64,000 nucleotides of DNA from Rhodoferax potami (lineage in GTDB: Bacteria > Pseudomonadota > Gammaproteobacteria > Burkholderiales > Burkholderiaceae_C): contig NZ_JAVBIJ010000001.1 of assembly GCF_032193765.1 (NCBI RefSeq), positions 620,001-684,000 of the forward strand, given 5' to 3'. The notes under the pieces were generated by a model. It was not told the DNA's origin. It worked only from the letters and a program-made list of their open reading frames with translations, and did not search any database. Below, one piece after another: positions 1 to 64,000 of the stretch; the first letter of the stretch is position 1, and every line of letters starts with the position of its first letter. Position numbers and translations under genes: made by a program.

Positions 1-672
1 CTCGCCCAATGTGCAGACCGCGTGGCGCTGGTGCGGCAGGCTGGCGTTTTGAATGACGGCTACCGGTGTGCTGGATGCCAAGCCTAGTAGCAGTCCGGCC
101 TGGATATCAGCTGCGCCGCTCACGCCCATGTAGATCACCAGCGTCAGTTTGGCCTGGCGGGAGGCTGTGGCCAGTGCGGGCCAGTCGGTGCCGCTGTCCC
201 CGGGTTTGGCGTGGCCGGTCACAAACACCACGCCGTGGGCATGTTCGCGGTGGGTTAGCGGCACGTTGAGGGAGGTCACAGCCGCCAGTCCGGCGGTCAC
301 CCCATTGACCACCGATACACGGATGCCGGCTTCTTCGAGGTGTTCCACCTCTTCGCCGCCACGGCCGAAGATGAAGGGGTCGCCGCCCTTGAGTCGCACC
401 ACGTTTTCGCCCTCAAGGGCTGCGGTGATCATCAGGCGTTCAATGAATGACTGGGGGGTCGACTTGCAGCCGCCGCGCTTGCCCACATGAACGATGCGGG
501 CCGCCGGGTTGGCGTGGGCCACTATGGCGTCGTTCACCAAGTCATCCACCAGCAGTACGGTGGCTTGCTGGATGGCTTTCAAGGCCTTGAGGGTGAGCAA
601 CTCCGGGTCGCCGGGGCCGGCGCCCACTAGCGTGACATGGCCTGCGGCCGGCGTGTTCAGGGTGTTTGTCAT
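1..672 (-). CDS. cobA: Uroporphyrinogen-III C-methyltransferase (SUMT), 3' end outside window
   Basis: SAM-dependent methylation of uroporphyrinogen III to precorrin-2, the first step to siroheme, the cofactor of assimilatory nitrite reductase. The open frame runs from an ATG at 672 through 224 codons to the window edge without a stop. Visible SUMT motifs are VGAGPGDPELLTLKA near the N-terminus, then VGKRGG and LKGGDPFIFGRGGEE, then the TAGLAAVTSLNVPLTHR region. Its ATGA start overlaps the stop of the upstream ybiB-like gene by 4 bases, so the two are probably translationally coupled. It is the last visible gene of the nitrate assimilation operon. A CysG-type fusion is unlikely because the frame begins with the methyltransferase domain, but the missing C-terminus cannot be judged. 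Confidence 0.93.
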   Translation of the reverse strand, partial: MTNTLNTPAAGHVTLVGAGPGDPELLTLKALKAIQQATVLLVDDLVNDAIVAHANPAARIVHVGKRGGCKSTPQSFIERLMITAALEGENVVRLKGGDPFIFGRGGEEVEHLEEAGIRVSVVNGVTAGLAAVTSLNVPLTHREHAHGVVFVTGHAKPGDSGTDWPALATASRQAKLTLVIYMGVSGAADIQAGLLLGLASSTPVAVIQNASLPHQRHAVCTLGE

Positions 673-1574
673 AGTGCTTGGTGCAACTGCAAGATGTGCG
701 CCACTTGCTCTGCAATCGGGGCAGGAACCGGGCTCTCTCCGTTCAATACCGATTGTATGTAGGTCGCGGTGCTGGCTGCATCGATCGCGGTGGGCAGCTC
801 CGGCAGCGTTGTCAACGAGCCGGCTTGGTAGGCCCGCAGGTCCGTCGCCTTGCCGGCCAAGAAGGCTTGCATCTTGGGGGTGCGGCGGGCGTCGGCCACC
901 GCTTCGCCCTCAGTGCCGCGGATCAGCAGGGCGTTGGCTTGCACCAGGGCAAACGTATCCGCCATAGACACTGCGTATTCGGGGTGGGTGTAGCTGCTCA
1001 CCAGCAGGGCGGGGCCGTCCACCGGGTTCATGAGCTTGACCAGGCTGTGCGCCGGGTTGCGCAGGTTCACCACGCGGCGCACATCCAGCAGGCGCTGTAG
1101 GCCGGGCAGTAGGGTGCCGGTAGGCACAAACGCCACGCTGCCGGTTGCTATTCTTTTGGTATCTGCTTGCGCATGTATTCCGAGCGCTGCGAGCACTTCA
1201 GACACAAAAACCCGCTTGTCCTCGGTGGCGGTGCCGTGGATCAGCACCGGGAGGCCCTCGCGCGCCAGCAGCAGGGCCAAAAGCGGGGTTAGTAAGGGCA
1301 GCTTGCGCGCACCGTTGTAGCTGGGGATAACGACGACCGGCACATCGCTGGCGGGCAGCAGGGCCATGCGGCTGCGCACGGCGTCCAGAAAACCGGCCAT
1401 TTCTTCCGCGGTTTCGCCTTTGATGCGCATGGCCAGGCAAAAGGCGCCCACTTCGAGGTCGGTGACGGTGCCGTCCAGCACTTGGCCCAGCAGGTCGGCC
1501 GCCTGCGTGCGGTTGAGCGCACGTGCGCCGTCTTTGCCGCGACCGATTTCTTTGATGTAGTTGCCAATAGCCAT
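669..1574 (-). CDS. ybiB: YbiB/TrpD2-family protein (glycosyltransferase family 3 fold)
   Basis: A 301-residue protein with the anthranilate-phosphoribosyltransferase fold: an N-terminal helical domain (GRGKDGARALNRTQAADL) and then the phosphoribosyltransferase-like domain (IPSYNGARKLPLLTPLLALLL). E. coli YbiB (TrpD2) is reported to bind nucleic acid and to lack TrpD activity, so tryptophan synthesis is not implied. In betaproteobacteria this gene commonly sits between the nitrate reductase and cobA genes; its role there is unknown to me. It begins 42 bases after the nasA stop and overlaps cobA by 4 bases. An interspersed repeat (1146-1202) lies in-frame inside it and encodes about residues 125-143, a probable surface insertion. 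Confidence 0.85.
   Translation of the reverse strand: MAIGNYIKEIGRGKDGARALNRTQAADLLGQVLDGTVTDLEVGAFCLAMRIKGETAEEMAGFLDAVRSRMALLPASDVPVVVIPSYNGARKLPLLTPLLALLLAREGLPVLIHGTATEDKRVFVSEVLAALGIHAQADTKRIATGSVAFVPTGTLLPGLQRLLDVRRVVNLRNPAHSLVKLMNPVDGPALLVSSYTHPEYAVSMADTFALVQANALLIRGTEGEAVADARRTPKMQAFLAGKATDLRAYQAGSLTTLPELPTAIDAASTATYIQSVLNGESPVPAPIAEQVAHILQLHQAL
1146..1202 (+). repeat. Interspersed 57-bp repeat, copy G (inside ybiB)
   Basis: Begins TGCTATTCTTTTGGTATC, then TTGCGCA, then GAGCGCTGCGAGCACTT, the block order shared by all copies. It lies antisense to ybiB and is translated in reverse with no stop, giving roughly VLAALGIHAQADTKRIATG. The translated phase (ending xTA GCA) is the same as in copy I within ftsX. 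Confidence 0.65.
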
Positions 1575-1616
1575 GCCGCGATTGTCGGTGAAGCCTGATA
1601 ACTTTCGGCTATGTCC

Positions 1617-4442
1617 TTATGCCCCGGCCGGCACTGCCGCCATCGGCGTCGTCTTGACCATGCGCTGCAACTGCGGAATGCAGGAACCGCAGTTGGTGCC
1701 GCATTGCAGCGTCTTTTGCAGTTGGCCCAGGCGCTCGGCGTCGTTGCCGGTGCAGCGCGACAGTGTGTCGGTGATGGCGATGTCGCTCACTTGCAAGCAG
1801 GTGCAAACAGTTTTGCCTTTGCTGAGAACCGGCAGAGGTGGTTGGGCGCCGCCGGCCAGCAGGGCGCGGCCGTAGTTCTGGGCAGGTTGCTCTTCGCGCA
1901 GCAGGGCGGCCATCCAATCGCGGGCTTGGGTGTCGCCGCTGAGCAAAAAGCCTTCCAACGTGGCATTCACTGTGCTGCGCTGCAGCCGCACCACACGGCG
2001 CTGGCCGCGCTTGGGGTCGGCATAGCGCACGGCGTCTGGCCCTTGCAGGTCCAAAAGGGCTTCGATCTGCGCCAGCAGCGCCTCATCCGGCGGGGCACTG
2101 CCTGCCGCGCGGAACATGACGCCGGTGCGCCCAGCTTGGCCCAAAGCGGCATCGTTGCCGAAGAGCGCGCAGCTGGCGAACTCAAAGCGCGCCATCAAGG
2201 CCTGCAGCTCGGTGCGGCGGGCCAGCACCTTGTCGGCGGGCAACCAGGCCAGAGCTGTCACGCCCCAGGGCATGTCGGCTTTGAGCACCTTGACAGCAGC
2301 GTGTTTGAGTTCGGGTTGTTTGGAGTCGGGGCAAAACACGGGGCTGGTCAGTGCGTTCACGCCGCCCAAGCGCTCGCCGGTGTTGCTCTGGCCGCTCAAA
2401 AATTCGTCGCCCCAGTGCATGGGCAGAAACACCTGGCTCAAGCCCACTTCGGTGCTGGCCTGCACCGGCGCGAGGATGGAGCCGCGCTTGCTGGTGATGT
2501 GCACCAGGTCGCCCTCGGTGATCAACCGCCGCGCCATGTCTTGCGGGTGCATGTGCAAGGCAGGCTCGCGCACGTGGCCGAACAAGCGGCCCAGGGTGCC
2601 GGTGCGGCTCATGCCGTGCCACTGGTCACGCAGGCGGCCGGTGGTCAGGGCGAAGGGGTAGCGGGCTTCGCGTTGCTCTGCCACCGGGGTGTAGGGCGCG
2701 GCTACAAAGCGGGCGCGGCCATTGGGGGTGGGAAATATGCCGTCTTCATACAAGCGCACTTTGCCACTGGTGGCGCCTTCGGGCATGGGCCATTGCAGCG
2801 GGCTTGCTTCCAGTTGCGAATAGCTCATGCCGGTGATGTCCAGGTCGCGGCCGCGTGTGCTTTCGCGGTGCTCGTTCCAGACCGACTCGGGCGTGGGGTA
2901 AGGGAATAGCGTAGGCAAGGCAGGTGTGCGGCCCAATGCAGATTCCAAGCGCTGCGCAAAGTCCACGGCAATCGCCCAGTCGTGGCGCGGGCCCTTGTCT
3001 TGCGGGCCGGGTGCCGCGACTGCGGTGCGTACTCTGGAGATGCGGCGTTCGCTGTTGGTGACCGTGCCCTCTTTCTCGCCCCAGGTGGTGGCGGGCAGCA
3101 GCAGGTCGGCGTAGCGGGCAGTGGCCGTGGTGGCAAAGGCTTCTTGCAGCACCACGAATTCGGCGCGCTCCAAGGCGCGGCGCACGGTGGCTTGGTCGGG
3201 CAGGCTTTGGGCCGGGTTCGTGCAGGCAATCCACAGGGCTTTGATTTCGCCATCGGCAGCTGCTTGGAACATTTCGATCGCGGTTTTGCCGGGCTTCTCG
3301 GGCACGTTGGCCACACCCCAGAGTGCGGCCACTTCGGCGCGGTGGGTGGGGTTGGCTAGGTCGCGGTGGGCGGAGAGCAGGTTGGCCAAGCCACCTACCT
3401 CGCGCCCGCCCATGGCGTTGGGCTGGCCGGTCAGGCTGAACGGCCCGGCGCCCGGCTTGCCGATCTGGCCGGTGGCCAGGTGCAGGTTGATGAGGGCGGT
3501 GTTTTTAGCGGTGCCGGCGCTGGACTGGTTCAGCCCCATGCAATACAGGCTGAGGGTGGCGCTGGACTGCGCAAACAGGCGCGTAGCCTCCATCAGCTCT
3601 GCCTTACGGATGCCGCAGACGGCGGCCACCGCGTCAGGCGTGCAGTCACGCACCAGCGCCTTGAGCGCATCAAAGCCTTCGGTGTGGGCGGCAATATAGG
3701 CTGCGTCCGTCCAGCCTTCCCACAGCATGAGATGCAGCATGCCGTTGAACAGCATCACGTCGGTGCCGGGTTGGATTTGCAGGAACAGGTCTGCGGACTC
3801 GGCGGTGTCGGTGCGGCGCACATCGAGCACCACGATTTTCAGCTCGGGGTTGGCGGCCTTGGCGTCTTCAATGCGGCGGAAGAGGATGGGGTGGGCATAG
3901 GCCACATTCGAGCCGGCGATGAACAGCGTGCTGGCAAGGCCTAGGTCTTCGTAACTGGCAGGTGGCGAGTCGGCGCCCAGTGTTTTTTTGTAGCCAGCCA
4001 CCGCGCTGCTCATGCACAGGCGGGAGTTGGTGTCGATGTTGTTGGTGCCGATCAGGCCCTTGGCCAGCTTGTTGAAGACGTAGTAGTCCTCGGTGAGCAA
4101 CTGGCCGCTCACGTAAAAGCCCACAGCGTCCGGCCCGTGGTCGCGGATCACTTGGGCAAACTTGGTGGTGGCGGTGTGCAGGGCGCTGTCCCACGTCACT
4201 GGCTCCGGCGTGGCACCCCGTTGCAGGCGCTGCAGGGGCTGCAGCAAGCGGGTTTGCAGCGTGACTTCGGCGGTGGCGGTCAAGTGCAGCGTGCTGCCCT
4301 TGGAGCACAGCCGCCCGAAGTTGGCCGGGTGCTGCGGATCGCCCTTGACGCCGGTGATCTGATTGCCCGAACTCTGGATGATGACGCCACAGCCCACACC
4401 GCAGTAGGGGCAGGTGCTTTTGGTTTCCTTGACCAAATCCAT
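1617..4442 (-). CDS. nasA: Assimilatory nitrate reductase catalytic subunit
   Basis: Cytoplasmic molybdenum enzyme reducing nitrate to nitrite. The 941-residue protein begins with the 4Fe-4S ligand motif CPYCGVGCGV (residues 11-20), with the fourth cysteine in GRLCSKG. The molybdopterin oxidoreductase core follows, including NIDTNSRLCMSSAV and GLNQSSAGTAKN, then a dinucleotide-binding domain (TTGRLRDQWHGMSRTG). The C-terminus carries a BFD-like [2Fe-2S] domain (CTCLQVSD ... CGTNCGSC), as in NasA/NarB forms that take electrons from a separate reductase or ferredoxin. No signal peptide is visible, unlike periplasmic NapA. It starts 6 bases after nirD in the same operon. The frame is intact. Confidence 0.96.
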   Translation of the reverse strand: MDLVKETKSTCPYCGVGCGVIIQSSGNQITGVKGDPQHPANFGRLCSKGSTLHLTATAEVTLQTRLLQPLQRLQRGATPEPVTWDSALHTATTKFAQVIRDHGPDAVGFYVSGQLLTEDYYVFNKLAKGLIGTNNIDTNSRLCMSSAVAGYKKTLGADSPPASYEDLGLASTLFIAGSNVAYAHPILFRRIEDAKAANPELKIVVLDVRRTDTAESADLFLQIQPGTDVMLFNGMLHLMLWEGWTDAAYIAAHTEGFDALKALVRDCTPDAVAAVCGIRKAELMEATRLFAQSSATLSLYCMGLNQSSAGTAKNTALINLHLATGQIGKPGAGPFSLTGQPNAMGGREVGGLANLLSAHRDLANPTHRAEVAALWGVANVPEKPGKTAIEMFQAAADGEIKALWIACTNPAQSLPDQATVRRALERAEFVVLQEAFATTATARYADLLLPATTWGEKEGTVTNSERRISRVRTAVAAPGPQDKGPRHDWAIAVDFAQRLESALGRTPALPTLFPYPTPESVWNEHRESTRGRDLDITGMSYSQLEASPLQWPMPEGATSGKVRLYEDGIFPTPNGRARFVAAPYTPVAEQREARYPFALTTGRLRDQWHGMSRTGTLGRLFGHVREPALHMHPQDMARRLITEGDLVHITSKRGSILAPVQASTEVGLSQVFLPMHWGDEFLSGQSNTGERLGGVNALTSPVFCPDSKQPELKHAAVKVLKADMPWGVTALAWLPADKVLARRTELQALMARFEFASCALFGNDAALGQAGRTGVMFRAAGSAPPDEALLAQIEALLDLQGPDAVRYADPKRGQRRVVRLQRSTVNATLEGFLLSGDTQARDWMAALLREEQPAQNYGRALLAGGAQPPLPVLSKGKTVCTCLQVSDIAITDTLSRCTGNDAERLGQLQKTLQCGTNCGSCIPQLQRMVKTTPMAAVPAGA

Positions 4443-4448
4443 GGTGCG

Positions 4449-4835
4449 TCAAGCTGCGGTGGTGGGGCGTGGTTTCGGCCCCGCCATGGGGCGCACCAAA
4501 TCGGTGCCGTGATTCTGAAGCTCGGCTGCATTGAGGTACACCACGCCCTCTTCCAGCTTCACGCTGAATTTGGGTGTGCAGCCTTCATCAGGCGCGCTGG
4601 CCTGGCCGTCGCACAGGCCGATGGTCCAGTTGTGCAGCGGGCAGGCCACGCTGGTGCCGAACACAATGCCTTGCGAGAGCGGGCCGCCCTTGTGCGGGCA
4701 ACGGTCCAGCAGGGCAAACACTTCGTCCTGGCTGTTGCGGAAGACGGCGACATCGAGTCCGGTGCTGCGTTCCACGCGGCGGGAGCCCAGCACGGGGATG
4801 TCTTCAAGGGTGCAAATGCGGGTCCATTCGGTCAT
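4449..4835 (-). CDS. nirD: Nitrite reductase (NADH) small subunit, Rieske-like
   Basis: A 128-residue protein of the NirD type. It carries the Rieske-type pairs CPHKGG (C45, H47) and CPLHNW (C64, H67), spaced as in a [2Fe-2S] Rieske fold. Many NirD proteins have lost these ligands; here all four are visible. The partner is the NirB large subunit, 0.9 kb upstream in the same operon. A gene for a tandem P-box protein and a copy of the interspersed repeat (4851-4907) separate the two. The start at 4835 is preceded by a GGAG-type ribosome site (AGGAGAAACCGC in the sense direction). Confidence 0.94.
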   Translation of the reverse strand: MTEWTRICTLEDIPVLGSRRVERSTGLDVAVFRNSQDEVFALLDRCPHKGGPLSQGIVFGTSVACPLHNWTIGLCDGQASAPDEGCTPKFSVKLEEGVVYLNAAELQNHGTDLVRPMAGPKPRPTTAA

Positions 4836-4850
4836 GCGGTTTCTCCTGAA

Positions 4851-4907
4851 TGCTATTGTTTTGATAGCTATAGGCGCACGTTTTGTGAGCGCCAGAGGCT
4901 TATTTGG
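4851..4907 (+). repeat. Interspersed 57-bp repeat, copy A (nirD / P-box gene spacer)
   Basis: Reads TGCTATTGTTTTGATAGC, then GGCGCA, then GAGCGCCAGAGGCTTATTT. The first arm is an inverted repeat (GCTAT...ATAGC) and the second block pairs GGCGC with GCGCC. It fills nearly all of the 75-base spacer between two co-transcribed genes, so it would be present in the operon mRNA as two hairpins. Confidence 0.75.
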
Positions 4908-4910
4908 TGT

Positions 4911-5708
4911 TTAAGAGGTTTTGATGGCCGCATACAGGCCGGTCACCCGGTCCATCACGGTGAGCAGGTTTTCGCTGGCCAGGTACACATCCGCCATCGG
5001 GCGTGGGCGTTGCGCGCCCTCTTGCAGGTTCTGCAAGGCATTGTCAAAAAACACCCACTGTGCGTCTCCGAGGGCCAGCTCATCTTTGATGCGCGAGGTA
5101 GCTTCCGGTGCGCTTTTGAGCAGCTGCATCGCGGCAGTGAATTCACTGCGCGCTTTGTTGAGCTCCATGCCTGCGGTCGCGGCATCCACCGGCAAGGTGG
5201 TGGCTAGGTAGTACTTGGCCATGCGCTGGCTCAGCATGCGCTGGCGCCCTGCGACGTTCACCAGTTTGCCCACCGGCTTGGCCAGTGCCGCCTCGTACTG
5301 CTGGGTGCCCTGGTGGGCGAGTGCCAGCACCTTGGCGTCTTGCTGCAGCAGGGCGGCCGCTGCCTCGCGGGTTGGTGCTTTGCCAACCAATAGGGTTTTG
5401 TAATCGCTCCAGGCGCTATCGAGCTTGGTGTACGTGGCCAGCACCTCGGGGTTGGGCGCAAAGGCTTTGAGCTCTAGTAGCTGCCGGTCGAACAGGGTGA
5501 TCGACTTGTCCAACACCAGCTGGGCGCTGGTTTTCTCCACGCTCAGCAGCATGGCCAGCCAGGCCTTGCCCATGCGCTGGCTCAGCATGCGCTGACGGCC
5601 GGCTTTGTTGATGGCGTCGCTCAGGTCCGCCACCTGCGCGTTTGCGGCGGGCAGGGCGAGTGCTAGGGCACTCGCAGCGGCGGCTGTGATCAGGCTTCGG
5701 CGTTGCAT
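4911..5708 (-). CDS. Secreted tandem P-box (PilJ/NarX sensor-like) protein
   Basis: A 265-residue protein with an N-terminal signal (RR at residues 3-4, hydrophobic to about 24, then ANAQ), possibly Tat-exported. Two copies of the type IV pili methyl-accepting/NarX N-terminal domain are visible, each opening with a P-box-like motif: DAINKAGRQRMLSQRM (31-46) and VNVAGRQRMLSQRM (150-163). In NarX the related motif binds nitrate or nitrite in the periplasm. There is no transmembrane or kinase domain, so this is a soluble binding module. I chose ATG 5708 because a GGGAGGAG site precedes it and the longer frame would overlap nirB. Its place between nirB and nirD suggests nitrate/nitrite binding or buffering; that is inference. 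Confidence 0.85.
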   Translation of the reverse strand: MQRRSLITAAAASALALALPAANAQVADLSDAINKAGRQRMLSQRMGKAWLAMLLSVEKTSAQLVLDKSITLFDRQLLELKAFAPNPEVLATYTKLDSAWSDYKTLLVGKAPTREAAAALLQQDAKVLALAHQGTQQYEAALAKPVGKLVNVAGRQRMLSQRMAKYYLATTLPVDAATAGMELNKARSEFTAAMQLLKSAPEATSRIKDELALGDAQWVFFDNALQNLQEGAQRPRPMADVYLASENLLTVMDRVTGLYAAIKTS

Positions 5709-5725
5709 GTCGGCTCCTCCCTTGC

Positions 5726-8197
5726 TCAGGCGACGGCTACCGGCGCGAACTGGCGGGTGTCGACCTGTGCATCCTGAAAATCGAACCACGGGTCGGGCTC
5801 ACCGTCGAGTGCGAACAGCAGCTCTTCGTTCAGGGCCTTGCGGCCTTCGGCATCTTCGAGGATGCGCTTCTTCACATAGTCCAGGCCCACACGGCTGACA
5901 AAGTGCACCGTGCGCTCGAGGTACCAGCCCTCTTTGCGGTAGAGCTGCATGAAGGCACCGGTGTACTCCAGCACTTCTTCTGCGGTTTTGAGCTTCACAA
6001 AGAAGTGCGCCACTTCGGTTTTGATGCCGCCGTTGCCGGCGATGTACATCTCCCAGCCGCTGTCCACGCCGATGATGCCCACGTCCTTGATGCCAGCCTC
6101 GGCACAGTTGCGCGGGCAGCCGGAGACGGCGTACTTCACCTTGTGCGGGGCATACATGCGCCAATGGGCGCGCTCCAGGTCTTTGCCCATCTGGGTGCTG
6201 TCCTAGGTGCCCATGCGGCACCACTCGCTGCCCACGCAGGTTTTCACCGTGCGCAATGCTTTGGCGTAAGCGTGGCCGCTGGGCATGCCGATGTCTTGCC
6301 ACACGGCTTGCAAGTCTTCTTTCTTCACGCCCAGCAAGTCGATGCGCTGGCCGCCGGTGACCTTGACGGTGGGGATCTTGAACTTGTCCACCGCGTCCGC
6401 AATGCGGCGCAGCTCGTCGGCCGTGGTCTCGCCACCCCACATGCGCGGAATGACGGAGTAGGTGCCGTCCTTCTGGATGTTTGCGTGGCTGCGCTCGTTG
6501 ATGAAGCGGCTTTGCGGGTCATCCTTGGCGAGCTTGGGCCAGCTGCTGATTAAGTAGTAGTTCAACGCAGGGCGGCAGCTGGAGCAGCCGTTGGGGGTCT
6601 TCCAGCCCATGTTCTTTTGCACGTCGGCAATCGTGAGGTACTTGTTGGCGAAGATGGCGTCGCGCACTTCCTGGTGGCTATGGTCGGTGCAGCCACACAT
6701 GGCCTTCTTCTTGGGCGTGGCGGAGTAGTCGCCGCCGGCGGTGAACATGATGATTTGCTCCACCAAGCCGGTGCAAGAGCCACAGGACGCGCTGGCCTTG
6801 GTGTGCTTTTTCACTTCGTCCAGGGTGAACAGACCTTTCTCCTTGATGGCCTTGCAGATGGTGCCCTTGGTGACACCGTTGCAGCCGCAGACCTCGTCGC
6901 TGTCGGCCATGGCGGCTGCTTTGTTCTGGCCCTGGTGGCCCACGTCGCCGATGTTGGCGCCACCTTCGCCGAACATCAGCTTGTCGCGAATGTCTGCCAC
7001 ATTGCGGCCTTCGCGCAACAATTTGAAATACCAGCTGCCGTCCACGGTGTCGCCGTACATGCAGGCACCCACGAGCTTGTCGTCCTTGATCACGAGCTTT
7101 TTGTACACGCCACCGAAGGGGTCGCTCATCACGATCTCTTCAAACCCTTCACCCCCGGTAAAGTTGCCGGCAGAGAACAGGTCGATGCCGGTGACCTTGA
7201 GTTTGGTGGAGGTGAGCGAGCCCTGGTAGCGGCCAATGCCGTACTCGGCCAGGTGGTTGGCCGCCACTTTGGCCTGCTCAAACAGGGGCGCGACCAGGCC
7301 ATAAGCAATGCCGCGGTGGGCGGCGCATTCACCCACGCTGTAGATGCGCGCGTCGGTCACGGTCTGCATGGTGTCGGTGACCACGATGCCGCGGTCCACA
7401 TGCAGGCGCATGCTCTGCGCCAGCTCGGTGTTGGGGCGAATGCCCACGGCCATGACGACGAGGTCGGCAGGTACCTCGGTGCCGTCTTTGAACTTGATGG
7501 CTTTCACACGGCCCGGCTTGCCGTCCACGCTCTCGTCGCCGACCAGCTCTTGGGTTTGGGCCCCCATCAGGAACTTCAGGCCGCGCTCTTCCAGCGACTT
7601 CTGCAGCAAACCACCGGCCACGGTGTCGAGCTGGCGCTCCATCAGCGTGGGCTGCACATGCACCACGGTGACTTGCATGCCGCGCAGCATCAGGCCGTTG
7701 GCAGCTTCCAGACCCAGCAGGCCACCGCCGATGACGACGGCGTGTTTGTATTTGGTGGCCGCCTCGATCATGGCGTTGGTGTCTGCAATGTCGCGGTAAG
7801 CGATTACGCCATCCAGGTCCTTGCCGGGCACGGGCAGGATGAAAGGGTTGGAGCCGGTGCAAATCAGCAAGCGGTCGTACTCGGCCTCGGTGCCATCGGA
7901 CGCCTTCACCACGTGTTTGACGCGGTCCACCTCGGTCACTTTTTTGCCGGCATGCAAGGTGATGCCGTTCTCTGCATACCACTCAAAGGAGTTGAGCACG
8001 ATCTCGTCCAAGGTCTGCTCACCGGCGAGTACGGGGCTCAGCAGAATGCGGTTGTAGTTGGGGTGTGGCTCGGCACCGAAGACTGTGATGTCATACAGGT
8101 CCGGTGCGACCTTGAGTAGCTCTTCAATGGTCCGCACACCGGCCATGCCGTTGCCGATCATCACGAGTTTTTGTTTTGGTTTAACGCGCATGTCCAT
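5726..8197 (-). pseudogene. nirB: Nitrite reductase (NADH) large subunit, interrupted by in-frame TAG
   Basis: Large subunit of assimilatory NADH nitrite reductase (nitrite to ammonium). ATG 8197 has GGAG 7 bases upstream. Domains in order: FAD/NAD(P)H pyridine nucleotide-disulfide reductase (MIGNGMAGVRTIEELL at the start), two BFD-like [2Fe-2S] segments (CGCNGVTKG ... CGSC and CGCTDHSH ... CSSCRP), then the nitrite/sulfite reductase domain. A TAG at 6203-6205 follows CVGSEWCRMGT, exactly where homologues read GTQDSTQMG, so one CAG to TAG change explains it. The frame resumes as DSTQMGKDLERAHWRMY and runs intact to the TAA region at 5726, carrying the second siroheme/4Fe-4S pair CPRNC. The truncated product would lack half of the cluster ligands. 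True mutation, suppression or sequencing error cannot be told apart here. Confidence 0.9.
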
Positions 8198-8208
8198 GGT
8201 GTAGCTCC

Positions 8209-9042
8209 TCAAGCGGCTTTTTCGACGTGGGCTTGGCGGGTGTACAAAAAGTCAATCACCGCCTTGCGGTAACCCAGGTACTCCGGGCTATCAGCCAAAG
8301 CCACGCGGGATCTAGGGCGGGGCAGGTTCACGCTCAGCACTTCGCCGATGGTGGCGGCCGGGCCATTGGTCATCATCACAATCTTGTCGGACAGCAGCAC
8401 GGCTTCGTCCACATCGTGGGTCACCATGACCACCGTGCTCTCGGTGCGGGCCACGATTTCCAGTAGCTCGTCTTGCAGCTTGGCGCGGGTCAGCGCATCG
8501 AGCGCGCCAAAGGGCTCGTCCATCAGCAGCACTTTGGGCTCCATGGCCAGCGCACGGGCAATACCTACGCGCTGCTTCATACCGCCGCTGATCTCACCGG
8601 GGCGCTTTTGGGCGGCTGCCGTCAGGCCCACCAGAGCCAGTGCAGCATCGGTGCGGGCCTTGAGCTGCGCTTTGGTCTCCGCCGGCGCGCCGGGGTTGCG
8701 GGTGCCGAACACGCGCTCCACCCCAAGGTAAATGTTCTCGAAACAGGTCAGCCAGGGCAGCAGCGAGTGGTTCTGGAACACCACGGCACGCTCAGGACCG
8801 GGGCCGGCAATTTCGCGGCTGGCGCAGATCAGCGAGCCTTGGGTGGGCATGGTCAAACCGGCAATCAGGTTGAGCAAGGTGGACTTGCCGCAACCGCTGT
8901 GACCGATGAGCGCCACAAACTCGCCCTTGGCCACGTTGAGGTTGATGTTGCGCAGCGCGGGAAACAAGCCCTTCTTGGTCTTGAAGGTTTGGTCCACGCC
9001 CTGGATTTCGATGTACTTGGCGTTCATGGATTCGATGCTCAT
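8209..9042 (-). CDS. nrtD: Nitrate ABC transporter ATP-binding protein
   Basis: ATPase of the NrtABCD/NasFED-type nitrate importer, 277 residues. Walker A is GHSGCGKST, the signature is ISGGMKQR, Walker B is VLLMDEPFGALD and the switch histidine lies in VTHDVDEA. It lacks the fused C-terminal solute-binding domain of cyanobacterial NrtC, so it resembles NrtD/NasD. Its start region overlaps the nrtB stop by 4 bases (ATGA). The stop lies 11 bases before the nirB ATG, and nirB's ribosome site sits directly after it. A taurine or cyanate importer is excluded by the nitrate operon context. Confidence 0.93.
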   Translation of the reverse strand: MSIESMNAKYIEIQGVDQTFKTKKGLFPALRNINLNVAKGEFVALIGHSGCGKSTLLNLIAGLTMPTQGSLICASREIAGPGPERAVVFQNHSLLPWLTCFENIYLGVERVFGTRNPGAPAETKAQLKARTDAALALVGLTAAAQKRPGEISGGMKQRVGIARALAMEPKVLLMDEPFGALDALTRAKLQDELLEIVARTESTVVMVTHDVDEAVLLSDKIVMMTNGPAATIGEVLSVNLPRPRSRVALADSPEYLGYRKAVIDFLYTRQAHVEKAA

Positions 9043-9971
9043 GACTTCACCTCTTCAAATGTGAATGCAGTTGCCAACTTAATAAGGGCGAACTCCAACA
9101 AAAGGCCCACGATGCCGATCACGAAGATGGCGATGATGATGTTCTTGACGTTGAGGTTGTTCCACTCGTCCCACACCCAGAAGCCGATGCCCACGCCGCC
9201 GGTCAGCATCTCCGCGGCCACGATCACTAGCCAGGCTGTGCCCACCGCCAAGCGCACGCCGGTCAACATGTAGGGCAGCACCGAGGGGAACAGGATCTTG
9301 GTAACAATCTTCCACTCGCTCAGGTTGAGCACGCGGGCCACGTTCATGTAGTCCTGCGGCACGCGCTGCACGCCCACGGCGGTGTTGATGATCATGGGCC
9401 AGATGGAGCAGATAAAGATGGTCCAGATGGCGGCCGGGTTCGCACCCTTGAATACCAGCAAACCAATCGGCAACCAGGCCAGTGGCGATACGGGGCGCAG
9501 CAGGCTGATGAGCGGGTTGAACATGCGGCTCAAGAACTCAAACCGCCCGATCAAAAAGCCCACCGGAATGCCCACCACCGCCGCGAGGCCGAAGCCCAAA
9601 GCGACGCGCTGCAGCGAGTACAAGATGTTCCAGCCCACGCCCTGGTCGTTCGGCCCCTTGCTGTAAAACGGGTCGCTGAAGATCACGACCGCCTGCTTCC
9701 AGGTCTCCAGCGGGCTGGGGATGGAGCTGGCCGTGCCGATGCTCACCATGGCCCAGATGCCGATCAGCAGTGCCAGCCCGAAAACGGGTGGCAACACCTT
9801 GAGCATCAGGCCGCTCCAATCAAAGCCAGGCGCAGCGGCGGGTGCCGGCGCGCTTGTTGGGGCATACTTTGGGGCCTTGGCGCCCGTCAAATCTGCGCTG
9901 GCAGCTTCTGTTTTGATAGCAGTGCCGTCGTCGGCAGTGGCTATCGGCGAATGAAAAACGGCGCTGACCAT
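9039..9971 (-). CDS. nrtB: Nitrate ABC transporter permease
   Basis: Inner-membrane permease of 310 residues. A low-complexity Ala/Pro/Thr-rich cytoplasmic tail of about 50 residues precedes roughly six membrane segments. The binding-protein-dependent transport motif is visible as EWKIVTKILFPSVLPYMLTGVRLAVGTAW. The family is NtrB/NrtB/SsuC-like. The N-terminal tail contains a translated copy of the interspersed repeat (residues about 18-36, AIKTEAASADLTGAKAP), which explains part of its unusual composition. It lies between nrtA and nrtD, 12 bases after the nrtA stop, and is co-transcribed with them. Confidence 0.93.
   Translation of the reverse strand: MVSAVFHSPIATADDGTAIKTEAASADLTGAKAPKYAPTSAPAPAAAPGFDWSGLMLKVLPPVFGLALLIGIWAMVSIGTASSIPSPLETWKQAVVIFSDPFYSKGPNDQGVGWNILYSLQRVALGFGLAAVVGIPVGFLIGRFEFLSRMFNPLISLLRPVSPLAWLPIGLLVFKGANPAAIWTIFICSIWPMIINTAVGVQRVPQDYMNVARVLNLSEWKIVTKILFPSVLPYMLTGVRLAVGTAWLVIVAAEMLTGGVGIGFWVWDEWNNLNVKNIIIAIFVIGIVGLLLEFALIKLATAFTFEEVKS
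9864..9921 (-). repeat. Interspersed 57-bp repeat, copy H (inside nrtB)
   Basis: On the minus strand it reads TGCTATCAAAACAGAAGC, then AGCGCA, then GGGCGCCAAGGCCCC. It is sense with nrtB and translated in the frame GCT ATC AAA. The same frame is used by copy J in miaA, and the two encoded peptides are alike (AIKTEAASADLTG versus [13 protein letters not shown]). Confidence 0.75.
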
Positions 9972-9983
9972 GGTGGGGCTTCC

Positions 9984-11228
9984 TTATGCTTTGATCTTGA
10001 AACCGTCGGCGTATTTCTTGGGATCTTTGCCATCCCAGACCACGCCGTCCATCAACTTGCTGCTGCGCATGTCGCTCTTGGGCAGCGGGGTCTTGCTGGC
10101 CGTGGCGGCTTGCTTGTAGATGTCGATCTGGTTGATCTGCTTGGCCACGGTCAGGTAGTCAGGGTGGTCTTTGAGCAAGCCCCAACGCTTGTGCTGGGTC
10201 AGGAACCACATGCCGTCCGACAGGTAGGGGAAGTTGACCGCACCGTCGTTGTAAAACTTCATGAAGTTCGGGTCGTCCCAGGTCTTGCCCATGCCGTTCT
10301 GGTAGCGGCCCAGAATGCGTTGGTTGATCGCGTCCACGCTGGTGTTGACATAGCTCTTGTCGGCAATCGTTTCGGCCATCTTGTTTTTGTTAGACAAGCT
10401 GGCGTCAATCCATCTGCCGGCTTCCAGGATGGCGGCGGTCACGGCGCGGGCGGTGTTGGGGTACTTTTTGACAAAGTCTCCGGTGGTGCCCAGCACTTTT
10501 TCAGGGTGGTCTTTCCAGATGTCCTGGGTGGTTGCGGCGGTTACGCCGATGCCATCAATGATGGCGCGGTGGTTCCAGGGCTCGCCCACGCAGAAGCCAT
10601 CCATATTGCCAACACGCATGTTGGCCACCATCTGGGGTGGCGGCACGGTGATGACCTTGGAGTCCTTCATCGGGTTGATGCCATTGGCCGCCATCCAGTA
10701 GTACAGCCACATGGCGTGGGTGCCGGTGGGGAAGGTCTGGGCAAAGGTGTACTCGCGCTTTTCTGCGGCCATCAGTTTGGCCAGGCCCGGGCCGTCCACA
10801 GCGCCCTTGTCGGCCAGCTTCTTGGACAGAGTGATCGCCTGGCCGTTGTTGTTGAGGGTGGCCAAAACGGCCATGTCTTTCTTGGGGCCGCCGATGCCGA
10901 GGTGCACGCCATAGACCAGGCCGTACAGCACGTGGGCAAAGTCGAGCTCGCCGCTGACCAATTTGTCGCGCACACCCGCCCAGGAGGCTTCTTTGCTAGG
11001 GATGATCTTGACGCCGTATTTCTGGTCAATGCCCAACACCGAGGCCATGACCACGCTGGCGCAATCGGTCAGCGGGATAAAGCCGATCTTGACTTCGGTT
11101 TTCTCCGGCGCATCCGACCCTGCGGCATACACCACCGAACGCAGGGCAGGGCTGATGCCCGCGGCACCGACGGCTGCAGTTTGCAGAACCGCGCGGCGGC
11201 TCAGTTTGGCTTTCAGAAGATCTGTCAT
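9984..11228 (-). CDS. nrtA: Nitrate ABC transporter substrate-binding protein
   Basis: Periplasmic nitrate-binding protein of the NrtA/CmpA family, 414 residues from ATG 11228. I chose this start because GGAG lies upstream and a Tat signal follows directly (KLSRRAVLQTAAVGAAG). Family features seen: IGFIPLTDCASVVMA, the ASWAGVRDKLVSGELDFAH segment, and GFCVGEPWNHRAI. The export signal argues for a transport role rather than the cytoplasmic sensor NasS, which is a related protein without a signal. It is the first gene of the nitrate operon, behind a 172-nt leader with a terminator. Confidence 0.94.
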   Translation of the reverse strand: MTDLLKAKLSRRAVLQTAAVGAAGISPALRSVVYAAGSDAPEKTEVKIGFIPLTDCASVVMASVLGIDQKYGVKIIPSKEASWAGVRDKLVSGELDFAHVLYGLVYGVHLGIGGPKKDMAVLATLNNNGQAITLSKKLADKGAVDGPGLAKLMAAEKREYTFAQTFPTGTHAMWLYYWMAANGINPMKDSKVITVPPPQMVANMRVGNMDGFCVGEPWNHRAIIDGIGVTAATTQDIWKDHPEKVLGTTGDFVKKYPNTARAVTAAILEAGRWIDASLSNKNKMAETIADKSYVNTSVDAINQRILGRYQNGMGKTWDDPNFMKFYNDGAVNFPYLSDGMWFLTQHKRWGLLKDHPDYLTVAKQINQIDIYKQAATASKTPLPKSDMRSSKLMDGVVWDGKDPKKYADGFKIKA

Positions 11229-11268
11229 AGAACTCGCTCCAGAAGGGTTAAACACACAAAACAAAACC

Positions 11269-11337
11269 AGAAAACAAAAAAGGCGTCCACACAGGCCCCG
11301 ATGCGCTGTGCGCTCTCGAAGCTGTGGGGACGCCTTT
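11269..11337 (-). terminator. Intrinsic terminator in nrtA leader (attenuator)
   Basis: On the minus strand AAAGGCGTCC pairs with GGACGCCTTT (10 bp). After one mismatch a further 5 bp (CACAG/CTGTG) extend the stem, and TTTTTTGTTTTC follows. It sits between the predicted promoter and nrtA, so it would stop transcription before the operon unless overridden. This is the position expected for an ANTAR-controlled nitrate attenuator. Confidence 0.85.
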
Positions 11338-11352
11338 GTCCTTATGCATTCA

Positions 11353-11397
11353 CCCCGCCCGCCGTTGGACGGGGCGTTTGCATGACCGTTGCCGGTC
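11353..11397 (-). promoter_or_regulatory. Tandem hairpins, candidate NasT (ANTAR) RNA target
   Basis: Two hairpins separated by 9 nt open the predicted nrtA leader. The first (11397-11384) is GACCG/CGGTC with a GCAA loop. The second (11374-11353) has an 8-bp GC-rich stem with the hexaloop AACGGC, whose A1 and G4 match the rule known for ANTAR-bound hairpins. The first loop does not match that rule. The terminator lies about 16 nt downstream. Binding by NasT, encoded immediately upstream, is inferred. Confidence 0.68.
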
Positions 11398-11410
11398 TCG
11401 AATGGACTAA

Positions 11411-11426
11411 TGCAATGTCTGTGCCA
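11411..11426 (-). promoter_or_regulatory. Sigma-54 promoter of the nitrate operon
   Basis: The minus strand reads TGGCAC-N5-TTGCA, with GG and GC exactly 12 bases apart as required for the -24/-12 elements. Counting from the -12 C at 11412 puts the transcript start near 11400, 3 bases before the first leader hairpin. This gives a leader of about 172 nt. Confidence 0.78.
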
Positions 11427-11445
11427 ACTGTTGTGAGTGTCTATT

Positions 11446-11503
11446 TGCTATGAAAAAGAGAGCTACCTGCGCAATATATTCGGGCGCTAGGTGCACTTTT
11501 TAT
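11446..11503 (+). repeat. Interspersed 57-bp repeat, copy B (between NtrC site and promoter)
   Basis: Reads TGCTATGAAAAAGAGAGC, then TGCGCA, then GGGCGCTAGGTGCACTTTTT. It occupies the stretch between the candidate NtrC site and the sigma-54 promoter. Its tail includes a GTGCACC sequence that resembles an NtrC half-site. Confidence 0.7.
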
Positions 11504-11540
11504 TCATAACCGCTGGGTGGGCGGGTTCACGGTGTGTGGA

Positions 11541-11557
11541 TGCACTGCTTGTGTGCA
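11541..11557. promoter_or_regulatory. Candidate NtrC-binding site
   Basis: A 17-bp palindrome TGCAC-N7-GTGCA, identical in arms and spacing to the enterobacterial NtrC consensus. Its centre (11549) is about 149 bp upstream of the predicted start at 11400, a usual enhancer distance. It lies just past the 3' end of nasT. Confidence 0.65.
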
Positions 11558-11586
11558 GTGCACCATTTCAGGCCTTGTGCCGTCGT

Positions 11587-12234
11587 TTAGCCCAGCAGGT
11601 CGGCGACATCCAGCATGCGCTGGGCGACCTCGACGATCTTCAGGTTCTTGTCCATCGCGGTTTTACGCAGTTTGGCGTAAGCCGTCTCTTCCGAGAGGGA
11701 CTGGCGTTGCATCAACAGGGCCTTGGCCCGGTCGATCACCTTGCGGTCTTGCAGTGCGCTGGAGAGCTCGTGGAGCTCGTTGCGGGTGTCGGCCAGTTCG
11801 CGGCGTAAGGCCTGCTCTTGTTCAAAGCGGGCCATGGCGACATCGAGAATGGGGCGGATCCGCTCCGGCTGCAAGCCTGCCACGATGTAGGCCGACACCC
11901 CGGCTGCCACCGCCTCGCGGGCGGTGCGGCTGTCGTGGTCGTTGGTGAACATCACGATCGGACGGCGCTCGTCGCGGGTGGCCATGACCACATGCTCGAG
12001 GGCGTCGCGGGCGTCGCTCTCGGCATCCACAATGACCATGTCGGGCTGGAGTTGCGCCAGCCGCTCGGTCAAAAACACATCGGCCGGCAAAGAGGCAATC
12101 AGGTTGAAGCCACTTTCCAGCAGCCCAATGCGCAGGCTGCGCGAGCGGTCGGCCTGGTCTTGCGCATGGGTGTCCTCGGGGTCTTGCACCGCCAGGTCTG
12201 AGGTAATCACAACGATGCGCAGGGGTTCTGTCAT
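11587..12234 (-). CDS. nasT: ANTAR-domain response regulator / nitrate antiterminator
   Basis: A 215-residue cytoplasmic RNA-binding regulator. The N-terminal receiver-like domain (residues about 5-135) includes DMVIVDAESDARDAL and MFTNDHDSRTAREAVAAG. A coiled linker (EQEQALRRELADTRNELHELSSAL) leads to the C-terminal ANTAR domain (DRKVIDRAKALLMQRQSLSEETAYAKLRKTAM ...), about 160-212. In Azotobacter and Paracoccus, NasT allows read-through of a leader terminator and is restrained by NasS. No nasS is adjacent here. The nitrate operon leader with hairpins and terminator follows directly. It is transcribed divergently from tsaD. Confidence 0.9.
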   Translation of the reverse strand: MTEPLRIVVITSDLAVQDPEDTHAQDQADRSRSLRIGLLESGFNLIASLPADVFLTERLAQLQPDMVIVDAESDARDALEHVVMATRDERRPIVMFTNDHDSRTAREAVAAGVSAYIVAGLQPERIRPILDVAMARFEQEQALRRELADTRNELHELSSALQDRKVIDRAKALLMQRQSLSEETAYAKLRKTAMDKNLKIVEVAQRMLDVADLLG

Positions 12235-12339
12235 GGGTCAGTGAGTTGCAAGATTCGCGCCAATTGTCTGTGAATCCCGGTGGGTCTGGCCGGGTTGGAG
12301 GGGCATCCTCTACACTCGGCCCCTCTAAAGGAATCAAGC

Positions 12340-13395
12340 ATGCTGGTGTTGGGGATTGAGTCTTCGTGTGACGAAACTGGGGTGGCGATGGTGCAGTCAC
12401 AAGGTGATGCCGTGCCCACGCTGCTGGCACACGCCCTGCACAGCCAGATCGAGATGCACCAAGCCTTTGGTGGCGTGGTGCCGGAGCTGGCCAGCCGCGA
12501 CCATATACGCCGTGTGCTGCCCTTGACCCGACAAGTGTTGAGTGAGAGCGGCCGCAGCCTGCAAGAGGTGGATGTGGTGGCTTACACCCGTGGCCCCGGT
12601 TTGGCCGGCGCGTTGCTGGTGGGGGCGGGTGTGGCGTGTGCATTGGGCGCGGCACTGGGCAAACCGGTGTTGGGCGTGCACCACCTGGAAGGGCACTTGC
12701 TGTCGCCTTTTTTGAGTGAAGACCCGCCAGAGTTCCCGTTCGTGGCCTTGCTGGTATCCGGCGGGCACACCCAGCTGATGCGGGTGGACGGCGTAGGCCA
12801 CTACGAGCTGCTGGGCGAGACCATCGACGATGCGGCGGGTGAGGCCTTTGACAAATCTGCCAAGCTCATGGGGCTGGCCTATCCCGGCGGACCCTTGTTG
12901 TCCAAGTTGGCCGAGTCGGGTGACCCGAGGGCTTATGCCTTGCCACGCCCTTTGTTGCACAGCGGCAACCTCGATTTTTCTTTTGCCGGCCTCAAAACCG
13001 CGGTGCTGGTGCAAAGCCAGCGCATGTTGGCTGCCGGCGGCGTCACCAGTTTTCAGGCTTTGCCTGCGCAACAGCAGGCGGATCTGGCGGCATCCACCCA
13101 ATCCGCGATTGTGGAGGTCTTGCTGAAGAAGTCGGTCACGGCCTTGAAGCAAACCGGTCTCAAGCGCCTGGTGGTGGCCGGTGGCGTGGGGGCCAACCGC
13201 AAACTGCGGGAGCAGCTCAATGCCGAGTGCGCCAAGCGCGGCGTCCGGGTGCATTACCCTGAGCTGCATTTGTGCACCGACAACGGTGCCATGATCGCCA
13301 TGGCCGCTGCGATGCGGCTGCAAAGTGGCTTGCAAAACGCGGTGACCGACTACGCGTTTGACGTCAAGCCGCGCTGGCCCCTGCATTCCTTGTGA
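12340..13395 (+). CDS. tsaD: tRNA N6-adenosine threonylcarbamoyltransferase
   Basis: Transfers threonylcarbamoyl to A37 of ANN-decoding tRNAs (t6A) together with TsaB and TsaE, which are not in this window. The 351-residue protein starts at ATG 12340 behind AAAGGA and opens with [17 protein letters not shown]. Metal-binding histidines lie in [12 protein letters not shown], with nucleotide-binding segments in [10 protein letters not shown] and [14 protein letters not shown] and a terminal [10 protein letters not shown]. The length fits bacterial TsaD. It is divergent from nasT with a 105-bp gap and is followed by a repeat copy that acts as its terminator. Confidence 0.97.
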
Positions 13396-13449
13396 AAAGA
13401 GCCTCCGGCGCTCGCAAATCAAGCGCGGGAAGCTCTTTTTTTGATAGCG
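13393..13449 (-). repeat. Interspersed 57-bp repeat, copy C, doubling as tsaD terminator
   Basis: On the minus strand it reads CGCTATCAAAAAAAGAGC, then CGCGC, then GAGCGCCGGAGGCTCTTTT. On the plus strand it folds as AAAAGAGC...GCTCTTTT with an inner GGCGCT/AAGCGC pairing and ends in a run of seven or more T. That forms a rho-independent terminator 3-45 bases past the tsaD stop. It also overlaps the last bases of tsaD. Confidence 0.75.
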
Positions 13450-13485
13450 CGTGCACGTGAGTGCAGCGCTGGGGCGTGGGGTGAC

Positions 13486-13875
13486 TTACTGGATCGTGAG
13501 CTCTGCCGAGGTATCCACGGGTACCTTTTTGGCCAATTTGAGCGTGAGCACGCCGTTTTCGAGTTTGGCCTCGCTCAAGGCGCTGTCCACCTCTTGGGGC
13601 AACTCGTAAGCGGCGCGGTAGTGGCGGGGGGCGTCGTCCTTGCTTTGGATGCGGACCACCGCACCGTCAATCGCGATGCGCAGGTGCTCCTTGGCGATAC
13701 CGGGCATGTCCAGGCTCAAGGTGAAACTGGTGTCGTCCTGGGTGTAGGTGGTGCCGGCTTGGCGGGCTGAGAGGAGTGCGTCGCTCAAAAAGCGCTCGAC
13801 CGCATGAGCACTGCCGGAGTGGGCAGGGCGGCGCAGAGAGGCTTGAAAGGCGGCGGGGGCAGTGGCGAAGAACAT
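13486..13875 (-). CDS. Small heat shock protein, Hsp20/alpha-crystallin family
   Basis: A 129-residue holdase-type chaperone. A short N-terminal arm precedes the alpha-crystallin domain (about residues 43-129): TSFTLSLDMPGIAKEHLRIA ... YRAAYELPQEVDSALSEAKLENGVLTLKLAK. The A-x-x-x-G-V-L motif of Hsp20 is visible as AKLENGVLTL. The C-terminal I-x-I tail is absent; the protein ends AELTIQ. It is convergent with tsaD. Upstream, a CTTGAA sequence resembles a heat-shock sigma-32 -35 element, but I cannot find a matching -10. Confidence 0.9.
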   Translation of the reverse strand: MFFATAPAAFQASLRRPAHSGSAHAVERFLSDALLSARQAGTTYTQDDTSFTLSLDMPGIAKEHLRIAIDGAVVRIQSKDDAPRHYRAAYELPQEVDSALSEAKLENGVLTLKLAKKVPVDTSAELTIQ

Positions 13876-14197
13876 GATGGGATTCCTTATCTTGCGCGGC
13901 GCTCACCGTGATTGCCGCTTGTTCCCTAACTGAGCGCAGCGGGGTGCAATTCAAGCCAATCTGTAGGAATTTAAACTCTAAAAATGCCTCTTGAAAATGG
14001 CGCCAAAGGCGTTATGTGGTGCGGGTTTGCAGGGCGTTTGCTGCGCAAGGGTAAGCGCAATCCGGAGCGCGTTGGCTGAAGCCCTGCTTCGCGGAGGGTG
14101 TGCTTCGGGCTATAATCGAATGGCTTTGCATTGGGCAAGGCGCACGCCAAGAGCCATTCCAGCACCTGGCGCAAGTCAGAACACAAAAGGAAAATAC
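13876..14197. other. Divergent hsp20 / rpsO intergenic region
   Basis: A 322-bp gene-free stretch. It holds the 5' region of hsp20 on the minus strand, with CTTGAA as a possible -35 element. On the plus strand it holds the rpsO promoter, with a clear TATAAT at 14111-14116. The -35 is weak (TTCGCG at about 14088). AAAGGA precedes rpsO by a few bases. A GGCGCCAAAGGC segment near 14002 vaguely resembles the tail of the interspersed repeat, but not enough to call. Confidence 0.6.
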
Positions 14198-14464
14198 ATG
14201 ATCGCTTCCAGCATCAAAGCTGCTGTTGTCAAAGACAACGCCCGTTCCGCTACCGACACAGGTAGCCCAGAAGTGCAAGTGGCACTGTTGACAGCCCGTA
14301 TCAACGAGCTGACACCCCACTTCAAGACCCACGCCAAAGACCACCACGGTCGCCGCGGTTTGCTGCGTATGGTGAGCCGTCGCCGTAAGCTGTTGGACTA
14401 CTTGAACTCCAAGGACCACGACCGCTATGTGGCCCTGATCGCCAAGTTGGGTCTGCGTAAGTAA
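14198..14464 (+). CDS. rpsO: 30S ribosomal protein S15
   Basis: An 88-residue S15 that binds 16S rRNA in the small-subunit platform. Family signatures seen: [23 protein letters not shown], then [21 protein letters not shown], ending [10 protein letters not shown] chose ATG 14198 for its exact family length and the AAAGGA site upstream. It has its own promoter and a strong terminator, and is followed by pnp, the conserved rpsO-pnp order. Confidence 0.98.
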
Positions 14465-14483
14465 GCGACTGACTGAATGACGA

Positions 14484-14519
14484 ACGCCTGAGTTAGGTCA
14501 CTAGCTCAGGCGTTTTTTA
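14484..14519 (+). terminator. Rho-independent terminator after rpsO
   Basis: ACGCCTGAG pairs with CTCAGGCGT around a 12-base loop, followed by a run of six T. It begins 20 bases past the rpsO stop, separating rpsO from pnp, with possible partial read-through as in E. coli. Confidence 0.9.
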
Positions 14520-14683
14520 CTTCGGAGACCGCAAAAACAGAACGAAGCTGTGTCATTCCAAAGCCGTTGCCCTCAATCGGGCAGTGTTTCTGGAATGGCA
14601 TCGTGGACTGTGTTGTGGAATCCGGGCTGTGGCGGGGTGGCCTGCACCCCCCGATAAAACTCGATACTCACAGGAGAACCACC

Positions 14684-16789
14684 ATGAGCATTTTCAATAA
14701 AGTTACTAAGACTTTCCAATGGGGCCAACACACCGTCACCATGGAAACCGGCGAAATCGCACGCCAGTCCACCGGCGCTGTGCTGTTGGATATGGACGGC
14801 ACCGTCGTGTTGGCCACTGTGGTCGGCAAGACCGAAGGCAAGCCCGGCCAAGACTTCTTCCCCTTGACTGTTGACTACCTGGAAAAGTCGTACGCCGCAG
14901 GCAAGATCCCGGGCAGCTTCTTCAAACGCGAAGGCCGCCCCAGCGAGTTTGAAACGCTGACCAGCCGTCTGATCGACCGACCCATCCGCCCCCTGTTCCC
15001 CGAAGGCTTCTTCAACGAAGTGCACGTTGTGGTGCACACCGTGTCCCTGAACCCCGAAGTGGACGCTGACATCGCTGCCATGATCGCAGTGAGCGCGGCT
15101 CTGTCCGTGTCTGGCATCCCGTTCAACGGCCCGATCGGCGCAGCCCGCGTGGGTTACGTCAACGGCGAATACGTGTTGAACCCCGGACAGACTGCACGCA
15201 AAGACTCCATCATGGACTTGGTAGTTGCCGGTACCGAAGCCGCTGTGTTGATGGTCGAATCCGAAGCACAACAGCTGTCCGAAGAAGTGATGTTGGGTGC
15301 TGTGGTTTACGGCCACGAGCAGAGCAAGGCCGCCATCAACGCCATCCATGAACTGGTGCGTGACGCCGGCAAGCCCGTGTGGGACTGGAAGGCTCCTGCC
15401 CGTGATGAAGCCTTGATCGCGAAGGTCGATGCCCACGGCAAAGACAAGCTGGTTGCCGCTTATCAAATCCGTAACAAGCAAGCCCGTACCCAAGCCTGCC
15501 GCGCTGCCTACGCAGACGTGTTCGCCGGTTTGAAGGCCGACGGCGTTGAGTTCGACAGCGTCAAGGTCGAAGGCATGCTGTTTGACATCGAAGCCAAGAT
15601 CGTGCGCGGCCAGATTCTGGCAGGCGAGCCCCGTATCGACGGTCGCGATACACGCACAGTGCGCGCTATCGAAATCCGCAACGGCGTGCTGCCCCGCACC
15701 CACGGCTCTTCCTTGTTCACACGTGGTGAAACCCAGGCGTTGGTGATCGCCACCTTGGGTACCGAGCGCGATGCGCAGCGTATCGACGCTTTGAGCGGTG
15801 AGTACGAAGACCGCTTCATGCTGCACTACAACATGCCTCCCTTCGCCACTGGCGAAACCGGCCGCGTGGGTACGCCCAAGCGCCGCGAAATCGGTCACGG
15901 CCGTTTGGCCAAGCGCGCTCTGGTCGCTGTGTTGCCTACCAAAGAAGAGTTCCCTTACTCTCTGCGCGTGGTGTCGGAAATTACCGAGTCCAACGGCTCG
16001 TCTTCCATGGCTTCCGTGTGCGGCGGCTGCTTGTCCTTGATGGACGCTGGCGTGCCTTTGAAGGCACACGTGGCCGGTATCGCCATGGGCCTGATCAAGG
16101 AAGAAAACCGCTTCGCCGTGTTGACCGACATCTTGGGTGACGAAGATCACCTGGGCGATATGGACTTCAAGGTTGCTGGTACTACCAACGGTATTACTGC
16201 GCTGCAGATGGACATCAAAATCCAAGGCATCACCAAGGAAATCATGCAAGTGGCTTTGGCTCAGGCCAAGGAAGCGCGCGTACACATCCTGGGCGAAATG
16301 CAAAAGTCCATGGCGGAAGCGCGTACCGAAGTGTCCAACTTCGCACCGCGTCTGTTCAGCTTCAAGATCAACCCCGAAAAGATCCGTGATGTGATCGGCA
16401 AGGGCGGTTCTGTGATCCGTGCACTGACCGAAGAGACCGGCACCCAGATCAACATCGAGGAAGACGGCACGATCACCATCGCTTCCAGCGATCCTGAGAA
16501 GGCAGAGCTGGCCAAGAAGCGCATCGAGCAGATCACGGCTGAAGTCGAAATCGGCAAGGTGTATGAAGGCCCGATCACCAAGATTCTGGACTTCGGTGCG
16601 CTGGTCAACCTGCTGCCCGGCAAGGACGGCTTGTTGCACATCAGCCAGATCGCTCACGAGCGCGTCGAAAAGGTCACTGACTACCTGTCTGAAGGCCAGA
16701 TCGTCAAGGTCAAGGTTCTGGAGACCGACGAAAAGGGCCGCATCAAGCTATCCATGAAGGCCTTGATCGAGCGTCCTGCGCAAGAGTAA
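14684..16789 (+). CDS. pnp: Polyribonucleotide nucleotidyltransferase (PNPase)
   Basis: Phosphorolytic 3'-5' exoribonuclease of the RNA degradosome. It is 701 residues from ATG 14684, behind AGGAGA. Two RNase PH domains (about 10-230 and 310-540) are separated by a helical linker; the second contains [17 protein letters not shown] and [28 protein letters not shown] domain follows ([23 protein letters not shown]), then S1 ([20 protein letters not shown]). Length and domain order are standard. The rpsO terminator lies upstream; a repeat copy follows 10 bases after the stop. Confidence 0.98.
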
Positions 16790-16798
16790 TCGTTGGTC

Positions 16799-16855
16799 TG
16801 CTATTGATTTGGTAGCAGCTTGCGCAAGCTTGGCGGGCGCTACCGGTCAATTCGA
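16799..16855 (+). repeat. Interspersed 57-bp repeat, copy D (pnp / oxidoreductase spacer)
   Basis: Reads TGCTATTGATTTGGTAGC, then TTGCGCA, then CGGGCGCTACCGGTCAATT. It fills the entire 67-bp gap and ends one base before the next ATG, so the oxidoreductase has no visible Shine-Dalgarno sequence. Confidence 0.72.
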
Positions 16856-16856
16856 T

Positions 16857-17870
16857 ATGCGAGCATTTGAAATATCCTCTCCCGGTGCGCCGGACGTTTT
16901 GCGTCTGGTGGATCGGCCTGCGCCTGTTGCAGGGGCAGGGGAGTTACTGATTCGTGTAGCGGCCAGCGGCGTCAATCGTCCGGACGTGTTGCAGCGATTG
17001 GGCAAATATCCTGCGCCCGCCGGTGCCTCGGACATTCCGGGCTTGGAGGTCGCTGGATATATCGTTGATGGGGATCGTGCGGAGCTTGCGCTCGCCGGTT
17101 TGGATATCGGGACTCCCGTGTGCGCCCTCGTGGCGGGTGGCGGCTATGCAGAGTTCTGCGTCGCACCGATTGCGCAGTGCCTGTCAGTGCCCGATGGATG
17201 GACCTTGGTGGATGCCGCCAGCCTGCCGGAAACATTTTTTACCGTCTGGTCGAATGTGTTCGACCGCGGCGCATTGAAGGCCGGAGAAACCTTGTTAATC
17301 CAAGGGGGCAGTAGTGGTATCGGGGTGACTGCGATCCAACTCGCTAAGTCACGCGGTGCCACTGTAATCGTCACGGCGGGCACGGACGAAAAGTGCCAAG
17401 CTTGTATTGCTCTGGGCGCAGACCATGCGATCAATTATCGGACGGACGATTTTGAGGCGCAGGTCATGGGCTTGACCCAAGGGCGTGGCGTAGATGTGAT
17501 CCTGGATATGGTGGCGGGTTCATACCTCGGCAAAGAAGTGAACTGCTTGGCGGATGATGGCCGGTTGGTGTTGATTGCCGTTCAGGGCGGTGTTCATGCG
17601 GAGGTCAATGCGGGTGCCATCTTGCGCAAGCGCTTAACGGTCACCGGTTCTACGTTGCGCGCGCGCCCTGTGGCATTCAAGGCTGCTATCGCCAAGGCCT
17701 TGCGCCAAGAGGTGTGGCCCTTGTTGTCGCGCAAAGAGGTGCGTCCTGTGGTGTTTCGACAATTTGCTGTATCCGGGGCCGATGGTGGCACGGCAGCTGC
17801 CGCCGCACACAGTGTGATGGAAAGCAACGCCCATATCGGGAAACTTGTGTTGAATTGGGAATCTGCATGA
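16857..17870 (+). CDS. Zinc-independent NAD(P)H quinone oxidoreductase (PIG3/QOR-like, MDR superfamily)
   Basis: A 337-residue medium-chain reductase. The N-terminal GroES-like domain starts [21 protein letters not shown]. The Rossmann domain has [28 protein letters not shown] (residues about 140-170). The quinone reductase signature [28 protein letters not shown] is seen near residue 40. No structural zinc cysteine cluster is evident. ATG 16857 lacks a Shine-Dalgarno because a repeat copy abuts it; a downstream start is not supported by the fold. The stop overlaps tpiA (ATGA). Confidence 0.88.
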
Positions 17871-18607
17871 AAAAGAAACTGATTGCGGGCAATTGGAAGA
17901 TGAACGGCAGCGCAGCTGCCAATGCGGCTCTTGTAGAGGCCTTGCGCGCAGGCCTCGCGGGAGCGTCCTGCCAGATGGCGATCTGCGTGCCAGCGGTGTA
18001 TTTGTCGCAAGTGGCGCAGCTGGTTCAAAACTCGGACATCGGTTTGGGTGCACAGGATGTGTCCGCGTATGACTCTGGTGCCTACACGGGTGAAATCTCA
18101 GCGGCCATGTTGCGTGAATGTGGTGTGCGCTATGTGATCGTGGGTCACTCTGAGCGGCGTCAATACCACGGCGAAACCGATGCTACCGTGGCAGTGAAAA
18201 CCCAAAAGGCCTTGGCCGCTGGTGTGACCCCCATCGTATGTGTGGGTGAAACCTTGGCTGAGCGTGAAGCCGGCAAGACGGAAGAGGTCGTCAAGCGGCA
18301 GCTGGCAGCGGTGATTCACACCAACGGGCATTGCATCAGCGAAATCGTGGTTGCCTATGAGCCTGTCTGGGCCATTGGCACCGGTAAAACTGCCACACCC
18401 GCTCAAGCCCAAGAAGTCCATGCAGTGCTGCGGGCTCAGCTTCTGGCTGCAACACCGCATGCAGATCGCATGCACATCTTGTACGGTGGCAGCATGAACG
18501 CATCGAATGCTGCGGAACTGCTCGCGCAAAAGGACATTGATGGTGGTTTGGTGGGTGGAGCTTCTTTGAAAGCGCCGGACTTTCTGACGATTGCAGCCGC
18601 CGCCTAA
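17867..18607 (+). CDS. tpiA: Triosephosphate isomerase
   Basis: Interconverts dihydroxyacetone phosphate and glyceraldehyde 3-phosphate in glycolysis and gluconeogenesis. The 246-residue TIM barrel starts [15 protein letters not shown] with substrate-binding N and K. The electrophilic His is in VIVGHSERR and the catalytic Glu is in [18 protein letters not shown]. The phosphate-binding segments are LYGGSMN and GGLVGGASL. The ATGA overlap with the preceding gene implies coupling. secG follows 33 bases later. Confidence 0.98.
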
Positions 18608-18640
18608 ACTATTTTTTGAATTTGAATCAAGGAGAAATTT

Positions 18641-18985
18641 ATGAACGTTGTGATTACTATTATTTTGAGCATCCAGTTGCTGTCGGCGATCGCGATGATC
18701 GGACTGATTTTGGTTCAGCACGGCAAGGGTGCTGATATGGGTGCTGCTTTTGGTAGCGGCGGATCCGGCAGCTTGTTCGGTGCAAGTGGTAGTGCCAACT
18801 TCCTCTCTCGCACAACCGCAGTTCTGGCTACGGTGTTTTTTGTTTCGACCCTTGCGTTGGCTTACTTCGGGAACCTTCGTCCATCTACTTCCGGCTCCGT
18901 GCTTGAAGCGATTCCCGCAGCGCCAGTCGTTGAAACAGTGCCAGCGGCCCCTGCATCGGGTGCTGCGCAAATTCCTGCAAAATAA
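18641..18985 (+). CDS. secG: Preprotein translocase subunit SecG
   Basis: A 114-residue inner-membrane SecYEG component. It has two membrane segments (about 3-23 and 51-72) separated by the family loop QHGKGADMGAAFGSGGSGSLFGASGSANFLSR, then an Ala/Pro-rich tail. AAGGAG lies upstream of the ATG. It is located between tpiA and tRNA-Leu, the usual tpiA-secG-tRNA-nuo order in Burkholderiales. Confidence 0.97.
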   Translation: MNVVITIILSIQLLSAIAMIGLILVQHGKGADMGAAFGSGGSGSLFGASGSANFLSRTTAVLATVFFVSTLALAYFGNLRPSTSGSVLEAIPAAPVVETVPAAPASGAAQIPAK

Positions 18986-19101
18986 ACCCCGCTGAAATCC
19001 CTGTATCTGCCTGCAAGGCAGAGAATTTCAGGGTAAACTCTAGGGCTGATGAACGAGCAAATGCCGCAAGGCTCCTCACGCAAATTCATCGGCTGAGAGC
19101 C

Positions 19102-19186
19102 GCCGTCGTGGTGAAATTGGTAGACACGCTATCTTGAGGGGGTAGTGGCGAAAGCTGTGCGAGTTCGAGTCTCGCCGACGGCACCA
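19102..19186 (+). tRNA. tRNA-Leu (GAG)
   Basis: An 85-nt tRNA. Acceptor arms GCCGTCG and CGACGGC are followed by ACCA. The anticodon stem CTATC/GGTAG holds the loop TTGAGGG, giving anticodon GAG. A long variable arm (TGGCGAAAGCTG region) and T-arm GCGAG-TTCGAGT-CTCGC are visible. A class II tRNA with CCA encoded. It sits directly upstream of nuoA. Confidence 0.96.
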
Positions 19187-19251
19187 GAAAGAAATCAGCT
19201 TGCGCAGGTTCTACCCCTGTGGCAGGCATTTATGGTGATCAGAATCTCAAG

Positions 19252-19611
19252 ATGAACCTCGACCAATATCTCCCCGTTTTGCTGTTCATCTTGGTTGGTA
19301 TCGGCGTAGGCGTTGTGCCCCAGATCTTGGGATACATCCTTGGGCCCAACAAGCCTGATGCTGCCAAAAACTCCCCTTATGAATGCGGTTTTGAAGCGTT
19401 TGAAGACGCTCGGATGAGGTTCGACGTCCGGTACTACCTCGTTGCCATTCTCTTTATTTTGTTTGACTTGGAAACAGCGTTTCTGTTTCCATGGGCGGTA
19501 GCCCTCAAGGAACTCGGTCTGTTCGGGTTCTTGCTCGGTGTCGAGTTCGTGGTCATTTTGACCATCGGATTCGTCTACATGTGGAAAAAAGGCGCATTGG
19601 ACTGGGAGTAA
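19252..19611 (+). CDS. nuoA: NADH-quinone oxidoreductase subunit A
   Basis: A 119-residue membrane subunit of complex I with three hydrophobic segments. The family block [33 protein letters not shown] spans residues about 43-75. Start [12 protein letters not shown] at 19252 fits the family length; an in-frame upstream start at 19219 has no ribosome site. It is the first gene of the nuo operon, 66 bases past tRNA-Leu. The next start follows the stop by 4 bases. Confidence 0.97.
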
Positions 19612-19615
19612 CGCA

Positions 19616-20095
19616 ATGATTGAAGGCGTTTTGAAAGAAGGCTTCGTCACGACGAGTTACGACTCTGTAGTGAACTGGGCAAAGACCGGTTCCATCTGGC
19701 CGATGACATTCGGATTGGCCTGTTGCGCGGTGGAAATGATGCACGCTGCGGCAGCGCGTTATGACATTAGCCGCTTCGGTTCCGAAGTGTTTCGCGCAAG
19801 CCCTCGCCAGTCAGATCTGATGATTGTGGCAGGCACTCTGTGCAACAAAATGGCTCCTGCGCTGCGCAAAGTCTACGACCAGATGTCTGAGCCACGTTGG
19901 GTAATCAGTATGGGTTCGTGCGCCAATGGCGGTGGTTATTACCACTACAGCTATTCGGTGGTGCGGGGGTGCGATCGCATCGTCCCGGTGGATGTCTATG
20001 TGCCGGGCTGCCCTCCAACCGCTGAAGCCTTGGTATACGGAATTTTGCAGCTACAGCACAAAATCCGTCGCACCGAAACCATCGCACGGGCCTGA
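19616..20095 (+). CDS. nuoB: NADH-quinone oxidoreductase subunit B
   Basis: A 159-residue peripheral-arm subunit carrying cluster N2, the last cluster before quinone. Cysteine ligands are seen in [33 protein letters not shown] and [12 protein letters not shown]. The short form fits betaproteobacteria. It lies between nuoA and nuoC with gaps of only a few bases. Confidence 0.98.
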
Positions 20096-20100
20096 GAGAT

Positions 20101-20709
20101 ATGACTATTTATTCAGTGAGTCCTGAGGCAACACAGGCCGCAGTTCAAGCAGTTCTTGGCGATAAGGTAAAGCAAATTTCGATAGCGCTTGGCGAAGTCA
20201 CTGTGCAAGTGGCCCCGGCAGACTATTTGGATGCTGCACTGGCTCTCCGTGATGCGCCAGGTTGCCAGTTTGAGCAGTTGATTGACCTGTGTGGGGTTGA
20301 CTACTCAGAGTACAAAGATGGCGCGTACGAGGGGGCTCGTTTCGCTGTCGTCTCGCATTTGCTCTCCATCAGCTTGAATCAGCGCTTGCGTTTGAAAGTG
20401 TGGGTCGCAAACGATGACATGCCGGTAGTTGCTTCGGTAAATTCGATTTGGAACTCTGCGAATTGGTTTGAGCGTGAAGCTTTTGACTTGTTCGGTATTC
20501 TTTTTGAAGGCCATGATGACCTCCGCCGCATCCTCACAGATTACGGCTTCATCGGTCACCCGTTCCGGAAGGATTTTCCGCTCAGTGGGCATGTCGAAAT
20601 GCGCTACGACGCGGAACAAGCGCGTGTGGTGTACCAGCCTGTCACGATTGAGGCTCGGGAAATCACACCACGCATCATCCGTGAAGACAATTACGGAGGC
20701 CTGCAGTAA
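20101..20709 (+). CDS. nuoC: NADH-quinone oxidoreductase subunit C
   Basis: The 202-residue 30-kDa-type subunit of the peripheral arm. The family signature [37 protein letters not shown] is visible at about residues 125-160. It is a separate gene, not fused to nuoD as in E. coli. It starts 5 bases after the nuoB stop. Confidence 0.98.
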
Positions 20710-20720
20710 GCAGAACAAGC

Positions 20721-21974
20721 ATGGCTGAAATTAAAAACTACACTTTGAACTTCGGTCCGCAGCATCCTGCGGCTCACGGAGTTTTGCGCCTCGTTTTGGA
20801 ATTGGATGGCGAGGTGATCCAACGTGCGGATCCGCACATTGGTTTGTTGCATCGTGCGACTGAAAAGTTGGCCGAAAGCAAAACATATATTCAATCCTTG
20901 CCGTACATGGATCGTTTGGACTACGTGTCCATGATGTGTAACGAGCATGCATACTGCCTAGCTATCGAGAAGCTGTTGGGCATCGAGGTGCCGATTCGTG
21001 CGCAGTACATCCGGGTGATGTACTCGGAGATTACGCGACTGCTAAATCATTTGATGTGGCTGGGCTCGCATGGTAACGATTGCGGTAGCTCGACGATTCT
21101 GATTTACACCTTCCGCGAACGGGAAGATCTCTTTGACATGTACGAGGCCGCCAGTGGCGCCCGCATGCATGCTGCGTACTTCCGCCCAGGTGGTGTCTAC
21201 CGTGACTTGCCGGATACCATGCCCCAATTCAAGGCCAGCAAGGTCCGGAATGCCAAGGGGATCGAGGAGCTGAACGCCAATCGCAAGGGTTCGTTGCTGG
21301 ACTTTATCGACGACTTTGCACAGCGCTTTCCGGCTTGTTTGGAGGAGTACCACACTCTGCTGACCGAGAACCGGATTTGGAAGCAGCGTACGGTCAATAT
21401 CGGGATTGTGTCGCCTGAGCGTGCGTTGAATATGGGTTTCTCAGGCCCTATGCTGCGTGGATCTGGCATCGGTTGGGATTTGCGCAAAAAGCAGCCCTAT
21501 GACGCATATGACAAGGTCGAGTTCGATATCCCTGTCGGTAAGACTGGTGATGTCTATGACCGCTATCTCGTTCGCATGGAAGAGATGAAGCAGTCCAATC
21601 GCATCATCAAGCAGTGCGTGGACTGGCTCAAAGCCAACCCTGGTCCCGTGATTACGGACAACCACAAAGTGGCACCCCCTTCTCGCGAAGCGATGAAGTC
21701 GAGCATGGAAGAGCTGATCCACCACTTCAAGTTGTTCACAGAAGGTTTCCGTGTGCCTGAAGGTGAAGCTTATGCCGCAGTGGAGCATCCGAAGGGAGAG
21801 TTCGGTATCTACATCGTCAGTGATGGAGCTAACAAACCTTATCGTTTGAAAATTCGACCACCGGGATTCGTGCATTTGGCCAGTTTGAACGAGATGGCAA
21901 AGGGTCACATGATTGCCGATGCTGTTTCCATTATTGGAACCATGGATATTGTTTTTGGAGAGATTGATCGATGA
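20721..21974 (+). CDS. nuoD: NADH-quinone oxidoreductase subunit D
   Basis: The 417-residue 49-kDa-type subunit lining the quinone site, related to the NiFe-hydrogenase large subunit. It begins with [22 protein letters not shown]. Quinone-site regions are [14 protein letters not shown] and [17 protein letters not shown], and the C-terminus reads [13 protein letters not shown]. The stop overlaps the nuoE start by 4 bases (ATGA). Confidence 0.98.
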
Positions 21975-22462
21975 TCTCCGCTGAAATGAAATCGCGTTTT
22001 GTTCGCGAAGTTGCGAAGTACCCATCTGAGCAAAAGCAATCCGCAGTCATGGCTTGCTTGGCGATAGTTCAGCAAGAGCTGGGCTTCGTGAGCACCGACA
22101 GTGAAAAAGTAATTGCTGAGCATTTGTCCATGGCGCCCATGGCAGTGCATGAGGTCACTACGTTCTACAACATGTATAACCAGCGTCCGGTTGGCAAGTT
22201 CAAGTTGAATGTATGCACCAACCTGCCATGCCAGCTGCGTGACGGTCAAAAGGCTCTCCATCATTTGGAGTCCAAACTCGGAATCCACATGGGGGAAACC
22301 ACTGCTGATGGCCTTTTTACACTCCAACAGAGTGAGTGTTTGGGCGCTTGCGCCGACTCACCGGTGATGTTGGTGAATGACCGCGCGATGTGCAGCTTCA
22401 TGACGAACGACCGGCTTGATCAGTTGGTGGATGAACTGCGTGCCTCGGGAGGCCAAGCATGA
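21971..22462 (+). CDS. nuoE: NADH-quinone oxidoreductase subunit E
   Basis: The 163-residue 24-kDa-type subunit with a thioredoxin-like [2Fe-2S] (N1a) domain. Ligand pairs are CTNLPC (C-x4-C) and CLGAC (C-x3-C). An N-terminal helical bundle precedes it. It overlaps both neighbours by 4 bases. Confidence 0.97.
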
Positions 22463-23811
22463 GTGCCGACAGCATCCTCGCAAAATTCAGCGCTTCCGGC
22501 GCTGAAACTTGTTTTCATGATCGCCACATCGAGCCTCAAATCTATGCAGGTTTGAATGGTTCAAACTGGGGCCTCCAAGACTACGTAGCTCGTGGCGGAT
22601 ACCAAGCTTTGCGCAAGATTTTGGGCAAAGACGGTGGCGAAGGACTGACCCAAGACCAAGTCATCGCCACAGTGAAAGAATCGGGCCTTCGTGGTCGCGG
22701 GGGCGCAGGCTTCCCGACAGGGTTGAAGTGGAGCTTCATGCCACGTCAATTTCCAGGCCAGAAGTATTTGGTTTGCAATTCTGATGAAGGCGAGCCTGGC
22801 ACTTGCAAAGATCGCGACATCTTGCAGTTCAATCCACATATCGTCATCGAAGGTATGGCCATCGCTGCCTATGCGATGGGTATCTCGGTTGGATACAACT
22901 ATATTCACGGTGAAATTTTTGCTTCCTACGATCGCTTTGAAGCTGCACTCGAAGAAGCTCGCGCTGCAGGTTTCCTTGGCGACAGCATTATGGGCAGCAG
23001 CTTTAACTTCCAATTGCATGCCGCACACGGGTTCGGTGCGTACATCTGCGGTGAAGAAACCGCACTGTTGGAGTCCCTAGAGGGCAAAAAAGGTCAGCCA
23101 CGTTTCAAGCCGCCATTTCCTGCAAGCTTTGGCCTCTACGGCAAGCCGACTACGATCAACAACACAGAGACTTTCGCGGCTGTTCCTTGGATCATCCGCA
23201 ACGGTGGTCAGGCCTATCTTGACTGCGGCAAGCCTAACAATGGCGGCACCAAGATCTACTCTGTAAGCGGAGACGTTGAGCGTCCGGGCAACTACGAAGT
23301 TCCGATGGGCACACCTTTTGCCAAGCTGCTCGAGTTGGCGGGCGGTGTACGCGCGGGCAGGCAGTTGAAGGCAGTCATTCCAGGCGGATCTTCATCGCCC
23401 GTATTGCCGGCCTCCATCATCATGGAATGCACGATGGACTACGACTCGATTGCCAAGGCGGGGTCGATGCTTGGGTCCGGTGCCGTGATCGTGATGGATG
23501 ACAGCCGTTGTATGGTGAAGGCTCTGCAGCGCTTGAGCTATTTCTACATGCATGAATCCTGTGGTCAGTGCACCCCATGCCGCGAAGGCACGGGCTGGTT
23601 GTCCCGTATGGTGGATCGCATTGAGGGAGGGCAAGGTCGGCCAAGCGATATGGATCTGTTGGACAACGTTGCCGAAAATATCCAAGGACGCACAATTTGT
23701 GCTCTGGGTGATGCGGCGGCTATGCCTGTGCGCGCCATGATTAAACACTTCCGGCACGAATTTGAGTACCACGTGGCAAACAAGACCTGCATGGTCCCTG
23801 CCTACGTTTGA
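22459..23811 (+). CDS. nuoF: NADH-quinone oxidoreductase subunit F
   Basis: The 450-residue 51-kDa-type subunit that oxidises NADH. The FMN/NADH-binding glycine-rich segment is [16 protein letters not shown] and the [18 protein letters not shown] block reads [15 protein letters not shown]. The N3 4Fe-4S ligands are [12 protein letters not shown] and the later TICALGD cysteine. It overlaps nuoE by 4 bases; nuoG begins 13 bases after its stop. Confidence 0.98.
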
Positions 23812-23824
23812 GCGAGTCCACAAG

Positions 23825-25948
23825 ATGATTGAAATCGAACTCGACGGCAAAAAAGTTGAAATTGCTGAAGGCAGCATGGTGATGCATGCTGCTGATAAGG
23901 CCGGCACTTACATTCCGCATTTTTGCTATCACAAGAAGCTGAGCATCGCTGCGAACTGCCGCATGTGCTTGGTGGATGTCGAAAAGATGCCCAAGCCGAT
24001 GCCGGCCTGCGCTACACCGGTCACCAACGGCATGATCGTTCGTACCAAAAGCGAAAAAGCCATCAAAGCGCAGAAGTCCGTCATGGAGTTTCTGTTGATC
24101 AACCATCCTTTGGACTGCCCGATTTGCGACCAAGGCGGTGAATGCCAATTGCAGGATCTAGCAGTGGGTTACGGCGGCTCCTCCTCACGTTATGAGGAAG
24201 AGAAGCGCGTCGTGTTCCACAAGGATGTTGGCCCACTCGTTTCCATGGAAGAGATGAGCCGTTGCATCCACTGCACCCGCTGTGTCCGTTTCGGGCAAGA
24301 GGTTGCCGGTGTGATGGAGCTTGGCATGTCGCATCGTGGTGAACATGCTGAGATTGAGACCTTTATTGGCCAGAGCGTTGACTCTGAGTTGTCCGGCAAC
24401 ATGATTGATATTTGTCCGGTGGGTGCTCTCACGAGCAAGCCATTCCGGTACAGCGCTCGCACCTGGGAGCTTTCACGTCGTAAATCAGTGAGCCCTCACG
24501 ACTCAACCGGTGCCAACTTGGTTGTTCAAGTCAAAAACAATCAAGTCATGCGCGTCGTTCCTTTGGAGAACGAAGCCGTGAACGAGTGCTGGATTGCCGA
24601 TCGTGATCGCTTCTCTTATGAAGCGCTTAATGGTTCTGACCGCTTGACGTCCCCAATGATCAAGCAGGGCGGTGAGTGGAAAGCTGTGGACTGGCAAACT
24701 GCACTAGAGTATGTTGCCAACGGTTTGAAGCAAATCAAAACTAATCACGGCGCAAACCGCATTGGAGCCTTGCTAAGCCCTCACAGTACGCTGGAGGAAA
24801 TGGCTCTCACCAAGACGCTTATTCAGGGACTCGGATCTGAAAGCGTGGACTTCCGTCTTCGCCATGCAGAGTTTTCCAGCACGCAAAAGGTCCCTTATTT
24901 GGGAACGTCGATCGCGTCTTTGTCCACTTTGCAGCGGGTACTGGTTGTCGGCTCGAATCTGCGTAAAGACCATCCGCTTTTTGCACAGCGCATCCGCCAG
25001 GCTACCAAGGCTGGAGCACAAGTGCATGCCATCGTCGATTCCAACGCGGATTGGGCGCTGCCTTTGTCTACAAGCCAGGTCGTGGAATCTGCCATGTGGG
25101 TTCAAACCTTGGCCGATATTGCCGTTGCCTTGGCTGAGATGAATGGTGTTGCTGCACCTGCGGCCGGTACTTCGACCGAAGCTGCGAAGTCAGTGGCCAA
25201 ATCCCTGAGCACTGGTGAGCGAAAAGCCATCTTGCTGGGTAATGCGGCGGCCCACCATGAGAAGTCCTCCAGCTTGGTCGCTATCGCCTCATGGCTTGCT
25301 GCTCAAACTGGCTCCTCTATCGGATACCTGACAGAAGCAGCCAACACCGTGGGTGGATATGCGGTGGGAGCGTTGCCAACAGGTGATGGTTTTCATGCAG
25401 GTCAGATGCTGACCGGCGCACTGAAAGCGGCGATCCTGGTGAATGTTGAACCTGAATTCGATACCGCTGTCGGAGCTGCGTCCAAGCAGGGCTTGATGGG
25501 GGCCGAGATGTTAGTGACCCTCAGTCCTTTTAAATGCAACATGTCGTTTAGCGATGTGCTTCTGCCGATCGCGCCATTTACTGAAACGTCCGGTTCATTC
25601 GTGAACGCCGAGGGCCGTGTCCAAAGTTTCCATGCGGTGGTGAAGCCCTTGGGTGAAACTCGCCCCGCCTGGAAGGTACTTCGCGTATTGGGCAACCTTA
25701 TGTCGGTTCAAGGCATGGAGTTTGATTCGAGTCAAGAGGTTTTGGCCTCTTTGGAATCGCTTGGTATCCAAGCAGGCAGCGTAGCCGCTGACCGTTTGGG
25801 CCTAAGCGTGAGTGGAGCTATTGACTTGACGCCGGCAGAAGTGCGTCCGGTTGTGGCCAGCATCTATCAATTGGATGGCTTGGTACGTCGCTCGAGTTCC
25901 TTGCAGTTAACAGCGGATGCGCGTGCCGCACATGAGGTGGCAGCATGA
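23825..25948 (+). CDS. nuoG: NADH-quinone oxidoreductase subunit G
   Basis: The 75-kDa-type subunit, 707 residues from ATG 23825, shorter than the E. coli 908-residue form and like the mitochondrial and alpha/beta-proteobacterial type. Iron-sulfur ligands: [2Fe-2S] N1b in [15 protein letters not shown] and CATPV; the HxxxC-type N5 in [15 protein letters not shown]4 in CIHCTRC and CPVGAL. A molybdopterin-oxidoreductase-like domain without cofactor ligands follows. The in-frame start at 23762 would overlap nuoF by 50 bases and is not needed. The stop overlaps nuoH by 4 bases. Confidence 0.97.
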
Positions 25949-27027
25949 TTGACACTATTTACAGCACAGGCTTGGGTTTGTTCAGTGTGCCTGTATGGGC
26001 ATCCGTGTTGTGGCCGGTCATTTGGACGCTCTTGAAAATTGTCATTGTGGTCCTCCCTCTCATGGGCGCTGTGGCCTATCTCACTCTTTGGGAGCGGAAG
26101 TTCCTGGGTTGGATGCAAGTGCGAGTGGGGCCTAACCGTGTAGGACCATGGGGTCTTTTGCAACCAATCGCCGATGCGTTGAAGCTTTTGACCAAAGAAA
26201 TTTTGGTCCCTACAGCTGCGAACAGAGGTTTGTTCTTTGTGGGCCCGATTTTGACCATCATGCCGGCCATGGCGGCTTGGGCCGTCATTCCTTTCGGGCC
26301 TGATGTGGCGCTGGCCAATATCAATGCGGGATTGCTGTTTGTTATGGCCATTACCTCCATGGAGGTTTATGGCGTCGTGATCGCGGGTTGGGCTTCAAAC
26401 TCGAAATATGCGTTCCTAGGAGCGCTCCGCGCGTCCGCACAAATGGTGAGCTACGAAATTGCCATGGGCTTTTGCCTCGTGATCGTGCTCATGGTGTCCT
26501 CCAGCATGAATCTTTCAGATATCGTGGCGGGACAGGCGACTGGTCAGTTCGCAGCCGCGGGCTTGAATTTCTTGTCTTGGAATTGGTTGCCACTCCTCCC
26601 AATTTTTGTGGTCTACATCATCTCCGGCCTTGCTGAAACCAACCGTCACCCGTTTGACGTCGTTGAAGGCGAAGCCGAGATCGTTGCCGGTCACATGGTC
26701 GAGTATTCCGGCATGTCATACGCGATGTTCTACCTGGCTGAATACGCCAATATGTGGCTTATTTCTATTCTTGCAGCCCTTATGTTTCTGGGCGGCTGGT
26801 TGTCCCCCTTTGACCACGCGTTGGTAAATTGGATACCTGGCTGGATCTGGTTGGGACTTAAGACTTTCGCGATTGTCAGCTTGTTCATTTGGGTACGTGC
26901 TACCTTCCCCCGTTTTCGTTATGACCAGATCATGCGCTTGGGTTGGAAGGTATTCATTCCCGTAACGTTGGTTTGGTTATTGGTGGTCGGTTTGTGGATG
27001 CAAACGCCTCTGAACATTTGGAAGTGA
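25945..27027 (+). CDS. nuoH: NADH-quinone oxidoreductase subunit H
   Basis: A 360-residue membrane subunit with about eight hydrophobic segments that forms the quinone-chamber floor. The signatures [21 protein letters not shown] (residues 54-74) and [27 protein letters not shown] are visible. It overlaps nuoG by 4 bases; nuoI begins 11 bases after its stop. Confidence 0.98.
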
Positions 27028-27038
27028 GGGGCATAGTA

Positions 27039-27560
27039 ATGTCTACACAAACTACGGCTCGCCCGGCTTCGGCCTTTTCCATCAAGGATTTTCTCTACAG
27101 CTTTTTGCTGGTGGAGTTATTCAAGGGAATGGCTTTGACAGGCCGTTACTTGTTTCGCAAGAAAGTTACTGTTCAATTTCCTGAGGAAAAGACGCCTCTT
27201 TCACCGCGTTTCCGTGGTCTGCATGCGTTGCGGCGCTATGAAAATGGGGAAGAACGTTGCATTGCCTGCAAATTGTGCGAAGCGGTGTGTCCTGCGATGG
27301 CGATCACTATCGAGTCCGATGTCCGGGACGATGGTTCCCGCAGGACGACACGTTACGACATCGACCTGACCAAATGCATTTTTTGCGGCTTCTGTGAAGA
27401 AAGCTGCCCCGTTGATTCCATTGTTGAAACACACATTTTGGAGTACCACGGGGAAAAGCGTGGCGATCTGTACTTCACCAAGGACATGCTCCTGGCGGTG
27501 GGAGATCGCTACGAAACCGAGATTGCCGCAAACAAGCAGGCAGATGCGAAGTACCGATGA
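27039..27560 (+). CDS. nuoI: NADH-quinone oxidoreductase subunit I
   Basis: A 173-residue ferredoxin-like subunit carrying clusters N6a and N6b. Two motifs are visible: [12 protein letters not shown] and [15 protein letters not shown] 27039 was chosen over an in-frame start inside nuoH because it gives the family N-terminus. nuoJ begins 25 bases after the stop. Confidence 0.98.
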
Positions 27561-27585
27561 ATAGCCGCAAGAAAGCCCTTGAATC

Positions 27586-28230
27586 ATGAATGTTACGACC
27601 GGACTTTTTTACGTCTTCGCTGCGGTGCTCTTGTTCGCAGCGTTTCGAGTGATCACTGCGCGCAATCCAGTGCACGCGGCGCTGTATTTGGTGTTGACCT
27701 TCTTTCAGGCAGCGATGATTTGGATGCTGTTGAAAGCGGAATTCCTGTCCATCACACTAGTGTTGGTGTATGTCGGCGCTGTCATGGTGTTGTTCCTTTT
27801 CGTTGTGATGATGATGGACATCAACGTGGAGAATCTGCGTGTTGGTTTTTGGAAGCATTTCCCGCTTGCAGCCGTTGTGGGCGTTGTGATTGCTTTGGAA
27901 ATGGCCGCTGTGTTGATGGGCGGGTTCCGGGTAGTGGATGACCCAGCCGCCTTTGCTGCTGCTACTGCAGCTGAGCCAAGTAACGCAAAGGCTTTGGGTA
28001 AGTTGCTTTTCAACCAATATATTGTTCAGCTTGAAGTGGCTGCAGCCATACTTCTGGTCGCCATGATTGCGGCAATCGCACTGACCTTGCGCGCTCGCAA
28101 GGACAGCAAATATGTGTCTCCCGGTGAGCAGGTACGTGTCAAGTCGGTAGATCGCATGACAGTACTCAAGATGGACGCTACGAAGTCTGCGCCAGTGGTT
28201 GAGACAGTTGATACGGAGCAAAAAGCATGA
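27586..28230 (+). CDS. nuoJ: NADH-quinone oxidoreductase subunit J
   Basis: A 214-residue membrane subunit with five hydrophobic segments. The conserved third helix region reads [21 protein letters not shown]. The C-terminal tail after about residue 170 is charged. The stop overlaps the nuoK start by 4 bases. Confidence 0.97.
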
Positions 28231-28535
28231 CTTTGACCCTGGGGCACTTCCTATCACTGGGTGCGATGTTGTTCGCACTCTCGGTAGTCGGGATATTTCT
28301 TAACCGTCGCAACCTGATCGTTTTGTTGATGGCGATTGAGCTGATGTTGCTGGCAGTGAATACAAATTTCGTGGCCTTTTCCCACTATTTGAATGACATG
28401 CACGGCCAAATTTTTGTTTTCTTTATCCTGACCGTGGCCGCTGCTGAAGCTGCTATCGGACTCGCGATTCTGGTTTTGCTGTTCCGCAATAAATCCAGTA
28501 TCAGCGTGGATGAGCTCAATACTTTGAAGGGTTAA
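28227..28535 (+). CDS. nuoK: NADH-quinone oxidoreductase subunit K
   Basis: A 102-residue, three-helix MrpC-like subunit. The conserved glutamates of the proton path are in [13 protein letters not shown] (residue about 36) and [14 protein letters not shown] (about 70). The length is exactly that of the family. Confidence 0.98.
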
Positions 28536-28539
28536 TCTA

Positions 28540-30558
28540 ATGAGCCAGACCCTTTCTGCGTCGACATTGCTAGCCGTACCCTTAGCGCCACTTGCCGGTG
28601 CTGTGTTGGCAGGTGTATTTGGTACGAAATTTGGTGGCAATTGGTTTGGTCGCAAGCTTAGCCACAGCCTCACTATTCTCGGCGTCTTTATTTCCTTCGT
28701 TTTATCTGCGATGACGTTGATGTCGGTCGTGAATGACGGAGCACGATTCAACGAAACCATTTATACCTGGATGGTCGTTGGTGGTTTGAAAATGGAAGTT
28801 GGCTTCCTGGTGGACTCCCTGACCGCCATGATGATGTGTGTGGTTACCTTCGTCTCTCTCATGGTTCACCTGTACACGGTGGGTTACATGGAAGAGGACG
28901 AGGGTTACAACCGTTTCTTTGCTTACATATCCTTGTTTACTTTCTCGATGCTGATGCTCGTGATGAGTAACAACTTGCTCCAGTTGTTCTTTGGCTGGGA
29001 GGCGGTGGGCTTAGTGTCTTACTTGTTGATCGGGTTTTGGTTCAATAAGCCGACGGCAATTTTTGCCAACATGAAGGCATTTTTGGTCAACCGGGTAGGC
29101 GACTTCGGCTTCATTTTGGGTATTGGTCTCATCGGCGCTTACACCGGTAGCTTGAATTACACCGAAATTTTTGCGAAAACCAATGATCTTTCAGCCTTGG
29201 TCTTCCCCGGTACTGACTGGATGTTGGTCACAGTAATTTGCATCTGTTTGTTCATCGGCGCCATGGGCAAGTCCGCGCAATTCCCTTTGCACGTTTGGTT
29301 GCCCGACTCTATGGAAGGCCCAACGCCCATCTCCGCGTTGATTCATGCTGCCACGATGGTGACTGCAGGTATCTTCATGGTCTCGCGTATGTCTCCATTG
29401 TTTGAGCTGAGTGACACAGCTTTGAATTTGATTCTCGTGGTGGGTTCTATTACTGCGCTGTTCATGGGCTTTTTGGGCATCATTCAGAATGACATCAAGC
29501 GAGTTGTCGCTTATTCGACTCTGTCTCAGCTCGGCTACATGACGGTCGCTTTGGGCGTGTCTGCTTATTCAGTAGCAGTCTTCCATTTGATGACCCACGC
29601 ATTCTTCAAGGCACTGTTGTTCCTTGGTGCGGGCTCGGTCATTATGGGGGTCCATCACAACCAGGACATTCGTTGGATGGGCGGTTTGCGGAAGTACATG
29701 CCGATTACCTGGATTACCTCGCTGCTTGGCTCGTTGGCCCTGATTGGCACCCCGTTGTTTTCTGGCTTTTACTCAAAGGACAGCATCATCGAGGCGGTTC
29801 ACGCCAGTAACCTGCCTGCGTCCGGCTTTGCCAATTTCGCGGTGCTTGCAGGCGTGTTCGTGACGGCCTTCTACTCTTTCCGTATGTACTTCTTGGTATT
29901 TCACGGAAAAGAGCGCTTCGACCAAAACCCTGATGCCCACCATGACGACCATGGTCATGGCGACCATCACCATGATGCGGTTCCCCATGAGTCCCCGTGG
30001 GTGGTCTGGGTGCCATTGGTTTTGTTGGCGATCCCTTCCGTACTGATTGGATATTTCACCATCGGGCCTATGCTCCACGGTGACTTCTTCAAGGATGTCA
30101 TCTACGTCAATCACACCTTGCACCCAGCGATGGAAGAGATTTCCTCCAAGTTCCACGGTGCCGCTGCAATGGCGTCTCATTCATTGTCGACGTTGCCTCT
30201 TTGGCTCGCGGTGGCAGGTGTGGTGTCTTCCTATGTGTTCTACATGATGTTCCCGGCGATACCCGCTGCCATTAAGCGGGTTGCCCAGCCAATCTACACC
30301 TTGCTCGAAAACAAGTACTACTTGGACTGGTTCAACGAGAACGTATTGGCACGTGGTGCGCGACTCTTGGGAACTGGTTTATGGAAGGTCGGCGACCAAG
30401 CCATCATTGATGGTGCTGTGGTCAACGGTTCCTGGAAGTTGGTGGGCTTGCTCTCTGGATTTGTGCGCAAAGCACAGTCGGGCTATCTCTACCACTATGC
30501 ATTGGTCATGATCCTCGGGATTTTTGTGCTGATGACTTATTTCGTTTGGCTCAAGTAG
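28540..30558 (+). CDS. nuoL: NADH-quinone oxidoreductase subunit L
   Basis: A 672-residue antiporter-like proton-pumping subunit with the long lateral C-terminal helix. Family blocks are LQLFFGWEAVGLVSYLLIGFW, SAQFPLHVWLPDSMEGPTPISALIHAATMV and HAFFKALLFLGAGSVI. A histidine- and aspartate-rich loop (HHDDHGHGDHHHD, nt about 29938-29977) lies between membrane segments near residue 475. It starts 4 bases after the nuoK stop. Confidence 0.98.
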   Translation: MSQTLSASTLLAVPLAPLAGAVLAGVFGTKFGGNWFGRKLSHSLTILGVFISFVLSAMTLMSVVNDGARFNETIYTWMVVGGLKMEVGFLVDSLTAMMMCVVTFVSLMVHLYTVGYMEEDEGYNRFFAYISLFTFSMLMLVMSNNLLQLFFGWEAVGLVSYLLIGFWFNKPTAIFANMKAFLVNRVGDFGFILGIGLIGAYTGSLNYTEIFAKTNDLSALVFPGTDWMLVTVICICLFIGAMGKSAQFPLHVWLPDSMEGPTPISALIHAATMVTAGIFMVSRMSPLFELSDTALNLILVVGSITALFMGFLGIIQNDIKRVVAYSTLSQLGYMTVALGVSAYSVAVFHLMTHAFFKALLFLGAGSVIMGVHHNQDIRWMGGLRKYMPITWITSLLGSLALIGTPLFSGFYSKDSIIEAVHASNLPASGFANFAVLAGVFVTAFYSFRMYFLVFHGKERFDQNPDAHHDDHGHGDHHHDAVPHESPWVVWVPLVLLAIPSVLIGYFTIGPMLHGDFFKDVIYVNHTLHPAMEEISSKFHGAAAMASHSLSTLPLWLAVAGVVSSYVFYMMFPAIPAAIKRVAQPIYTLLENKYYLDWFNENVLARGARLLGTGLWKVGDQAIIDGAVVNGSWKLVGLLSGFVRKAQSGYLYHYALVMILGIFVLMTYFVWLK

Positions 30559-30570
30559 GAGAAAAATAAT

Positions 30571-32046
30571 ATGGGTTTGTTGAGCCTTTCTATCTGGGTG
30601 CCTATCGCTTTCGGCGTTGTTCTTCTTGCATTCGGACGAGACGAGCAGGCCACTGCAGTGCGGTGGGTTGCACTGATTGGTGCACTGTGCAGTTTTTTGT
30701 TGACGCTTCCTCTGTACAGCCAGTTTGACAACACGACTGCTGCCATGCAGTTTGTTGAGAACCTTCCCTGGATTGAGCGTTTTAACGTCAATTACCACCT
30801 CGGTTTGGACGGAATTTCTTTCTGGTTCGTTCCATTGACCGCGTTTATCACGGTGATCGTGGTGATTGCTGGTTGGGAAGTGATTGCCGAGCGCGTCAAT
30901 CAGTACATGGGTGCGTTCCTGATCCTGAGTGGCCTCATGATCGGCGTGTTCTCCGCCTTAGACGGCATGCTGTTCTATGTGTTCTTCGAGGCAACTTTGA
31001 TCCCGATGTATCTCATCATCGGCATCTGGGGTGGACCGAACAAGATCTACGCCGCATTCAAGTTTTTCTTGTACACCCTGCTCGGTTCGCTGCTGATGCT
31101 GGTTGCGTTGATATATCTCTACACCCAATCCGGCGGTAGTTTCGACTTGGCCAAATGGCATGCGTTGCCCTTGGGTGAAACAGCGCAGACCCTGTTATTC
31201 TTTGCGTTTTTTGCGGCCTTTGCTGTGAAGGTGCCTATGTGGCCTGTGCACACATGGCTCCCCGATGTACACGTCGAAGCACCTACTGGTGGCTCTGCTG
31301 TGTTGGCGGCCATCATGCTGAAATTGGGCGCTTACGGTTTCTTGCGCTTTTCCATGCCCATTGCCCCAGATGCTGCGCACACATGGGGTAGCTTGATGGT
31401 GGGTCTGTCCTTGGTGGCTGTGGTCTATGTTGGCTTGGTCGCTATGGTTCAGCAGGACATGAAAAAGCTGGTGGCTTACTCGTCCGTTGCCCACATGGGG
31501 TTCGTAACCTTGGGTTTCTTCATCTTCAACGATTTGGGTGTGTCGGGTGGCTTGGTCCAAATGATTGCTCACGGGTTCGTTTCTGGCGCCATGTTCTTGT
31601 CGATTGGGGTTCTGTACGACCGAGTCCACTCGCGCGAGATCTCTAGTTATGGGGGTGTGGTGAACACCATGCCGAAATTTGCAGCGTTCGGTTTGTTTTT
31701 CGCGATGGCCAACTGTGGTCTTCCGGGAACGGCCGGATTCGTCGGCGAATGGATGGTTATCCTGGGCGCCGTGAAGTTCAACTTCTGGGTCGGCTTCGCG
31801 TCCGCAAGCGCTCTGATTTTTGGCGCAGCCTACACCTTGTGGATGTTCAAGCGAGTCTACTTGGGCCCCGTGGTGAATGATGATGTCAAGGGATTGACCG
31901 ATATCAATGCGCGTGAGTTTTTGATGCTCGCTCTGTTGGCGATTGCGGTCTTGGCCATGGGCTTGTACCCCAAGCCGTTTACCGACGTGATGGATGTTTC
32001 CGTTGCTGAGCTACTGAAGCACGTCGCTATTTCCAAGTTGAACTGA
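30571..32046 (+). CDS. nuoM: NADH-quinone oxidoreductase subunit M
   Basis: A 491-residue antiporter-like subunit. Conserved blocks are FYVFFEATLIPMYLIIGIWGG, VKVPMWPVHTWLPDVHVEAPTGGSAVLA and KLVAYSSVAHMGFVTLG, containing the pump Glu, Lys and His residues. AGGAG precedes ATG 30571. It lies 12 bases after the nuoL stop. Confidence 0.98.
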   Translation: MGLLSLSIWVPIAFGVVLLAFGRDEQATAVRWVALIGALCSFLLTLPLYSQFDNTTAAMQFVENLPWIERFNVNYHLGLDGISFWFVPLTAFITVIVVIAGWEVIAERVNQYMGAFLILSGLMIGVFSALDGMLFYVFFEATLIPMYLIIGIWGGPNKIYAAFKFFLYTLLGSLLMLVALIYLYTQSGGSFDLAKWHALPLGETAQTLLFFAFFAAFAVKVPMWPVHTWLPDVHVEAPTGGSAVLAAIMLKLGAYGFLRFSMPIAPDAAHTWGSLMVGLSLVAVVYVGLVAMVQQDMKKLVAYSSVAHMGFVTLGFFIFNDLGVSGGLVQMIAHGFVSGAMFLSIGVLYDRVHSREISSYGGVVNTMPKFAAFGLFFAMANCGLPGTAGFVGEWMVILGAVKFNFWVGFASASALIFGAAYTLWMFKRVYLGPVVNDDVKGLTDINAREFLMLALLAIAVLAMGLYPKPFTDVMDVSVAELLKHVAISKLN

Positions 32047-32067
32047 TCAAACTGAATTGAGAGAAGA

Positions 32068-33561
32068 ATGATGATTGACACAATCAGTTGGATCACGGTC
32101 TATCCAGAAATTATCCTGATGGTGATGGCTTGTGCCATCCTCTTGATAGACCTCGGCGTCAAGAGCCCGCTCAGGGGCTTAACCTATGTCTTGACCATGC
32201 TGACACTCGCCGTTGTGGCGGCGGCAGAGGCGCATCTCGCCGTGGCTGGTCAAACCTACTATGGCTTTGGCAATATGGTGGTTAGCGATGCCATGGGCAA
32301 TTGGCTCAAGTGCTTCGCGGCTATTGCTGTCATGGTTTCTCTGGTTTACGCGCGCCCCTATGCTGCCCATCGTGACATGCTTCGCGGTGGTGAGTTGTTC
32401 ACTTTGAATATGCTGGCTTTGCTGGGCATGTTTGTCATGATTTCGTCCAACAACTTGTTGCTGACGTACATGGGGCTTGAGCTGTTGACCTTGTCCAGTT
32501 ATGCCTTGGTGGCATTGCGCCGGGATAACGTAGCAGCGACAGAAGCTGCAATGAAGTACTTTGTGCTGGGTGCGATGGCTTCGGGCTTCTTGCTGTACGG
32601 GATGTCCATGTTGTACGGTGCGACCGGTACTCTCGATATCACTCAGTTGTTTAAGTCGATCTCGAGCGGCCAGGTGCGCCCAGACGTTTTGGTGTTTGGC
32701 TTGGTGTTCATTGTTGCGGGCTTGGCCTTTAAGTTGGGCGTCGTGCCTTTCCACATGTGGATTCCAGATGTGTATCAGGGCGCGCCCACTGCTGTGACCT
32801 TGATGATTGGTGGTGCTCCCAAGCTGGCAGCTTTTGCGATTTGTATCCGTTTGTTGGTGGAGGGCCTGCGTCCGCTGGCAAGTGATTGGCAGCAAATGTT
32901 GATGGTGTTGTCGGTGGGCTCATTGCTGATCGGGAACCTGGCGGCTATTGCCCAGACCAATTTGAAGCGCATGCTGGCTTTCTCGACGATTTCCCAGATG
33001 GGTTTCGTGTTGTTGGGACTGATGTCGGGGGTGGTACAGGGCGATGCTGTGACTTTTGCGGCAAATGCCTACAGCTCCGCCATGTTCTATGTGGTGACCT
33101 ATGTGTTGACAACGCTTGCCACTTTTGGTGTCATCTTGCTCCTGTCTCGCGAAGGTTTCGAGAGCGAAGAGATCTCCGATTTTGCCGGCTTGAACCAGCG
33201 CAGCCCTTTGTACGCGGCAGTGATGGCTATCTGCGCGTTCTCGTTGGCTGGTATTCCGCCAATGGTCGGTTTCTACGCCAAGTTGTCGGTATTGCAGGCA
33301 TTGGTAGTTTCTGGAGAGACTATCTATTTAGGCATGGCTGTGTTCGCGGTGTTGATGTCTTTGATTGGCGCCTTCTATTACCTCCGTTTGGTCAAGGTGA
33401 TGTATTTCGACGAGCCAATTACGGCAACAACCGTCAATGCACCTGCTGACGTTCGCGTGGTACTGTCTATCAATGGCGCTTTGGTGCTGATACTGGGCTT
33501 GGCGCCTGGTGGTTTGATGGCCTTGTGTGCTGCCTCCGTTCGCCAGATGCTGGGGATGTAA
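32068..33561 (+). CDS. nuoN: NADH-quinone oxidoreductase subunit N
   Basis: A 497-residue antiporter-like subunit and last member of the complete nuoA-N set. Conserved blocks are [40 protein letters not shown] and [19 protein letters not shown]. Two consecutive ATG codons (32068, 32071) are possible starts; the second is marginally better spaced from the GAGAG site. Confidence 0.97.
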
Positions 33562-33594
33562 GTAGCGTCTCCACGAATTCCGAGGCCTCGCTGA

Positions 33595-33894
33595 ATGGAT
33601 AGTTCTTCCAGTGTGTTCGTGCTGTTGCTTACTGCGGTTGCATTCGCAAATGCTCCTTTTCTCACCCGGCGAGTTTTCGGGTTCTTCGGAACCGAAGAAA
33701 AGTCGCTTGGGGCCCGCTTAGGGGAACTGGTAGTGGCTTACTTTCTGGTAGGTGGCATAGGGTTGTTGCTGGAACAGACAGCAGGCCAAATCTTCCCGCA
33801 AGGCTGGGAGTTTTACGCCATCACCGGTACGCTCTTTGTCACCCTGGCCTTTCCAGGGTTCGTGTTTCGGTATCTCCTGAAACGCCATGATTAG
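33595..33894 (+). CDS. DUF2818 family membrane protein
   Basis: A 99-residue protein with three hydrophobic segments (about 5-22, 44-62, 72-92). It matches the small DUF2818 proteins that regularly follow nuoN in betaproteobacteria (VFVLLLTAVAFANAPFLTRR start). It lies 33 bases after nuoN and its end overlaps the NUDIX start by 8 bases, so it is probably part of the nuo transcript. The function is unknown; a role in complex I assembly is only suggested by location. Confidence 0.85.
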   Translation: MDSSSSVFVLLLTAVAFANAPFLTRRVFGFFGTEEKSLGARLGELVVAYFLVGGIGLLLEQTAGQIFPQGWEFYAITGTLFVTLAFPGFVFRYLLKRHD

Positions 33895-34486
33895 TTCCCG
33901 GGAGGATGCACACCTCCGCGAGGAACTTGTTTCGAGTGCAGAAGTTCTTCAGGGTAGCTTTCTCCGTATCTTGCGGGATTCAGTTGGTTTGCCCGACGGT
34001 AAGGCTGCCACGAGAGAATACGTTGTACACCCTGGCGCTGTGATGGTCATTCCTTTACTGGAGGGTGCTGACGCACCAACACGGGTCGTACTAGAGCGTC
34101 AATATCGTTATCCGGTTCAACGGGTGATGATCGAATTTCCTGCAGGAAAGTTGGATTCGGGTGAGACCACTTTGGAGTGTGCTCAGCGCGAGTTATTTGA
34201 AGAGACCGGTTACCGCGCTGGCCAGTGGGCCAAAGCGGGCGTGATCCACCCGGTGATTGCTTACTCCACCGAGTTCATTGAGGTCTGGTTCGCGCGCGAT
34301 CTGGTCCCCGGCCCGAGCCAGTTGGACTCCGGGGAGTTCCTCGAAGTGTTTGACGCGCCTGCCGTGGAATTGATCACCGCATGCCTCGAAGGGCAAGTTA
34401 CAGACGCCAAGACGGTTGCCGCTGCACTTTGGTTACAGCACTATATGGCAGGGACTTGGTCGCCCGCCTGGCACTCCGCTGTCTGA
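33887..34486 (+). CDS. NUDIX hydrolase, ADP-ribose pyrophosphatase-like
   Basis: A 199-residue protein with the NUDIX box G-x5-E-x7-RE-x2-EE-x-G (GKLDSGETTLECAQRELFEETGY, about residues 86-108). LERQYRYPVQRVMIEFPAGK just before it is typical of ADP-ribose pyrophosphatases (NudF group). It is the second gene after nuoN and overlaps DUF2818 by 8 bases. The substrate is inferred from the family, with ADP-ribose most likely. Confidence 0.88.
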   Translation: MISSREDAHLREELVSSAEVLQGSFLRILRDSVGLPDGKAATREYVVHPGAVMVIPLLEGADAPTRVVLERQYRYPVQRVMIEFPAGKLDSGETTLECAQRELFEETGYRAGQWAKAGVIHPVIAYSTEFIEVWFARDLVPGPSQLDSGEFLEVFDAPAVELITACLEGQVTDAKTVAAALWLQHYMAGTWSPAWHSAV

Positions 34487-34509
34487 GTCTGCCCCATAGC
34501 TCTCTAGGT

Positions 34510-35007
34510 ATGAAAGTACTCGATTTGTCTTGCCTGTCCGGCCATGTCTTTGAGGGCTGGTTTGGTTCTGACGATGACTTTTCATCCCAATTGACGCGTG
34601 GCTTGGTGCAATGCCCTGTGTGTGGTTCGGCCAGCGTTCACAAAAAGCTGAGTGCTCCACGTCTCAACCTGTCACGCGCCAAAGCACCGGATGACAGTGC
34701 TTCTGCTAATTCGCCATCCTCTGCGAAGGGCGCACCTTCTGGCGCATCGCTGACACCTCCCATGTCGGAAGAAATGCAGGCGGAATTGCAGAGTGCACTC
34801 GCAAAAGTAGTTCGACATGTGTTGGCCAGCACCGATGACGTCGGTGACCGTTTTGCAGAAGAAGCCAGGCGCATTCACTATGGCGAAACAGAGGAGCGTG
34901 CGATCCGCGGTCAAACTACTGCCGACGAGGCCAAGGAGCTGGAGGAGGAGGGGATAGAGCTTATGGCCATCCCCATTCCCGCGCATTTGAAGAATCCCCT
35001 GCAGTAG
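34510..35007 (+). CDS. DUF1178 family protein
   Basis: A 165-residue protein starting MKVLDLSCLSGHVFEGWFGS with a CPVCGS zinc-ribbon-like pair, then a variable Ser/Ala linker (about 55-85), then a helical C-terminus ending ELMAIPIPAHLKNPLQ. This is the DUF1178 pattern. ATG 34510 is preceded by CTAGGT only; the longer frame from 34381 runs inside the NUDIX gene. Function unknown. It is the likely last gene of the nuo-linked transcript, convergent with gdhA. Confidence 0.85.
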   Translation: MKVLDLSCLSGHVFEGWFGSDDDFSSQLTRGLVQCPVCGSASVHKKLSAPRLNLSRAKAPDDSASANSPSSAKGAPSGASLTPPMSEEMQAELQSALAKVVRHVLASTDDVGDRFAEEARRIHYGETEERAIRGQTTADEAKELEEEGIELMAIPIPAHLKNPLQ

Positions 35008-35035
35008 AAACTGCAGAGGTTCCACACTACCCTGC

Positions 35036-36364
35036 TTAGGGGTAGAGGCCCCGCAATTCGCGTGCGTGCAAAATCCGCTTGCAAGCAACGATGAATGTTG
35101 CGGTGCGCAGGCTCACCCGGTGCTCGGCGGCCACTTCCCAGACTGCTGCGAACGCGTCCTTCATGATGCGTACCAGCCGTGCGTTGATTTCGTCCTCGCT
35201 CCAGAAGAAGCTGGAGAAATCCTGTACCCATTCAAAGTAGCTCACCGTCACGCCACCCGCGTTGGCAATCACGTCAGGAACCACCAGGATATTGCGGCTT
35301 TGCAAAATGTCATCCGCCGCCGGTGTGGTGGGGCCGTTCGCTCCTTCAATGATGAGCTTTGCTTGAATGCGGTGGGCATTGGCGGCGGTGATCTGCTGCT
35401 CCAGCGCTGCAGGAATCAAAATGTCGCAAGGTACATCCCAGAAAGCATTGGCATCGATGGTTTCCGCGCCCGGAAAACCGGCGACGCTACCTTGGCGGCC
35501 GACATGGGCTGACAACGCATTGGCGTCGAGTCCGGACTCCTGGTAGATCGTGCCCCCATGGTCTTGCACCGCCACAATGCGGGCGCCGGCTTGGGCAAAT
35601 AACTTGGCAGCGATACCGCCCACATTGCCAAAGCCTTGCACGGCCACACGTGCCTTGCTGATATCGAGTCCGAGGTGCTGCGCGGCCTCAACGCCCACGG
35701 TGTAGACACCACGGCCGGTTGCTTCGCGGCGACCCAAGGAGCCGCCGAGGTCAATGGGCTTGCCTGTGACTACGCCGGTAGCGGTAGCACCTTCGTTCAT
35801 GGAGTAGGTGTCCATCATCCAAGCCATGATCTGCTCGTTGGTGTTGACGTCAGGTGCGGGAATATCTTTGGAGGGGCCGATGATGATGCCGATCTCGCTG
35901 GTGTAGCGGCGCGTCAATCGCTCCAACTCACCCATGGACAGCGTCTTGGGGTCTACGCGGATGCCGCCTTTTGCGCCACCGTAGGGCACGTTCACCGCGG
36001 CATTCTTTACCGACATCCACGCGGACAAGGCCATCACTTCTGACAGAGTCACGTCCTGGTGAAAGCGCACACCGCCTTTACCCGGACCGCGGGACGTATT
36101 GTGCTGAACCCGGTAGCCTTCAAAGTGGGCCACGGTACCGTTGTCCAATTGAATCGGCACATCGACGATCAGAGCGCGCTTGGGGCGCTTGAGTGTTTCA
36201 GCCCAGCGCGCCAAATGGCCGAGGTACGGTGTCACACGATCCACTTGCTGAAGGTAAATGCCCCACGGGCCAAGATGATCGGCCTGCAGGTAAGACGGCA
36301 GCGCATGGGTAACGGCTGCGTTGTGGGCGTTAGGCGTCTGTTGAACGCCGGATTGCTGCGACAT
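35036..36364 (-). CDS. gdhA: Glu/Leu/Phe/Val dehydrogenase family, glutamate dehydrogenase
   Basis: A 442-residue hexameric-type dehydrogenase interconverting glutamate and 2-oxoglutarate plus ammonium. The catalytic lysine region is [16 protein letters not shown], substrate-binding segments include [13 protein letters not shown], and the NAD(P) Rossmann segment is [20 protein letters not shown]. The NAD-type form is more likely from overall similarity. AAGGAG precedes the ATG by five bases. A single gene, convergent with DUF1178; a flanking hairpin (CTACCC/GGGTAG at about 35027-35045) lies between the stops. Confidence 0.93.
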
Positions 36365-36467
36365 GAATGCTCCTTGTAGTTGTCGTCAAGGCTCGCAATG
36401 TAGGCTCCCCTTACCGACCTGTCCAAGGCCACTTGATATGCTAACTATGCAAAAAATTAATAGATGA

Positions 36468-36896
36468 TCAAGCCGTCAGATCCACGATCCGGCCCGTCGG
36501 TTGCCCGAGCGTGTTGACGAAAGGTCGTGCATTCAAGCTAGCCCGGAGGGCATTACCACTGGCCGCAAATTTGGCGGAAGTCGCGCTGTACATGCGCAGA
36601 AGAAAGTCCTGCGTGGCGGGCGCTACTGAAGATGTCGAAGCTCGGAGTTGGCTGATGTAAGTGGTGTCTTCTAGAGTATTGCGCGCAGTTAATGTCTGAA
36701 CTGCATTTTTCTTGGATTGGACTTCTTGCTCGGCCCGATCGGTCTGCTGTTGTAGCGACTCGACCTTGTTTTCCGCGTTCTCGGCCTCGCATTTGGCCTG
36801 TTCCAAGCGGGCGCGACTCAGTGTCGACTGAATCGACGGCGTTGCGCTGTTGGTTGCACTGATGGCCATCTGGCTTGCCTGTGAACGCTCAGGCAC
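36468..36896 (-). CDS. Hypothetical coiled-coil protein
   Basis: I do not recognise this 142-residue protein. A Gln/Glu/Lys-rich stretch (RARLEQAKCEAENAENKVESLQQQTDRAEQEV, about 29-60) predicts a coiled coil, followed by a Ser/Ala/Thr-rich half ending GRIVDLTA. There is no signal peptide or membrane segment. The start is either GTG 36896, overlapping the upstream small gene by 8 bases, or ATG 36869. It forms a pair with the 65-residue gene at 36889. Both genes are short and Gln/Ala-rich. Confidence 0.6.
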   Translation of the reverse strand: MPERSQASQMAISATNSATPSIQSTLSRARLEQAKCEAENAENKVESLQQQTDRAEQEVQSKKNAVQTLTARNTLEDTTYISQLRASTSSVAPATQDFLLRMYSATSAKFAASGNALRASLNARPFVNTLGQPTGRIVDLTA

Positions 36897-37086
36897 TCAC
36901 GTTGAGGCGGGTGCCGATGGTTTGGCCTTGCCCGTTCACGACCGGCTTTTTCTCTGCTTCTTGCGCCTTGGGGGGCTTCAGTTCGGTCGCGGCAGCCTGC
37001 CTGACGGCTTCGCTTTGGATGTTTTCAGCTCGTTTGGCCGCTTGTGTCTGCTCGGGTTGCTGTACCTTGGTGCGAGTAACTTCCAT
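36889..37086 (-). CDS. Hypothetical small Gln/Ala/Lys-rich protein
   Basis: A 65-residue protein of unknown function: TRTKVQQPEQTQAAKRAENIQSEAVRQAAATELKPPKAQEAEKKP, then a C-terminal NGQGQTIGTRLNVSA. It is strongly polar, with no signal peptide and no cysteine. GGAGG-like sequence (GAGGCCGCTATGG in sense) precedes the ATG. It overlaps the next gene by 8 bases, so the two are likely translated together. Confidence 0.55.
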   Translation of the reverse strand: MEVTRTKVQQPEQTQAAKRAENIQSEAVRQAAATELKPPKAQEAEKKPVVNGQGQTIGTRLNVSA

Positions 37087-37192
37087 AGCGGCCTCCGATG
37101 GTGAAGCCTTGATTTTAGGGAGTTACCGCCTCTTTATCAAACGATAGCTACTACCGAAAATCGGCTAGGCATTCACTGGTGGCTGTGTGGGC

Positions 37193-38971
37193 TCACGCGT
37201 TGAACTGCAACGCGGCCAACCCCGCATAGACGCCGCCCTTGGCCACCAACTCCGCATGGGTCCCTTGCTCGACCAATTCGCCGTGGTCGAGCACCACGAT
37301 CAAATCTGCTTTTTGGACGGTCGCTAACCGGTGGGCAATCACTAATGTGGTGCGGTCGCGCATCGCGGACTCCAAGGCCGCCTGCACCATGCGTTCACTC
37401 TCGGCATCCAGCGCACTGGTGGCCTCGTCCAGCAAAAGCAGAGGCGGGTTTTTGAGCATGGCGCGTGCAATGGCAATCCGTTGGCGTTGTCCGCCAGACA
37501 AGCGCACGCCCCGCTCGCCCAGGAAGGTGTCATAACCCTCCGGCAGCGCTTCGATAAATTCATGGGCGAAGGCCGCCTGGGCTGCGGCTTTGACCTCCGC
37601 ATCGGTCGCGCCAGGTTTGCCGTAGCGGATGTTTTCGATAGCACTGCTCGAGAAAATCACCGCATCCTGCGGCACGATGCCTACGCGCTGTCGCAGCGCA
37701 TCGAGTGCCAGCTGCCGTGTTTCTGAGCCGTCCAGCACAATGCTGCCGCTCTGCGGATCGTAGTAGCGCAGCAGCAGCTGAAACACGGTGCTTTTGCCGG
37801 CTCCGCTGGGCCCGACAATCGCGACCGTTTGCCCGGGCAGCACGTTCAAGTGGAAGTTTTTCAGGGCTTGCTGTTGAGGGCGTGACGGGTAATGAAAGTT
37901 GACTGCTTCAAATTGAATAGCACTCCCCGCAATAGGCATGGGCGCAATCACTGGTTTAGCCGGTGAACTAATGGGCGACTGGGTGCCCAGCAACTCCATC
38001 AAACGCTCGGTGGCGCCGGCGGCCCGCAGTAGATCCCCATACACCTCACCCAGCACCGCAAATGCGCTGGCCAAAATGATCACATACACCACGGTCTGGC
38101 CCAAGTGCCCGGCGGTAATGCGCCCCTCGGCCACGGCTTGGGTGCCTTGGTACAAGCCCCACAACAAAGCCGCACTGGTGGCAATGATGATGAAGGCCAC
38201 CAGGCCCGAGCGCATCAGGCTGCGTTTGGCGGCCGTGGCAAAGGCGTTGTCGGTCGAGCTGATGAAGCGCTGGGTCTCCCGGTCTTCGGCCGTGTAGCTT
38301 TGCACCACCGGAATCGCATTGAGCACCTCCGCTGCGATGGCGCTGGAGTCGGCCACCCGGTCCTGGGAGGCTCGTGAGAGCTTGCGCACCCGCCGACCGA
38401 ACCACAAACTGGGTAAAACAATCAGCACCAAAACAGCCAGCACCTGCAGCATGACGACCGGGTTGGTCCACACCAGCACAGCCAACGCGCCCACCCCCAT
38501 GACCGCGTTGCGCAAGCCCATGGACAGCGAAGAGCCCACTACGGTTTGCACCAGCGTGGTGTCAGCCGATAGGCGCGAGAGGACTTCACCGGTCTGGGTG
38601 GTTTCAAAAAACTCCGGGCTCTGCCGAAGGACATGGCTGTACACCGCATTGCGCAGGTCGGCGGTGACCCGTTCACCCAGCCAGCTCACCATGTAAAAGC
38701 GCGCTGCAGAAAACAGCCCCAAGGCCACAGCCACCGCAAAAAGGGCTGCAAAGTGATTGCGCAGCGCCATCACCTGGGTCCCTTTGTCTGCTTGCACCAG
38801 GCCCCCGTCGATCAAGCTGCGCAGCGCCACCGGAAAGGCCAGGGTCGCCACCGCTGCCAGCACCAGAAACACCAGCGCCATGGCAATCCGCCCGCGATAC
38901 GGCCTCAAAAACGGCAGCAAGCCACTCAAAGACTTGGGGTTGGTCGATTTGGGGCGTTCAGAGGTACTCAT
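37193..38971 (-). CDS. ABC exporter, MsbA/ABCB-type half-transporter
   Basis: A 592-residue fused membrane-ATPase exporter that would work as a homodimer. Six hydrophobic segments occupy residues about 20-310 (FFETTQTGEVLSRLSADT coupling region). The ATPase has Walker A GPSGAGKST, Q-loop in GIVPQDAVIF, signature RLSGGQRQR, Walker B LLLLDEATSALD and H-loop VIAHRLATV. ATG 38971 is used rather than the non-ATG codon two residues earlier. The substrate is unknown; a lipid or hydrophobic compound is usual for the family. A single gene, divergent from the alpha/beta hydrolase. Confidence 0.88.
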   Translation of the reverse strand: MSTSERPKSTNPKSLSGLLPFLRPYRGRIAMALVFLVLAAVATLAFPVALRSLIDGGLVQADKGTQVMALRNHFAALFAVAVALGLFSAARFYMVSWLGERVTADLRNAVYSHVLRQSPEFFETTQTGEVLSRLSADTTLVQTVVGSSLSMGLRNAVMGVGALAVLVWTNPVVMLQVLAVLVLIVLPSLWFGRRVRKLSRASQDRVADSSAIAAEVLNAIPVVQSYTAEDRETQRFISSTDNAFATAAKRSLMRSGLVAFIIIATSAALLWGLYQGTQAVAEGRITAGHLGQTVVYVIILASAFAVLGEVYGDLLRAAGATERLMELLGTQSPISSPAKPVIAPMPIAGSAIQFEAVNFHYPSRPQQQALKNFHLNVLPGQTVAIVGPSGAGKSTVFQLLLRYYDPQSGSIVLDGSETRQLALDALRQRVGIVPQDAVIFSSSAIENIRYGKPGATDAEVKAAAQAAFAHEFIEALPEGYDTFLGERGVRLSGGQRQRIAIARAMLKNPPLLLLDEATSALDAESERMVQAALESAMRDRTTLVIAHRLATVQKADLIVVLDHGELVEQGTHAELVAKGGVYAGLAALQFNA

Positions 38972-39151
38972 GGGCAATCAGGTAAGGGTGATGGGCCGGG
39001 CTGCAAGGCGATTCGCAGAATTAAAGCGTGTGCCGGTGAGCCACTGAGTATTGCGCAATCTGCCGGAGAGACACCTGAGCGGGACTTTGCGGTTTGTTTC
39101 ATTTTGTTGCACATCAGTCGATGTAAGCTCATGAAAAAAATAGGAGGAACC

Positions 39152-40017
39152 ATGGAGACTCGAAAAATGCATATCCAAGGCATGGAGGTACAGGTGGAGG
39201 GGAGCGGACCGCGCACGGTCCTGATGTTGCATGGATGGCCAGACACCCTGGCCGTGTGGGACGGCACTGTTCGCGCCCTGCAAAACAATTACCGGTGTGT
39301 GCGTTTGACGCTCCCCGGCTTCGGTGACGTGCAGGAGCGGCCCCCGGTGGTGCCCAAGCTGGATGATGTGGTGGATGCCCTGGTCGCGGTGATTCAAACC
39401 GTGAGCCCCGGCGCACCGGTCACCTTGATGCTCCATGACTGGGGTTGCATTTTTGGCTACGAACTGGCGATGCGACACCCCCAGCGGGTGGAGGCCGTAG
39501 TCGCCATCGACATTGGGGACCACAATGCGCGGGCGTATCTCCAGTCCTTGTCGCTGAAACAGAAATTGGCGGTGGCAGCCTACCAGCTCTGGCTGGCCAA
39601 AGCCTGGATGGTGGGGCGCTACTTGCACCCCGGCCTTGGTAACCGGATGACGCGCTGGATGGCAGGCCTGATGCGCTGCCCCGTGCCGGCTCCACAGCTC
39701 AGCTGGACCATGAACTTTCCCTATGTGATGCAGTGGTTCGGCATGCGGGGGGGCTCCGCACCCGCCCGGTGAAGCTGACCTGTCCGGTGTTGTATGTGTT
39801 CGGGGAGCGCAAACCCTTCATGTTCCATTCTCCGCGCTGGCTGCATACCTTGCGCGCCTCAGAGGATGGCGCAGCCCACGCGCTGCGCTGCGGGCATTGG
39901 GTGATGCTTGAACAACCGGAGGCCTTTCACGCCCTGGTGCTGCGATGGCTGGCCGGCCGTGAGCGGCGCAAGAGCCATCGCTCTGTTCAGGAATTGCAGG
40001 TTTTAAGAGCCAAATAG
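39152..40017 (+). pseudogene. Alpha/beta hydrolase with frameshift at a G7 run
   Basis: An alpha/beta hydrolase of about 288 residues if repaired. ATG 39152 follows AGGAGG. The oxyanion region VLMLHGWPDT and the nucleophile-elbow position LMLHDWGCIFGYELA (Asp as in epoxide hydrolases or haloalkane dehalogenases) are seen. After WFGMRGG the frame ends at a TGA (39770). The next frame continues LRTRPVKLTCPVLYVFGERKPFMFHSP and GHWVMLEQPEAF (catalytic His), stopping at 40017. The break coincides with seven G at 39747-39753; eight G would restore MRGGLRTRP. Sequencing error or a real slippage site. Confidence 0.82.
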
Positions 40018-40066
40018 GGCCATGGCGCATGTAAATATTGCGCTAGATGCTACTATTTTTGTAGCA
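40010..40066 (-). repeat. Interspersed 57-bp repeat, copy E (hydrolase / attH spacer)
   Basis: On the minus strand it reads TGCTACAAAAATAGTAGC, then TAGCGCA, then ATGCGCCATGGCCCTATTT. It overlaps the last bases of the hydrolase gene and sits in the convergent gap before the AttH-like gene. Confidence 0.75.
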
Positions 40067-40073
40067 AATCATT

Positions 40074-41219
40074 TCAGATCTTGAGCGGGCTGGCATAGCC
40101 CGTCATCTCCAGATAGCCGCGGCCCACCAGCTCTGCGCTGGTGTTAAACACTTCACACAGGCCTTCCCAGTAGATCGCGCCGGTCGAATTGCGACTGTCG
40201 AGTTCCTGGTCGTCCAGCAGGGCTTTGACCGTAAAGCTGCCCGCAGGCGTGCGCACCAGCCACTCCACGGGGTAGCTCGCGCGGCTGGCCGGGCTGGTCC
40301 ATCGGCGCTGTGGGGTGAATGCAAGCTCTCCCTGTGCAAACACCTGGCGCACGCCTTGGCCACTGCGGTAGGAGCCGCCGTCCCACAGGGCCGTGTCTTC
40401 GGCCGTCCGCAGGCGAAAGGCTGTCAGCGCACCCCCATCCAGCATGTTGATACCGATCCAGTCCCAGCCTACGGCGTTCGGGTGCAGCACCTCTTGGCTC
40501 CATTCGTGGTCCAGCCAAGCGGTGCTGCCGGTTGCCAAGCGGTACTTCTGATCCTTGAGCGTCACGCTGCCGCGCGCCTGCAACTGGGGCACGCTGTAGT
40601 AGTAGCTGGCTTGCTGCGCCTGCGGGCCTTTGCGGGAGAGGCCGTCCACCCCCTGCAGCAGCACCGGCTGGCTGGCCTGCAACTCCAAGTCCAGCACAAA
40701 GTCAGTCGCAAGGACACGCGCCTGCAGATGCGGCCCCGACCGCTGCAAAAACCAGTCGCGAATAACTACCGCTGTGTCTTTGGTGCTGGCATGGGCCACA
40801 TCGGCCGGGTTACTGCCTGCGGGCTCGCCCGACCAGCGGGCAATCCGCTGGTCATGCCAGAGCTTGCGGCCCTGCACATCGGTGACGGCTGCATGGGCAA
40901 AGAGCAGGTGCCGCGCTGCCAGGCGGGATTGCATGCCCTGTGTGGCCTCCACCCGGCTGCGAAAAAAAGTCACTTGAAAGCCCAGCAGGCGGGAGGCCTC
41001 ACCTCGGTCGCTTGGTACCCGCGCATAACCCGTCACATACCACCACTCGGTTTTGAACGCGTTGTGCGAGCCCGCATCGCGCGGAAAGCGCAGGGTCGCC
41101 GGTGGCAATGCCTGTGCACCGGGCGGCAGTGACGCCAACATCGGCGCCAGTAACAGCTGTCGCCTGAGAGGGCTGAAGCGGCCGGGCGCAGAGAGGGGAA
41201 AGCGGTTCGGGGCGGACAT
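40074..41219 (-). CDS. AttH/CrtC-like lipocalin-domain hydrolase
   Basis: A 381-residue exported protein. An N-terminal signal-like segment (RRQLLLAPMLASLPPGAQA) is followed by the CrtC/AttH double-lipocalin fold: HNAFKTEWWYVTGYARV, AHAAVTDVQGRKLWHDQR, and STAWLDHEWSQEVLHPNAVGWDWIGINMLDGGALTAF. Relatives are annotated as carotenoid 1,2-hydratase-like, but no carotenoid gene is nearby. Family members are often encoded next to a LolD ATPase and an FtsX-like permease. Here such genes lie at 47535-50198 and 55527-56183 on the same strand, separated by other modules. The function is unknown; an envelope role is inferred. Confidence 0.82.
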   Translation of the reverse strand: MSAPNRFPLSAPGRFSPLRRQLLLAPMLASLPPGAQALPPATLRFPRDAGSHNAFKTEWWYVTGYARVPSDRGEASRLLGFQVTFFRSRVEATQGMQSRLAARHLLFAHAAVTDVQGRKLWHDQRIARWSGEPAGSNPADVAHASTKDTAVVIRDWFLQRSGPHLQARVLATDFVLDLELQASQPVLLQGVDGLSRKGPQAQQASYYYSVPQLQARGSVTLKDQKYRLATGSTAWLDHEWSQEVLHPNAVGWDWIGINMLDGGALTAFRLRTAEDTALWDGGSYRSGQGVRQVFAQGELAFTPQRRWTSPASRASYPVEWLVRTPAGSFTVKALLDDQELDSRNSTGAIYWEGLCEVFNTSAELVGRGYLEMTGYASPLKI

Positions 41220-41240
41220 GCGGTGGGGGAGGGTAGAGGT

Positions 41241-42242
41241 TTAGCGTGCAAGGGTTTGCGAGGCGGTGTGTGGATCTTCGCCGGTGGCTTGCCGGGTGAT
41301 GGCGGCCTGGGCCAACAGCCAGTCGCAAAACGCCTGGATCTCCGGCCGGCTGCTATTGCGGGCGCCCACCAGCAGCCAATACACCATGGGGGTATCGATG
41401 CGCCCGCCGGGCAACACCTCTACCAGGTCGCCGCTGGCCAGGCTGTCGGCCACTAGCGGCATGCGGGCCAGCGCAATACCCTGGCCGGTGAGTGCGGCCT
41501 GAGCAATTTGGTGGGCGTAGTTGAAGTACATCCAACGCTTGGGTTCCAGTCTCGGTTGTTGGTTCAACTCCAACCACCGCCGCCAGGTTAGCCACTCTAT
41601 GTGCTGCACCCGGTGGGTATCGCTGGCTTCCAGCAAGGCGAATCGGGCCAGGTCCGCGGGCTTGCGCAGGGGCGCGCCACTTTTGAGCAACCAGGGGCTT
41701 GCCACGGGGGTGAGCTGTTCGCCGAACAGGCGCACCGCATCGGCCCGCACACTGCCGGGCTGGGTGTAGCGGATGGCCAGGTCCACATCGCTGGTGTCGA
41801 GGTCGACCGGGTTGTCGGTCGCATCAATCCGGATATCGATATCGGGGTACTCGGCCTGAAAGGCCTCCAGCCGCGGAATCAGCCACATCGAGGCAAACGA
41901 CGCCCAGGTCGAAATCGCCACACTCTTGCGCCCCGCCGTGCGGCGAATCTGGCGCACTGCCGCATCAATCCGCTCCAGCGAGGGCATGGCCGCACGCAGC
42001 AGTTGCCCTCCAGCGCCGGTGAGCTCGACTGCACGGGTGTGCCGCAAAAACAGGGGCACGCCGACTTCTTCTTCCAGCGACTGGATCTGCCGGCTGACGG
42101 CGCTTTGGGTCAATGCCAGCTCCTCGGCGGCCGCCCGAAAATTGAGGTGCCGCGCTACCGCCTCCAAGGCACGCAAATGGCCCATGGAGATCGGGCGGGT
42201 GCGCAAGCGTATTTCAGTATTTGGGGCGATGGCATCAGACAT
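41241..42242 (-). CDS. LysR-family transcriptional regulator (GcvA-like)
   Basis: A 333-residue regulator. The N-terminal winged helix-turn-helix is at about 20-80 (LRALEAVARHLNFRAAAEELALTQSAVSRQIQSLEEEVG), followed by a LysR substrate-binding domain (AISTWASFASMWLIPRLEAFQAEYPDIDIRI). It resembles the GcvA subgroup. It is divergent from a DUF2917 gene with a 126-bp shared upstream region, so that gene is the likely target. The inducer is unknown. Confidence 0.9.
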   Translation of the reverse strand: MSDAIAPNTEIRLRTRPISMGHLRALEAVARHLNFRAAAEELALTQSAVSRQIQSLEEEVGVPLFLRHTRAVELTGAGGQLLRAAMPSLERIDAAVRQIRRTAGRKSVAISTWASFASMWLIPRLEAFQAEYPDIDIRIDATDNPVDLDTSDVDLAIRYTQPGSVRADAVRLFGEQLTPVASPWLLKSGAPLRKPADLARFALLEASDTHRVQHIEWLTWRRWLELNQQPRLEPKRWMYFNYAHQIAQAALTGQGIALARMPLVADSLASGDLVEVLPGGRIDTPMVYWLLVGARNSSRPEIQAFCDWLLAQAAITRQATGEDPHTASQTLAR

Positions 42243-42368
42243 GGGGCAGCCTCATGGCGGGATTGATTCATGCGGTATCGGAATGAATAGCATAGCCCGA
42301 AATCATTGGACGGTACAGCAGGCCGGGCGGATCATTCAAGTGCCTGTTCACCCCTTAAGGAGTTTTTT

Positions 42369-42839
42369 ATGCCATCCCGCGAGTCCTTGTCTTCATCGCC
42401 CGCCTTGCAATCCTTGAAGTTGCCGCACGGCCATGCGGTCACCCTGAAGCCGCGCACCGCCGGTGTGTTGCAGGTGGTCAGCGGGCGGGCGTGGGCAACG
42501 CTGGATGTGGCGCGCCACACACCGCTGGCGGACGCGGGGGACCATTTCGTTGCCTTGGGGCACGATCTGCCGCTGCGCGCCGGGCAGCGGGTGGTGGTGG
42601 AGGCGTGGCCCTACCACGGGCAAGACAGCGTCCGCCTGAAATGGGTGCCTTTGCCCGAGAGCGGCGCGGCCAGCCGCTGGCAAGCCACGGTGGTGGAGCC
42701 AGCCCGCGACATCGGCGATGGGCTGGCACTGGTGGCTCGCTCCATGTTGCGCCTACTCGCCGGTTTGGCGGGTTTTGGCGACTACTTGGTGGCCGGCCGT
42801 GGCCGGGTGCTGCGGGGCTTGGAGTCCAACGCGCCCTGA
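42369..42839 (+). CDS. DUF2917 domain protein
   Basis: A 156-residue soluble protein. The DUF2917 core is at residues about 18-75 (PHGHAVTLKPRTAGVLQVVSGRAWATLD ... GDHFVALGHDLPLRAGQRVVVEAW). AAGGAG lies upstream of ATG 42369. DUF2917 genes are commonly divergent from a LysR gene in Burkholderiales, as here. The biochemical role is unknown; the fold is presumed cupin-like. Confidence 0.82.
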   Translation: MPSRESLSSSPALQSLKLPHGHAVTLKPRTAGVLQVVSGRAWATLDVARHTPLADAGDHFVALGHDLPLRAGQRVVVEAWPYHGQDSVRLKWVPLPESGAASRWQATVVEPARDIGDGLALVARSMLRLLAGLAGFGDYLVAGRGRVLRGLESNAP

Positions 42840-42859
42840 GGCATCGGGCCCACAGCGGC

Positions 42860-43882
42860 TCAGGTGCTGTGGCGTATCTGCAGGGTGTAGCCCAGGTCGA
42901 TAGCGCTGCTGTCAGATGGCTCGCCCTGCATCAGCCCCATCAACATGCGGGCTGCGGCATGGCCGATCTCGGCGCGCGGGGTGCGCACCGTGGTGAGCGG
43001 GGGCACCATCTGGTCGCTGCCTGTCAGGTCGTTGAAGCCGGCAATCGCAACCCGCTGCGGCACCGGGACACCGGTTCGCATTGCTGCCAGCAGTGCGCCT
43101 TGGGCCAAGTCGTCGTTGCAAAAAAAGATGGCATCCACCGGTGGTGTCTGCCCCATGATCTGCTCGAACATGCGGGCCCCCAGGGCCAGTGACGAGGGCG
43201 CCGGGTTAAGCCACTCCAAAACCTCGTCATACAGCCCCGCATCCACCAGCGCACTGCGCCAGCCCGCCAAACGCTGCAGGGTGCGCGGGTCGAGTTGCGC
43301 AGCGGCAAACGCAATCCGCCGGTAACCCTGCGCGATCAGGTGGCGCGCCATGTCCCGCCCCGCATCCCGCTGCGAAAAGCCCACACAGTGGGAGCCGGCG
43401 GGCGCATCAGTGGTCATCAAGTGCACACACGGGACACCGCTTTGCGCAATCAGGAGCCTGGTGGCCTCGGTGCGCTCCAAGCCGGTCACCACCAGGCCCG
43501 CTGGGCGGTGGAGCAGCTGCTCGCGCAGCAGGGTTTCCTCTTCGCTGGGGTCGTAGTGGGTGATGCCGATCAAAGTTTGAAACCCCGCTTGCCGCAAGGT
43601 GTGTTGCAGCGCCTCCAGCAGGTCCACAAACAAGGCGTTTGACAACATCGGGATCAGCACCGCCACATGGCTGCTCTGCCCGGAAGCGAGCGCCCGCGCT
43701 GCAGGGTTGGGCACATACCCCAGCGTATCGGCCGCTGCACGCACTTTCGCCACCAGATCCGGCGCAACCGCACGCTCACCCCGCAGCGCCCGCGACACGG
43801 TGATCGGGCTGACGCCTGCCAGTTGGGCAACATCGGACAGGGTCACACGACCAGTGGCCCGCGGGCGGAGGGGGGAGTTCAT
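42860..43882 (-). CDS. gntR: LacI-family regulator, gluconate-type (GntR-like)
   Basis: A 340-residue repressor. The LacI helix-turn-helix and hinge are at residues 12-65 (TLSDVAQLAGVSPITVSRALRG ... LGYVPNPAARALAS), then a periplasmic-binding-like effector domain (HVAVLIPMLSNALFVDLLEALQ). It is divergent from gntK with two palindromes in the shared 181-bp region. The gluconate assignment rests on the adjacent gluconokinase. No phosphotransfer domain is present. Confidence 0.88.
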   Translation of the reverse strand: MNSPLRPRATGRVTLSDVAQLAGVSPITVSRALRGERAVAPDLVAKVRAAADTLGYVPNPAARALASGQSSHVAVLIPMLSNALFVDLLEALQHTLRQAGFQTLIGITHYDPSEEETLLREQLLHRPAGLVVTGLERTEATRLLIAQSGVPCVHLMTTDAPAGSHCVGFSQRDAGRDMARHLIAQGYRRIAFAAAQLDPRTLQRLAGWRSALVDAGLYDEVLEWLNPAPSSLALGARMFEQIMGQTPPVDAIFFCNDDLAQGALLAAMRTGVPVPQRVAIAGFNDLTGSDQMVPPLTTVRTPRAEIGHAAARMLMGLMQGEPSDSSAIDLGYTLQIRHST

Positions 43883-43925
43883 GGGCTAGGGAAACTACTG
43901 AATGGGTTTTTAAAATCTTCTCATA

Positions 43926-43939
43926 GGATAGCGCTATCC
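43926..43939. promoter_or_regulatory. Operator palindrome, regulator-proximal
   Basis: GGATAGCGCTATCC, a perfect 14-bp palindrome with the central CG typical of LacI-family operators. It lies 44 bp upstream of the LacI-family gene start, suggesting autoregulation. The 14-bp core is identical to the second operator, 107 bp away centre to centre. Confidence 0.8.
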
Positions 43940-44030
43940 GACGACACGGGGTGAAGGTAGTTACCCGTATCGTCCAGAGCCGCTGGGTGCATTGCTTTGC
44001 ACATTAGATGCGGCATTTTTTTGATTCGAA

Positions 44031-44048
44031 TTGGATAGCGCTATCCAA
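44031..44048. promoter_or_regulatory. Operator palindrome, gntK-proximal
   Basis: TTGGATAGCGCTATCCAA, a perfect 18-bp palindrome ending 15 bp before the gntK ATG. A possible promoter, TTGCAC-N17-TTTGAT (43997-44025), would start transcription inside it, so bound repressor would block initiation. The centre-to-centre distance to the other operator is about ten helical turns, compatible with a repression loop. Confidence 0.8.
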
Positions 44049-44063
44049 AAAATACAGAGTGAT

Positions 44064-44570
44064 ATGAATTCGATTGTCATCATGGGAGTCGCCGGTTGCG
44101 GCAAATCCAGCGTAGGGGCCCGGGTGGCCCAGGCCATGGCTTGGCCGCTGGTGGAGGGCGATGACCACCACAGCGAAGCCAACCGCCACAAAATGCAGTC
44201 CGGCATTGCGCTGACGGATGCCGACCGCCAGGGCTGGCTCGCGACCTTGGCTACGCAGATCACCTTGCAGCCCTGGGGCGTGGTGGTGACCTGTAGCGCC
44301 CTCAAGCGCAGCTACCGCGAGCGCCTGCGGCAGGCGAGCCCGGGCTTGCGCTTCGCCTTTTTGCAGATTTCACAAACGGAGGCCCAGGCCCGGGTCACCG
44401 CCCGTGCGGCCCAACATTTTTTCAACACCGCACTCGTGGACAACCAGTTCGCCACGCTGGAGTCGCCTGAGGGCGAAGCCGGGGTCTTGACGCTGGACGC
44501 CACCCGCTCGCTGGATGCCTTGCAAACCGAAATCTGCACGTGGCTCTTGCCTGCCAAGGAGCTTGCATGA
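44064..44570 (+). CDS. gntK: Gluconokinase
   Basis: A 168-residue GntK/IdnK-type kinase phosphorylating gluconate to 6-phosphogluconate. Walker A GVAGCGKSS (residues 7-15), substrate segment EGDDHHSEANRHKMQSGIALTD, CSALKRSYRERLR, and a late F-L-Q-I and AAQHFF region. ATG 44064 was chosen because the in-frame start at 44031 lies in the operator. The stop overlaps the TRAP small subunit by 4 bases, joining kinase and transporter into one operon. Confidence 0.94.
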   Translation: MNSIVIMGVAGCGKSSVGARVAQAMAWPLVEGDDHHSEANRHKMQSGIALTDADRQGWLATLATQITLQPWGVVVTCSALKRSYRERLRQASPGLRFAFLQISQTEAQARVTARAAQHFFNTALVDNQFATLESPEGEAGVLTLDATRSLDALQTEICTWLLPAKELA

Positions 44571-45103
44571 GTCAGCACTCCGAAACTGCGGCCCCCGAGT
44601 CCACCCTGTCTGCACCGCGCCCGAGCGCCTTTGCGCGCATCACCCAAGTGCTGATGGCCACGTGCCTTGGCGTGATGGCGCTCTCGGTGTTTGTGAATGT
44701 GGTGCTCCGCTATGGCTTTGGTAGCGGAGTGGCCGCCAGCGAAGAGCTTTCCCGCTTGTTGTTTGTCTGGATGGTGTTCATCGGCGCGGCAGCCGCTTAC
44801 CCGGCAGGGGAGCACATGGCATTCACCAGCCTGGTGGCCATGCTGAAGGCGCATCCGGTGCGCCTGGCCTTGGCCACTGCTTTCATTCGCGTGTTGGTTT
44901 TGTTGGCGTGCGGCATGTTGGCGCACGGAGCCTGGCAGCAGATCGTGGTGGGGTTGGACAGCTACTCGGTGGTCTTGGGCTACCCGACGGCTTTGCTGCC
45001 GATGCCCGCATTTTTGTGTTCCTTGTCGATCGGTGCGATGGCATTGTGGGAATTGATTCAACGCACACCGCTCGACCTCGGTCATGCGGCAGAGGTGGAG
45101 TAA
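44567..45103 (+). CDS. TRAP transporter small permease (DctQ type)
   Basis: A 178-residue DctQ-family membrane protein with four hydrophobic segments. The family core VNVVLRYGFGSGVAASEELSRLLFVWMVFIGAAAAY spans residues about 43-80. ATGA overlap with gntK. It works with the large permease and the periplasmic binding protein encoded just downstream. Substrate inferred as gluconate or a related sugar acid from the kinase and regulator. Confidence 0.93.
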   Translation: MSQHSETAAPESTLSAPRPSAFARITQVLMATCLGVMALSVFVNVVLRYGFGSGVAASEELSRLLFVWMVFIGAAAAYPAGEHMAFTSLVAMLKAHPVRLALATAFIRVLVLLACGMLAHGAWQQIVVGLDSYSVVLGYPTALLPMPAFLCSLSIGAMALWELIQRTPLDLGHAAEVE

Positions 45104-45107
45104 GGCC

Positions 45108-46400
45108 ATGAGCAACGAAGCATTGGCGTTTGTGGTGTTCTCGGTCGGTATGCTGACCCTGATGGGCATTGGCATGAACATGGGCTTGGCACTGGTCCTG
45201 ACCGGCGCCGGCATGGCCTGGGTGCTGGACTTCTGGGACACCCAGTTGCTCGCCCAGAACCTGGTGGCAGGGGTGGACAGCTTTCCGCTGCTGGCGGTGC
45301 CGTTTTTCATTCTGGCCGGTGAGCTGATGAACAGCGGGGGCATCAGCCGCCGCATCATCACCATGGCGCAAGCATGGGTGGGGCACATTCGCGGTGGGCT
45401 GGGCTTTGTGGCCATCGGTGCTGCGGTGCTCATGGCGAGCATGAGCGGGTCGGCGTTGGCAGACACCGCCGCTTTGGCCACTATTTTGATGCCCATGATG
45501 CGCCAGCAGGGCTACCCGATGCACACCTCGGCCGGCTTGATCGCCTCGGGCGGCATCATCGCGCCCATCATTCCGCCGAGCATGCCGTTTGTGATTTACG
45601 GCGTGACGACCAACACCTCGATATCGTCCTTGTTCCTTTCGGGCATCGTTCCGGGGCTGATCATGGGGGCCGGATTGATCGTCGCCTGGAAGCTGGTGCT
45701 GCGCAATCTGGACCTGCCCGAGGGGCAGCCGCTGCCCCTGCGTGAGCGCTTGCAGGCCACCCTCAAGGCGTTCTGGGCGCTGTTGATGCCGATCATCATC
45801 ATCGGAGGCATGAAAACCGGCGTTTTCACGCCCACCGAAGCGGCTGTGGTGGCCGCGTTTTACGCCCTGGTGGTAGCGCTGTTTGTTCACCGCGAAATGC
45901 AGGTGTCAGCGGTGTACGGCGTGTTGGTGCGTGCTGCCAAAACCACCGCCATCGTCATGTTCTTGTGCGCCGGTGCCCAAGTGGCCAGCTACATGATCAC
46001 GCTGGCCGATTTGCCCAGCGTGCTGACCGGATGGCTGGGGCCGCTGGTGGAGAGCCCGCGCTTGCTGATGCTGGTCATGATGCTGGTCCTGGTGCTGGTG
46101 GGCACTGCCCTGGACCTGACACCGACCATCCTGATTTTTGCGCCGGTGATGCTGCCGATTGCGGTGAAAGCCGGCATTGACCCGGTCTATTTCGGCCTGA
46201 TGTTTGTGCTCAATGGCGCCATCGGCCTGATCACGCCGCCGGTGGGCACGGTGCTCAATGTGGTGGCCGGCGTCGGGCGCTTGCCGCTGCACCGGGTGAT
46301 CCAAGGGGTGAATCCCTTTTTGATCACCTATGTGCTGATTCTGCTGCTCTTCGTGCTGTTCCCGCAGATCGTGACCGCACCGGTCGCGTGGATGCGCTGA
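45108..46400 (+). CDS. TRAP transporter large permease (DctM type)
   Basis: A 430-residue DctM-family subunit with about twelve hydrophobic segments. Conserved blocks are MSGSALADTAALATILMPMM, ASGGIIAPIIPPSMPFVIYG and FGLMFVLNGAIGLITPPVGTVLNV. It starts 4 bases after the DctQ stop. It uses a sodium gradient in known members. Confidence 0.95.
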   Translation: MSNEALAFVVFSVGMLTLMGIGMNMGLALVLTGAGMAWVLDFWDTQLLAQNLVAGVDSFPLLAVPFFILAGELMNSGGISRRIITMAQAWVGHIRGGLGFVAIGAAVLMASMSGSALADTAALATILMPMMRQQGYPMHTSAGLIASGGIIAPIIPPSMPFVIYGVTTNTSISSLFLSGIVPGLIMGAGLIVAWKLVLRNLDLPEGQPLPLRERLQATLKAFWALLMPIIIIGGMKTGVFTPTEAAVVAAFYALVVALFVHREMQVSAVYGVLVRAAKTTAIVMFLCAGAQVASYMITLADLPSVLTGWLGPLVESPRLLMLVMMLVLVLVGTALDLTPTILIFAPVMLPIAVKAGIDPVYFGLMFVLNGAIGLITPPVGTVLNVVAGVGRLPLHRVIQGVNPFLITYVLILLLFVLFPQIVTAPVAWMR

Positions 46401-46449
46401 GTCCCCCCTTTTTTTCTTGTAACAACAACACCCACCCTGGAGACACACC

Positions 46450-47481
46450 ATGAAAACATCCACAACCCTCATCCGTCGTGCCGTTCTGGCACTGGCTGGC
46501 GCCGCCGTGTTCAGCGCAGCGCTGCCTGCGCTTGCGCAAGACATCAAGCCCCGCCTGATCCGCTTCGGCTACGGGCTCAACGAGCAAAGCAACCAGGGCC
46601 GCGCTGCCAAGGTGTTTGCCGAGGCGGTCGAAAAAGCCTCGGGCGGCAAAATGAAAGTGCGCGCCATCGGTGCCGCAGCACTCGGCCCCGATACCCAAAT
46701 GCAGCAGTCGTTGATCGGCGGCGCGCAGGAAATGATGGTCGGCTCCACCGCCACCCTGGTCGGCATCACCAAAGAAATGGCACTGTGGGATGCGCCCTTT
46801 TTGATCAGCAACACCAAAGAGGCTGACGCCATGTTGGATGGCCCTGTGGGCGACAAAATCCGCAACAAATTGCAAGACAAAGGCCTGGTCGGGCTGGTGT
46901 ATTGGGAAAACGGTTTCCGCAACCTGACCAATAGCAAGCGCGCGATCAACAAAGTCGAAGACTTGGAGGGCATCAAGCTGCGCGTGATGCAAAACAATGT
47001 GTACCTGAATAGCTTCAAGACCCTGGGCGCGAACGCCGTTCCCATGGCGTTTTCAGAGTTGTTCAGCGCGCTGGAAACCAACACAGTAGACGGCCAGGAG
47101 AACCCCTTCAACACCATTCTGTCGAGCAAGTTTTACGAAGTGCAGAAATATGTCACCGTAACCAACCACGTCTATGCGCCGTGGATTGTGTTGGTGAGCA
47201 AAAAATGGTGGGACCAGCTCTCCAAGGACGAGCAAAAAATCCTGAGCGACGCCGCCAAACTGAGCCGAGACTTTGAGCGCAAAGACACCCGCGAAGAAGC
47301 CGCCAAGGCAGTCGCCGACCTTAAAGCCAAGGGTATGCAGATCAACGAGTTGCCCCCCGCAGAGGCCGCACGCATGCGCGACAAGCTGACCCGGGTGTAC
47401 GCCACCATCGGTGCTGATATCGGCATGGACTTGTGGAACGAAGCCCAGGCCGAGCTGGCCAAAATCCGCGGCAAAAAATAA
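46450..47481 (+). CDS. TRAP transporter substrate-binding protein (DctP type)
   Basis: A 343-residue periplasmic protein with a signal peptide (residues 1-29, cut near ALAQD). Family segments are IRFGYGLNEQSNQGRAAKVFAEAVEKASGGKMKVR, WENGFRNLTNSKRAI, DLEGIKLRVMQN and the QENPFNTI block. It belongs to the group binding sugar acids or C4-acids. It lies 49 bases after the large permease with GGAGA upstream. Convergent with the FtsX-like gene. Confidence 0.95.
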   Translation: MKTSTTLIRRAVLALAGAAVFSAALPALAQDIKPRLIRFGYGLNEQSNQGRAAKVFAEAVEKASGGKMKVRAIGAAALGPDTQMQQSLIGGAQEMMVGSTATLVGITKEMALWDAPFLISNTKEADAMLDGPVGDKIRNKLQDKGLVGLVYWENGFRNLTNSKRAINKVEDLEGIKLRVMQNNVYLNSFKTLGANAVPMAFSELFSALETNTVDGQENPFNTILSSKFYEVQKYVTVTNHVYAPWIVLVSKKWWDQLSKDEQKILSDAAKLSRDFERKDTREEAAKAVADLKAKGMQINELPPAEAARMRDKLTRVYATIGADIGMDLWNEAQAELAKIRGKK

Positions 47482-47534
47482 GCACTGCGGCGATATTGGG
47501 GCCGCTGGAGGGACGCGCTTGCAAAGGCCCTGAC

Positions 47535-50198
47535 TTACCAGTCCTCTTTGACGGCCATCACGGCATCCCGCCCCGCCGCCGCCCGCCCGGCCAGCCAGGC
47601 GGTGGCGGTGCCGGCCAGCACGACGGCCCCAGCCAGGGCCGCCAGCCGCGCCCAAGGCAGGGCCAGCTCCATGGTCCAGTGAAAGCTCTGCGGGTTGACC
47701 ACGTGCACCAACACTACCGCGACTGCCAGGCCCAGCGTCACCCCCGCCAGCGCTCCCATGCTGGTCCAGGCGGCGCCCTCCAAGGCCACCACCCGCAATA
47801 TTTGCTGCCGTGTCAGCCCCAGGTGCACCAGCAGCCCGAACTCCTTGCGCCGCGCCAGCACCTGCGCACTGAAGCTGGCAGCCACCCCGAACAAACCGAT
47901 GCCGATGGCCACGGCCTGCAGCCAATAAGTCACCGCAAAACTGCGGTCAAAAATCTTCAAACTGATGGTCCGTATCTCGCGGGCGGAGCTGAACTCCAGC
48001 AATTCACCGGCCTCGCCAGCCGGCGTGCCGGCCAGCTGGTCGGCCAGCGCACGCATGCGGGCCTGCAGTGCGCCGGCATCGGTGCCATCGTCGAGCCAGA
48101 ACGCCATGTCGTTGACCCGTGTGTCTTGGCTCAGGCGGGCAAAGTCTGCCTGATCGAGGGTGATCGCCCCGGTTTGGCGGGCATAGTCCCGCCAAATGCC
48201 TGCTACAAAAAAAGGAGCTACTCCCGCAGTTTCTGCTTGGGCTACAGCCTTACTTGATACGAAGGCGGGCTGCAGGACCGGAAACGGTTGCCCCAACTGC
48301 GCGCCATACAGGTCCACCATGGCCTCACTCACATAGATCGCAATGTGACCGGCCGGCACTGCACGCACATCGCCCACCAGCGGCAGATTCAGGTTGCCGC
48401 TTTGCGGGTCCCGCAAAGGGCGCGAGATCAGGGCGACAGGTGGCTGTGTGGCACTGAGCGACACGTTTAGCGTGCGTTGGGTGGTGGCGCGGGCCACGCC
48501 GGGCAGGGCGGTGGCTTGTGCCACAAAGGCCGGGTCCAGAAAAGCGGTTTCTGTGGCGCTGCCGCTGCCGGCGGTGCGCACGTATAGGTCGGCGGGCAGT
48601 ACCTGGTCCAGCCAATCCGTCACCGAGCCGCGAAAGCTCGCCACCATCACCGTGAGCGCCACCGCCAGGCTCAGCGCGGCGACCACGCCACTCACGGCGA
48701 CCGCTGCACTCTCCCGCACCCGCCGGGCGCGCTCGACCGCCAGCAAGGGCAGCAAGTGGCGCGCAAACAGGGGCGCGATGCGGTCCAGCACCAAGCCCAC
48801 GGCGGCCGGCAGGCTCAAGATGCCGCCCAGCAGCAGGGCTGCCACACTCAGGTAAGCGGCCAGCGGCATGTCCCACACCGGAGGCAGCAGCGCCAATACG
48901 CCGCCTGCGCCCATGAGGGCCAGGCCCCAGCGGGTGGCGTGGCTACGGGTGTGCGCATGGCCCAGGCCCTTAAGGGTTTGGGCGGGGGGGAGTTGTTGGG
49001 CCAACCGGGCCGGGCCCCAAGCCCCCAGGAGTGCCGCAGCGGTACAGAGGGCGCCAAAAATCACCGCGGCCACCGGGCTCCACTGCAGCGCAGGTGCTGC
49101 ACCGCTGAAGTAACCGCCACCCAGGTCGCCCCCCAGCAGCCGCAAGGCCAAAGCCGCCAAGCCAGTGCCCAGTGCCAGACCCAAGGCGCTACCCAATATT
49201 CCCATTGCGGCAGCCTCCAGCACCACCAAGCGCAGCCGCTGTGCGCCCGTGAGGCCCAGCACCGCCAGCAGGGCAAATTGCTGTGAGCGCCGGCTCACGC
49301 TGAGAGCCAACACCGAATAGACCAAAAAGCCACCGGTGAACAGCGCCACCAGGGCCAGCACCGTCAGGTTCACCCGGTAGGCGCGCGACAGGTTGCTGAT
49401 GCGGCTCACCGCGTCGCCTGGCTCGCGCAGGCTCAGGCCCTGCGGCCAATCTGCAGCGCTTTGCAGGCGCTGTTGCACCGCCTGGCGGTTGGCTCCGGCG
49501 CGCAGCCTCAGGTCGAGGCGGCTGATGCGCTCACCCACCCCAAACAAGTCTTGCACCGCGGCAATGTCCATCACCGCCAAGGGGCCGCCCCCGGCAGCCA
49601 CACTGCCGGCCACCCGCACGGTGCGTAGTTGCAGGCCCACTTGCAAGCGCAATGTGTTGCCCTGCAACTGTTGGCGTGCCATTGGGTTCAAAAACACGGT
49701 GTCGGGCGCAAAAAAAGCGAGCCGATCCGGGGCAGCGCCGTCCGCATTGGTTGTGTCGTCACTTGGCAGTGGCGTCAGTGGCCGGGGCAGCAAATCCGGG
49801 GCCACCGCTGCCACTTGCAGGGTGTCGATGCCCACCACCCGCAGCAACACCCGTTTACCGCCGGCATCGGCGGGCAGGGCGTAGGTGCTGAGCTCCAGGA
49901 CCGGGGAGGCCAGCGCAATATCCGGGTCCTGTTGTAAGCGGCCCCACAGATCCAGCGGCACACCTTGCTGGGGGTTGGCCGGGCGCAGCTCCAGGTCGGG
50001 CTGCCCGCCCACTGAGCGCACCGCTTGCGAGAACTCATCCAGCGCGGAGGCATTGATCAGGTGCACCGAAAACGCCAGCGCCACCCCCAGCATCACCGAC
50101 ATCACCGCCGCTGCATTGCGCCACGGGTGGTGGCGCAGCTCTTGCCACGAGAAAGTGCGAAGCAAGGGCCAAAGTGGGGTCCGGTGGGTCAGTTGCAT
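47535..50198 (-). CDS. Large FtsX-like ABC permease (two FtsX domains)
   Basis: An 887-residue inner-membrane protein. An N-terminal membrane segment (MLGVALAFSVHLINASALDEF) and a MacB-like periplasmic domain are followed by FtsX segments near 280-400, further helices to about 500, a second periplasmic region, and a final FtsX domain near 770-875. This is the architecture of lipoprotein or lysophospholipid ABC permeases such as YbbP. No ATPase gene is adjacent; a LolD-like ATPase lies 5 kb upstream on the same strand (55527-56183). A repeat copy (48201-48257) is translated in-frame at about residues 648-666. Divergent from the TPP riboswitch. Confidence 0.85.
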   Translation of the reverse strand: MQLTHRTPLWPLLRTFSWQELRHHPWRNAAAVMSVMLGVALAFSVHLINASALDEFSQAVRSVGGQPDLELRPANPQQGVPLDLWGRLQQDPDIALASPVLELSTYALPADAGGKRVLLRVVGIDTLQVAAVAPDLLPRPLTPLPSDDTTNADGAAPDRLAFFAPDTVFLNPMARQQLQGNTLRLQVGLQLRTVRVAGSVAAGGGPLAVMDIAAVQDLFGVGERISRLDLRLRAGANRQAVQQRLQSAADWPQGLSLREPGDAVSRISNLSRAYRVNLTVLALVALFTGGFLVYSVLALSVSRRSQQFALLAVLGLTGAQRLRLVVLEAAAMGILGSALGLALGTGLAALALRLLGGDLGGGYFSGAAPALQWSPVAAVIFGALCTAAALLGAWGPARLAQQLPPAQTLKGLGHAHTRSHATRWGLALMGAGGVLALLPPVWDMPLAAYLSVAALLLGGILSLPAAVGLVLDRIAPLFARHLLPLLAVERARRVRESAAVAVSGVVAALSLAVALTVMVASFRGSVTDWLDQVLPADLYVRTAGSGSATETAFLDPAFVAQATALPGVARATTQRTLNVSLSATQPPVALISRPLRDPQSGNLNLPLVGDVRAVPAGHIAIYVSEAMVDLYGAQLGQPFPVLQPAFVSSKAVAQAETAGVAPFFVAGIWRDYARQTGAITLDQADFARLSQDTRVNDMAFWLDDGTDAGALQARMRALADQLAGTPAGEAGELLEFSSAREIRTISLKIFDRSFAVTYWLQAVAIGIGLFGVAASFSAQVLARRKEFGLLVHLGLTRQQILRVVALEGAAWTSMGALAGVTLGLAVAVVLVHVVNPQSFHWTMELALPWARLAALAGAVVLAGTATAWLAGRAAAGRDAVMAVKEDW
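48201..48257 (+). repeat. Interspersed 57-bp repeat, copy I (inside ftsX-like gene)
   Basis: Reads TGCTACAAAAAAAGGAGC, then CCCGCA, then TTGGGCTACAGCCTTACTT. Antisense to the gene and translated without a stop as about SSKAVAQAETAGVAPFFVAG, in the second periplasmic region. Less GC-rich than the surrounding gene. Confidence 0.7.
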
Positions 50199-50256
50199 AG
50201 GGCGATTGTGCGTCTGTGCCTCGCGGTTCGCCGGCGCGCCCTACAATCACGGCTTC

Positions 50257-50333
50257 CACCGGGGGTGTCCTTCACAGGACTGAGAAATACCCCATGTACC
50301 TGATCTGGGTTATGCCAGCGTAGGAAGCGTGCG
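50257..50333 (+). promoter_or_regulatory. TPP riboswitch (THI box)
   Basis: The conserved core is visible in order: GGGGTGTCC, then GGACTGAGAAATACCCC, then ACCTGATCTGGGTTATGCCAGCGTAGGAA. These match the pyrimidine-sensing and pyrophosphate-sensing arms of TPP aptamers. It lies about 75 nt upstream of thiB, and TACAAT at 50242-50247 is a possible -10. The variable arm is very short. No clear terminator hairpin follows, so translational control is more likely. Confidence 0.94.
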
Positions 50334-50406
50334 AAGCCTGATCCCCCTTTGCGGGTGCCGGTTTTTGAATGCGACCCCCGCCGGCGCATTGAAAAGAGAG
50401 CACACC

Positions 50407-51438
50407 ATGCCACACGGGATTTTTTCGTTTCTGAAGACTACTTTGGGCGCCGCATTGCTGACGGCGGGCCTCACTGCCGCCAACGCCGCTGACCTGCGGG
50501 TTCTGACCCACAGCTCCTTCACCGTGCCCAAGCCTTTGCTGGCCCAGTTTGAAAAAGACAACGGCGTCAAGCTGCGCATCACCAAAGGCGGCGACGCCGG
50601 TGAAATGCTCAACAAGCTGATCCTGACCAAGGCCAACCCGATTGCTGATGTGGTCTACGGCATTGACAATGCGTTTGCCCCCAAGGCCCTGGCTGCCGGC
50701 GTGCTGGACACCAGCACAGCTGCCGCCGCCGGGCGCAAACCCGCCGCCGAGTTGCCGGCCCCGCTGGTGCCTGTGGACTACGGTTACGTGACCCTGAACT
50801 ACGACAAAGCCTGGTTCGCCAAAAACGGCGTGGCCGTGCCCAAAACGTTGGATGACCTGACCCAACCCGCCTACGCCAAATTGTTGGTGGTGCAAAACCC
50901 GGCCACCAGCAGCCCCGGCTATGCATTTTTGCTCTCCACCATCGGCGCCATGGGCGAGGACAAAGCGTTTGATTTCTGGGCCAAGTTGCGCGCTAACGGC
51001 CTGAAAGTGGCCAAGGGCTGGACCGAGGCTTACTACACCGAGTTCAGCCAGAATGGTGGCAAACACCCCATCGTGGTGAGCTACGCCACCAGCCCGGCGG
51101 CTGAAGTGTTCTACAGCAAGACCAAGTTGAGCGAGCCGCCGACAGCCTCCCTGAGCTTGCCGGGCGCTGTGTTCCGCCAAGTGGAGGGTGTTGCCTTGGT
51201 CAAGGGCGGCAAACAGCGCGCTGCGGCCGAAAAGTTTGTCGAGTTCATGCGGTCCCCCGCCGTACAGACCGCGATGCAGACCGACATGTGGATGTACCCC
51301 GCCGAAGCCGGTGTCGCCAAGGCCGACGCCTTCCGCTTCGCGCCTGAGCCCACCGCGTTCAACGCACCATCTGACGCTGATATTGCCGCCAAGGGCAGCG
51401 ACTGGGTCGCCCGCTGGACCAAGGTGGTGTTGAAGTAA
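50407..51438 (+). CDS. thiB: Thiamine ABC transporter substrate-binding protein
   Basis: A 343-residue periplasmic protein with a signal peptide (residues 1-27, cut after NAA). The ThiB/TbpA core opens LRVLTHSSFTVPKPLLAQFEKDNG and includes ADVVYGIDNAFAPKALAAG and VPVDYGYVTLNYDKAWF. ATG 50407 was chosen because it starts the signal peptide. The TPP riboswitch upstream supports thiamine or thiamine phosphates over iron as substrate. First gene of thiBPQ. Confidence 0.94.
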   Translation: MPHGIFSFLKTTLGAALLTAGLTAANAADLRVLTHSSFTVPKPLLAQFEKDNGVKLRITKGGDAGEMLNKLILTKANPIADVVYGIDNAFAPKALAAGVLDTSTAAAAGRKPAAELPAPLVPVDYGYVTLNYDKAWFAKNGVAVPKTLDDLTQPAYAKLLVVQNPATSSPGYAFLLSTIGAMGEDKAFDFWAKLRANGLKVAKGWTEAYYTEFSQNGGKHPIVVSYATSPAAEVFYSKTKLSEPPTASLSLPGAVFRQVEGVALVKGGKQRAAAEKFVEFMRSPAVQTAMQTDMWMYPAEAGVAKADAFRFAPEPTAFNAPSDADIAAKGSDWVARWTKVVLK

Positions 51439-51454
51439 GCCTGCAGCGTCCGCT

Positions 51455-53038
51455 GTGGCGTTTGAGACTCCGCGCCTGAAACAGCCCCGCCCCTGGGCGT
51501 GGCACCGTTGGGCGCTGGCTGCGGTGCCGCTGCTGTTTTTGGCGGTCGTGCTGGTAGCACCCGCCGTGCGCCTGATGCTGGAGGGCGGCAGCGCCGACCT
51601 GTGGGCCCCGTGGCAAGACTCGTATCTGCGCGGGCGGCTGTTGTGGTCGCTGGCGCAAGCGGCGATGACCTGCGGCCTGGTGTTGCTGATTGGCCTGCCC
51701 ATGGGTTGGGTACTGGCGCGACTGGATTTCCCCGGGCGCGGCTTGTTGTTGCGCGGGTTGATGATGCCCTTTGTGGTTCCTACCCTGGTTGCGGCCATGG
51801 GTGTGTTGGCCTTGATGGGGCCGCGTGGTTTGCTGGCGCAGTGGGGCGGGCCGGACTTGCAGGGAACGCCGTGGCTGCTGCTATTTGGCAATTTGTTTTT
51901 TAACCTCTGTGTGCTGGTGCGCGCTGCGGTGGATGCGCTCTCGCAGGTAAGCGCCGCCCGGGTGGCTGCAGCCCGCAGCTTGGGGGCTACGCCATGGCGC
52001 GCCTTCTGGCGCGTGGAGTGGCCGGCGATTGCACCCTGGTTGGCCTCGGCCTTGTGCCTGGTGTTCTTGTATTGCTTTTCAGGTTTCGGACTGGCGCTGG
52101 TCTTGGGCGGGCAGGCCTACGCCACGGCGGAGGTCGAGATTTACACCCTGGTGGCCCATGAACTGCAACTGGGGCAGGCCAGTGTGTTGTCGGTCTGGAT
52201 GTTGTTGCTGACAGGCGCGGTTGCCCTGGGTTACGCCGCGGTAGAGCGCCGTTTGGCTACCCCTGCCCGGGCGGATGGGGTATCGCGCCGGCCCGCCCGG
52301 GGCGTTGCGCAGTGGAGTGCGGTCATGGTCACTGTCAGTGTTTGGATGCTTGTTTGTGCTGCACCCCTTATAGCCATTGCGCACGGCGCTATGTTTTCAG
52401 GAGCGGATGCATGGGGTGTGCTGCGGGAGGACGACACCTTGCTGGCCCTCTACAACACGGTGCAGTTCTCGCTGTTGGCACTGGTGCTGGCGACTGTGCT
52501 GGGTGTTGCCCACGCCTTGGCGGCCCGCCGGGTGCTGTGGCTGCGCACTTTGGTGTTTTTGCCGTTTATTGTGTCACCGGCCATGGTGGCGTTTGGCCTG
52601 TTGTTGTTGTACCCCGAGGCCAGCGGCAGTTTCGGCGTGTTGGTGGCGGCCTATGCCTTGCTGGCGTATCCCTTCGTGGCCAAAAGTGTGGCCTCGCGCT
52701 TGGATAGCTTGCCCGCCCACTATATGGAGGCCGCCCGCAGCCTGGGCGCCAGCCCGTGGCGCTGTTTCTGGCGGGTCACGCTGCCCTTGTTGGCACCGGC
52801 TTTGCGCCGGGGCATGGCCTTTGCGGCTGCCACCGCCGTGGGCGAGTTTGCAGTGAGCTTGTTTTTGTCGCGCCCCGAGTGGGCCACACTCACCACCTTG
52901 ATTTATCAGCACCTCGGCAAGCCCGGTGCGGTGAACCTGGGTGCTGCGCAGGTGCTCGCCTGTGTGCTCATGGGGCTGGCACTGCTGGCGTTTGTGTTGA
53001 TTGAATGGCCCGATAAGGAAGGTGACGCGCGTGCTTGA
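51455..53038 (+). CDS. thiP: Thiamine ABC transporter permease
   Basis: A 527-residue fused permease with about twelve hydrophobic segments in two homologous halves. Each has an EAA-type motif: AARSLGATPWRAFWRVEWPAI (first half) and EAARSLGASPWRCFWRVTLPLL (second half). The GTG start at 51455 lies 16 bases after thiB. The stop overlaps thiQ by 8 bases. Confidence 0.93.
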   Translation: MAFETPRLKQPRPWAWHRWALAAVPLLFLAVVLVAPAVRLMLEGGSADLWAPWQDSYLRGRLLWSLAQAAMTCGLVLLIGLPMGWVLARLDFPGRGLLLRGLMMPFVVPTLVAAMGVLALMGPRGLLAQWGGPDLQGTPWLLLFGNLFFNLCVLVRAAVDALSQVSAARVAAARSLGATPWRAFWRVEWPAIAPWLASALCLVFLYCFSGFGLALVLGGQAYATAEVEIYTLVAHELQLGQASVLSVWMLLLTGAVALGYAAVERRLATPARADGVSRRPARGVAQWSAVMVTVSVWMLVCAAPLIAIAHGAMFSGADAWGVLREDDTLLALYNTVQFSLLALVLATVLGVAHALAARRVLWLRTLVFLPFIVSPAMVAFGLLLLYPEASGSFGVLVAAYALLAYPFVAKSVASRLDSLPAHYMEAARSLGASPWRCFWRVTLPLLAPALRRGMAFAAATAVGEFAVSLFLSRPEWATLTTLIYQHLGKPGAVNLGAAQVLACVLMGLALLAFVLIEWPDKEGDARA

Positions 53039-53690
53039 GTTGCAATCGATCGTGAAGGAGTGGCAGCCCCCTCAAGGAGTGGCCCGGCCTTTGCTGCGCG
53101 GGGTTTCTGTCAGCGTGGCTGCGGGCGAGACGGTCGCCTTGCTCGGCTCCAGCGGCAGTGGCAAGAGCACCCTGCTGCGGATTGCGGCGGGCCTGGAGGC
53201 GGCGGATGTCGGCAGCGTCCGCATGGACGGCCAAGACATCACCGCGCTGCCACCGGAGCGCCGGGGCTTTGCCCTGATGTTCCAGGACTTTGCGCTGTTC
53301 CCCCACCTGAATGTGCAAGACAACGTGGCCTTCGGCCTGGTGGAGCAGCGGGTGCCCCGCAAAGCGGCCCGGGACCAGGCGGTGGCGATGTTGGCTAGGT
53401 TCGGTTTGTCGGCATACACCCATTCCAAGGTCTGGCAACTCTCGGGCGGGGAGCAGCAGCGGGTGGCGCTGGCCCGGGCCTTGATCACGCGGCCGCGTGC
53501 CTTGTTGCTCGATGAGCCTTTTTCCGCTTTGGACGCCGACCTGCGCCTGCAATTGCGCGCCGAATTCAAGGCCCATATTGCCGAGCACCGCATGGCCACG
53601 CTTTGGGTGACCCACGATGAAGCCGAGGCCCGTGCGATGGCGGTGCGGGGTTACCGGCTGCAAGATGGTGTTTTTTGCCCGATTTGGTGA
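53031..53690 (+). CDS. thiQ: Thiamine ABC transporter ATP-binding protein
   Basis: A 219-residue ATPase. Walker A GSSGSGKST, Q-loop LMFQDFALFPHL, signature QLSGGEQQR, Walker B ALLLDEPFSALD, switch His in WVTHDEAEA. GTG 53031 was preferred because AGGAAGG precedes it, and the frame start at 53001 lies deep inside thiP. Short C-terminus, as usual for ThiQ. Last gene of the riboswitch-controlled operon. Confidence 0.93.
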   Translation: MLELQSIVKEWQPPQGVARPLLRGVSVSVAAGETVALLGSSGSGKSTLLRIAAGLEAADVGSVRMDGQDITALPPERRGFALMFQDFALFPHLNVQDNVAFGLVEQRVPRKAARDQAVAMLARFGLSAYTHSKVWQLSGGEQQRVALARALITRPRALLLDEPFSALDADLRLQLRAEFKAHIAEHRMATLWVTHDEAEARAMAVRGYRLQDGVFCPIW

Positions 53691-53777
53691 AAAAAGTCCG
53701 GGCAACAGTCCATTCGGCTCATCGAAAAAATAGCGTAGAGCCGGTATCCTCGCGTCATATTTGAAAAGGTCCTTACC

Positions 53778-54530
53778 ATGTTCACTCCCTACCTGAAGCG
53801 TGTCGCGGTAGTTACCGGTCTTGCCGTGGCTGCTTTGTCAGCGCAAGCAACCGTGTCGCCAGCGAATACGTTCAACACCATTTACGGCGCCAATTTCACC
53901 AATTTGAGCAGCAGCTACAGCACCACTTTCTTGGGTGGCACAGTGGCCAGCTTTGCGGCTAAAAACGACGGCGCAAACGCGCGTTTCAGCTTCAAACCGG
54001 GACAAGACGGCTTCTTGGGCGTCGGGGTGTCTCCGAGCCACGGAAACGGCCGTACCCCTGGCGAAATCGATATTGGTGAAACCATTACCGGTTCTTTCTC
54101 CCGCGGTGTGCTGGTCAAAAACTTCAGTGTTGGCCTGTTGTTTAACGGCCCCGAATATCACGATGTGCAAGAGAAAGCCATTGTCTCGGTCTTGTATGCC
54201 GATCACACCACCGCCAATTTCAGCTTGATTGCCACCGGCAACACCGTGGCACTGTGGAATGGCTCCAGCACGCAAGTGACCAATTTGAGCCCGGCTACTC
54301 TGAATAAAGGTGGCGCTTGGTCGGTGGCCAATCCGTTTGGCAACAAGCTGGTAAGTCAGGTGACATTCGGCGCAGCACTGGGTGCCCGCGGCGACGGCAA
54401 GGGTACTAACCAGTCGGACTACACTCTCTTGAGCATCACCGCTGCGGTTCCCGAGCCGGAAACCTATGCGATGTTGCTGGCCGGTTTGCTCGCGATTGGC
54501 GCAGCAGCGCGTCGCAAGAAATCCTCCTGA
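53778..54530 (+). CDS. PEP-CTERM sorting-domain secreted protein
   Basis: A 250-residue exported protein of unknown function. Signal peptide at residues 1-24 (cut after AQA). The Ser/Thr/Asn/Gly-rich body is poor in cysteine. The C-terminus is a textbook PEP-CTERM signal: VPEPETYAMLLAGLLAIG, a hydrophobic helix, then RRKKSS. Such proteins are processed by exosortase and often act in the extracellular matrix; no exosortase gene lies in this window. A strong terminator follows. A single-gene transcript. Confidence 0.9.
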   Translation: MFTPYLKRVAVVTGLAVAALSAQATVSPANTFNTIYGANFTNLSSSYSTTFLGGTVASFAAKNDGANARFSFKPGQDGFLGVGVSPSHGNGRTPGEIDIGETITGSFSRGVLVKNFSVGLLFNGPEYHDVQEKAIVSVLYADHTTANFSLIATGNTVALWNGSSTQVTNLSPATLNKGGAWSVANPFGNKLVSQVTFGAALGARGDGKGTNQSDYTLLSITAAVPEPETYAMLLAGLLAIGAAARRKKSS

Positions 54531-54545
54531 TTCGCTTCGGCCAAC

Positions 54546-54576
54546 AAAAAACCACCGCTTGCGGTGGTTTTTTTTG
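54546..54576 (+). terminator. Rho-independent terminator after PEP-CTERM gene
   Basis: AACCACCGC pairs with GCGGTGGTT across a TT loop, followed by a run of T. It begins about 16 bases past the stop. An A-run on the upstream side makes it potentially bidirectional, serving the convergent gene at 54632 as well. Confidence 0.93.
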
Positions 54577-54631
54577 GTCTGTACTTGGGGAAGCCGTGGG
54601 GTGCTGACCCTAGCGGTCCCTTCTTTGACGA

Positions 54632-55489
54632 TTAACGGACCAGGGGCATCACACTGCCTTTGAGTACGAACGGGGGATAAATTGCGCTGAACTTTTTGTA
54701 CAGGTAATCGCTGCGGGTTTCCCGCTGAATGGCGGTCCTCAGGTATTTCAAGGTTCCAGCCGGCATTGAGGTGCGGGAGAGGTAGATGCCGCTTTCCCCC
54801 CAGGGCATATCGTCCATGGGCTCGACGCGCATCGTGTCGAGCATGTCTTTCATGCGCTCGTCATCCATCAGCGCGCCATACATGGTGATCGGGGCCATGA
54901 GGGTGACGTCGTTCGGATTACTGCGGAGCCAACGGGCCACCCCTATCGGGTCCGGCTCCAGCACCAGCCGGCCTTCTGCCTGCATAGCGTCGAGCAATCC
55001 CGAATAGTGGGGGCCAAAGTTAAACCCCCGCACGGCCACTAATTTGACGTTGCTTTGCTTGAGCAATTCAGGGCTGTTGGTGAACGCCTTTCTTTCCGCG
55101 CTGCCGAAAGAAATGATAGTGGCGCGGTTGCGCACCATGGGGATGAAGATACCGGCGGCATCGCGCTCCGGCGACTGTGTGACAGCGAGCATCACATCCG
55201 CTTGGCCCACCTCAAACAAGCGCTCCTGTCGGGCCCGTGGTACGGGGCTGAATACAAAAGTGCATTTGCTTTTGCTGGAAATCGCGTCGAGCAGGTCTTT
55301 GTAAATTCCCCCGACCTTTTCGCCGTTGACCGTCAGGCTCTGCCCGGTCGGGGACACGGGGACTTGCAGCTTGCGCTCGCATGCGGCCAAGGCCACGGTG
55401 CTTGCCATGAAGCCGAGGGCAACCATCAGCGAGCTACGAATCCTGGGGGTGGGCAAGTTCACAGAGGTGCGTCTGGCGACGTAGGGCAA
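54632..55489 (-). CDS. Periplasmic solute-binding domain protein (SBP_bac_3-like)
   Basis: A 285-residue protein with an N-terminal membrane or signal segment (SSLMVALGFMASTVALAAC) ending in a possible lipobox LAAC. The body resembles amino-acid-type binding proteins (GEKVGGIYKDLLDAISSKSKCTFVFSPVPRARQERLFEVGQADVMLAV). No transporter permease is adjacent. Orphan proteins of this type are frequent in Comamonadaceae; the ligand is unknown. The stop lies 37 bases before the convergent terminator. Confidence 0.78.
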   Translation of the reverse strand: MPYVARRTSVNLPTPRIRSSLMVALGFMASTVALAACERKLQVPVSPTGQSLTVNGEKVGGIYKDLLDAISSKSKCTFVFSPVPRARQERLFEVGQADVMLAVTQSPERDAAGIFIPMVRNRATIISFGSAERKAFTNSPELLKQSNVKLVAVRGFNFGPHYSGLLDAMQAEGRLVLEPDPIGVARWLRSNPNDVTLMAPITMYGALMDDERMKDMLDTMRVEPMDDMPWGESGIYLSRTSMPAGTLKYLRTAIQRETRSDYLYKKFSAIYPPFVLKGSVMPLVR

Positions 55490-55526
55490 TTTGTAACAAA
55501 CAGTTTAGCGCAGGCGCTCAGGTTTG

Positions 55527-56183
55527 TCAGCCGTGGGGGTGGCGAATCCCGTCGTGGTGCAGGTGCAAAACCCGGTCTGCATGTTCGGTGGCCGCCAATG
55601 AGTGCGTGACCAGCACCAAAGCGCTGCCGTGTTGGCGGCACTGGGTGACCAGGGCCTGCATGACTTTGGCAGCGGTAACGGGATCCAGGTTGCCGGTGGG
55701 CTCATCGGCCAGAATTAATGCGGGCTGGTGCACCAGCGCGCGAGCGATGGCCACCCGTTGCAACTGCCCGCCGCTGAGCTGTTGGGGCAAACGCGCACCC
55801 AGCTCGCCCAGCCCGACCGCGTCAAGCAAGGCCTGCACCCGTTCGGGCTCCTGGCGACCGAGCAGCATCAGCGGCAAAGCCACGTTTTGCGTGACATCCA
55901 GATGCGGCAGCACGTGGAAGGCCTGGAACACAAAGCCCACCTTGTCCCGCCGGAGCAGGGCCCGTTGGTCGTCATTCAGGCGCCCCAGGTCTTGCCCGGC
56001 CAGGTGCACGGTGCCTTGGTCCCAGCTGTCGAGCCCGGCCATGCAGTTCAGCAGGGTGGATTTGCCAACCCCGGACTCGCCCACAATGGCCACAAACTCG
56101 CCGGGTGCGACATCCAGGTTCACATGGGCAAACACCGGGGTGCTGCCGTAGTGTTTGCCGACATCACGCAGTTGCAAAGTCAT
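55527..56183 (-). CDS. LolD-like ABC ATPase
   Basis: A 218-residue ATPase of the LolD/MacB group. Walker [10 protein letters not shown], signature QLSGGQLQR, Walker [14 protein letters not shown], switch His [16 protein letters not shown] is typical of the group that pairs with FtsX-like permeases. ATG 56183 overlaps the miaA stop (ATGA). The matching large permease is 5.3 kb further along the same strand (47535-50198). Intergenic separation suggests an ancestral operon split by insertions. Confidence 0.87.
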
Positions 56184-57154
56184 AGAGCGGCCCGCTGTTG
56201 AAGGGTGGTGCGCACGGCGTGCAGCAAGGCGTCTTGGGCGCCGGCTTGGTCGCAGGCGATGACGTGGCGGCGCGGCATGGAGCGCAGCCACGTCATTTGC
56301 CGCTTGGCGAGTTGGCGGGTGGCGAATATGCCTTTGTCACGCAGCTCCGCCATGGGGGAGACGCCGGTCAGTGCCTCCCAAGCCTGGCGGTAGCCTACAC
56401 AGCGCATGCTGGGCAGGTCGGGGTGCAGGTCGCCGCGCGCCATGAGGGTTTTGACCTCGTCCAGAAAGCCGCCTTGCAGCATCAGGTCAAACCGCTGGGC
56501 AATGCGGCCATGCAACCAGGTGCGGTCGGTGGGTTCTAAGGAAAAAAGGGTGTTAGTGCCCGTATTGTCTGCGCGAGCTGCTTCTTTTTTGATAGCGTCT
56601 TGCTGGGCGTGAAAGTACGACAAGGGGTGCCCCGATACCCGGTAGACCTCCAGCGCACGCTGGATGCGCTGGCTGTCGGCCGGTGCGAGCCGGGCAGCGG
56701 TTATCGGGTCCACGGCGGCCAGTTGGGCGTGCATGGCCGGCCAGCCCAAGGCAGCGGCTTCGGCCTCTAGCGCGGCACGGATCTCGGGGCTGGCAGCAGG
56801 CATGTCATCGAGCCCGTCAAACAAGGCCTTGAAGTACAGCATGGTGCCGCCCACCAGCAGCGGCAGCTTGCCGCGGGCGCTGATGTCGGTGATCAGCGTC
56901 TTGGCGTCTTTCACGAACTCGGCCGCGCTGTAGGTGTGCAACGGGTCGCGGATGTTGATCAGGTGGTGCGGCACCGCGGCCAGCTCATGGGCCTCGGGTT
57001 TGGCGGTGCCGATGTCCATTCCCTGATAGACCAAGGCCGAATCCACGCTGATGATCTCGGCCGGATGCTCTGCAGCAATCGCCAGCGCGGCAGCTGTTTT
57101 GCCGGCCGCGGTGGGGCCGGCTAGGCACAGGTAGAAGGGCAAAGGGTTGCTCAT
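56180..57154 (-). CDS. miaA: tRNA dimethylallyltransferase
   Basis: Adds dimethylallyl to A37 of tRNAs reading UNN codons. A 324-residue protein from ATG 57154. P-loop GPTAAGKT (residues 13-20), then [18 protein letters not shown], then the family segments HHLINIRDP and [23 protein letters not shown] and [13 protein letters not shown] close the fold. A repeat copy adds about residues 187-205 ([19 protein letters not shown]) after [18 protein letters not shown] overlaps with the MATE gene upstream and the LolD-like gene downstream. Confidence 0.95.
56541..56597 (-). repeat. Interspersed 57-bp repeat, copy J (inside miaA)
   Basis: On the minus strand it reads CGCTATCAAAAAAGAAGC, then TCGCGCA, then CGGGCACTAACACCCTTTTT. 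It is sense with miaA and translated GCT ATC AAA AAA GAA GCA, the same frame as copy H in nrtB. The encoded residues lie between two conserved segments of MiaA. Confidence 0.75.
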
Positions 57155-58575
57155 GCTTGGCCTCCAGTCAGCAGGCGCGCACGGGTGACCTGGCGCAGCA
57201 GGATCAGCAGCCCGACGGCGGCCACCGTCAAGCCCACTACCAGTGCAATCCAGAAACCCTGCGCACCCATGCCCTGGGCTGGCCGCCATGGCAGCCACTC
57301 CGGGGCCAGGCCCAGCACGCAACCCAGCGGCAGCGAAAAGCCCCAAAACGCCGTGAGGTGAATCACCATGGGGCTGCGGGTGACCTTGTAGCCACGGATG
57401 GCGCTGCTGATGACCACTTGGGCCGAGTCCGACAACTGGAACACCGCCGCCAGAAACAGCAGCTGTGCAGCCACTGCCGCCACGGCGGCATCGTTGGTGT
57501 AAAGCCAAGCAATCTGGTGCGCCCCGGCGGCCATGCCGATGGCAGAGACCACGCCGAAAGCAAACCCGGCTTTCACACCCACCCAAGCCCTGAAGCGCGC
57601 GGCCACCGGGTCGCCGGCCCCGAGGCTCTGGCCCACCCGGGTGAGCAGGGCAATGCCCATGCTCAGGGGAATCATGAACACCAGCGAGGTGAAGTTGAGT
57701 GCAATCTGGTGTGCGGCCACTTCGCGGCTGCCAAAGCCTGCAATCAACAGAGCAATCAGCCCGAAGGCACTGGTTTCTGCGAAATAGGTCACCCCTATCG
57801 GAAAGCCCAGCTTCCACAGCGCCCACAGCTTGGCGGGGTGCGGACCTTCCCATTCGGCAAACGGCCAGGTGCTGCGGTAGGCCGGTGCGAGGCGCATCCA
57901 CAGCAATAGCCCGCCGAAGTTGAACCACACGCACAGCAAGGTCGCCCAGGCACACCCCAGGCCGCCCAGCCGCGGGAAGGGGCCCACGCCAAACACCAGC
58001 AGCCAATTCACCACGATGTTGAGCAGCAACGCTGCCACCGACATCACCATCAGCGGTTTGGTCTGGTTCAGGCTGGCGCTGTATCCGTACAGCACCCGGT
58101 AACAGGCAAAGGCCGGCAGGGCAAAGCTAATGATCATCACGAAGCCGGTGGCGACTTCGTGCACATGGGGCTCGATGTCCATGTGGTCAAACACCTTGGT
58201 AGACAACTGGGCGAGCACCATGGCCACCAAGCCCACGCCCAATGCCTTCCACATGCCTTGGCGTACTAGGTGGGGCACTTGGGTGAACTCGCGGGCGCCT
58301 ACATGGTGGGCGACCATTGGGGCTACCGACATCATCAACCCCATGAGGGTGATGATGATGATGTTCCAGATCGACACCCCGAGCGAAATGCCCGCCAGGT
58401 CGTGCGCCGAGGCGTGACCGGCCATGGCCACATCGACCACCGACATGCCCACGTTGGCCAGTTGGCCGATCAGGATGGGCCATGCCAACGCCCACAGGGC
58501 GGCCAGTTCAGTGCGGGTGTTGGTGCGGGGAAGGGCCGAAGGTGGCGGAAGGGGGCTTGCAGCGGGAGCGGTCAT
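57151..58575 (-). CDS. MATE-family multidrug efflux transporter
   Basis: A 474-residue antiporter with about twelve hydrophobic segments in two halves (DinF/NorM group). Conserved pieces are [27 protein letters not shown] near the start and [37 protein letters not shown] in the second half. The stop overlaps the miaA start (ATGA). Substrates are unknown; cationic drugs are usual in this family. Confidence 0.93.
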
Positions 58576-58661
58576 GTGGCGCCCATTTTACGGGGCACCC
58601 CCTATTGATCGGTGACCTGCAAGAGTGGCCCTGCAGTACGCTCGACCCGCGTGCGGCACCG

Positions 58662-58689
58662 CCAAAAAAAACAGCGCCGAAGCGCTGTT
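58662..58689 (-). terminator. Rho-independent terminator after glpQ-like gene
   Basis: On the minus strand AACAGCGC-TTCG-GCGCTGTT is followed by a run of eight T. It begins 20 bases after the phosphodiesterase stop. The GC stem with a UUCG tetraloop is very stable. Confidence 0.93.
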
Positions 58690-58709
58690 TGTATAAGGGT
58701 CGGGGCCCT

Positions 58710-59885
58710 TTATTTGCTGTCGCGGGCGGTAACGGCGGTGTCAGGGAAGTCGCTAAACAAGCCATCCACACCCAGGGCGTAGAAGCGCTTGTATTCGGCC
58801 TTGGGGTCGCCCTTGTAGTCGGACAGCAGGCCGGGGGCTTCGCTGCGGAAGGTGTAGGCGTGCACAAACAGGCCGGCGGCGTGGGCGTTTTTCACCACGT
58901 CGGTCGGGGGCAGGGCCACGCGGTCGTTGTCGGTGATCTTGCCATCGCCGTTCAGGTCACGCGGCTTGCCGTCAGCACCCAGCACATGGGCGGCGCTGGC
59001 CAGGTAGGGCTTCCAGGGGCCGATGCCGTCGGCGTAGGTTTTGACCTCCGCCAAGCCCTTGGGTGTCAGCAGGTCGGGGAAGGTGCGGCTGTCTTTGGCC
59101 ACAGCAAAGTCATACGGCTTGTCGAACGGAGCGACCAGGGTCACATTGCCTTTGGAGTCCACATCGTCGGCATCCACCAACTGCACGAGGCGGACCTGGG
59201 TGAGTTTGCGCAGGGCTTTGAGGTTGGAGACTTCAAACGATTGAATGATGACCGGGGAGTCTTTTTTGGTGTAACCGTACTCGGCCAGCAGGGCCAGCAA
59301 GCGTGGCTCGATAGGCAGGCCGGCATCCACGTGGTAAGTGGGGTGCTTGGTTTCGGGGTACACGCCGATGGTGCGGCCGGTGCGGGCAGACTCCGACTTG
59401 GCGAGCTCCAGGATTTCGCGGAAAGTGGGGATCTGGAATTGGCCGTCAAACGACTTGTCGCGCGCAGCGTTGGGCTGTTTGGCGCGCAGGGTGCGTAGCT
59501 CGGCCAAGGTGAAGTCGGTGGCAAACCAGCCGGTCTCGTTCACACCGTCCACCTTGCGGGTGGTCTTGCGGCTGGCGAACTCGGGGCGTGCCGACACATC
59601 GGTGGTGGCGGTGATGTTGGGTTCGTGGCGGGCAATCAACTCGCCGTCTTTGGTGACCACCAAATCGGGCTCAATGAAATCGGCACCCATGTCGACGGCC
59701 TTTTTGTAGGCGGCCAAGGTGTGCTCGGGCAAATAGCCGCTGGCGCCGCGGTGGCCGATAACCAAAGGCTTGGCGCCATTCAAGGTGGGGTAGGCGGAGC
59801 TTGGTGTGCCGAGAGTGCTGCAAGCAGCCAACAAAGTAGCGATCGAAACGGCGACTGCCGTGGATGCAAAACGCATGGTTTTCAT
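58710..59885 (-). CDS. glpQ: Glycerophosphodiester phosphodiesterase (periplasmic, GlpQ-like)
   Basis: Hydrolyses glycerophosphodiesters to glycerol 3-phosphate and an alcohol. A 391-residue protein from ATG 59885, with a signal peptide ending LLAACSTLG (lipobox LAAC, so possibly a lipoprotein). Catalytic and metal residues are in [19 protein letters not shown] and [23 protein letters not shown]. Near residue 310 a loop [12 protein letters not shown] fits a dockerin or EF-hand type calcium-binding loop. Start chosen over upstream ATG because a purine-rich GAGGGAC site lies at the right distance. Confidence 0.92.
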
Positions 59886-59955
59886 GGGGTCCCTCATTGT
59901 GAAAATAAGCAACCCGTGATCATGGTGCGCCCGGATGACTGTTGCGTGACAAAAC

Positions 59956-60849
59956 TCAGGGTTTGGCGTTGGCCAGGTCCAGCCACCGTTGCAGCGGGTT
60001 GAATCCGGTGATGAGCGCACTGGCCAGCAGCACCAGGCTGCCCCCCACCAGCAGTCCATGACCCAACTGTTCGCCCAGGAACAGATGCCCCCACAGCACC
60101 CCGAACACCGGCACCATGAAGATGGGGCTCATGGCTGCTACCGGTGTCACATGCCGCAAGATGCGCAAATGCGCCCAATAGGCCAAGCCCGAGGTCACGA
60201 TGCCCATGGCGGCCACGGCTGCGAGCGCCCCCCAGGTGAAATGTGCCGAGGGCATGCTGTAAGCCGCCCCCGGCAGCACCATCAAGAGCGACATCGCGTG
60301 GATGCCGGCGGCAATTTGCACCGGTTGCAACTGGCCCACCGCCCGCTTGGTGATGGGTGCCGACAAGCCATAACAGGCCGAGGCCGCCACGCAGGCCAAA
60401 ACCGCTATCACCACCTTGAAAGAGGGCTCCACCGGCCCCAGGCTCACAATAAGGGCCACCCCGGCAAACCCGCATGCACAGCCCAGCAGCTTTTTGAAGG
60501 TGATGGTGTCTTCCCCCATGCGGGCCGACGCAAACATGCCAAAGATCACGGCGGTCGAGTTGAGCAGCGCGCTGTAACCCGCAGGCAACTGCAGGCCGGC
60601 CCACGCGAACAACAAAAATGGCATGGCTACTGACAGGGCCCCGATGACCACCAGGGTGCGCCACTGGCGCCATGCCCAGCTTTGGCCCAAGACACGCATC
60701 AACAGGGTCAAAGTCAGGGTCGCGAGGGTCACCCGCAAAAAGGCCAGCACGTTGGGCCCGAACACCGGACTGGCAATGCGGATGAACAAAAAGGACGCGC
60801 CCCACAAAGCGGAGAGTCCGACCAGTTGAATGAAATAAGTGGCTCGCAT
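59956..60849 (-). CDS. EamA/DMT-family transporter
   Basis: A 297-residue drug/metabolite transporter with ten hydrophobic segments in two EamA repeats. Start [28 protein letters not shown]; second repeat begins near residue 150 ([28 protein letters not shown]) and ends with the family's [21 protein letters not shown]. The substrate is unknown. Divergent from the U32 gene with an 81-bp gap. Confidence 0.91.
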
Positions 60850-60930
60850 GGGTGCAAGGATTGTGGATTGGTTGATGTGGGTCAAATGCGCTGTCTGTGA
60901 CACCTCGCCTACCGCCGAGATAATTTCTGC

Positions 60931-62337
60931 ATGACGCTTGCTGCCCCTGTATCCCCCCATCATCGCACCCCTGAATTGCTGGCCCCTGCGGGCTCGCTCG
61001 CCATGCTGCAAACCGCGCTCGCCTTCGGTGCAACTGCGGTGTACGCCGGTCAGCCGCGCTACAGCTTGCGGGTGCGCAATAACGATTTCGGCAGCTTGGA
61101 TGTGTTGCGCGCCGGCATTGAGCACACGCACGCGCAGGGCAAGAAGTTCTACTTGGTGTCCAACATCTTCCCGCATGGCAACAAGACGCAGAGCTATGTG
61201 AAGAACATGCAGCCGGTGATAGCCCTGAAGCCGGACGCGATGATCATGTCCGACCCCGGCCTCATCATGCTGGCGCGCGAGGCCTGGCCGGAGATGGAGA
61301 TTCACCTCTCGGTGCAAGCCAACACGGTGAATGCTGCGGCGGTGAAGTTCTGGAGCAAAGTCGGTATCAGCCGCGTGATCTTGTCGCGCGAGTTGTCGTT
61401 GGACCAGGTGGCGCAGATCCGGCAGGACTGCCCGGACACCGAGCTGGAAGTGTTTGTGCACGGTGCGCTGTGCATTGCCTACTCGGGCCGCTGCCTGCTC
61501 TCGGGTTACTTCAACCACCGCGATGCCAACCAGGGCAGCTGCACCAACTCCTGCCGCTGGGACTACAAGACGCATGCGGCGCAGGTGGATGTGAGTGGCG
61601 ATGTGCTGAGCCCTCAGCGCAGCGGCCATGACTACGGACAGGGCAGCACGGTCCCTGCCGAGGCGCAACAAAGCATTGCTTACTTGCTCGAAGAAAGCCA
61701 ACGCCCCGGCCAGTACATGCCCATCGAGGAGGACGAGCACGGCACCTATGTGATGAACTCCAAAGACCTGCGCGCCATCGAGCATGTGCAGCGCCTGGTG
61801 GAAATCGGGGTGGACTCACTCAAGATTGAAGGCCGCACCAAGAGCCCGTATTACGTGGCTCGCACTGCGCAGGCCTACCGCGCGGCCATTGACGACGCCG
61901 TGGCCGGCCGCGCGCTCAACCCCGAACTGCTGGGCCAGCTTGAAGGCCTGGCCAACCGGGGCTACACCAGCGGTTTCTTCCAGCGCCACACGCCAGAGGC
62001 CACCCAAAACTACCTGCGTGGCTACTCCGAGAGCGGGCGCAGTCTGTACGTGGGCGATGTGCTGGCTTTTGATACGAAGCGGGGGCTTGCGCAGGTGAAT
62101 GTGCGCAACAAATTTGCGGTGGGTGACCGGCTGGAAATCATCCACCCTGCGGGCAACGTGGATGCCATGCTGACCCGCATGGAAAACGCCGACGGCACCT
62201 CTATGGACGTGGCTCCTGGCAGTGGACACACCGTGTGGGTAGATTTGCCGGAGGCCGCAGTGGGCGCGTTTGTGGCGCGCTACCTGGCAGACGAACCGGT
62301 CGCAGCCCCTTCCACCACCGTGTTTGACATGGCCTAG
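60931..62337 (+). CDS. trhP: U32 peptidase-family protein, YegQ/TrhP-like
   Basis: A 468-residue U32-family protein. E. coli TrhP (YegQ) takes part in prephenate-dependent 5-hydroxyuridine formation at tRNA position 34. Conserved pieces are ELLAPAGSLAMLQTALAFGATAVYAG, the U32 signature ELEVFVHGALCIAYSGRCLLSGY, RDANQGSCTNSCRWDY (iron-sulfur type cysteines) and IEGRTKSPYYVARTAQAYR. The length and C-terminal RNA-binding domain fit YegQ rather than YhbU. Divergent from the EamA gene. Confidence 0.88.
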   Translation: MTLAAPVSPHHRTPELLAPAGSLAMLQTALAFGATAVYAGQPRYSLRVRNNDFGSLDVLRAGIEHTHAQGKKFYLVSNIFPHGNKTQSYVKNMQPVIALKPDAMIMSDPGLIMLAREAWPEMEIHLSVQANTVNAAAVKFWSKVGISRVILSRELSLDQVAQIRQDCPDTELEVFVHGALCIAYSGRCLLSGYFNHRDANQGSCTNSCRWDYKTHAAQVDVSGDVLSPQRSGHDYGQGSTVPAEAQQSIAYLLEESQRPGQYMPIEEDEHGTYVMNSKDLRAIEHVQRLVEIGVDSLKIEGRTKSPYYVARTAQAYRAAIDDAVAGRALNPELLGQLEGLANRGYTSGFFQRHTPEATQNYLRGYSESGRSLYVGDVLAFDTKRGLAQVNVRNKFAVGDRLEIIHPAGNVDAMLTRMENADGTSMDVAPGSGHTVWVDLPEAAVGAFVARYLADEPVAAPSTTVFDMA

Positions 62338-62447
62338 AGGTGTGGGGGCAGATGGGTGTTCTGCGCAGGTCAAGGAGGAGCCCGCACAGCGGGCGGGGGA
62401 CACGGAGCAGAGCGCCCAGCTGACCACGCACCTCGGTTGCCCAAAAA

Positions 62448-62503
62448 TGCTATCAAAAAAATAGCAACTTCCGCAATATCGACGGCCTGAAGTGCCGATT
62501 TGG
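62448..62503 (+). repeat. Interspersed 57-bp repeat, copy F (trhP / GGDEF-EAL spacer)
   Basis: Reads TGCTATCAAAAAAATAGC, then CCGCA, then CGGCCTGAAGTGCCGATTT. The first hairpin (GCTAT...ATAGC) is perfect. It lies in the convergent gap just before the stop of the EAL gene. Confidence 0.75.
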
Positions 62504-62516
62504 TACCCACATGGTT

Positions 62517-64000
62517 TTAAGCGGGCACTCGTGTGTGAAGCAACCCCGCCCGGAGGTCTTTCGCGGGCACGGGTTTGCCGAAGTAGTAGCCCTGGTACGC
62601 GTCGCAACCCATGCCCGCCAGAGCTTGGCGCTGGCCTTCGTTCTCCACCCCCTCGGCAATCACCTTCAATCCCAGGCTATGGCCCAAAGAGACGATGGTG
62701 CTGGCGATGGTGGCATCGTTGGGATCGGTCAAAAGGTCGCGCACAAAGCCTTGGTCAATTTTGAGTTGCTGCAGTGGCAGGCGTTTCAGGTAGGCGAGGG
62801 ACGAATAGCCGGTGCCGAAGTCGTCCAGTGAAAAGCTCACTCCGCGCTGGCGCAAGGCGGTCATTTTCAGCACCAGGTCTTCCACATTGGCGGCCAAGGT
62901 GCTTTCGGTTAATTCCAGCTTCAGCCGCTCCGGCGGTGCCTTGGAAAGGGTCAACGCCTGCTCTACCTTGGCTACAAAGTCTGTTTGTGCAAACTGGGCA
63001 GCGCTCACATTGACTGCGATGGTGAGGTGGGCTGCCTCGGGGTCGTTTGCCCAGTGGGCCAGTTGCTGGCATGCGGTCTCCAGCACCCATTGGCCCAAAG
63101 GCAATATCAAGCCGGTCTCCTCCGCCAATGGAATGAAGTGCGCAGGCGACACCAAACCGCGTTGCGGGTGCTGCCACCGGATCAGTGCCTCCACCCCCAG
63201 ACTGTTGCCTTGTCGGTCCACCTGCAGTTGGTAGAACAGCACAAACTCATGTCTTGAGAGCCCACCGCGAATCTCTTCTTCCATCTGGCTGCGCTCCACC
63301 GCTTTGGCCTGCATGGCGGGGTCGAAAAAGCAAAAGGTGTTGCGTCCAGCGGCCTTGGCCTGGTACAGCGCGGCATCGGCTTCCTTGAGCAAGTCGTCAT
63401 AGCTCTTGCTGTTTTCAATAAACAAGGCGATGCCCACGCTGGTGGTGGCCACGTGGGGCTTGTCTTGGAGCCTGCAGGGCTCGGCCAACAGTTGCAAGAC
63501 CTTGTTGGCCACCACTTCCGCGCGGGCTGCGGCCTCGTGGTGGTGTGCACTGAGGTTTTCCAGCACCAGCACAAATTCATCACCGCCCAGGCGCGCTACG
63601 GTATCGCCCTCGCGCACGGCCATTTGCAGACGTGCGGCCACTTGCCGGAGCAGGTCATCGCCCACCGGATGGCCCCGGGTGTCGTTGACCTGTTTGAAAT
63701 GGTCCAAGTCGAGAAACATCACGGCGCCGTAAAGCCCGCTGCGGCTGGATGCCGCGAGCGCGTGGCGCAGGTGATCGGCGAGCAGGCGGCGGTTGGGTAG
63801 GCCGGTTAGACCATCGTAAAACGCGAGTCTGCGGATTTCTTCTTCATCGGAGCGTCGCTGGGTAATGTCTCGCACCAATCCGATGAACGTGGCTTGCCCG
63901 AGGTGGGTGGTTTGAGAGACCGACAGGCTCAAGGGGAAGGTGCTGCCGTCTTTGCGCTTGCCCTCTAGCTCGCGGGGCTTGCCCAAAATCCTTTCTTCAC
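62517..64000 (-). CDS. PAS-GGDEF-EAL cyclic-di-GMP protein, 5' end outside window
   Basis: The open frame continues to the window edge, so the N-terminus is missing. The visible part has a PAS domain end (KRKDGSTFPLSLSVSQTTHLGQ), a GGDEF domain with an intact RLGGDEFVLVLE active site and the DLDHFKQVNDTRGHPVGDDLL metal region, then an EAL domain with intact GVEALIRWQHP, SLDDFGTGYSSLAYL and VIAEGVEN motifs. Both catalytic sets look complete, so it may both make and degrade cyclic-di-GMP. Single gene in view, convergent with trhP. Confidence 0.94.
   Translation of the reverse strand, partial: EERILGKPRELEGKRKDGSTFPLSLSVSQTTHLGQATFIGLVRDITQRRSDEEEIRRLAFYDGLTGLPNRRLLADHLRHALAASSRSGLYGAVMFLDLDHFKQVNDTRGHPVGDDLLRQVAARLQMAVREGDTVARLGGDEFVLVLENLSAHHHEAAARAEVVANKVLQLLAEPCRLQDKPHVATTSVGIALFIENSKSYDDLLKEADAALYQAKAAGRNTFCFFDPAMQAKAVERSQMEEEIRGGLSRHEFVLFYQLQVDRQGNSLGVEALIRWQHPQRGLVSPAHFIPLAEETGLILPLGQWVLETACQQLAHWANDPEAAHLTIAVNVSAAQFAQTDFVAKVEQALTLSKAPPERLKLELTESTLAANVEDLVLKMTALRQRGVSFSLDDFGTGYSSLAYLKRLPLQQLKIDQGFVRDLLTDPNDATIASTIVSLGHSLGLKVIAEGVENEGQRQALAGMGCDAYQGYYFGKPVPAKDLRAGLLHTRVPA

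Follow-up and report, generated by a model that had tools for sequence, protein, structure and literature searches.

A 57-bp interspersed repeat of Rhodoferax and related bacteria with apparent constraint at the DNA level inside and outside genes

Background

Short bacterial repeats are mostly regarded as selfish or inert. The repeat considered here is a 57-bp element found in a 64,000-nucleotide stretch of DNA from Rhodoferax potami (the window, positions 620001-684000 of a larger contig in a genome of 4.0 Mb), and several described families resemble it in part. Among these is the uptake sequence DUS, which is 12 bp long. According to PMC1626085, the USS comprises 9 bp, USS and DUS occur at approximately 1 copy per kb, and a gap test, a strong consensus, a lack of orientation bias and regular spacing are reported for them; DUS dialects are described in PMC3630211. 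GTAG REPs and REPINs (Di Nocera 2013, PMC3733652) are presented as short palindromic sequences of high copy number, some REPs being intragenic, and the main text contains no mention of Acidovorax, Comamonas, Polaromonas, Rhodoferax, Delftia or the Burkholderiales. Rickettsia palindromic elements of about 150 bp are described as insertions in PMC10969869. The BRE of Bordetella, as given in PMC3110155, is a betaproteobacterial interspersed repeat of about 90 bp and 69% GC that forms a tandem VNTR with up to 29 copies per genome and is listed for Comamonadaceae too. Finally, Tong, Schliekelman and Mrazek 2017 (PMC5217627) reported for Polaromonas naphthalenivorans the motif pair ATAGCT(N)22CAAAAG, of which they give 125 copies (101 intergenic, 18 in-gene, 34 convergent); the genome richest in motif pairs is, in their account, that of Rhodoferax ferrireducens (140).

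Like USS and DUS the present repeat has a strong core consensus, lies on both strands in coding and non-coding DNA and appears to have originated in place at some sites, and like DUS it has dialects; unlike them it measures 57 bp and 54 bits, occurs about once per 8 kb and was apparently inserted at some sites. With GTAG REPs and REPINs it has in common a short palindromic form, a high copy number and some copies in genes, but it lacks the fixed GTAG tag, is intragenic at many sites, does not appear to flank a transposase gene consistently and is constrained in place at the DNA level. As with the Rickettsia elements, it is translated in frame within unrelated proteins; unlike them, at least three copies appear to have formed in place, both orientations are used and silent sites are conserved. 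It is set apart from BRE by description, not by sequence, having 57 bp, 40-56% GC (window copies) and no tandem copies. The accessible text of PMC5217627 describes a spaced pentamer pair and gives no in-gene constraint, dialects or function, whereas the unit described here is a 57-bp element.

A search of the open-licence literature, which did not extend to the supplementary tables of PMC5217627, revealed no name for the family. Full-text queries with short motif strings returned papers that were unrelated as judged by title and abstract, and no open-licence paper was found for Comamonadaceae together with "DNA uptake sequence". At the gathering score, Rfam matched a TPP riboswitch and a tRNA alone in the window, with no match for the repeat.

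Copies in the window

A preliminary description of the window had placed ten copies with a common block order, and all ten were recovered in position and order with covariance model R2 (E 9e-16 to 5e-22), the model having been trained on these same copies so that the E-values are not independent. Four copies lie inside genes, as originally proposed, two of them in sense and two in antisense orientation. Copy 1 (1146..1202, +) is antisense within ybiB (669-1574, -), and two congeners (G509 and G418) also carry the element; the nearest named relatives of this YbiB are strain OS-4 (AP026970.1) and Rhodoferax records. Copy 3 (9865..9921, -) has the sense orientation, falls in the part of nrtB (9039-9971, -) that encodes the N-terminus, before the family-profile match, and is decayed in G418. 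Copy 8 (48201..48257, +) is antisense within the gene of an 887-aa permease with an FtsX/MacB domain (47535-50198, -), at a site kept without gaps in G590, G509 and G622 and with a 9-nt gap in G418. Copy 9 (56541..56597, -) is in sense inside miaA (56180-57154, -), where it encodes a loop of variable length, and its DNA pattern is seen in many congeneric miaA genes.

The other copies lie between genes or at their ends. Copy 2 (4851..4907, +) occupies the space between a NirD-like gene (4449-4835, -) and 4911-5708 (-) and is present in G509 and G622, while copy 4 (11446..11502, +), intergenic with both neighbours on the minus strand, is found in G590 and G509 and not in G622. Copy 5 (13393..13449, -) is located where tsaD (12340-13395, +) ends, in a convergent arrangement with 13486-13875 (-), and is missing in G418; folded in silico it forms a long hairpin with A- and T-tracts resembling a bidirectional terminator. 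Copy 6 (16799..16855, +) begins 9 nt past pnp (14684-16789, +) and overlaps the called start of the next gene, a position that is also occupied by an element in G590, G509, G622 and G418. The top score in the window belongs to copy 7 (40010..40066, -), directly 3' of 40074-41141 (-), where G509 has a gap instead. Copy 10 (62448..62504, +) lies in the convergent gap between 60931-62337 (+) and 62517-63986 (-), and its orthologous site was found in 0 of the 5 congener stretches compared.

Abundance and consensus

The ten copies were described as an interspersed family, and genome scans with the model and with sequence profiles showed this family to be enriched far above reversed and Markov controls. 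Model R2, built from 18 copies, was used to score the best 150 of 1569 candidates in the whole genome, the weakest of which still reached E 8.8e-12, and it found 35 further copies at E<=1.3e-4 when 20 stretches of 20 kb, spaced evenly, were scanned, compared with 10 in the 64-kb window. A pattern of the left half with up to two mismatches matched 213 times genome-wide and, when reversed, once. In 464 kb the retrained sequence profile gave 67 matches at E<=1e-3, and Markov-generated and reversed controls, each of 464 kb, had no match at E<=0.01. Iteration of the profile yielded 98 copies at E<=1e-3 in 824 kb, equivalent to approximately 480 per 4-Mb genome or about 1 per 8 kb. E-values of these homemade profiles refer to the stretches searched, and matches with E>1e-3 were left out of the counts of copies, sharing, phase, constraint and spacing.

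The consensus of the 98 copies, TGCTAYNRAWWNNRTAGCTRCYNGCGCANWWTYNRYGNGSGCTASMRSCNNWTTTNN, contains 53.9 bits over 61 columns. In this numbering, an inverted pair GCTAY/RTAGC surrounds an A/T-rich 7-nt spacer (columns 2-18) and is followed by GCGCA (24-28), a variable 10-nt spacer, GCGCTA (39-44), GGC (47-49) and ATTT (52-55), with the right half appearing by inspection to be a degenerate mirror of the left. The GCTAT...ATAGC hairpin of the preliminary description is retained as a conserved inverted repeat; covariation does not support the pairing, the fourth pair is intact in 57-70% of copies, and a simple hairpin model was rejected for lack of covariation. Columns 14-17 read RTAG and not a fixed GTAG, with G in 40% (column 14) and T in 72% (column 15) of 57 copies. 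The core GCTA-N10-AGC-N5-GCGCA occurs in 824 kb in 61 perfect and 45 one-off forms (control, 1 and 10), an excess of perfect over one-off cores as in USS and DUS.

Distribution over the genome

Genes were called by a purpose-written codon-statistics caller and not taken from the official annotation. On this basis 41 of the 98 copies fall between genes, 20 overlap the end of a gene and 37 are contained within one, which does not fit the extragenic location expected of REPs. Convergent gaps are favoured by the non-coding copies and divergent gaps avoided: the 61 copies include 24 in the former and 4 in the latter, and the 235 gaps of at least 40 nt comprise 37 and 67, respectively. Both orientations had been noted in the window, and both strands are indeed used throughout the genome, with no bias by replichore (34/32 and 43/41 for the best 150 matches, GC skew being derived from samples), as is characteristic of USS and DUS. 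Spacing between copies (62 gaps) is marginally regular, its CV of 0.79 lying just below the 0.80-1.18 that random placement gives as 5-95% limits, with 2 pairs less than 1 kb apart against 7.8 expected and the closest two copies in 464 kb separated by at least 607 bp. The second contig (135 kb) contains 0 of the best 150 matches (p=0.006). A depletion of copies in accessory DNA is uncertain: the 42.6 kb that both relatives (G590 and G509) lack hold 3 copies and the 321 kb present in both hold 46, four of the six absent segments longer than 3 kb (31.9 of 40.1 kb) are without copies and two have three, and the density per 10 kb is 1.33 in DNA absent from G590 against 1.36, and 1.05 in DNA absent from G509 against 1.48.

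The suggestion that in-gene copies are read in one fixed phase per orientation holds for 32 of 37 (sense 17/21, antisense 15/16), largely because the other phases contain stop codons, and to that extent it reflects stop-codon avoidance. Across the 98 copies, sense phase 0 is stop-free in 79 and the other two sense phases in 33 and 14, while antisense phases 1, 2 and 0 are stop-free in 73, 57 and 1. Five in-gene copies, including those in lpxK and OTCase, break the rule.

Constraint at the DNA level

To assess conservation, copies were aligned with their counterparts in the congener G509 (flanks approximately 80% identical) without requiring the element in G509, and alignments with more than 4 gapped columns were left out, giving 21 in-gene and 21 non-coding copies. 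At third codon positions falling in the 17 most conserved columns, 101 of 107 (94%) are identical between the two genomes, compared with 475 of 772 (62%) in the flanks and 72 of 110 in variable columns of the element. The two orientations are alike in this respect (sense 54/57, antisense 47/50). When the same mask was shifted by codons into the flanks, 79 of 79 positions gave lower values, the highest being 0.82, and flank third positions ending in A or T are just 37-45% conserved. With ascertainment reversed, from G509 to the present genome (26 copies), sense copies gave 59/62 and antisense 63/70, one copy giving 1/5. For non-coding copies the corresponding values are 339/357 in conserved columns, 1901/2299 in flanks and 265/377 in variable columns. 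The contrast is small for the closer relative G590 (about 92% identical; 103/112 against 721/824 third positions), as expected for a closer genome.

At variable columns orthologues are 70-75% identical and paralogues 31%, and the far greater likeness of orthologues argues against homogenisation between copies. Most alignable copies are shared, 51 of 55 with G590 and 45 of 49 with G509 (10 and 16 further copies lacking synteny), and 49 of 53 and 42 of 51, respectively, in the reverse direction. The copies thus appear to be old, vertically inherited and maintained as DNA. We regard as our main result this DNA-level constraint, measured in one genome pair and extending to silent sites inside genes in both orientations. 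Since silent sites are conserved in antisense as well as in sense copies, the DNA itself is likely to be under selection, and something would have to read or favour it whatever the direction of the gene.

Predicted folding and termination

Folding predictions for a subset of copies give the right half a long stem, with energies as low as -35 kcal/mol and T-tracts on either strand. Among the 61 non-coding copies, 7 of the 10 with the most stable right half sit in convergent gaps, and extended stem pairing over the non-coding set is 0.545 against a shuffled mean of 0.526, with 6 of 500 shuffles as high. This subset, mostly at convergent gene ends, is predicted to resemble bidirectional terminators. 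It is extremely improbable that intrinsic transcription termination is the sole role of every copy, given that the 37 in-gene copies of 98 have extended stem pairing no higher than shuffled (0.459 against 0.471) and nevertheless retain the same column profile as non-coding copies (correlation 0.967), with constraint in antisense too. Termination cannot be the general function of an element that retains its columns inside genes while lacking the extended stem there.

Origin by substitution and by insertion

The in-gene copies had been likened to the captured, in-frame insertions of Rickettsia. This stands for GluQRS, encoded outside the window, where 119 of 121 aligned sequences have 19-22 residues at the site, one has 0 and one 11, and the family profile is 23 residues shorter. 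It fails for ybiB, lpxK and coaBC, whose equal lengths or gap-free alignment contradict clean insertion as a general rule. In ybiB the stretch is 19 residues long in 22 of 22 relatives; an element-like site is present in 13 of these (17.7-37.6 bits) and lacking in 9 (<=4.5 bits or no match), and the YbiB structure PDB 7y3p is a few residues longer at the element, not 19 shorter. In this alignment a single relative carries an additional residue on the upstream side of the element. For lpxK, in an alignment of proteins with the element status of homologues judged by peptide, 121 of 121 sequences (query included) have 20 residues there and PDB 4ehw two fewer. The ends of the lpxK element are made of codons for the HYDF and LICTEKDA motifs, both shared by homologues that differ in the residues between. 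In coaBC the element lies within the DFP domain and aligns without gaps to PDB 6tgv, and OTCase has three residues extra compared with PDB 4f2g. The comparison of MiaA with its homologues likewise did not reveal a clean insertion, the element loop of about 21 residues falling among homologue loops of 14-24 (counted by eye) and not exceeding them by 19.

Sixteen proteins have a family profile spanning the element. In ten the difference from the profile lies between -11 and +12 residues (YbiB, MiaA, a NodT-type channel, CCA enzyme, HpnE, HAD, OTCase, a metallo-lactamase-like protein, LpxK and CoaBC) and six are longer by +15 to +60, namely a tRNA_U5-meth_tr methyltransferase (+15), GDPD (+20), GluQRS (+23), Tex (+31), MutL (+46) and AcnA (+60). 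The excess suggests insertions in these six, a reading checked residue by residue for GluQRS only. With the copies in ybiB, lpxK and coaBC formed in place and that in GluQRS inserted, both routes of origin exist. Inert in-frame insertions tolerated in loops, by analogy with the Rickettsia palindromic elements, would account for GluQRS and for copies in linkers or variable loops (MiaA, AcnA, AmiC, ProRS); as a general account this is contradicted by the third-position identities of 94% against 62% and by homologues whose conserved domains have no matching gap, and we hold it to be very improbable.

Occurrence and dialects among relatives

In an order-wide sample of 300 genomes, scored with strict filters on the best 16 or fewer candidates per genome, at least 7 genomes had a match at E<=1e-6, five of them from the family of the window and two from other families with one match each. 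The repeat is shared with Comamonadaceae relatives, and among 299 genomes of the bacterial family to which the window belongs 125 had at least 1 pattern match, 78 at least 10 and 54 at least 50, to a maximum of 344; since controls reach 0-3 per strand, 1-3 matches in a genome mean little. Occurrence is patchy within genera (183, 0 and 245 matches; 117, 215 and 1; 152, 0 and 27). The element exists as dialects in many genera, and certain congeners are nearly without copies. Decayed remnants were sought with three mismatches in eight copy-poor congeners of copy-rich genomes, where 2-11 matches were indistinguishable from 2-14 in controls, and in two genomes of two other genera (G500 and G264), each with 0 against 12 in controls.

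The dialects differ in defined ways. In one genus (g165) AGGC replaces GCGC. In genome G093, 17 of 20 sampled sites, 5 of the 20 having been chosen because both arms had already matched, have a 104-bp palindromic form with the inverted arm at exactly 52 nt. This long form we take to resemble a REPIN. The exact Polaromonas pattern matches in 28 of 150 genomes, with up to 12 matches each and 0 in the present genome; in related genomes many such places read as a dialect of the repeat (ATAGCTGCTTGCGC...GGGCGCAAAAG), and in many the left module is unchanged and GCGCAAAAG stands to its right. As judged from these relatives, the Polaromonas motif pair is probably one dialect of the family.

Copying and uptake as explanations

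The palindromic architecture and the G093 long form with its 52-nt arms, together with the GluQRS insertion and the terminator-like copies, are what would be expected of a domesticated miniature inverted-repeat or REPIN-like hairpin that was copied once or still is, for example by a single-copy Y1_Tnp (PF01797, RAYT-like), and was later kept as terminators or hairpins. An element lies at or near the inferred 3' end of a Y1_Tnp gene in 6 of 21 loci (E 1.5e-6 to 0.008), these loci being related by descent. RAYT-like genes occur in 222 of the 299 genomes searched, and PF01797 in 60 of 68 genomes with at least 20 matches against 144 of 207 with fewer than 3 (Fisher p=0.002, uncorrected for phylogeny). 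Eight of the 68 copy-rich genomes are without PF01797 (E<=1e-3), however, and the 144 copy-poor genomes have one, so that by co-occurrence a RAYT-like gene is neither necessary nor sufficient for the motif; the association is weak and not exclusive. Copying also does not predict in-place formation in lpxK, coaBC and ybiB or synonymous constraint, and recent changes are few, as seen from the copies shared with the 92%-identical relative. We consider this history unlikely.

Alternatively, by analogy with USS and DUS, competent cells might favour self DNA carrying the motif, so that alleles with it spread, copies originate by substitution and biased recombination keeps them. The pattern is similar to that in PMC1626085, including perfect cores exceeding one-off cores, absence of orientation bias, somewhat regular spacing, a preference for non-coding DNA yet many coding copies, and in-place origin by the gap test. 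Terminator-like copies, dialects between genera and the second contig with 0 of the best 150 matches are also consistent with uptake. Against it are the 54 bits, the length, a density of about 1 per 8 kb compared with about 1 per kb for USS and DUS (PMC1626085), the inserted copies and the lack of a known receptor, and comEC, present in 24 of 24 genomes tested, motif-bearing and motif-free alike, does not separate them. We regard a role as uptake signal as improbable.

Conclusions

The case that each copy is a DNA-level recognition site for a putative chromosomal factor, each being kept through selection or through some biased process, uptake for example, appears to us evenly balanced. A protein would read the site, and the signal may act on the whole chromosome, in domain organisation or self-DNA recognition, as suggested by copies that lie in genes in either direction, tend to be spaced apart and are nearly absent in some congeners of copy-rich genomes. 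Some copies formed by substitution in codons already present and at least one by insertion, and a subset, mostly at convergent gene ends, is predicted to have an additional terminator role on both strands. Such a signal would behave like the uptake signal sequences, its closest analogue, while being much longer.

Several observations weigh against a recognition site. An information content of 54 bits is far above the need of one factor and hints at copying, and the GluQRS insertion, the six longer proteins and the fixed-length 104-bp form of G093 look like a replicating element. The palindromic 104-bp relatives, the length and the low density point to an element of the REP/MITE type that was copied in the past and perhaps still is. 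No candidate binding factor for the repeat was found. Congeners that get by almost without copies also stand against a signal, as do the marginal regularity of spacing and the DNA missing from G590, which is not depleted of copies.

More tentatively, and with somewhat less confidence than in a recognition site as such, the repeat may represent a new class of genome signature: a 57-bp chromosome-wide signal, assembled in place and by insertion, held at silent sites in dozens of genes in both directions, with genus dialects and a putative reader, and recruited at gene ends as a bidirectional terminator. The protein-coding copies provide a clean test of selection on DNA itself, and the family would be a tractable probe for a putative chromosome-scale factor in a large and environmentally common bacterial family. 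In many proteins of that bacterial family, linkers and loops may owe their shape to a DNA signal and not to protein function.

Distribution in the window and a 104-bp form

A search with covariance model R2, built from 18 copies, returned zero copies of the 57-bp element across 23 kb of the window (16868-39997), a region in which genes lie chiefly on the + strand over the initial 18 kb. The window also carries a TPP riboswitch (RF00059, 65.6 bits) at 50251-50344 on the + strand, upstream of a + strand gene.

In genome G093, the element takes a 104-bp form at loci L329-L348, consisting of the left module, a 52-nt middle and an inverted right arm. This arm lies exactly 52 nt away in 17 of the 20 sites, five of which were chosen since both arms had already matched. 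The middle itself contains a nested inverted repeat, represented in several sites by TTTCAGAT...ATCTGAAA. Element matches in two congeners of G093 (G133 and G580) were not above control. Long copies resembling the 104-bp form were also observed at L068 and L070.

Elements and Y1_Tnp genes

At six of 21 loci (L307, L312, L318, L319, L321 and L327), an element sits on or close to the point where the single-copy, RAYT-like Y1_Tnp transposase gene is inferred to have its 3' end, and these six elements may represent one inherited site. Genome G314 contains 14 Y1_Tnp matches, several with identical scores, together with 301 element matches; this Y1_Tnp set is probably an IS200-like expansion.

Copies within genes of related genomes

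The miaA gene of genome G597 (L109) carries an element within the same MiaA loop as the window copy (56541..56597, - strand), and since its start lies a few codons earlier, it perhaps originated independently there. In the congener G509, the MiaA match of miaA (G509:C1:3268187-3269151) is divided between two reading frames, and their overlap falls on the element, which shows a one-base gap when aligned to the window; this split match is a frameshift or assembly error. A further element lies inside a gene at position 221732 of the concatenated G509 stretch, and the R. potami orthologue of this site aligns gap-free and is not at all element-like. On sequence comparison, the element at this site is a candidate for having been either gained or lost in place.
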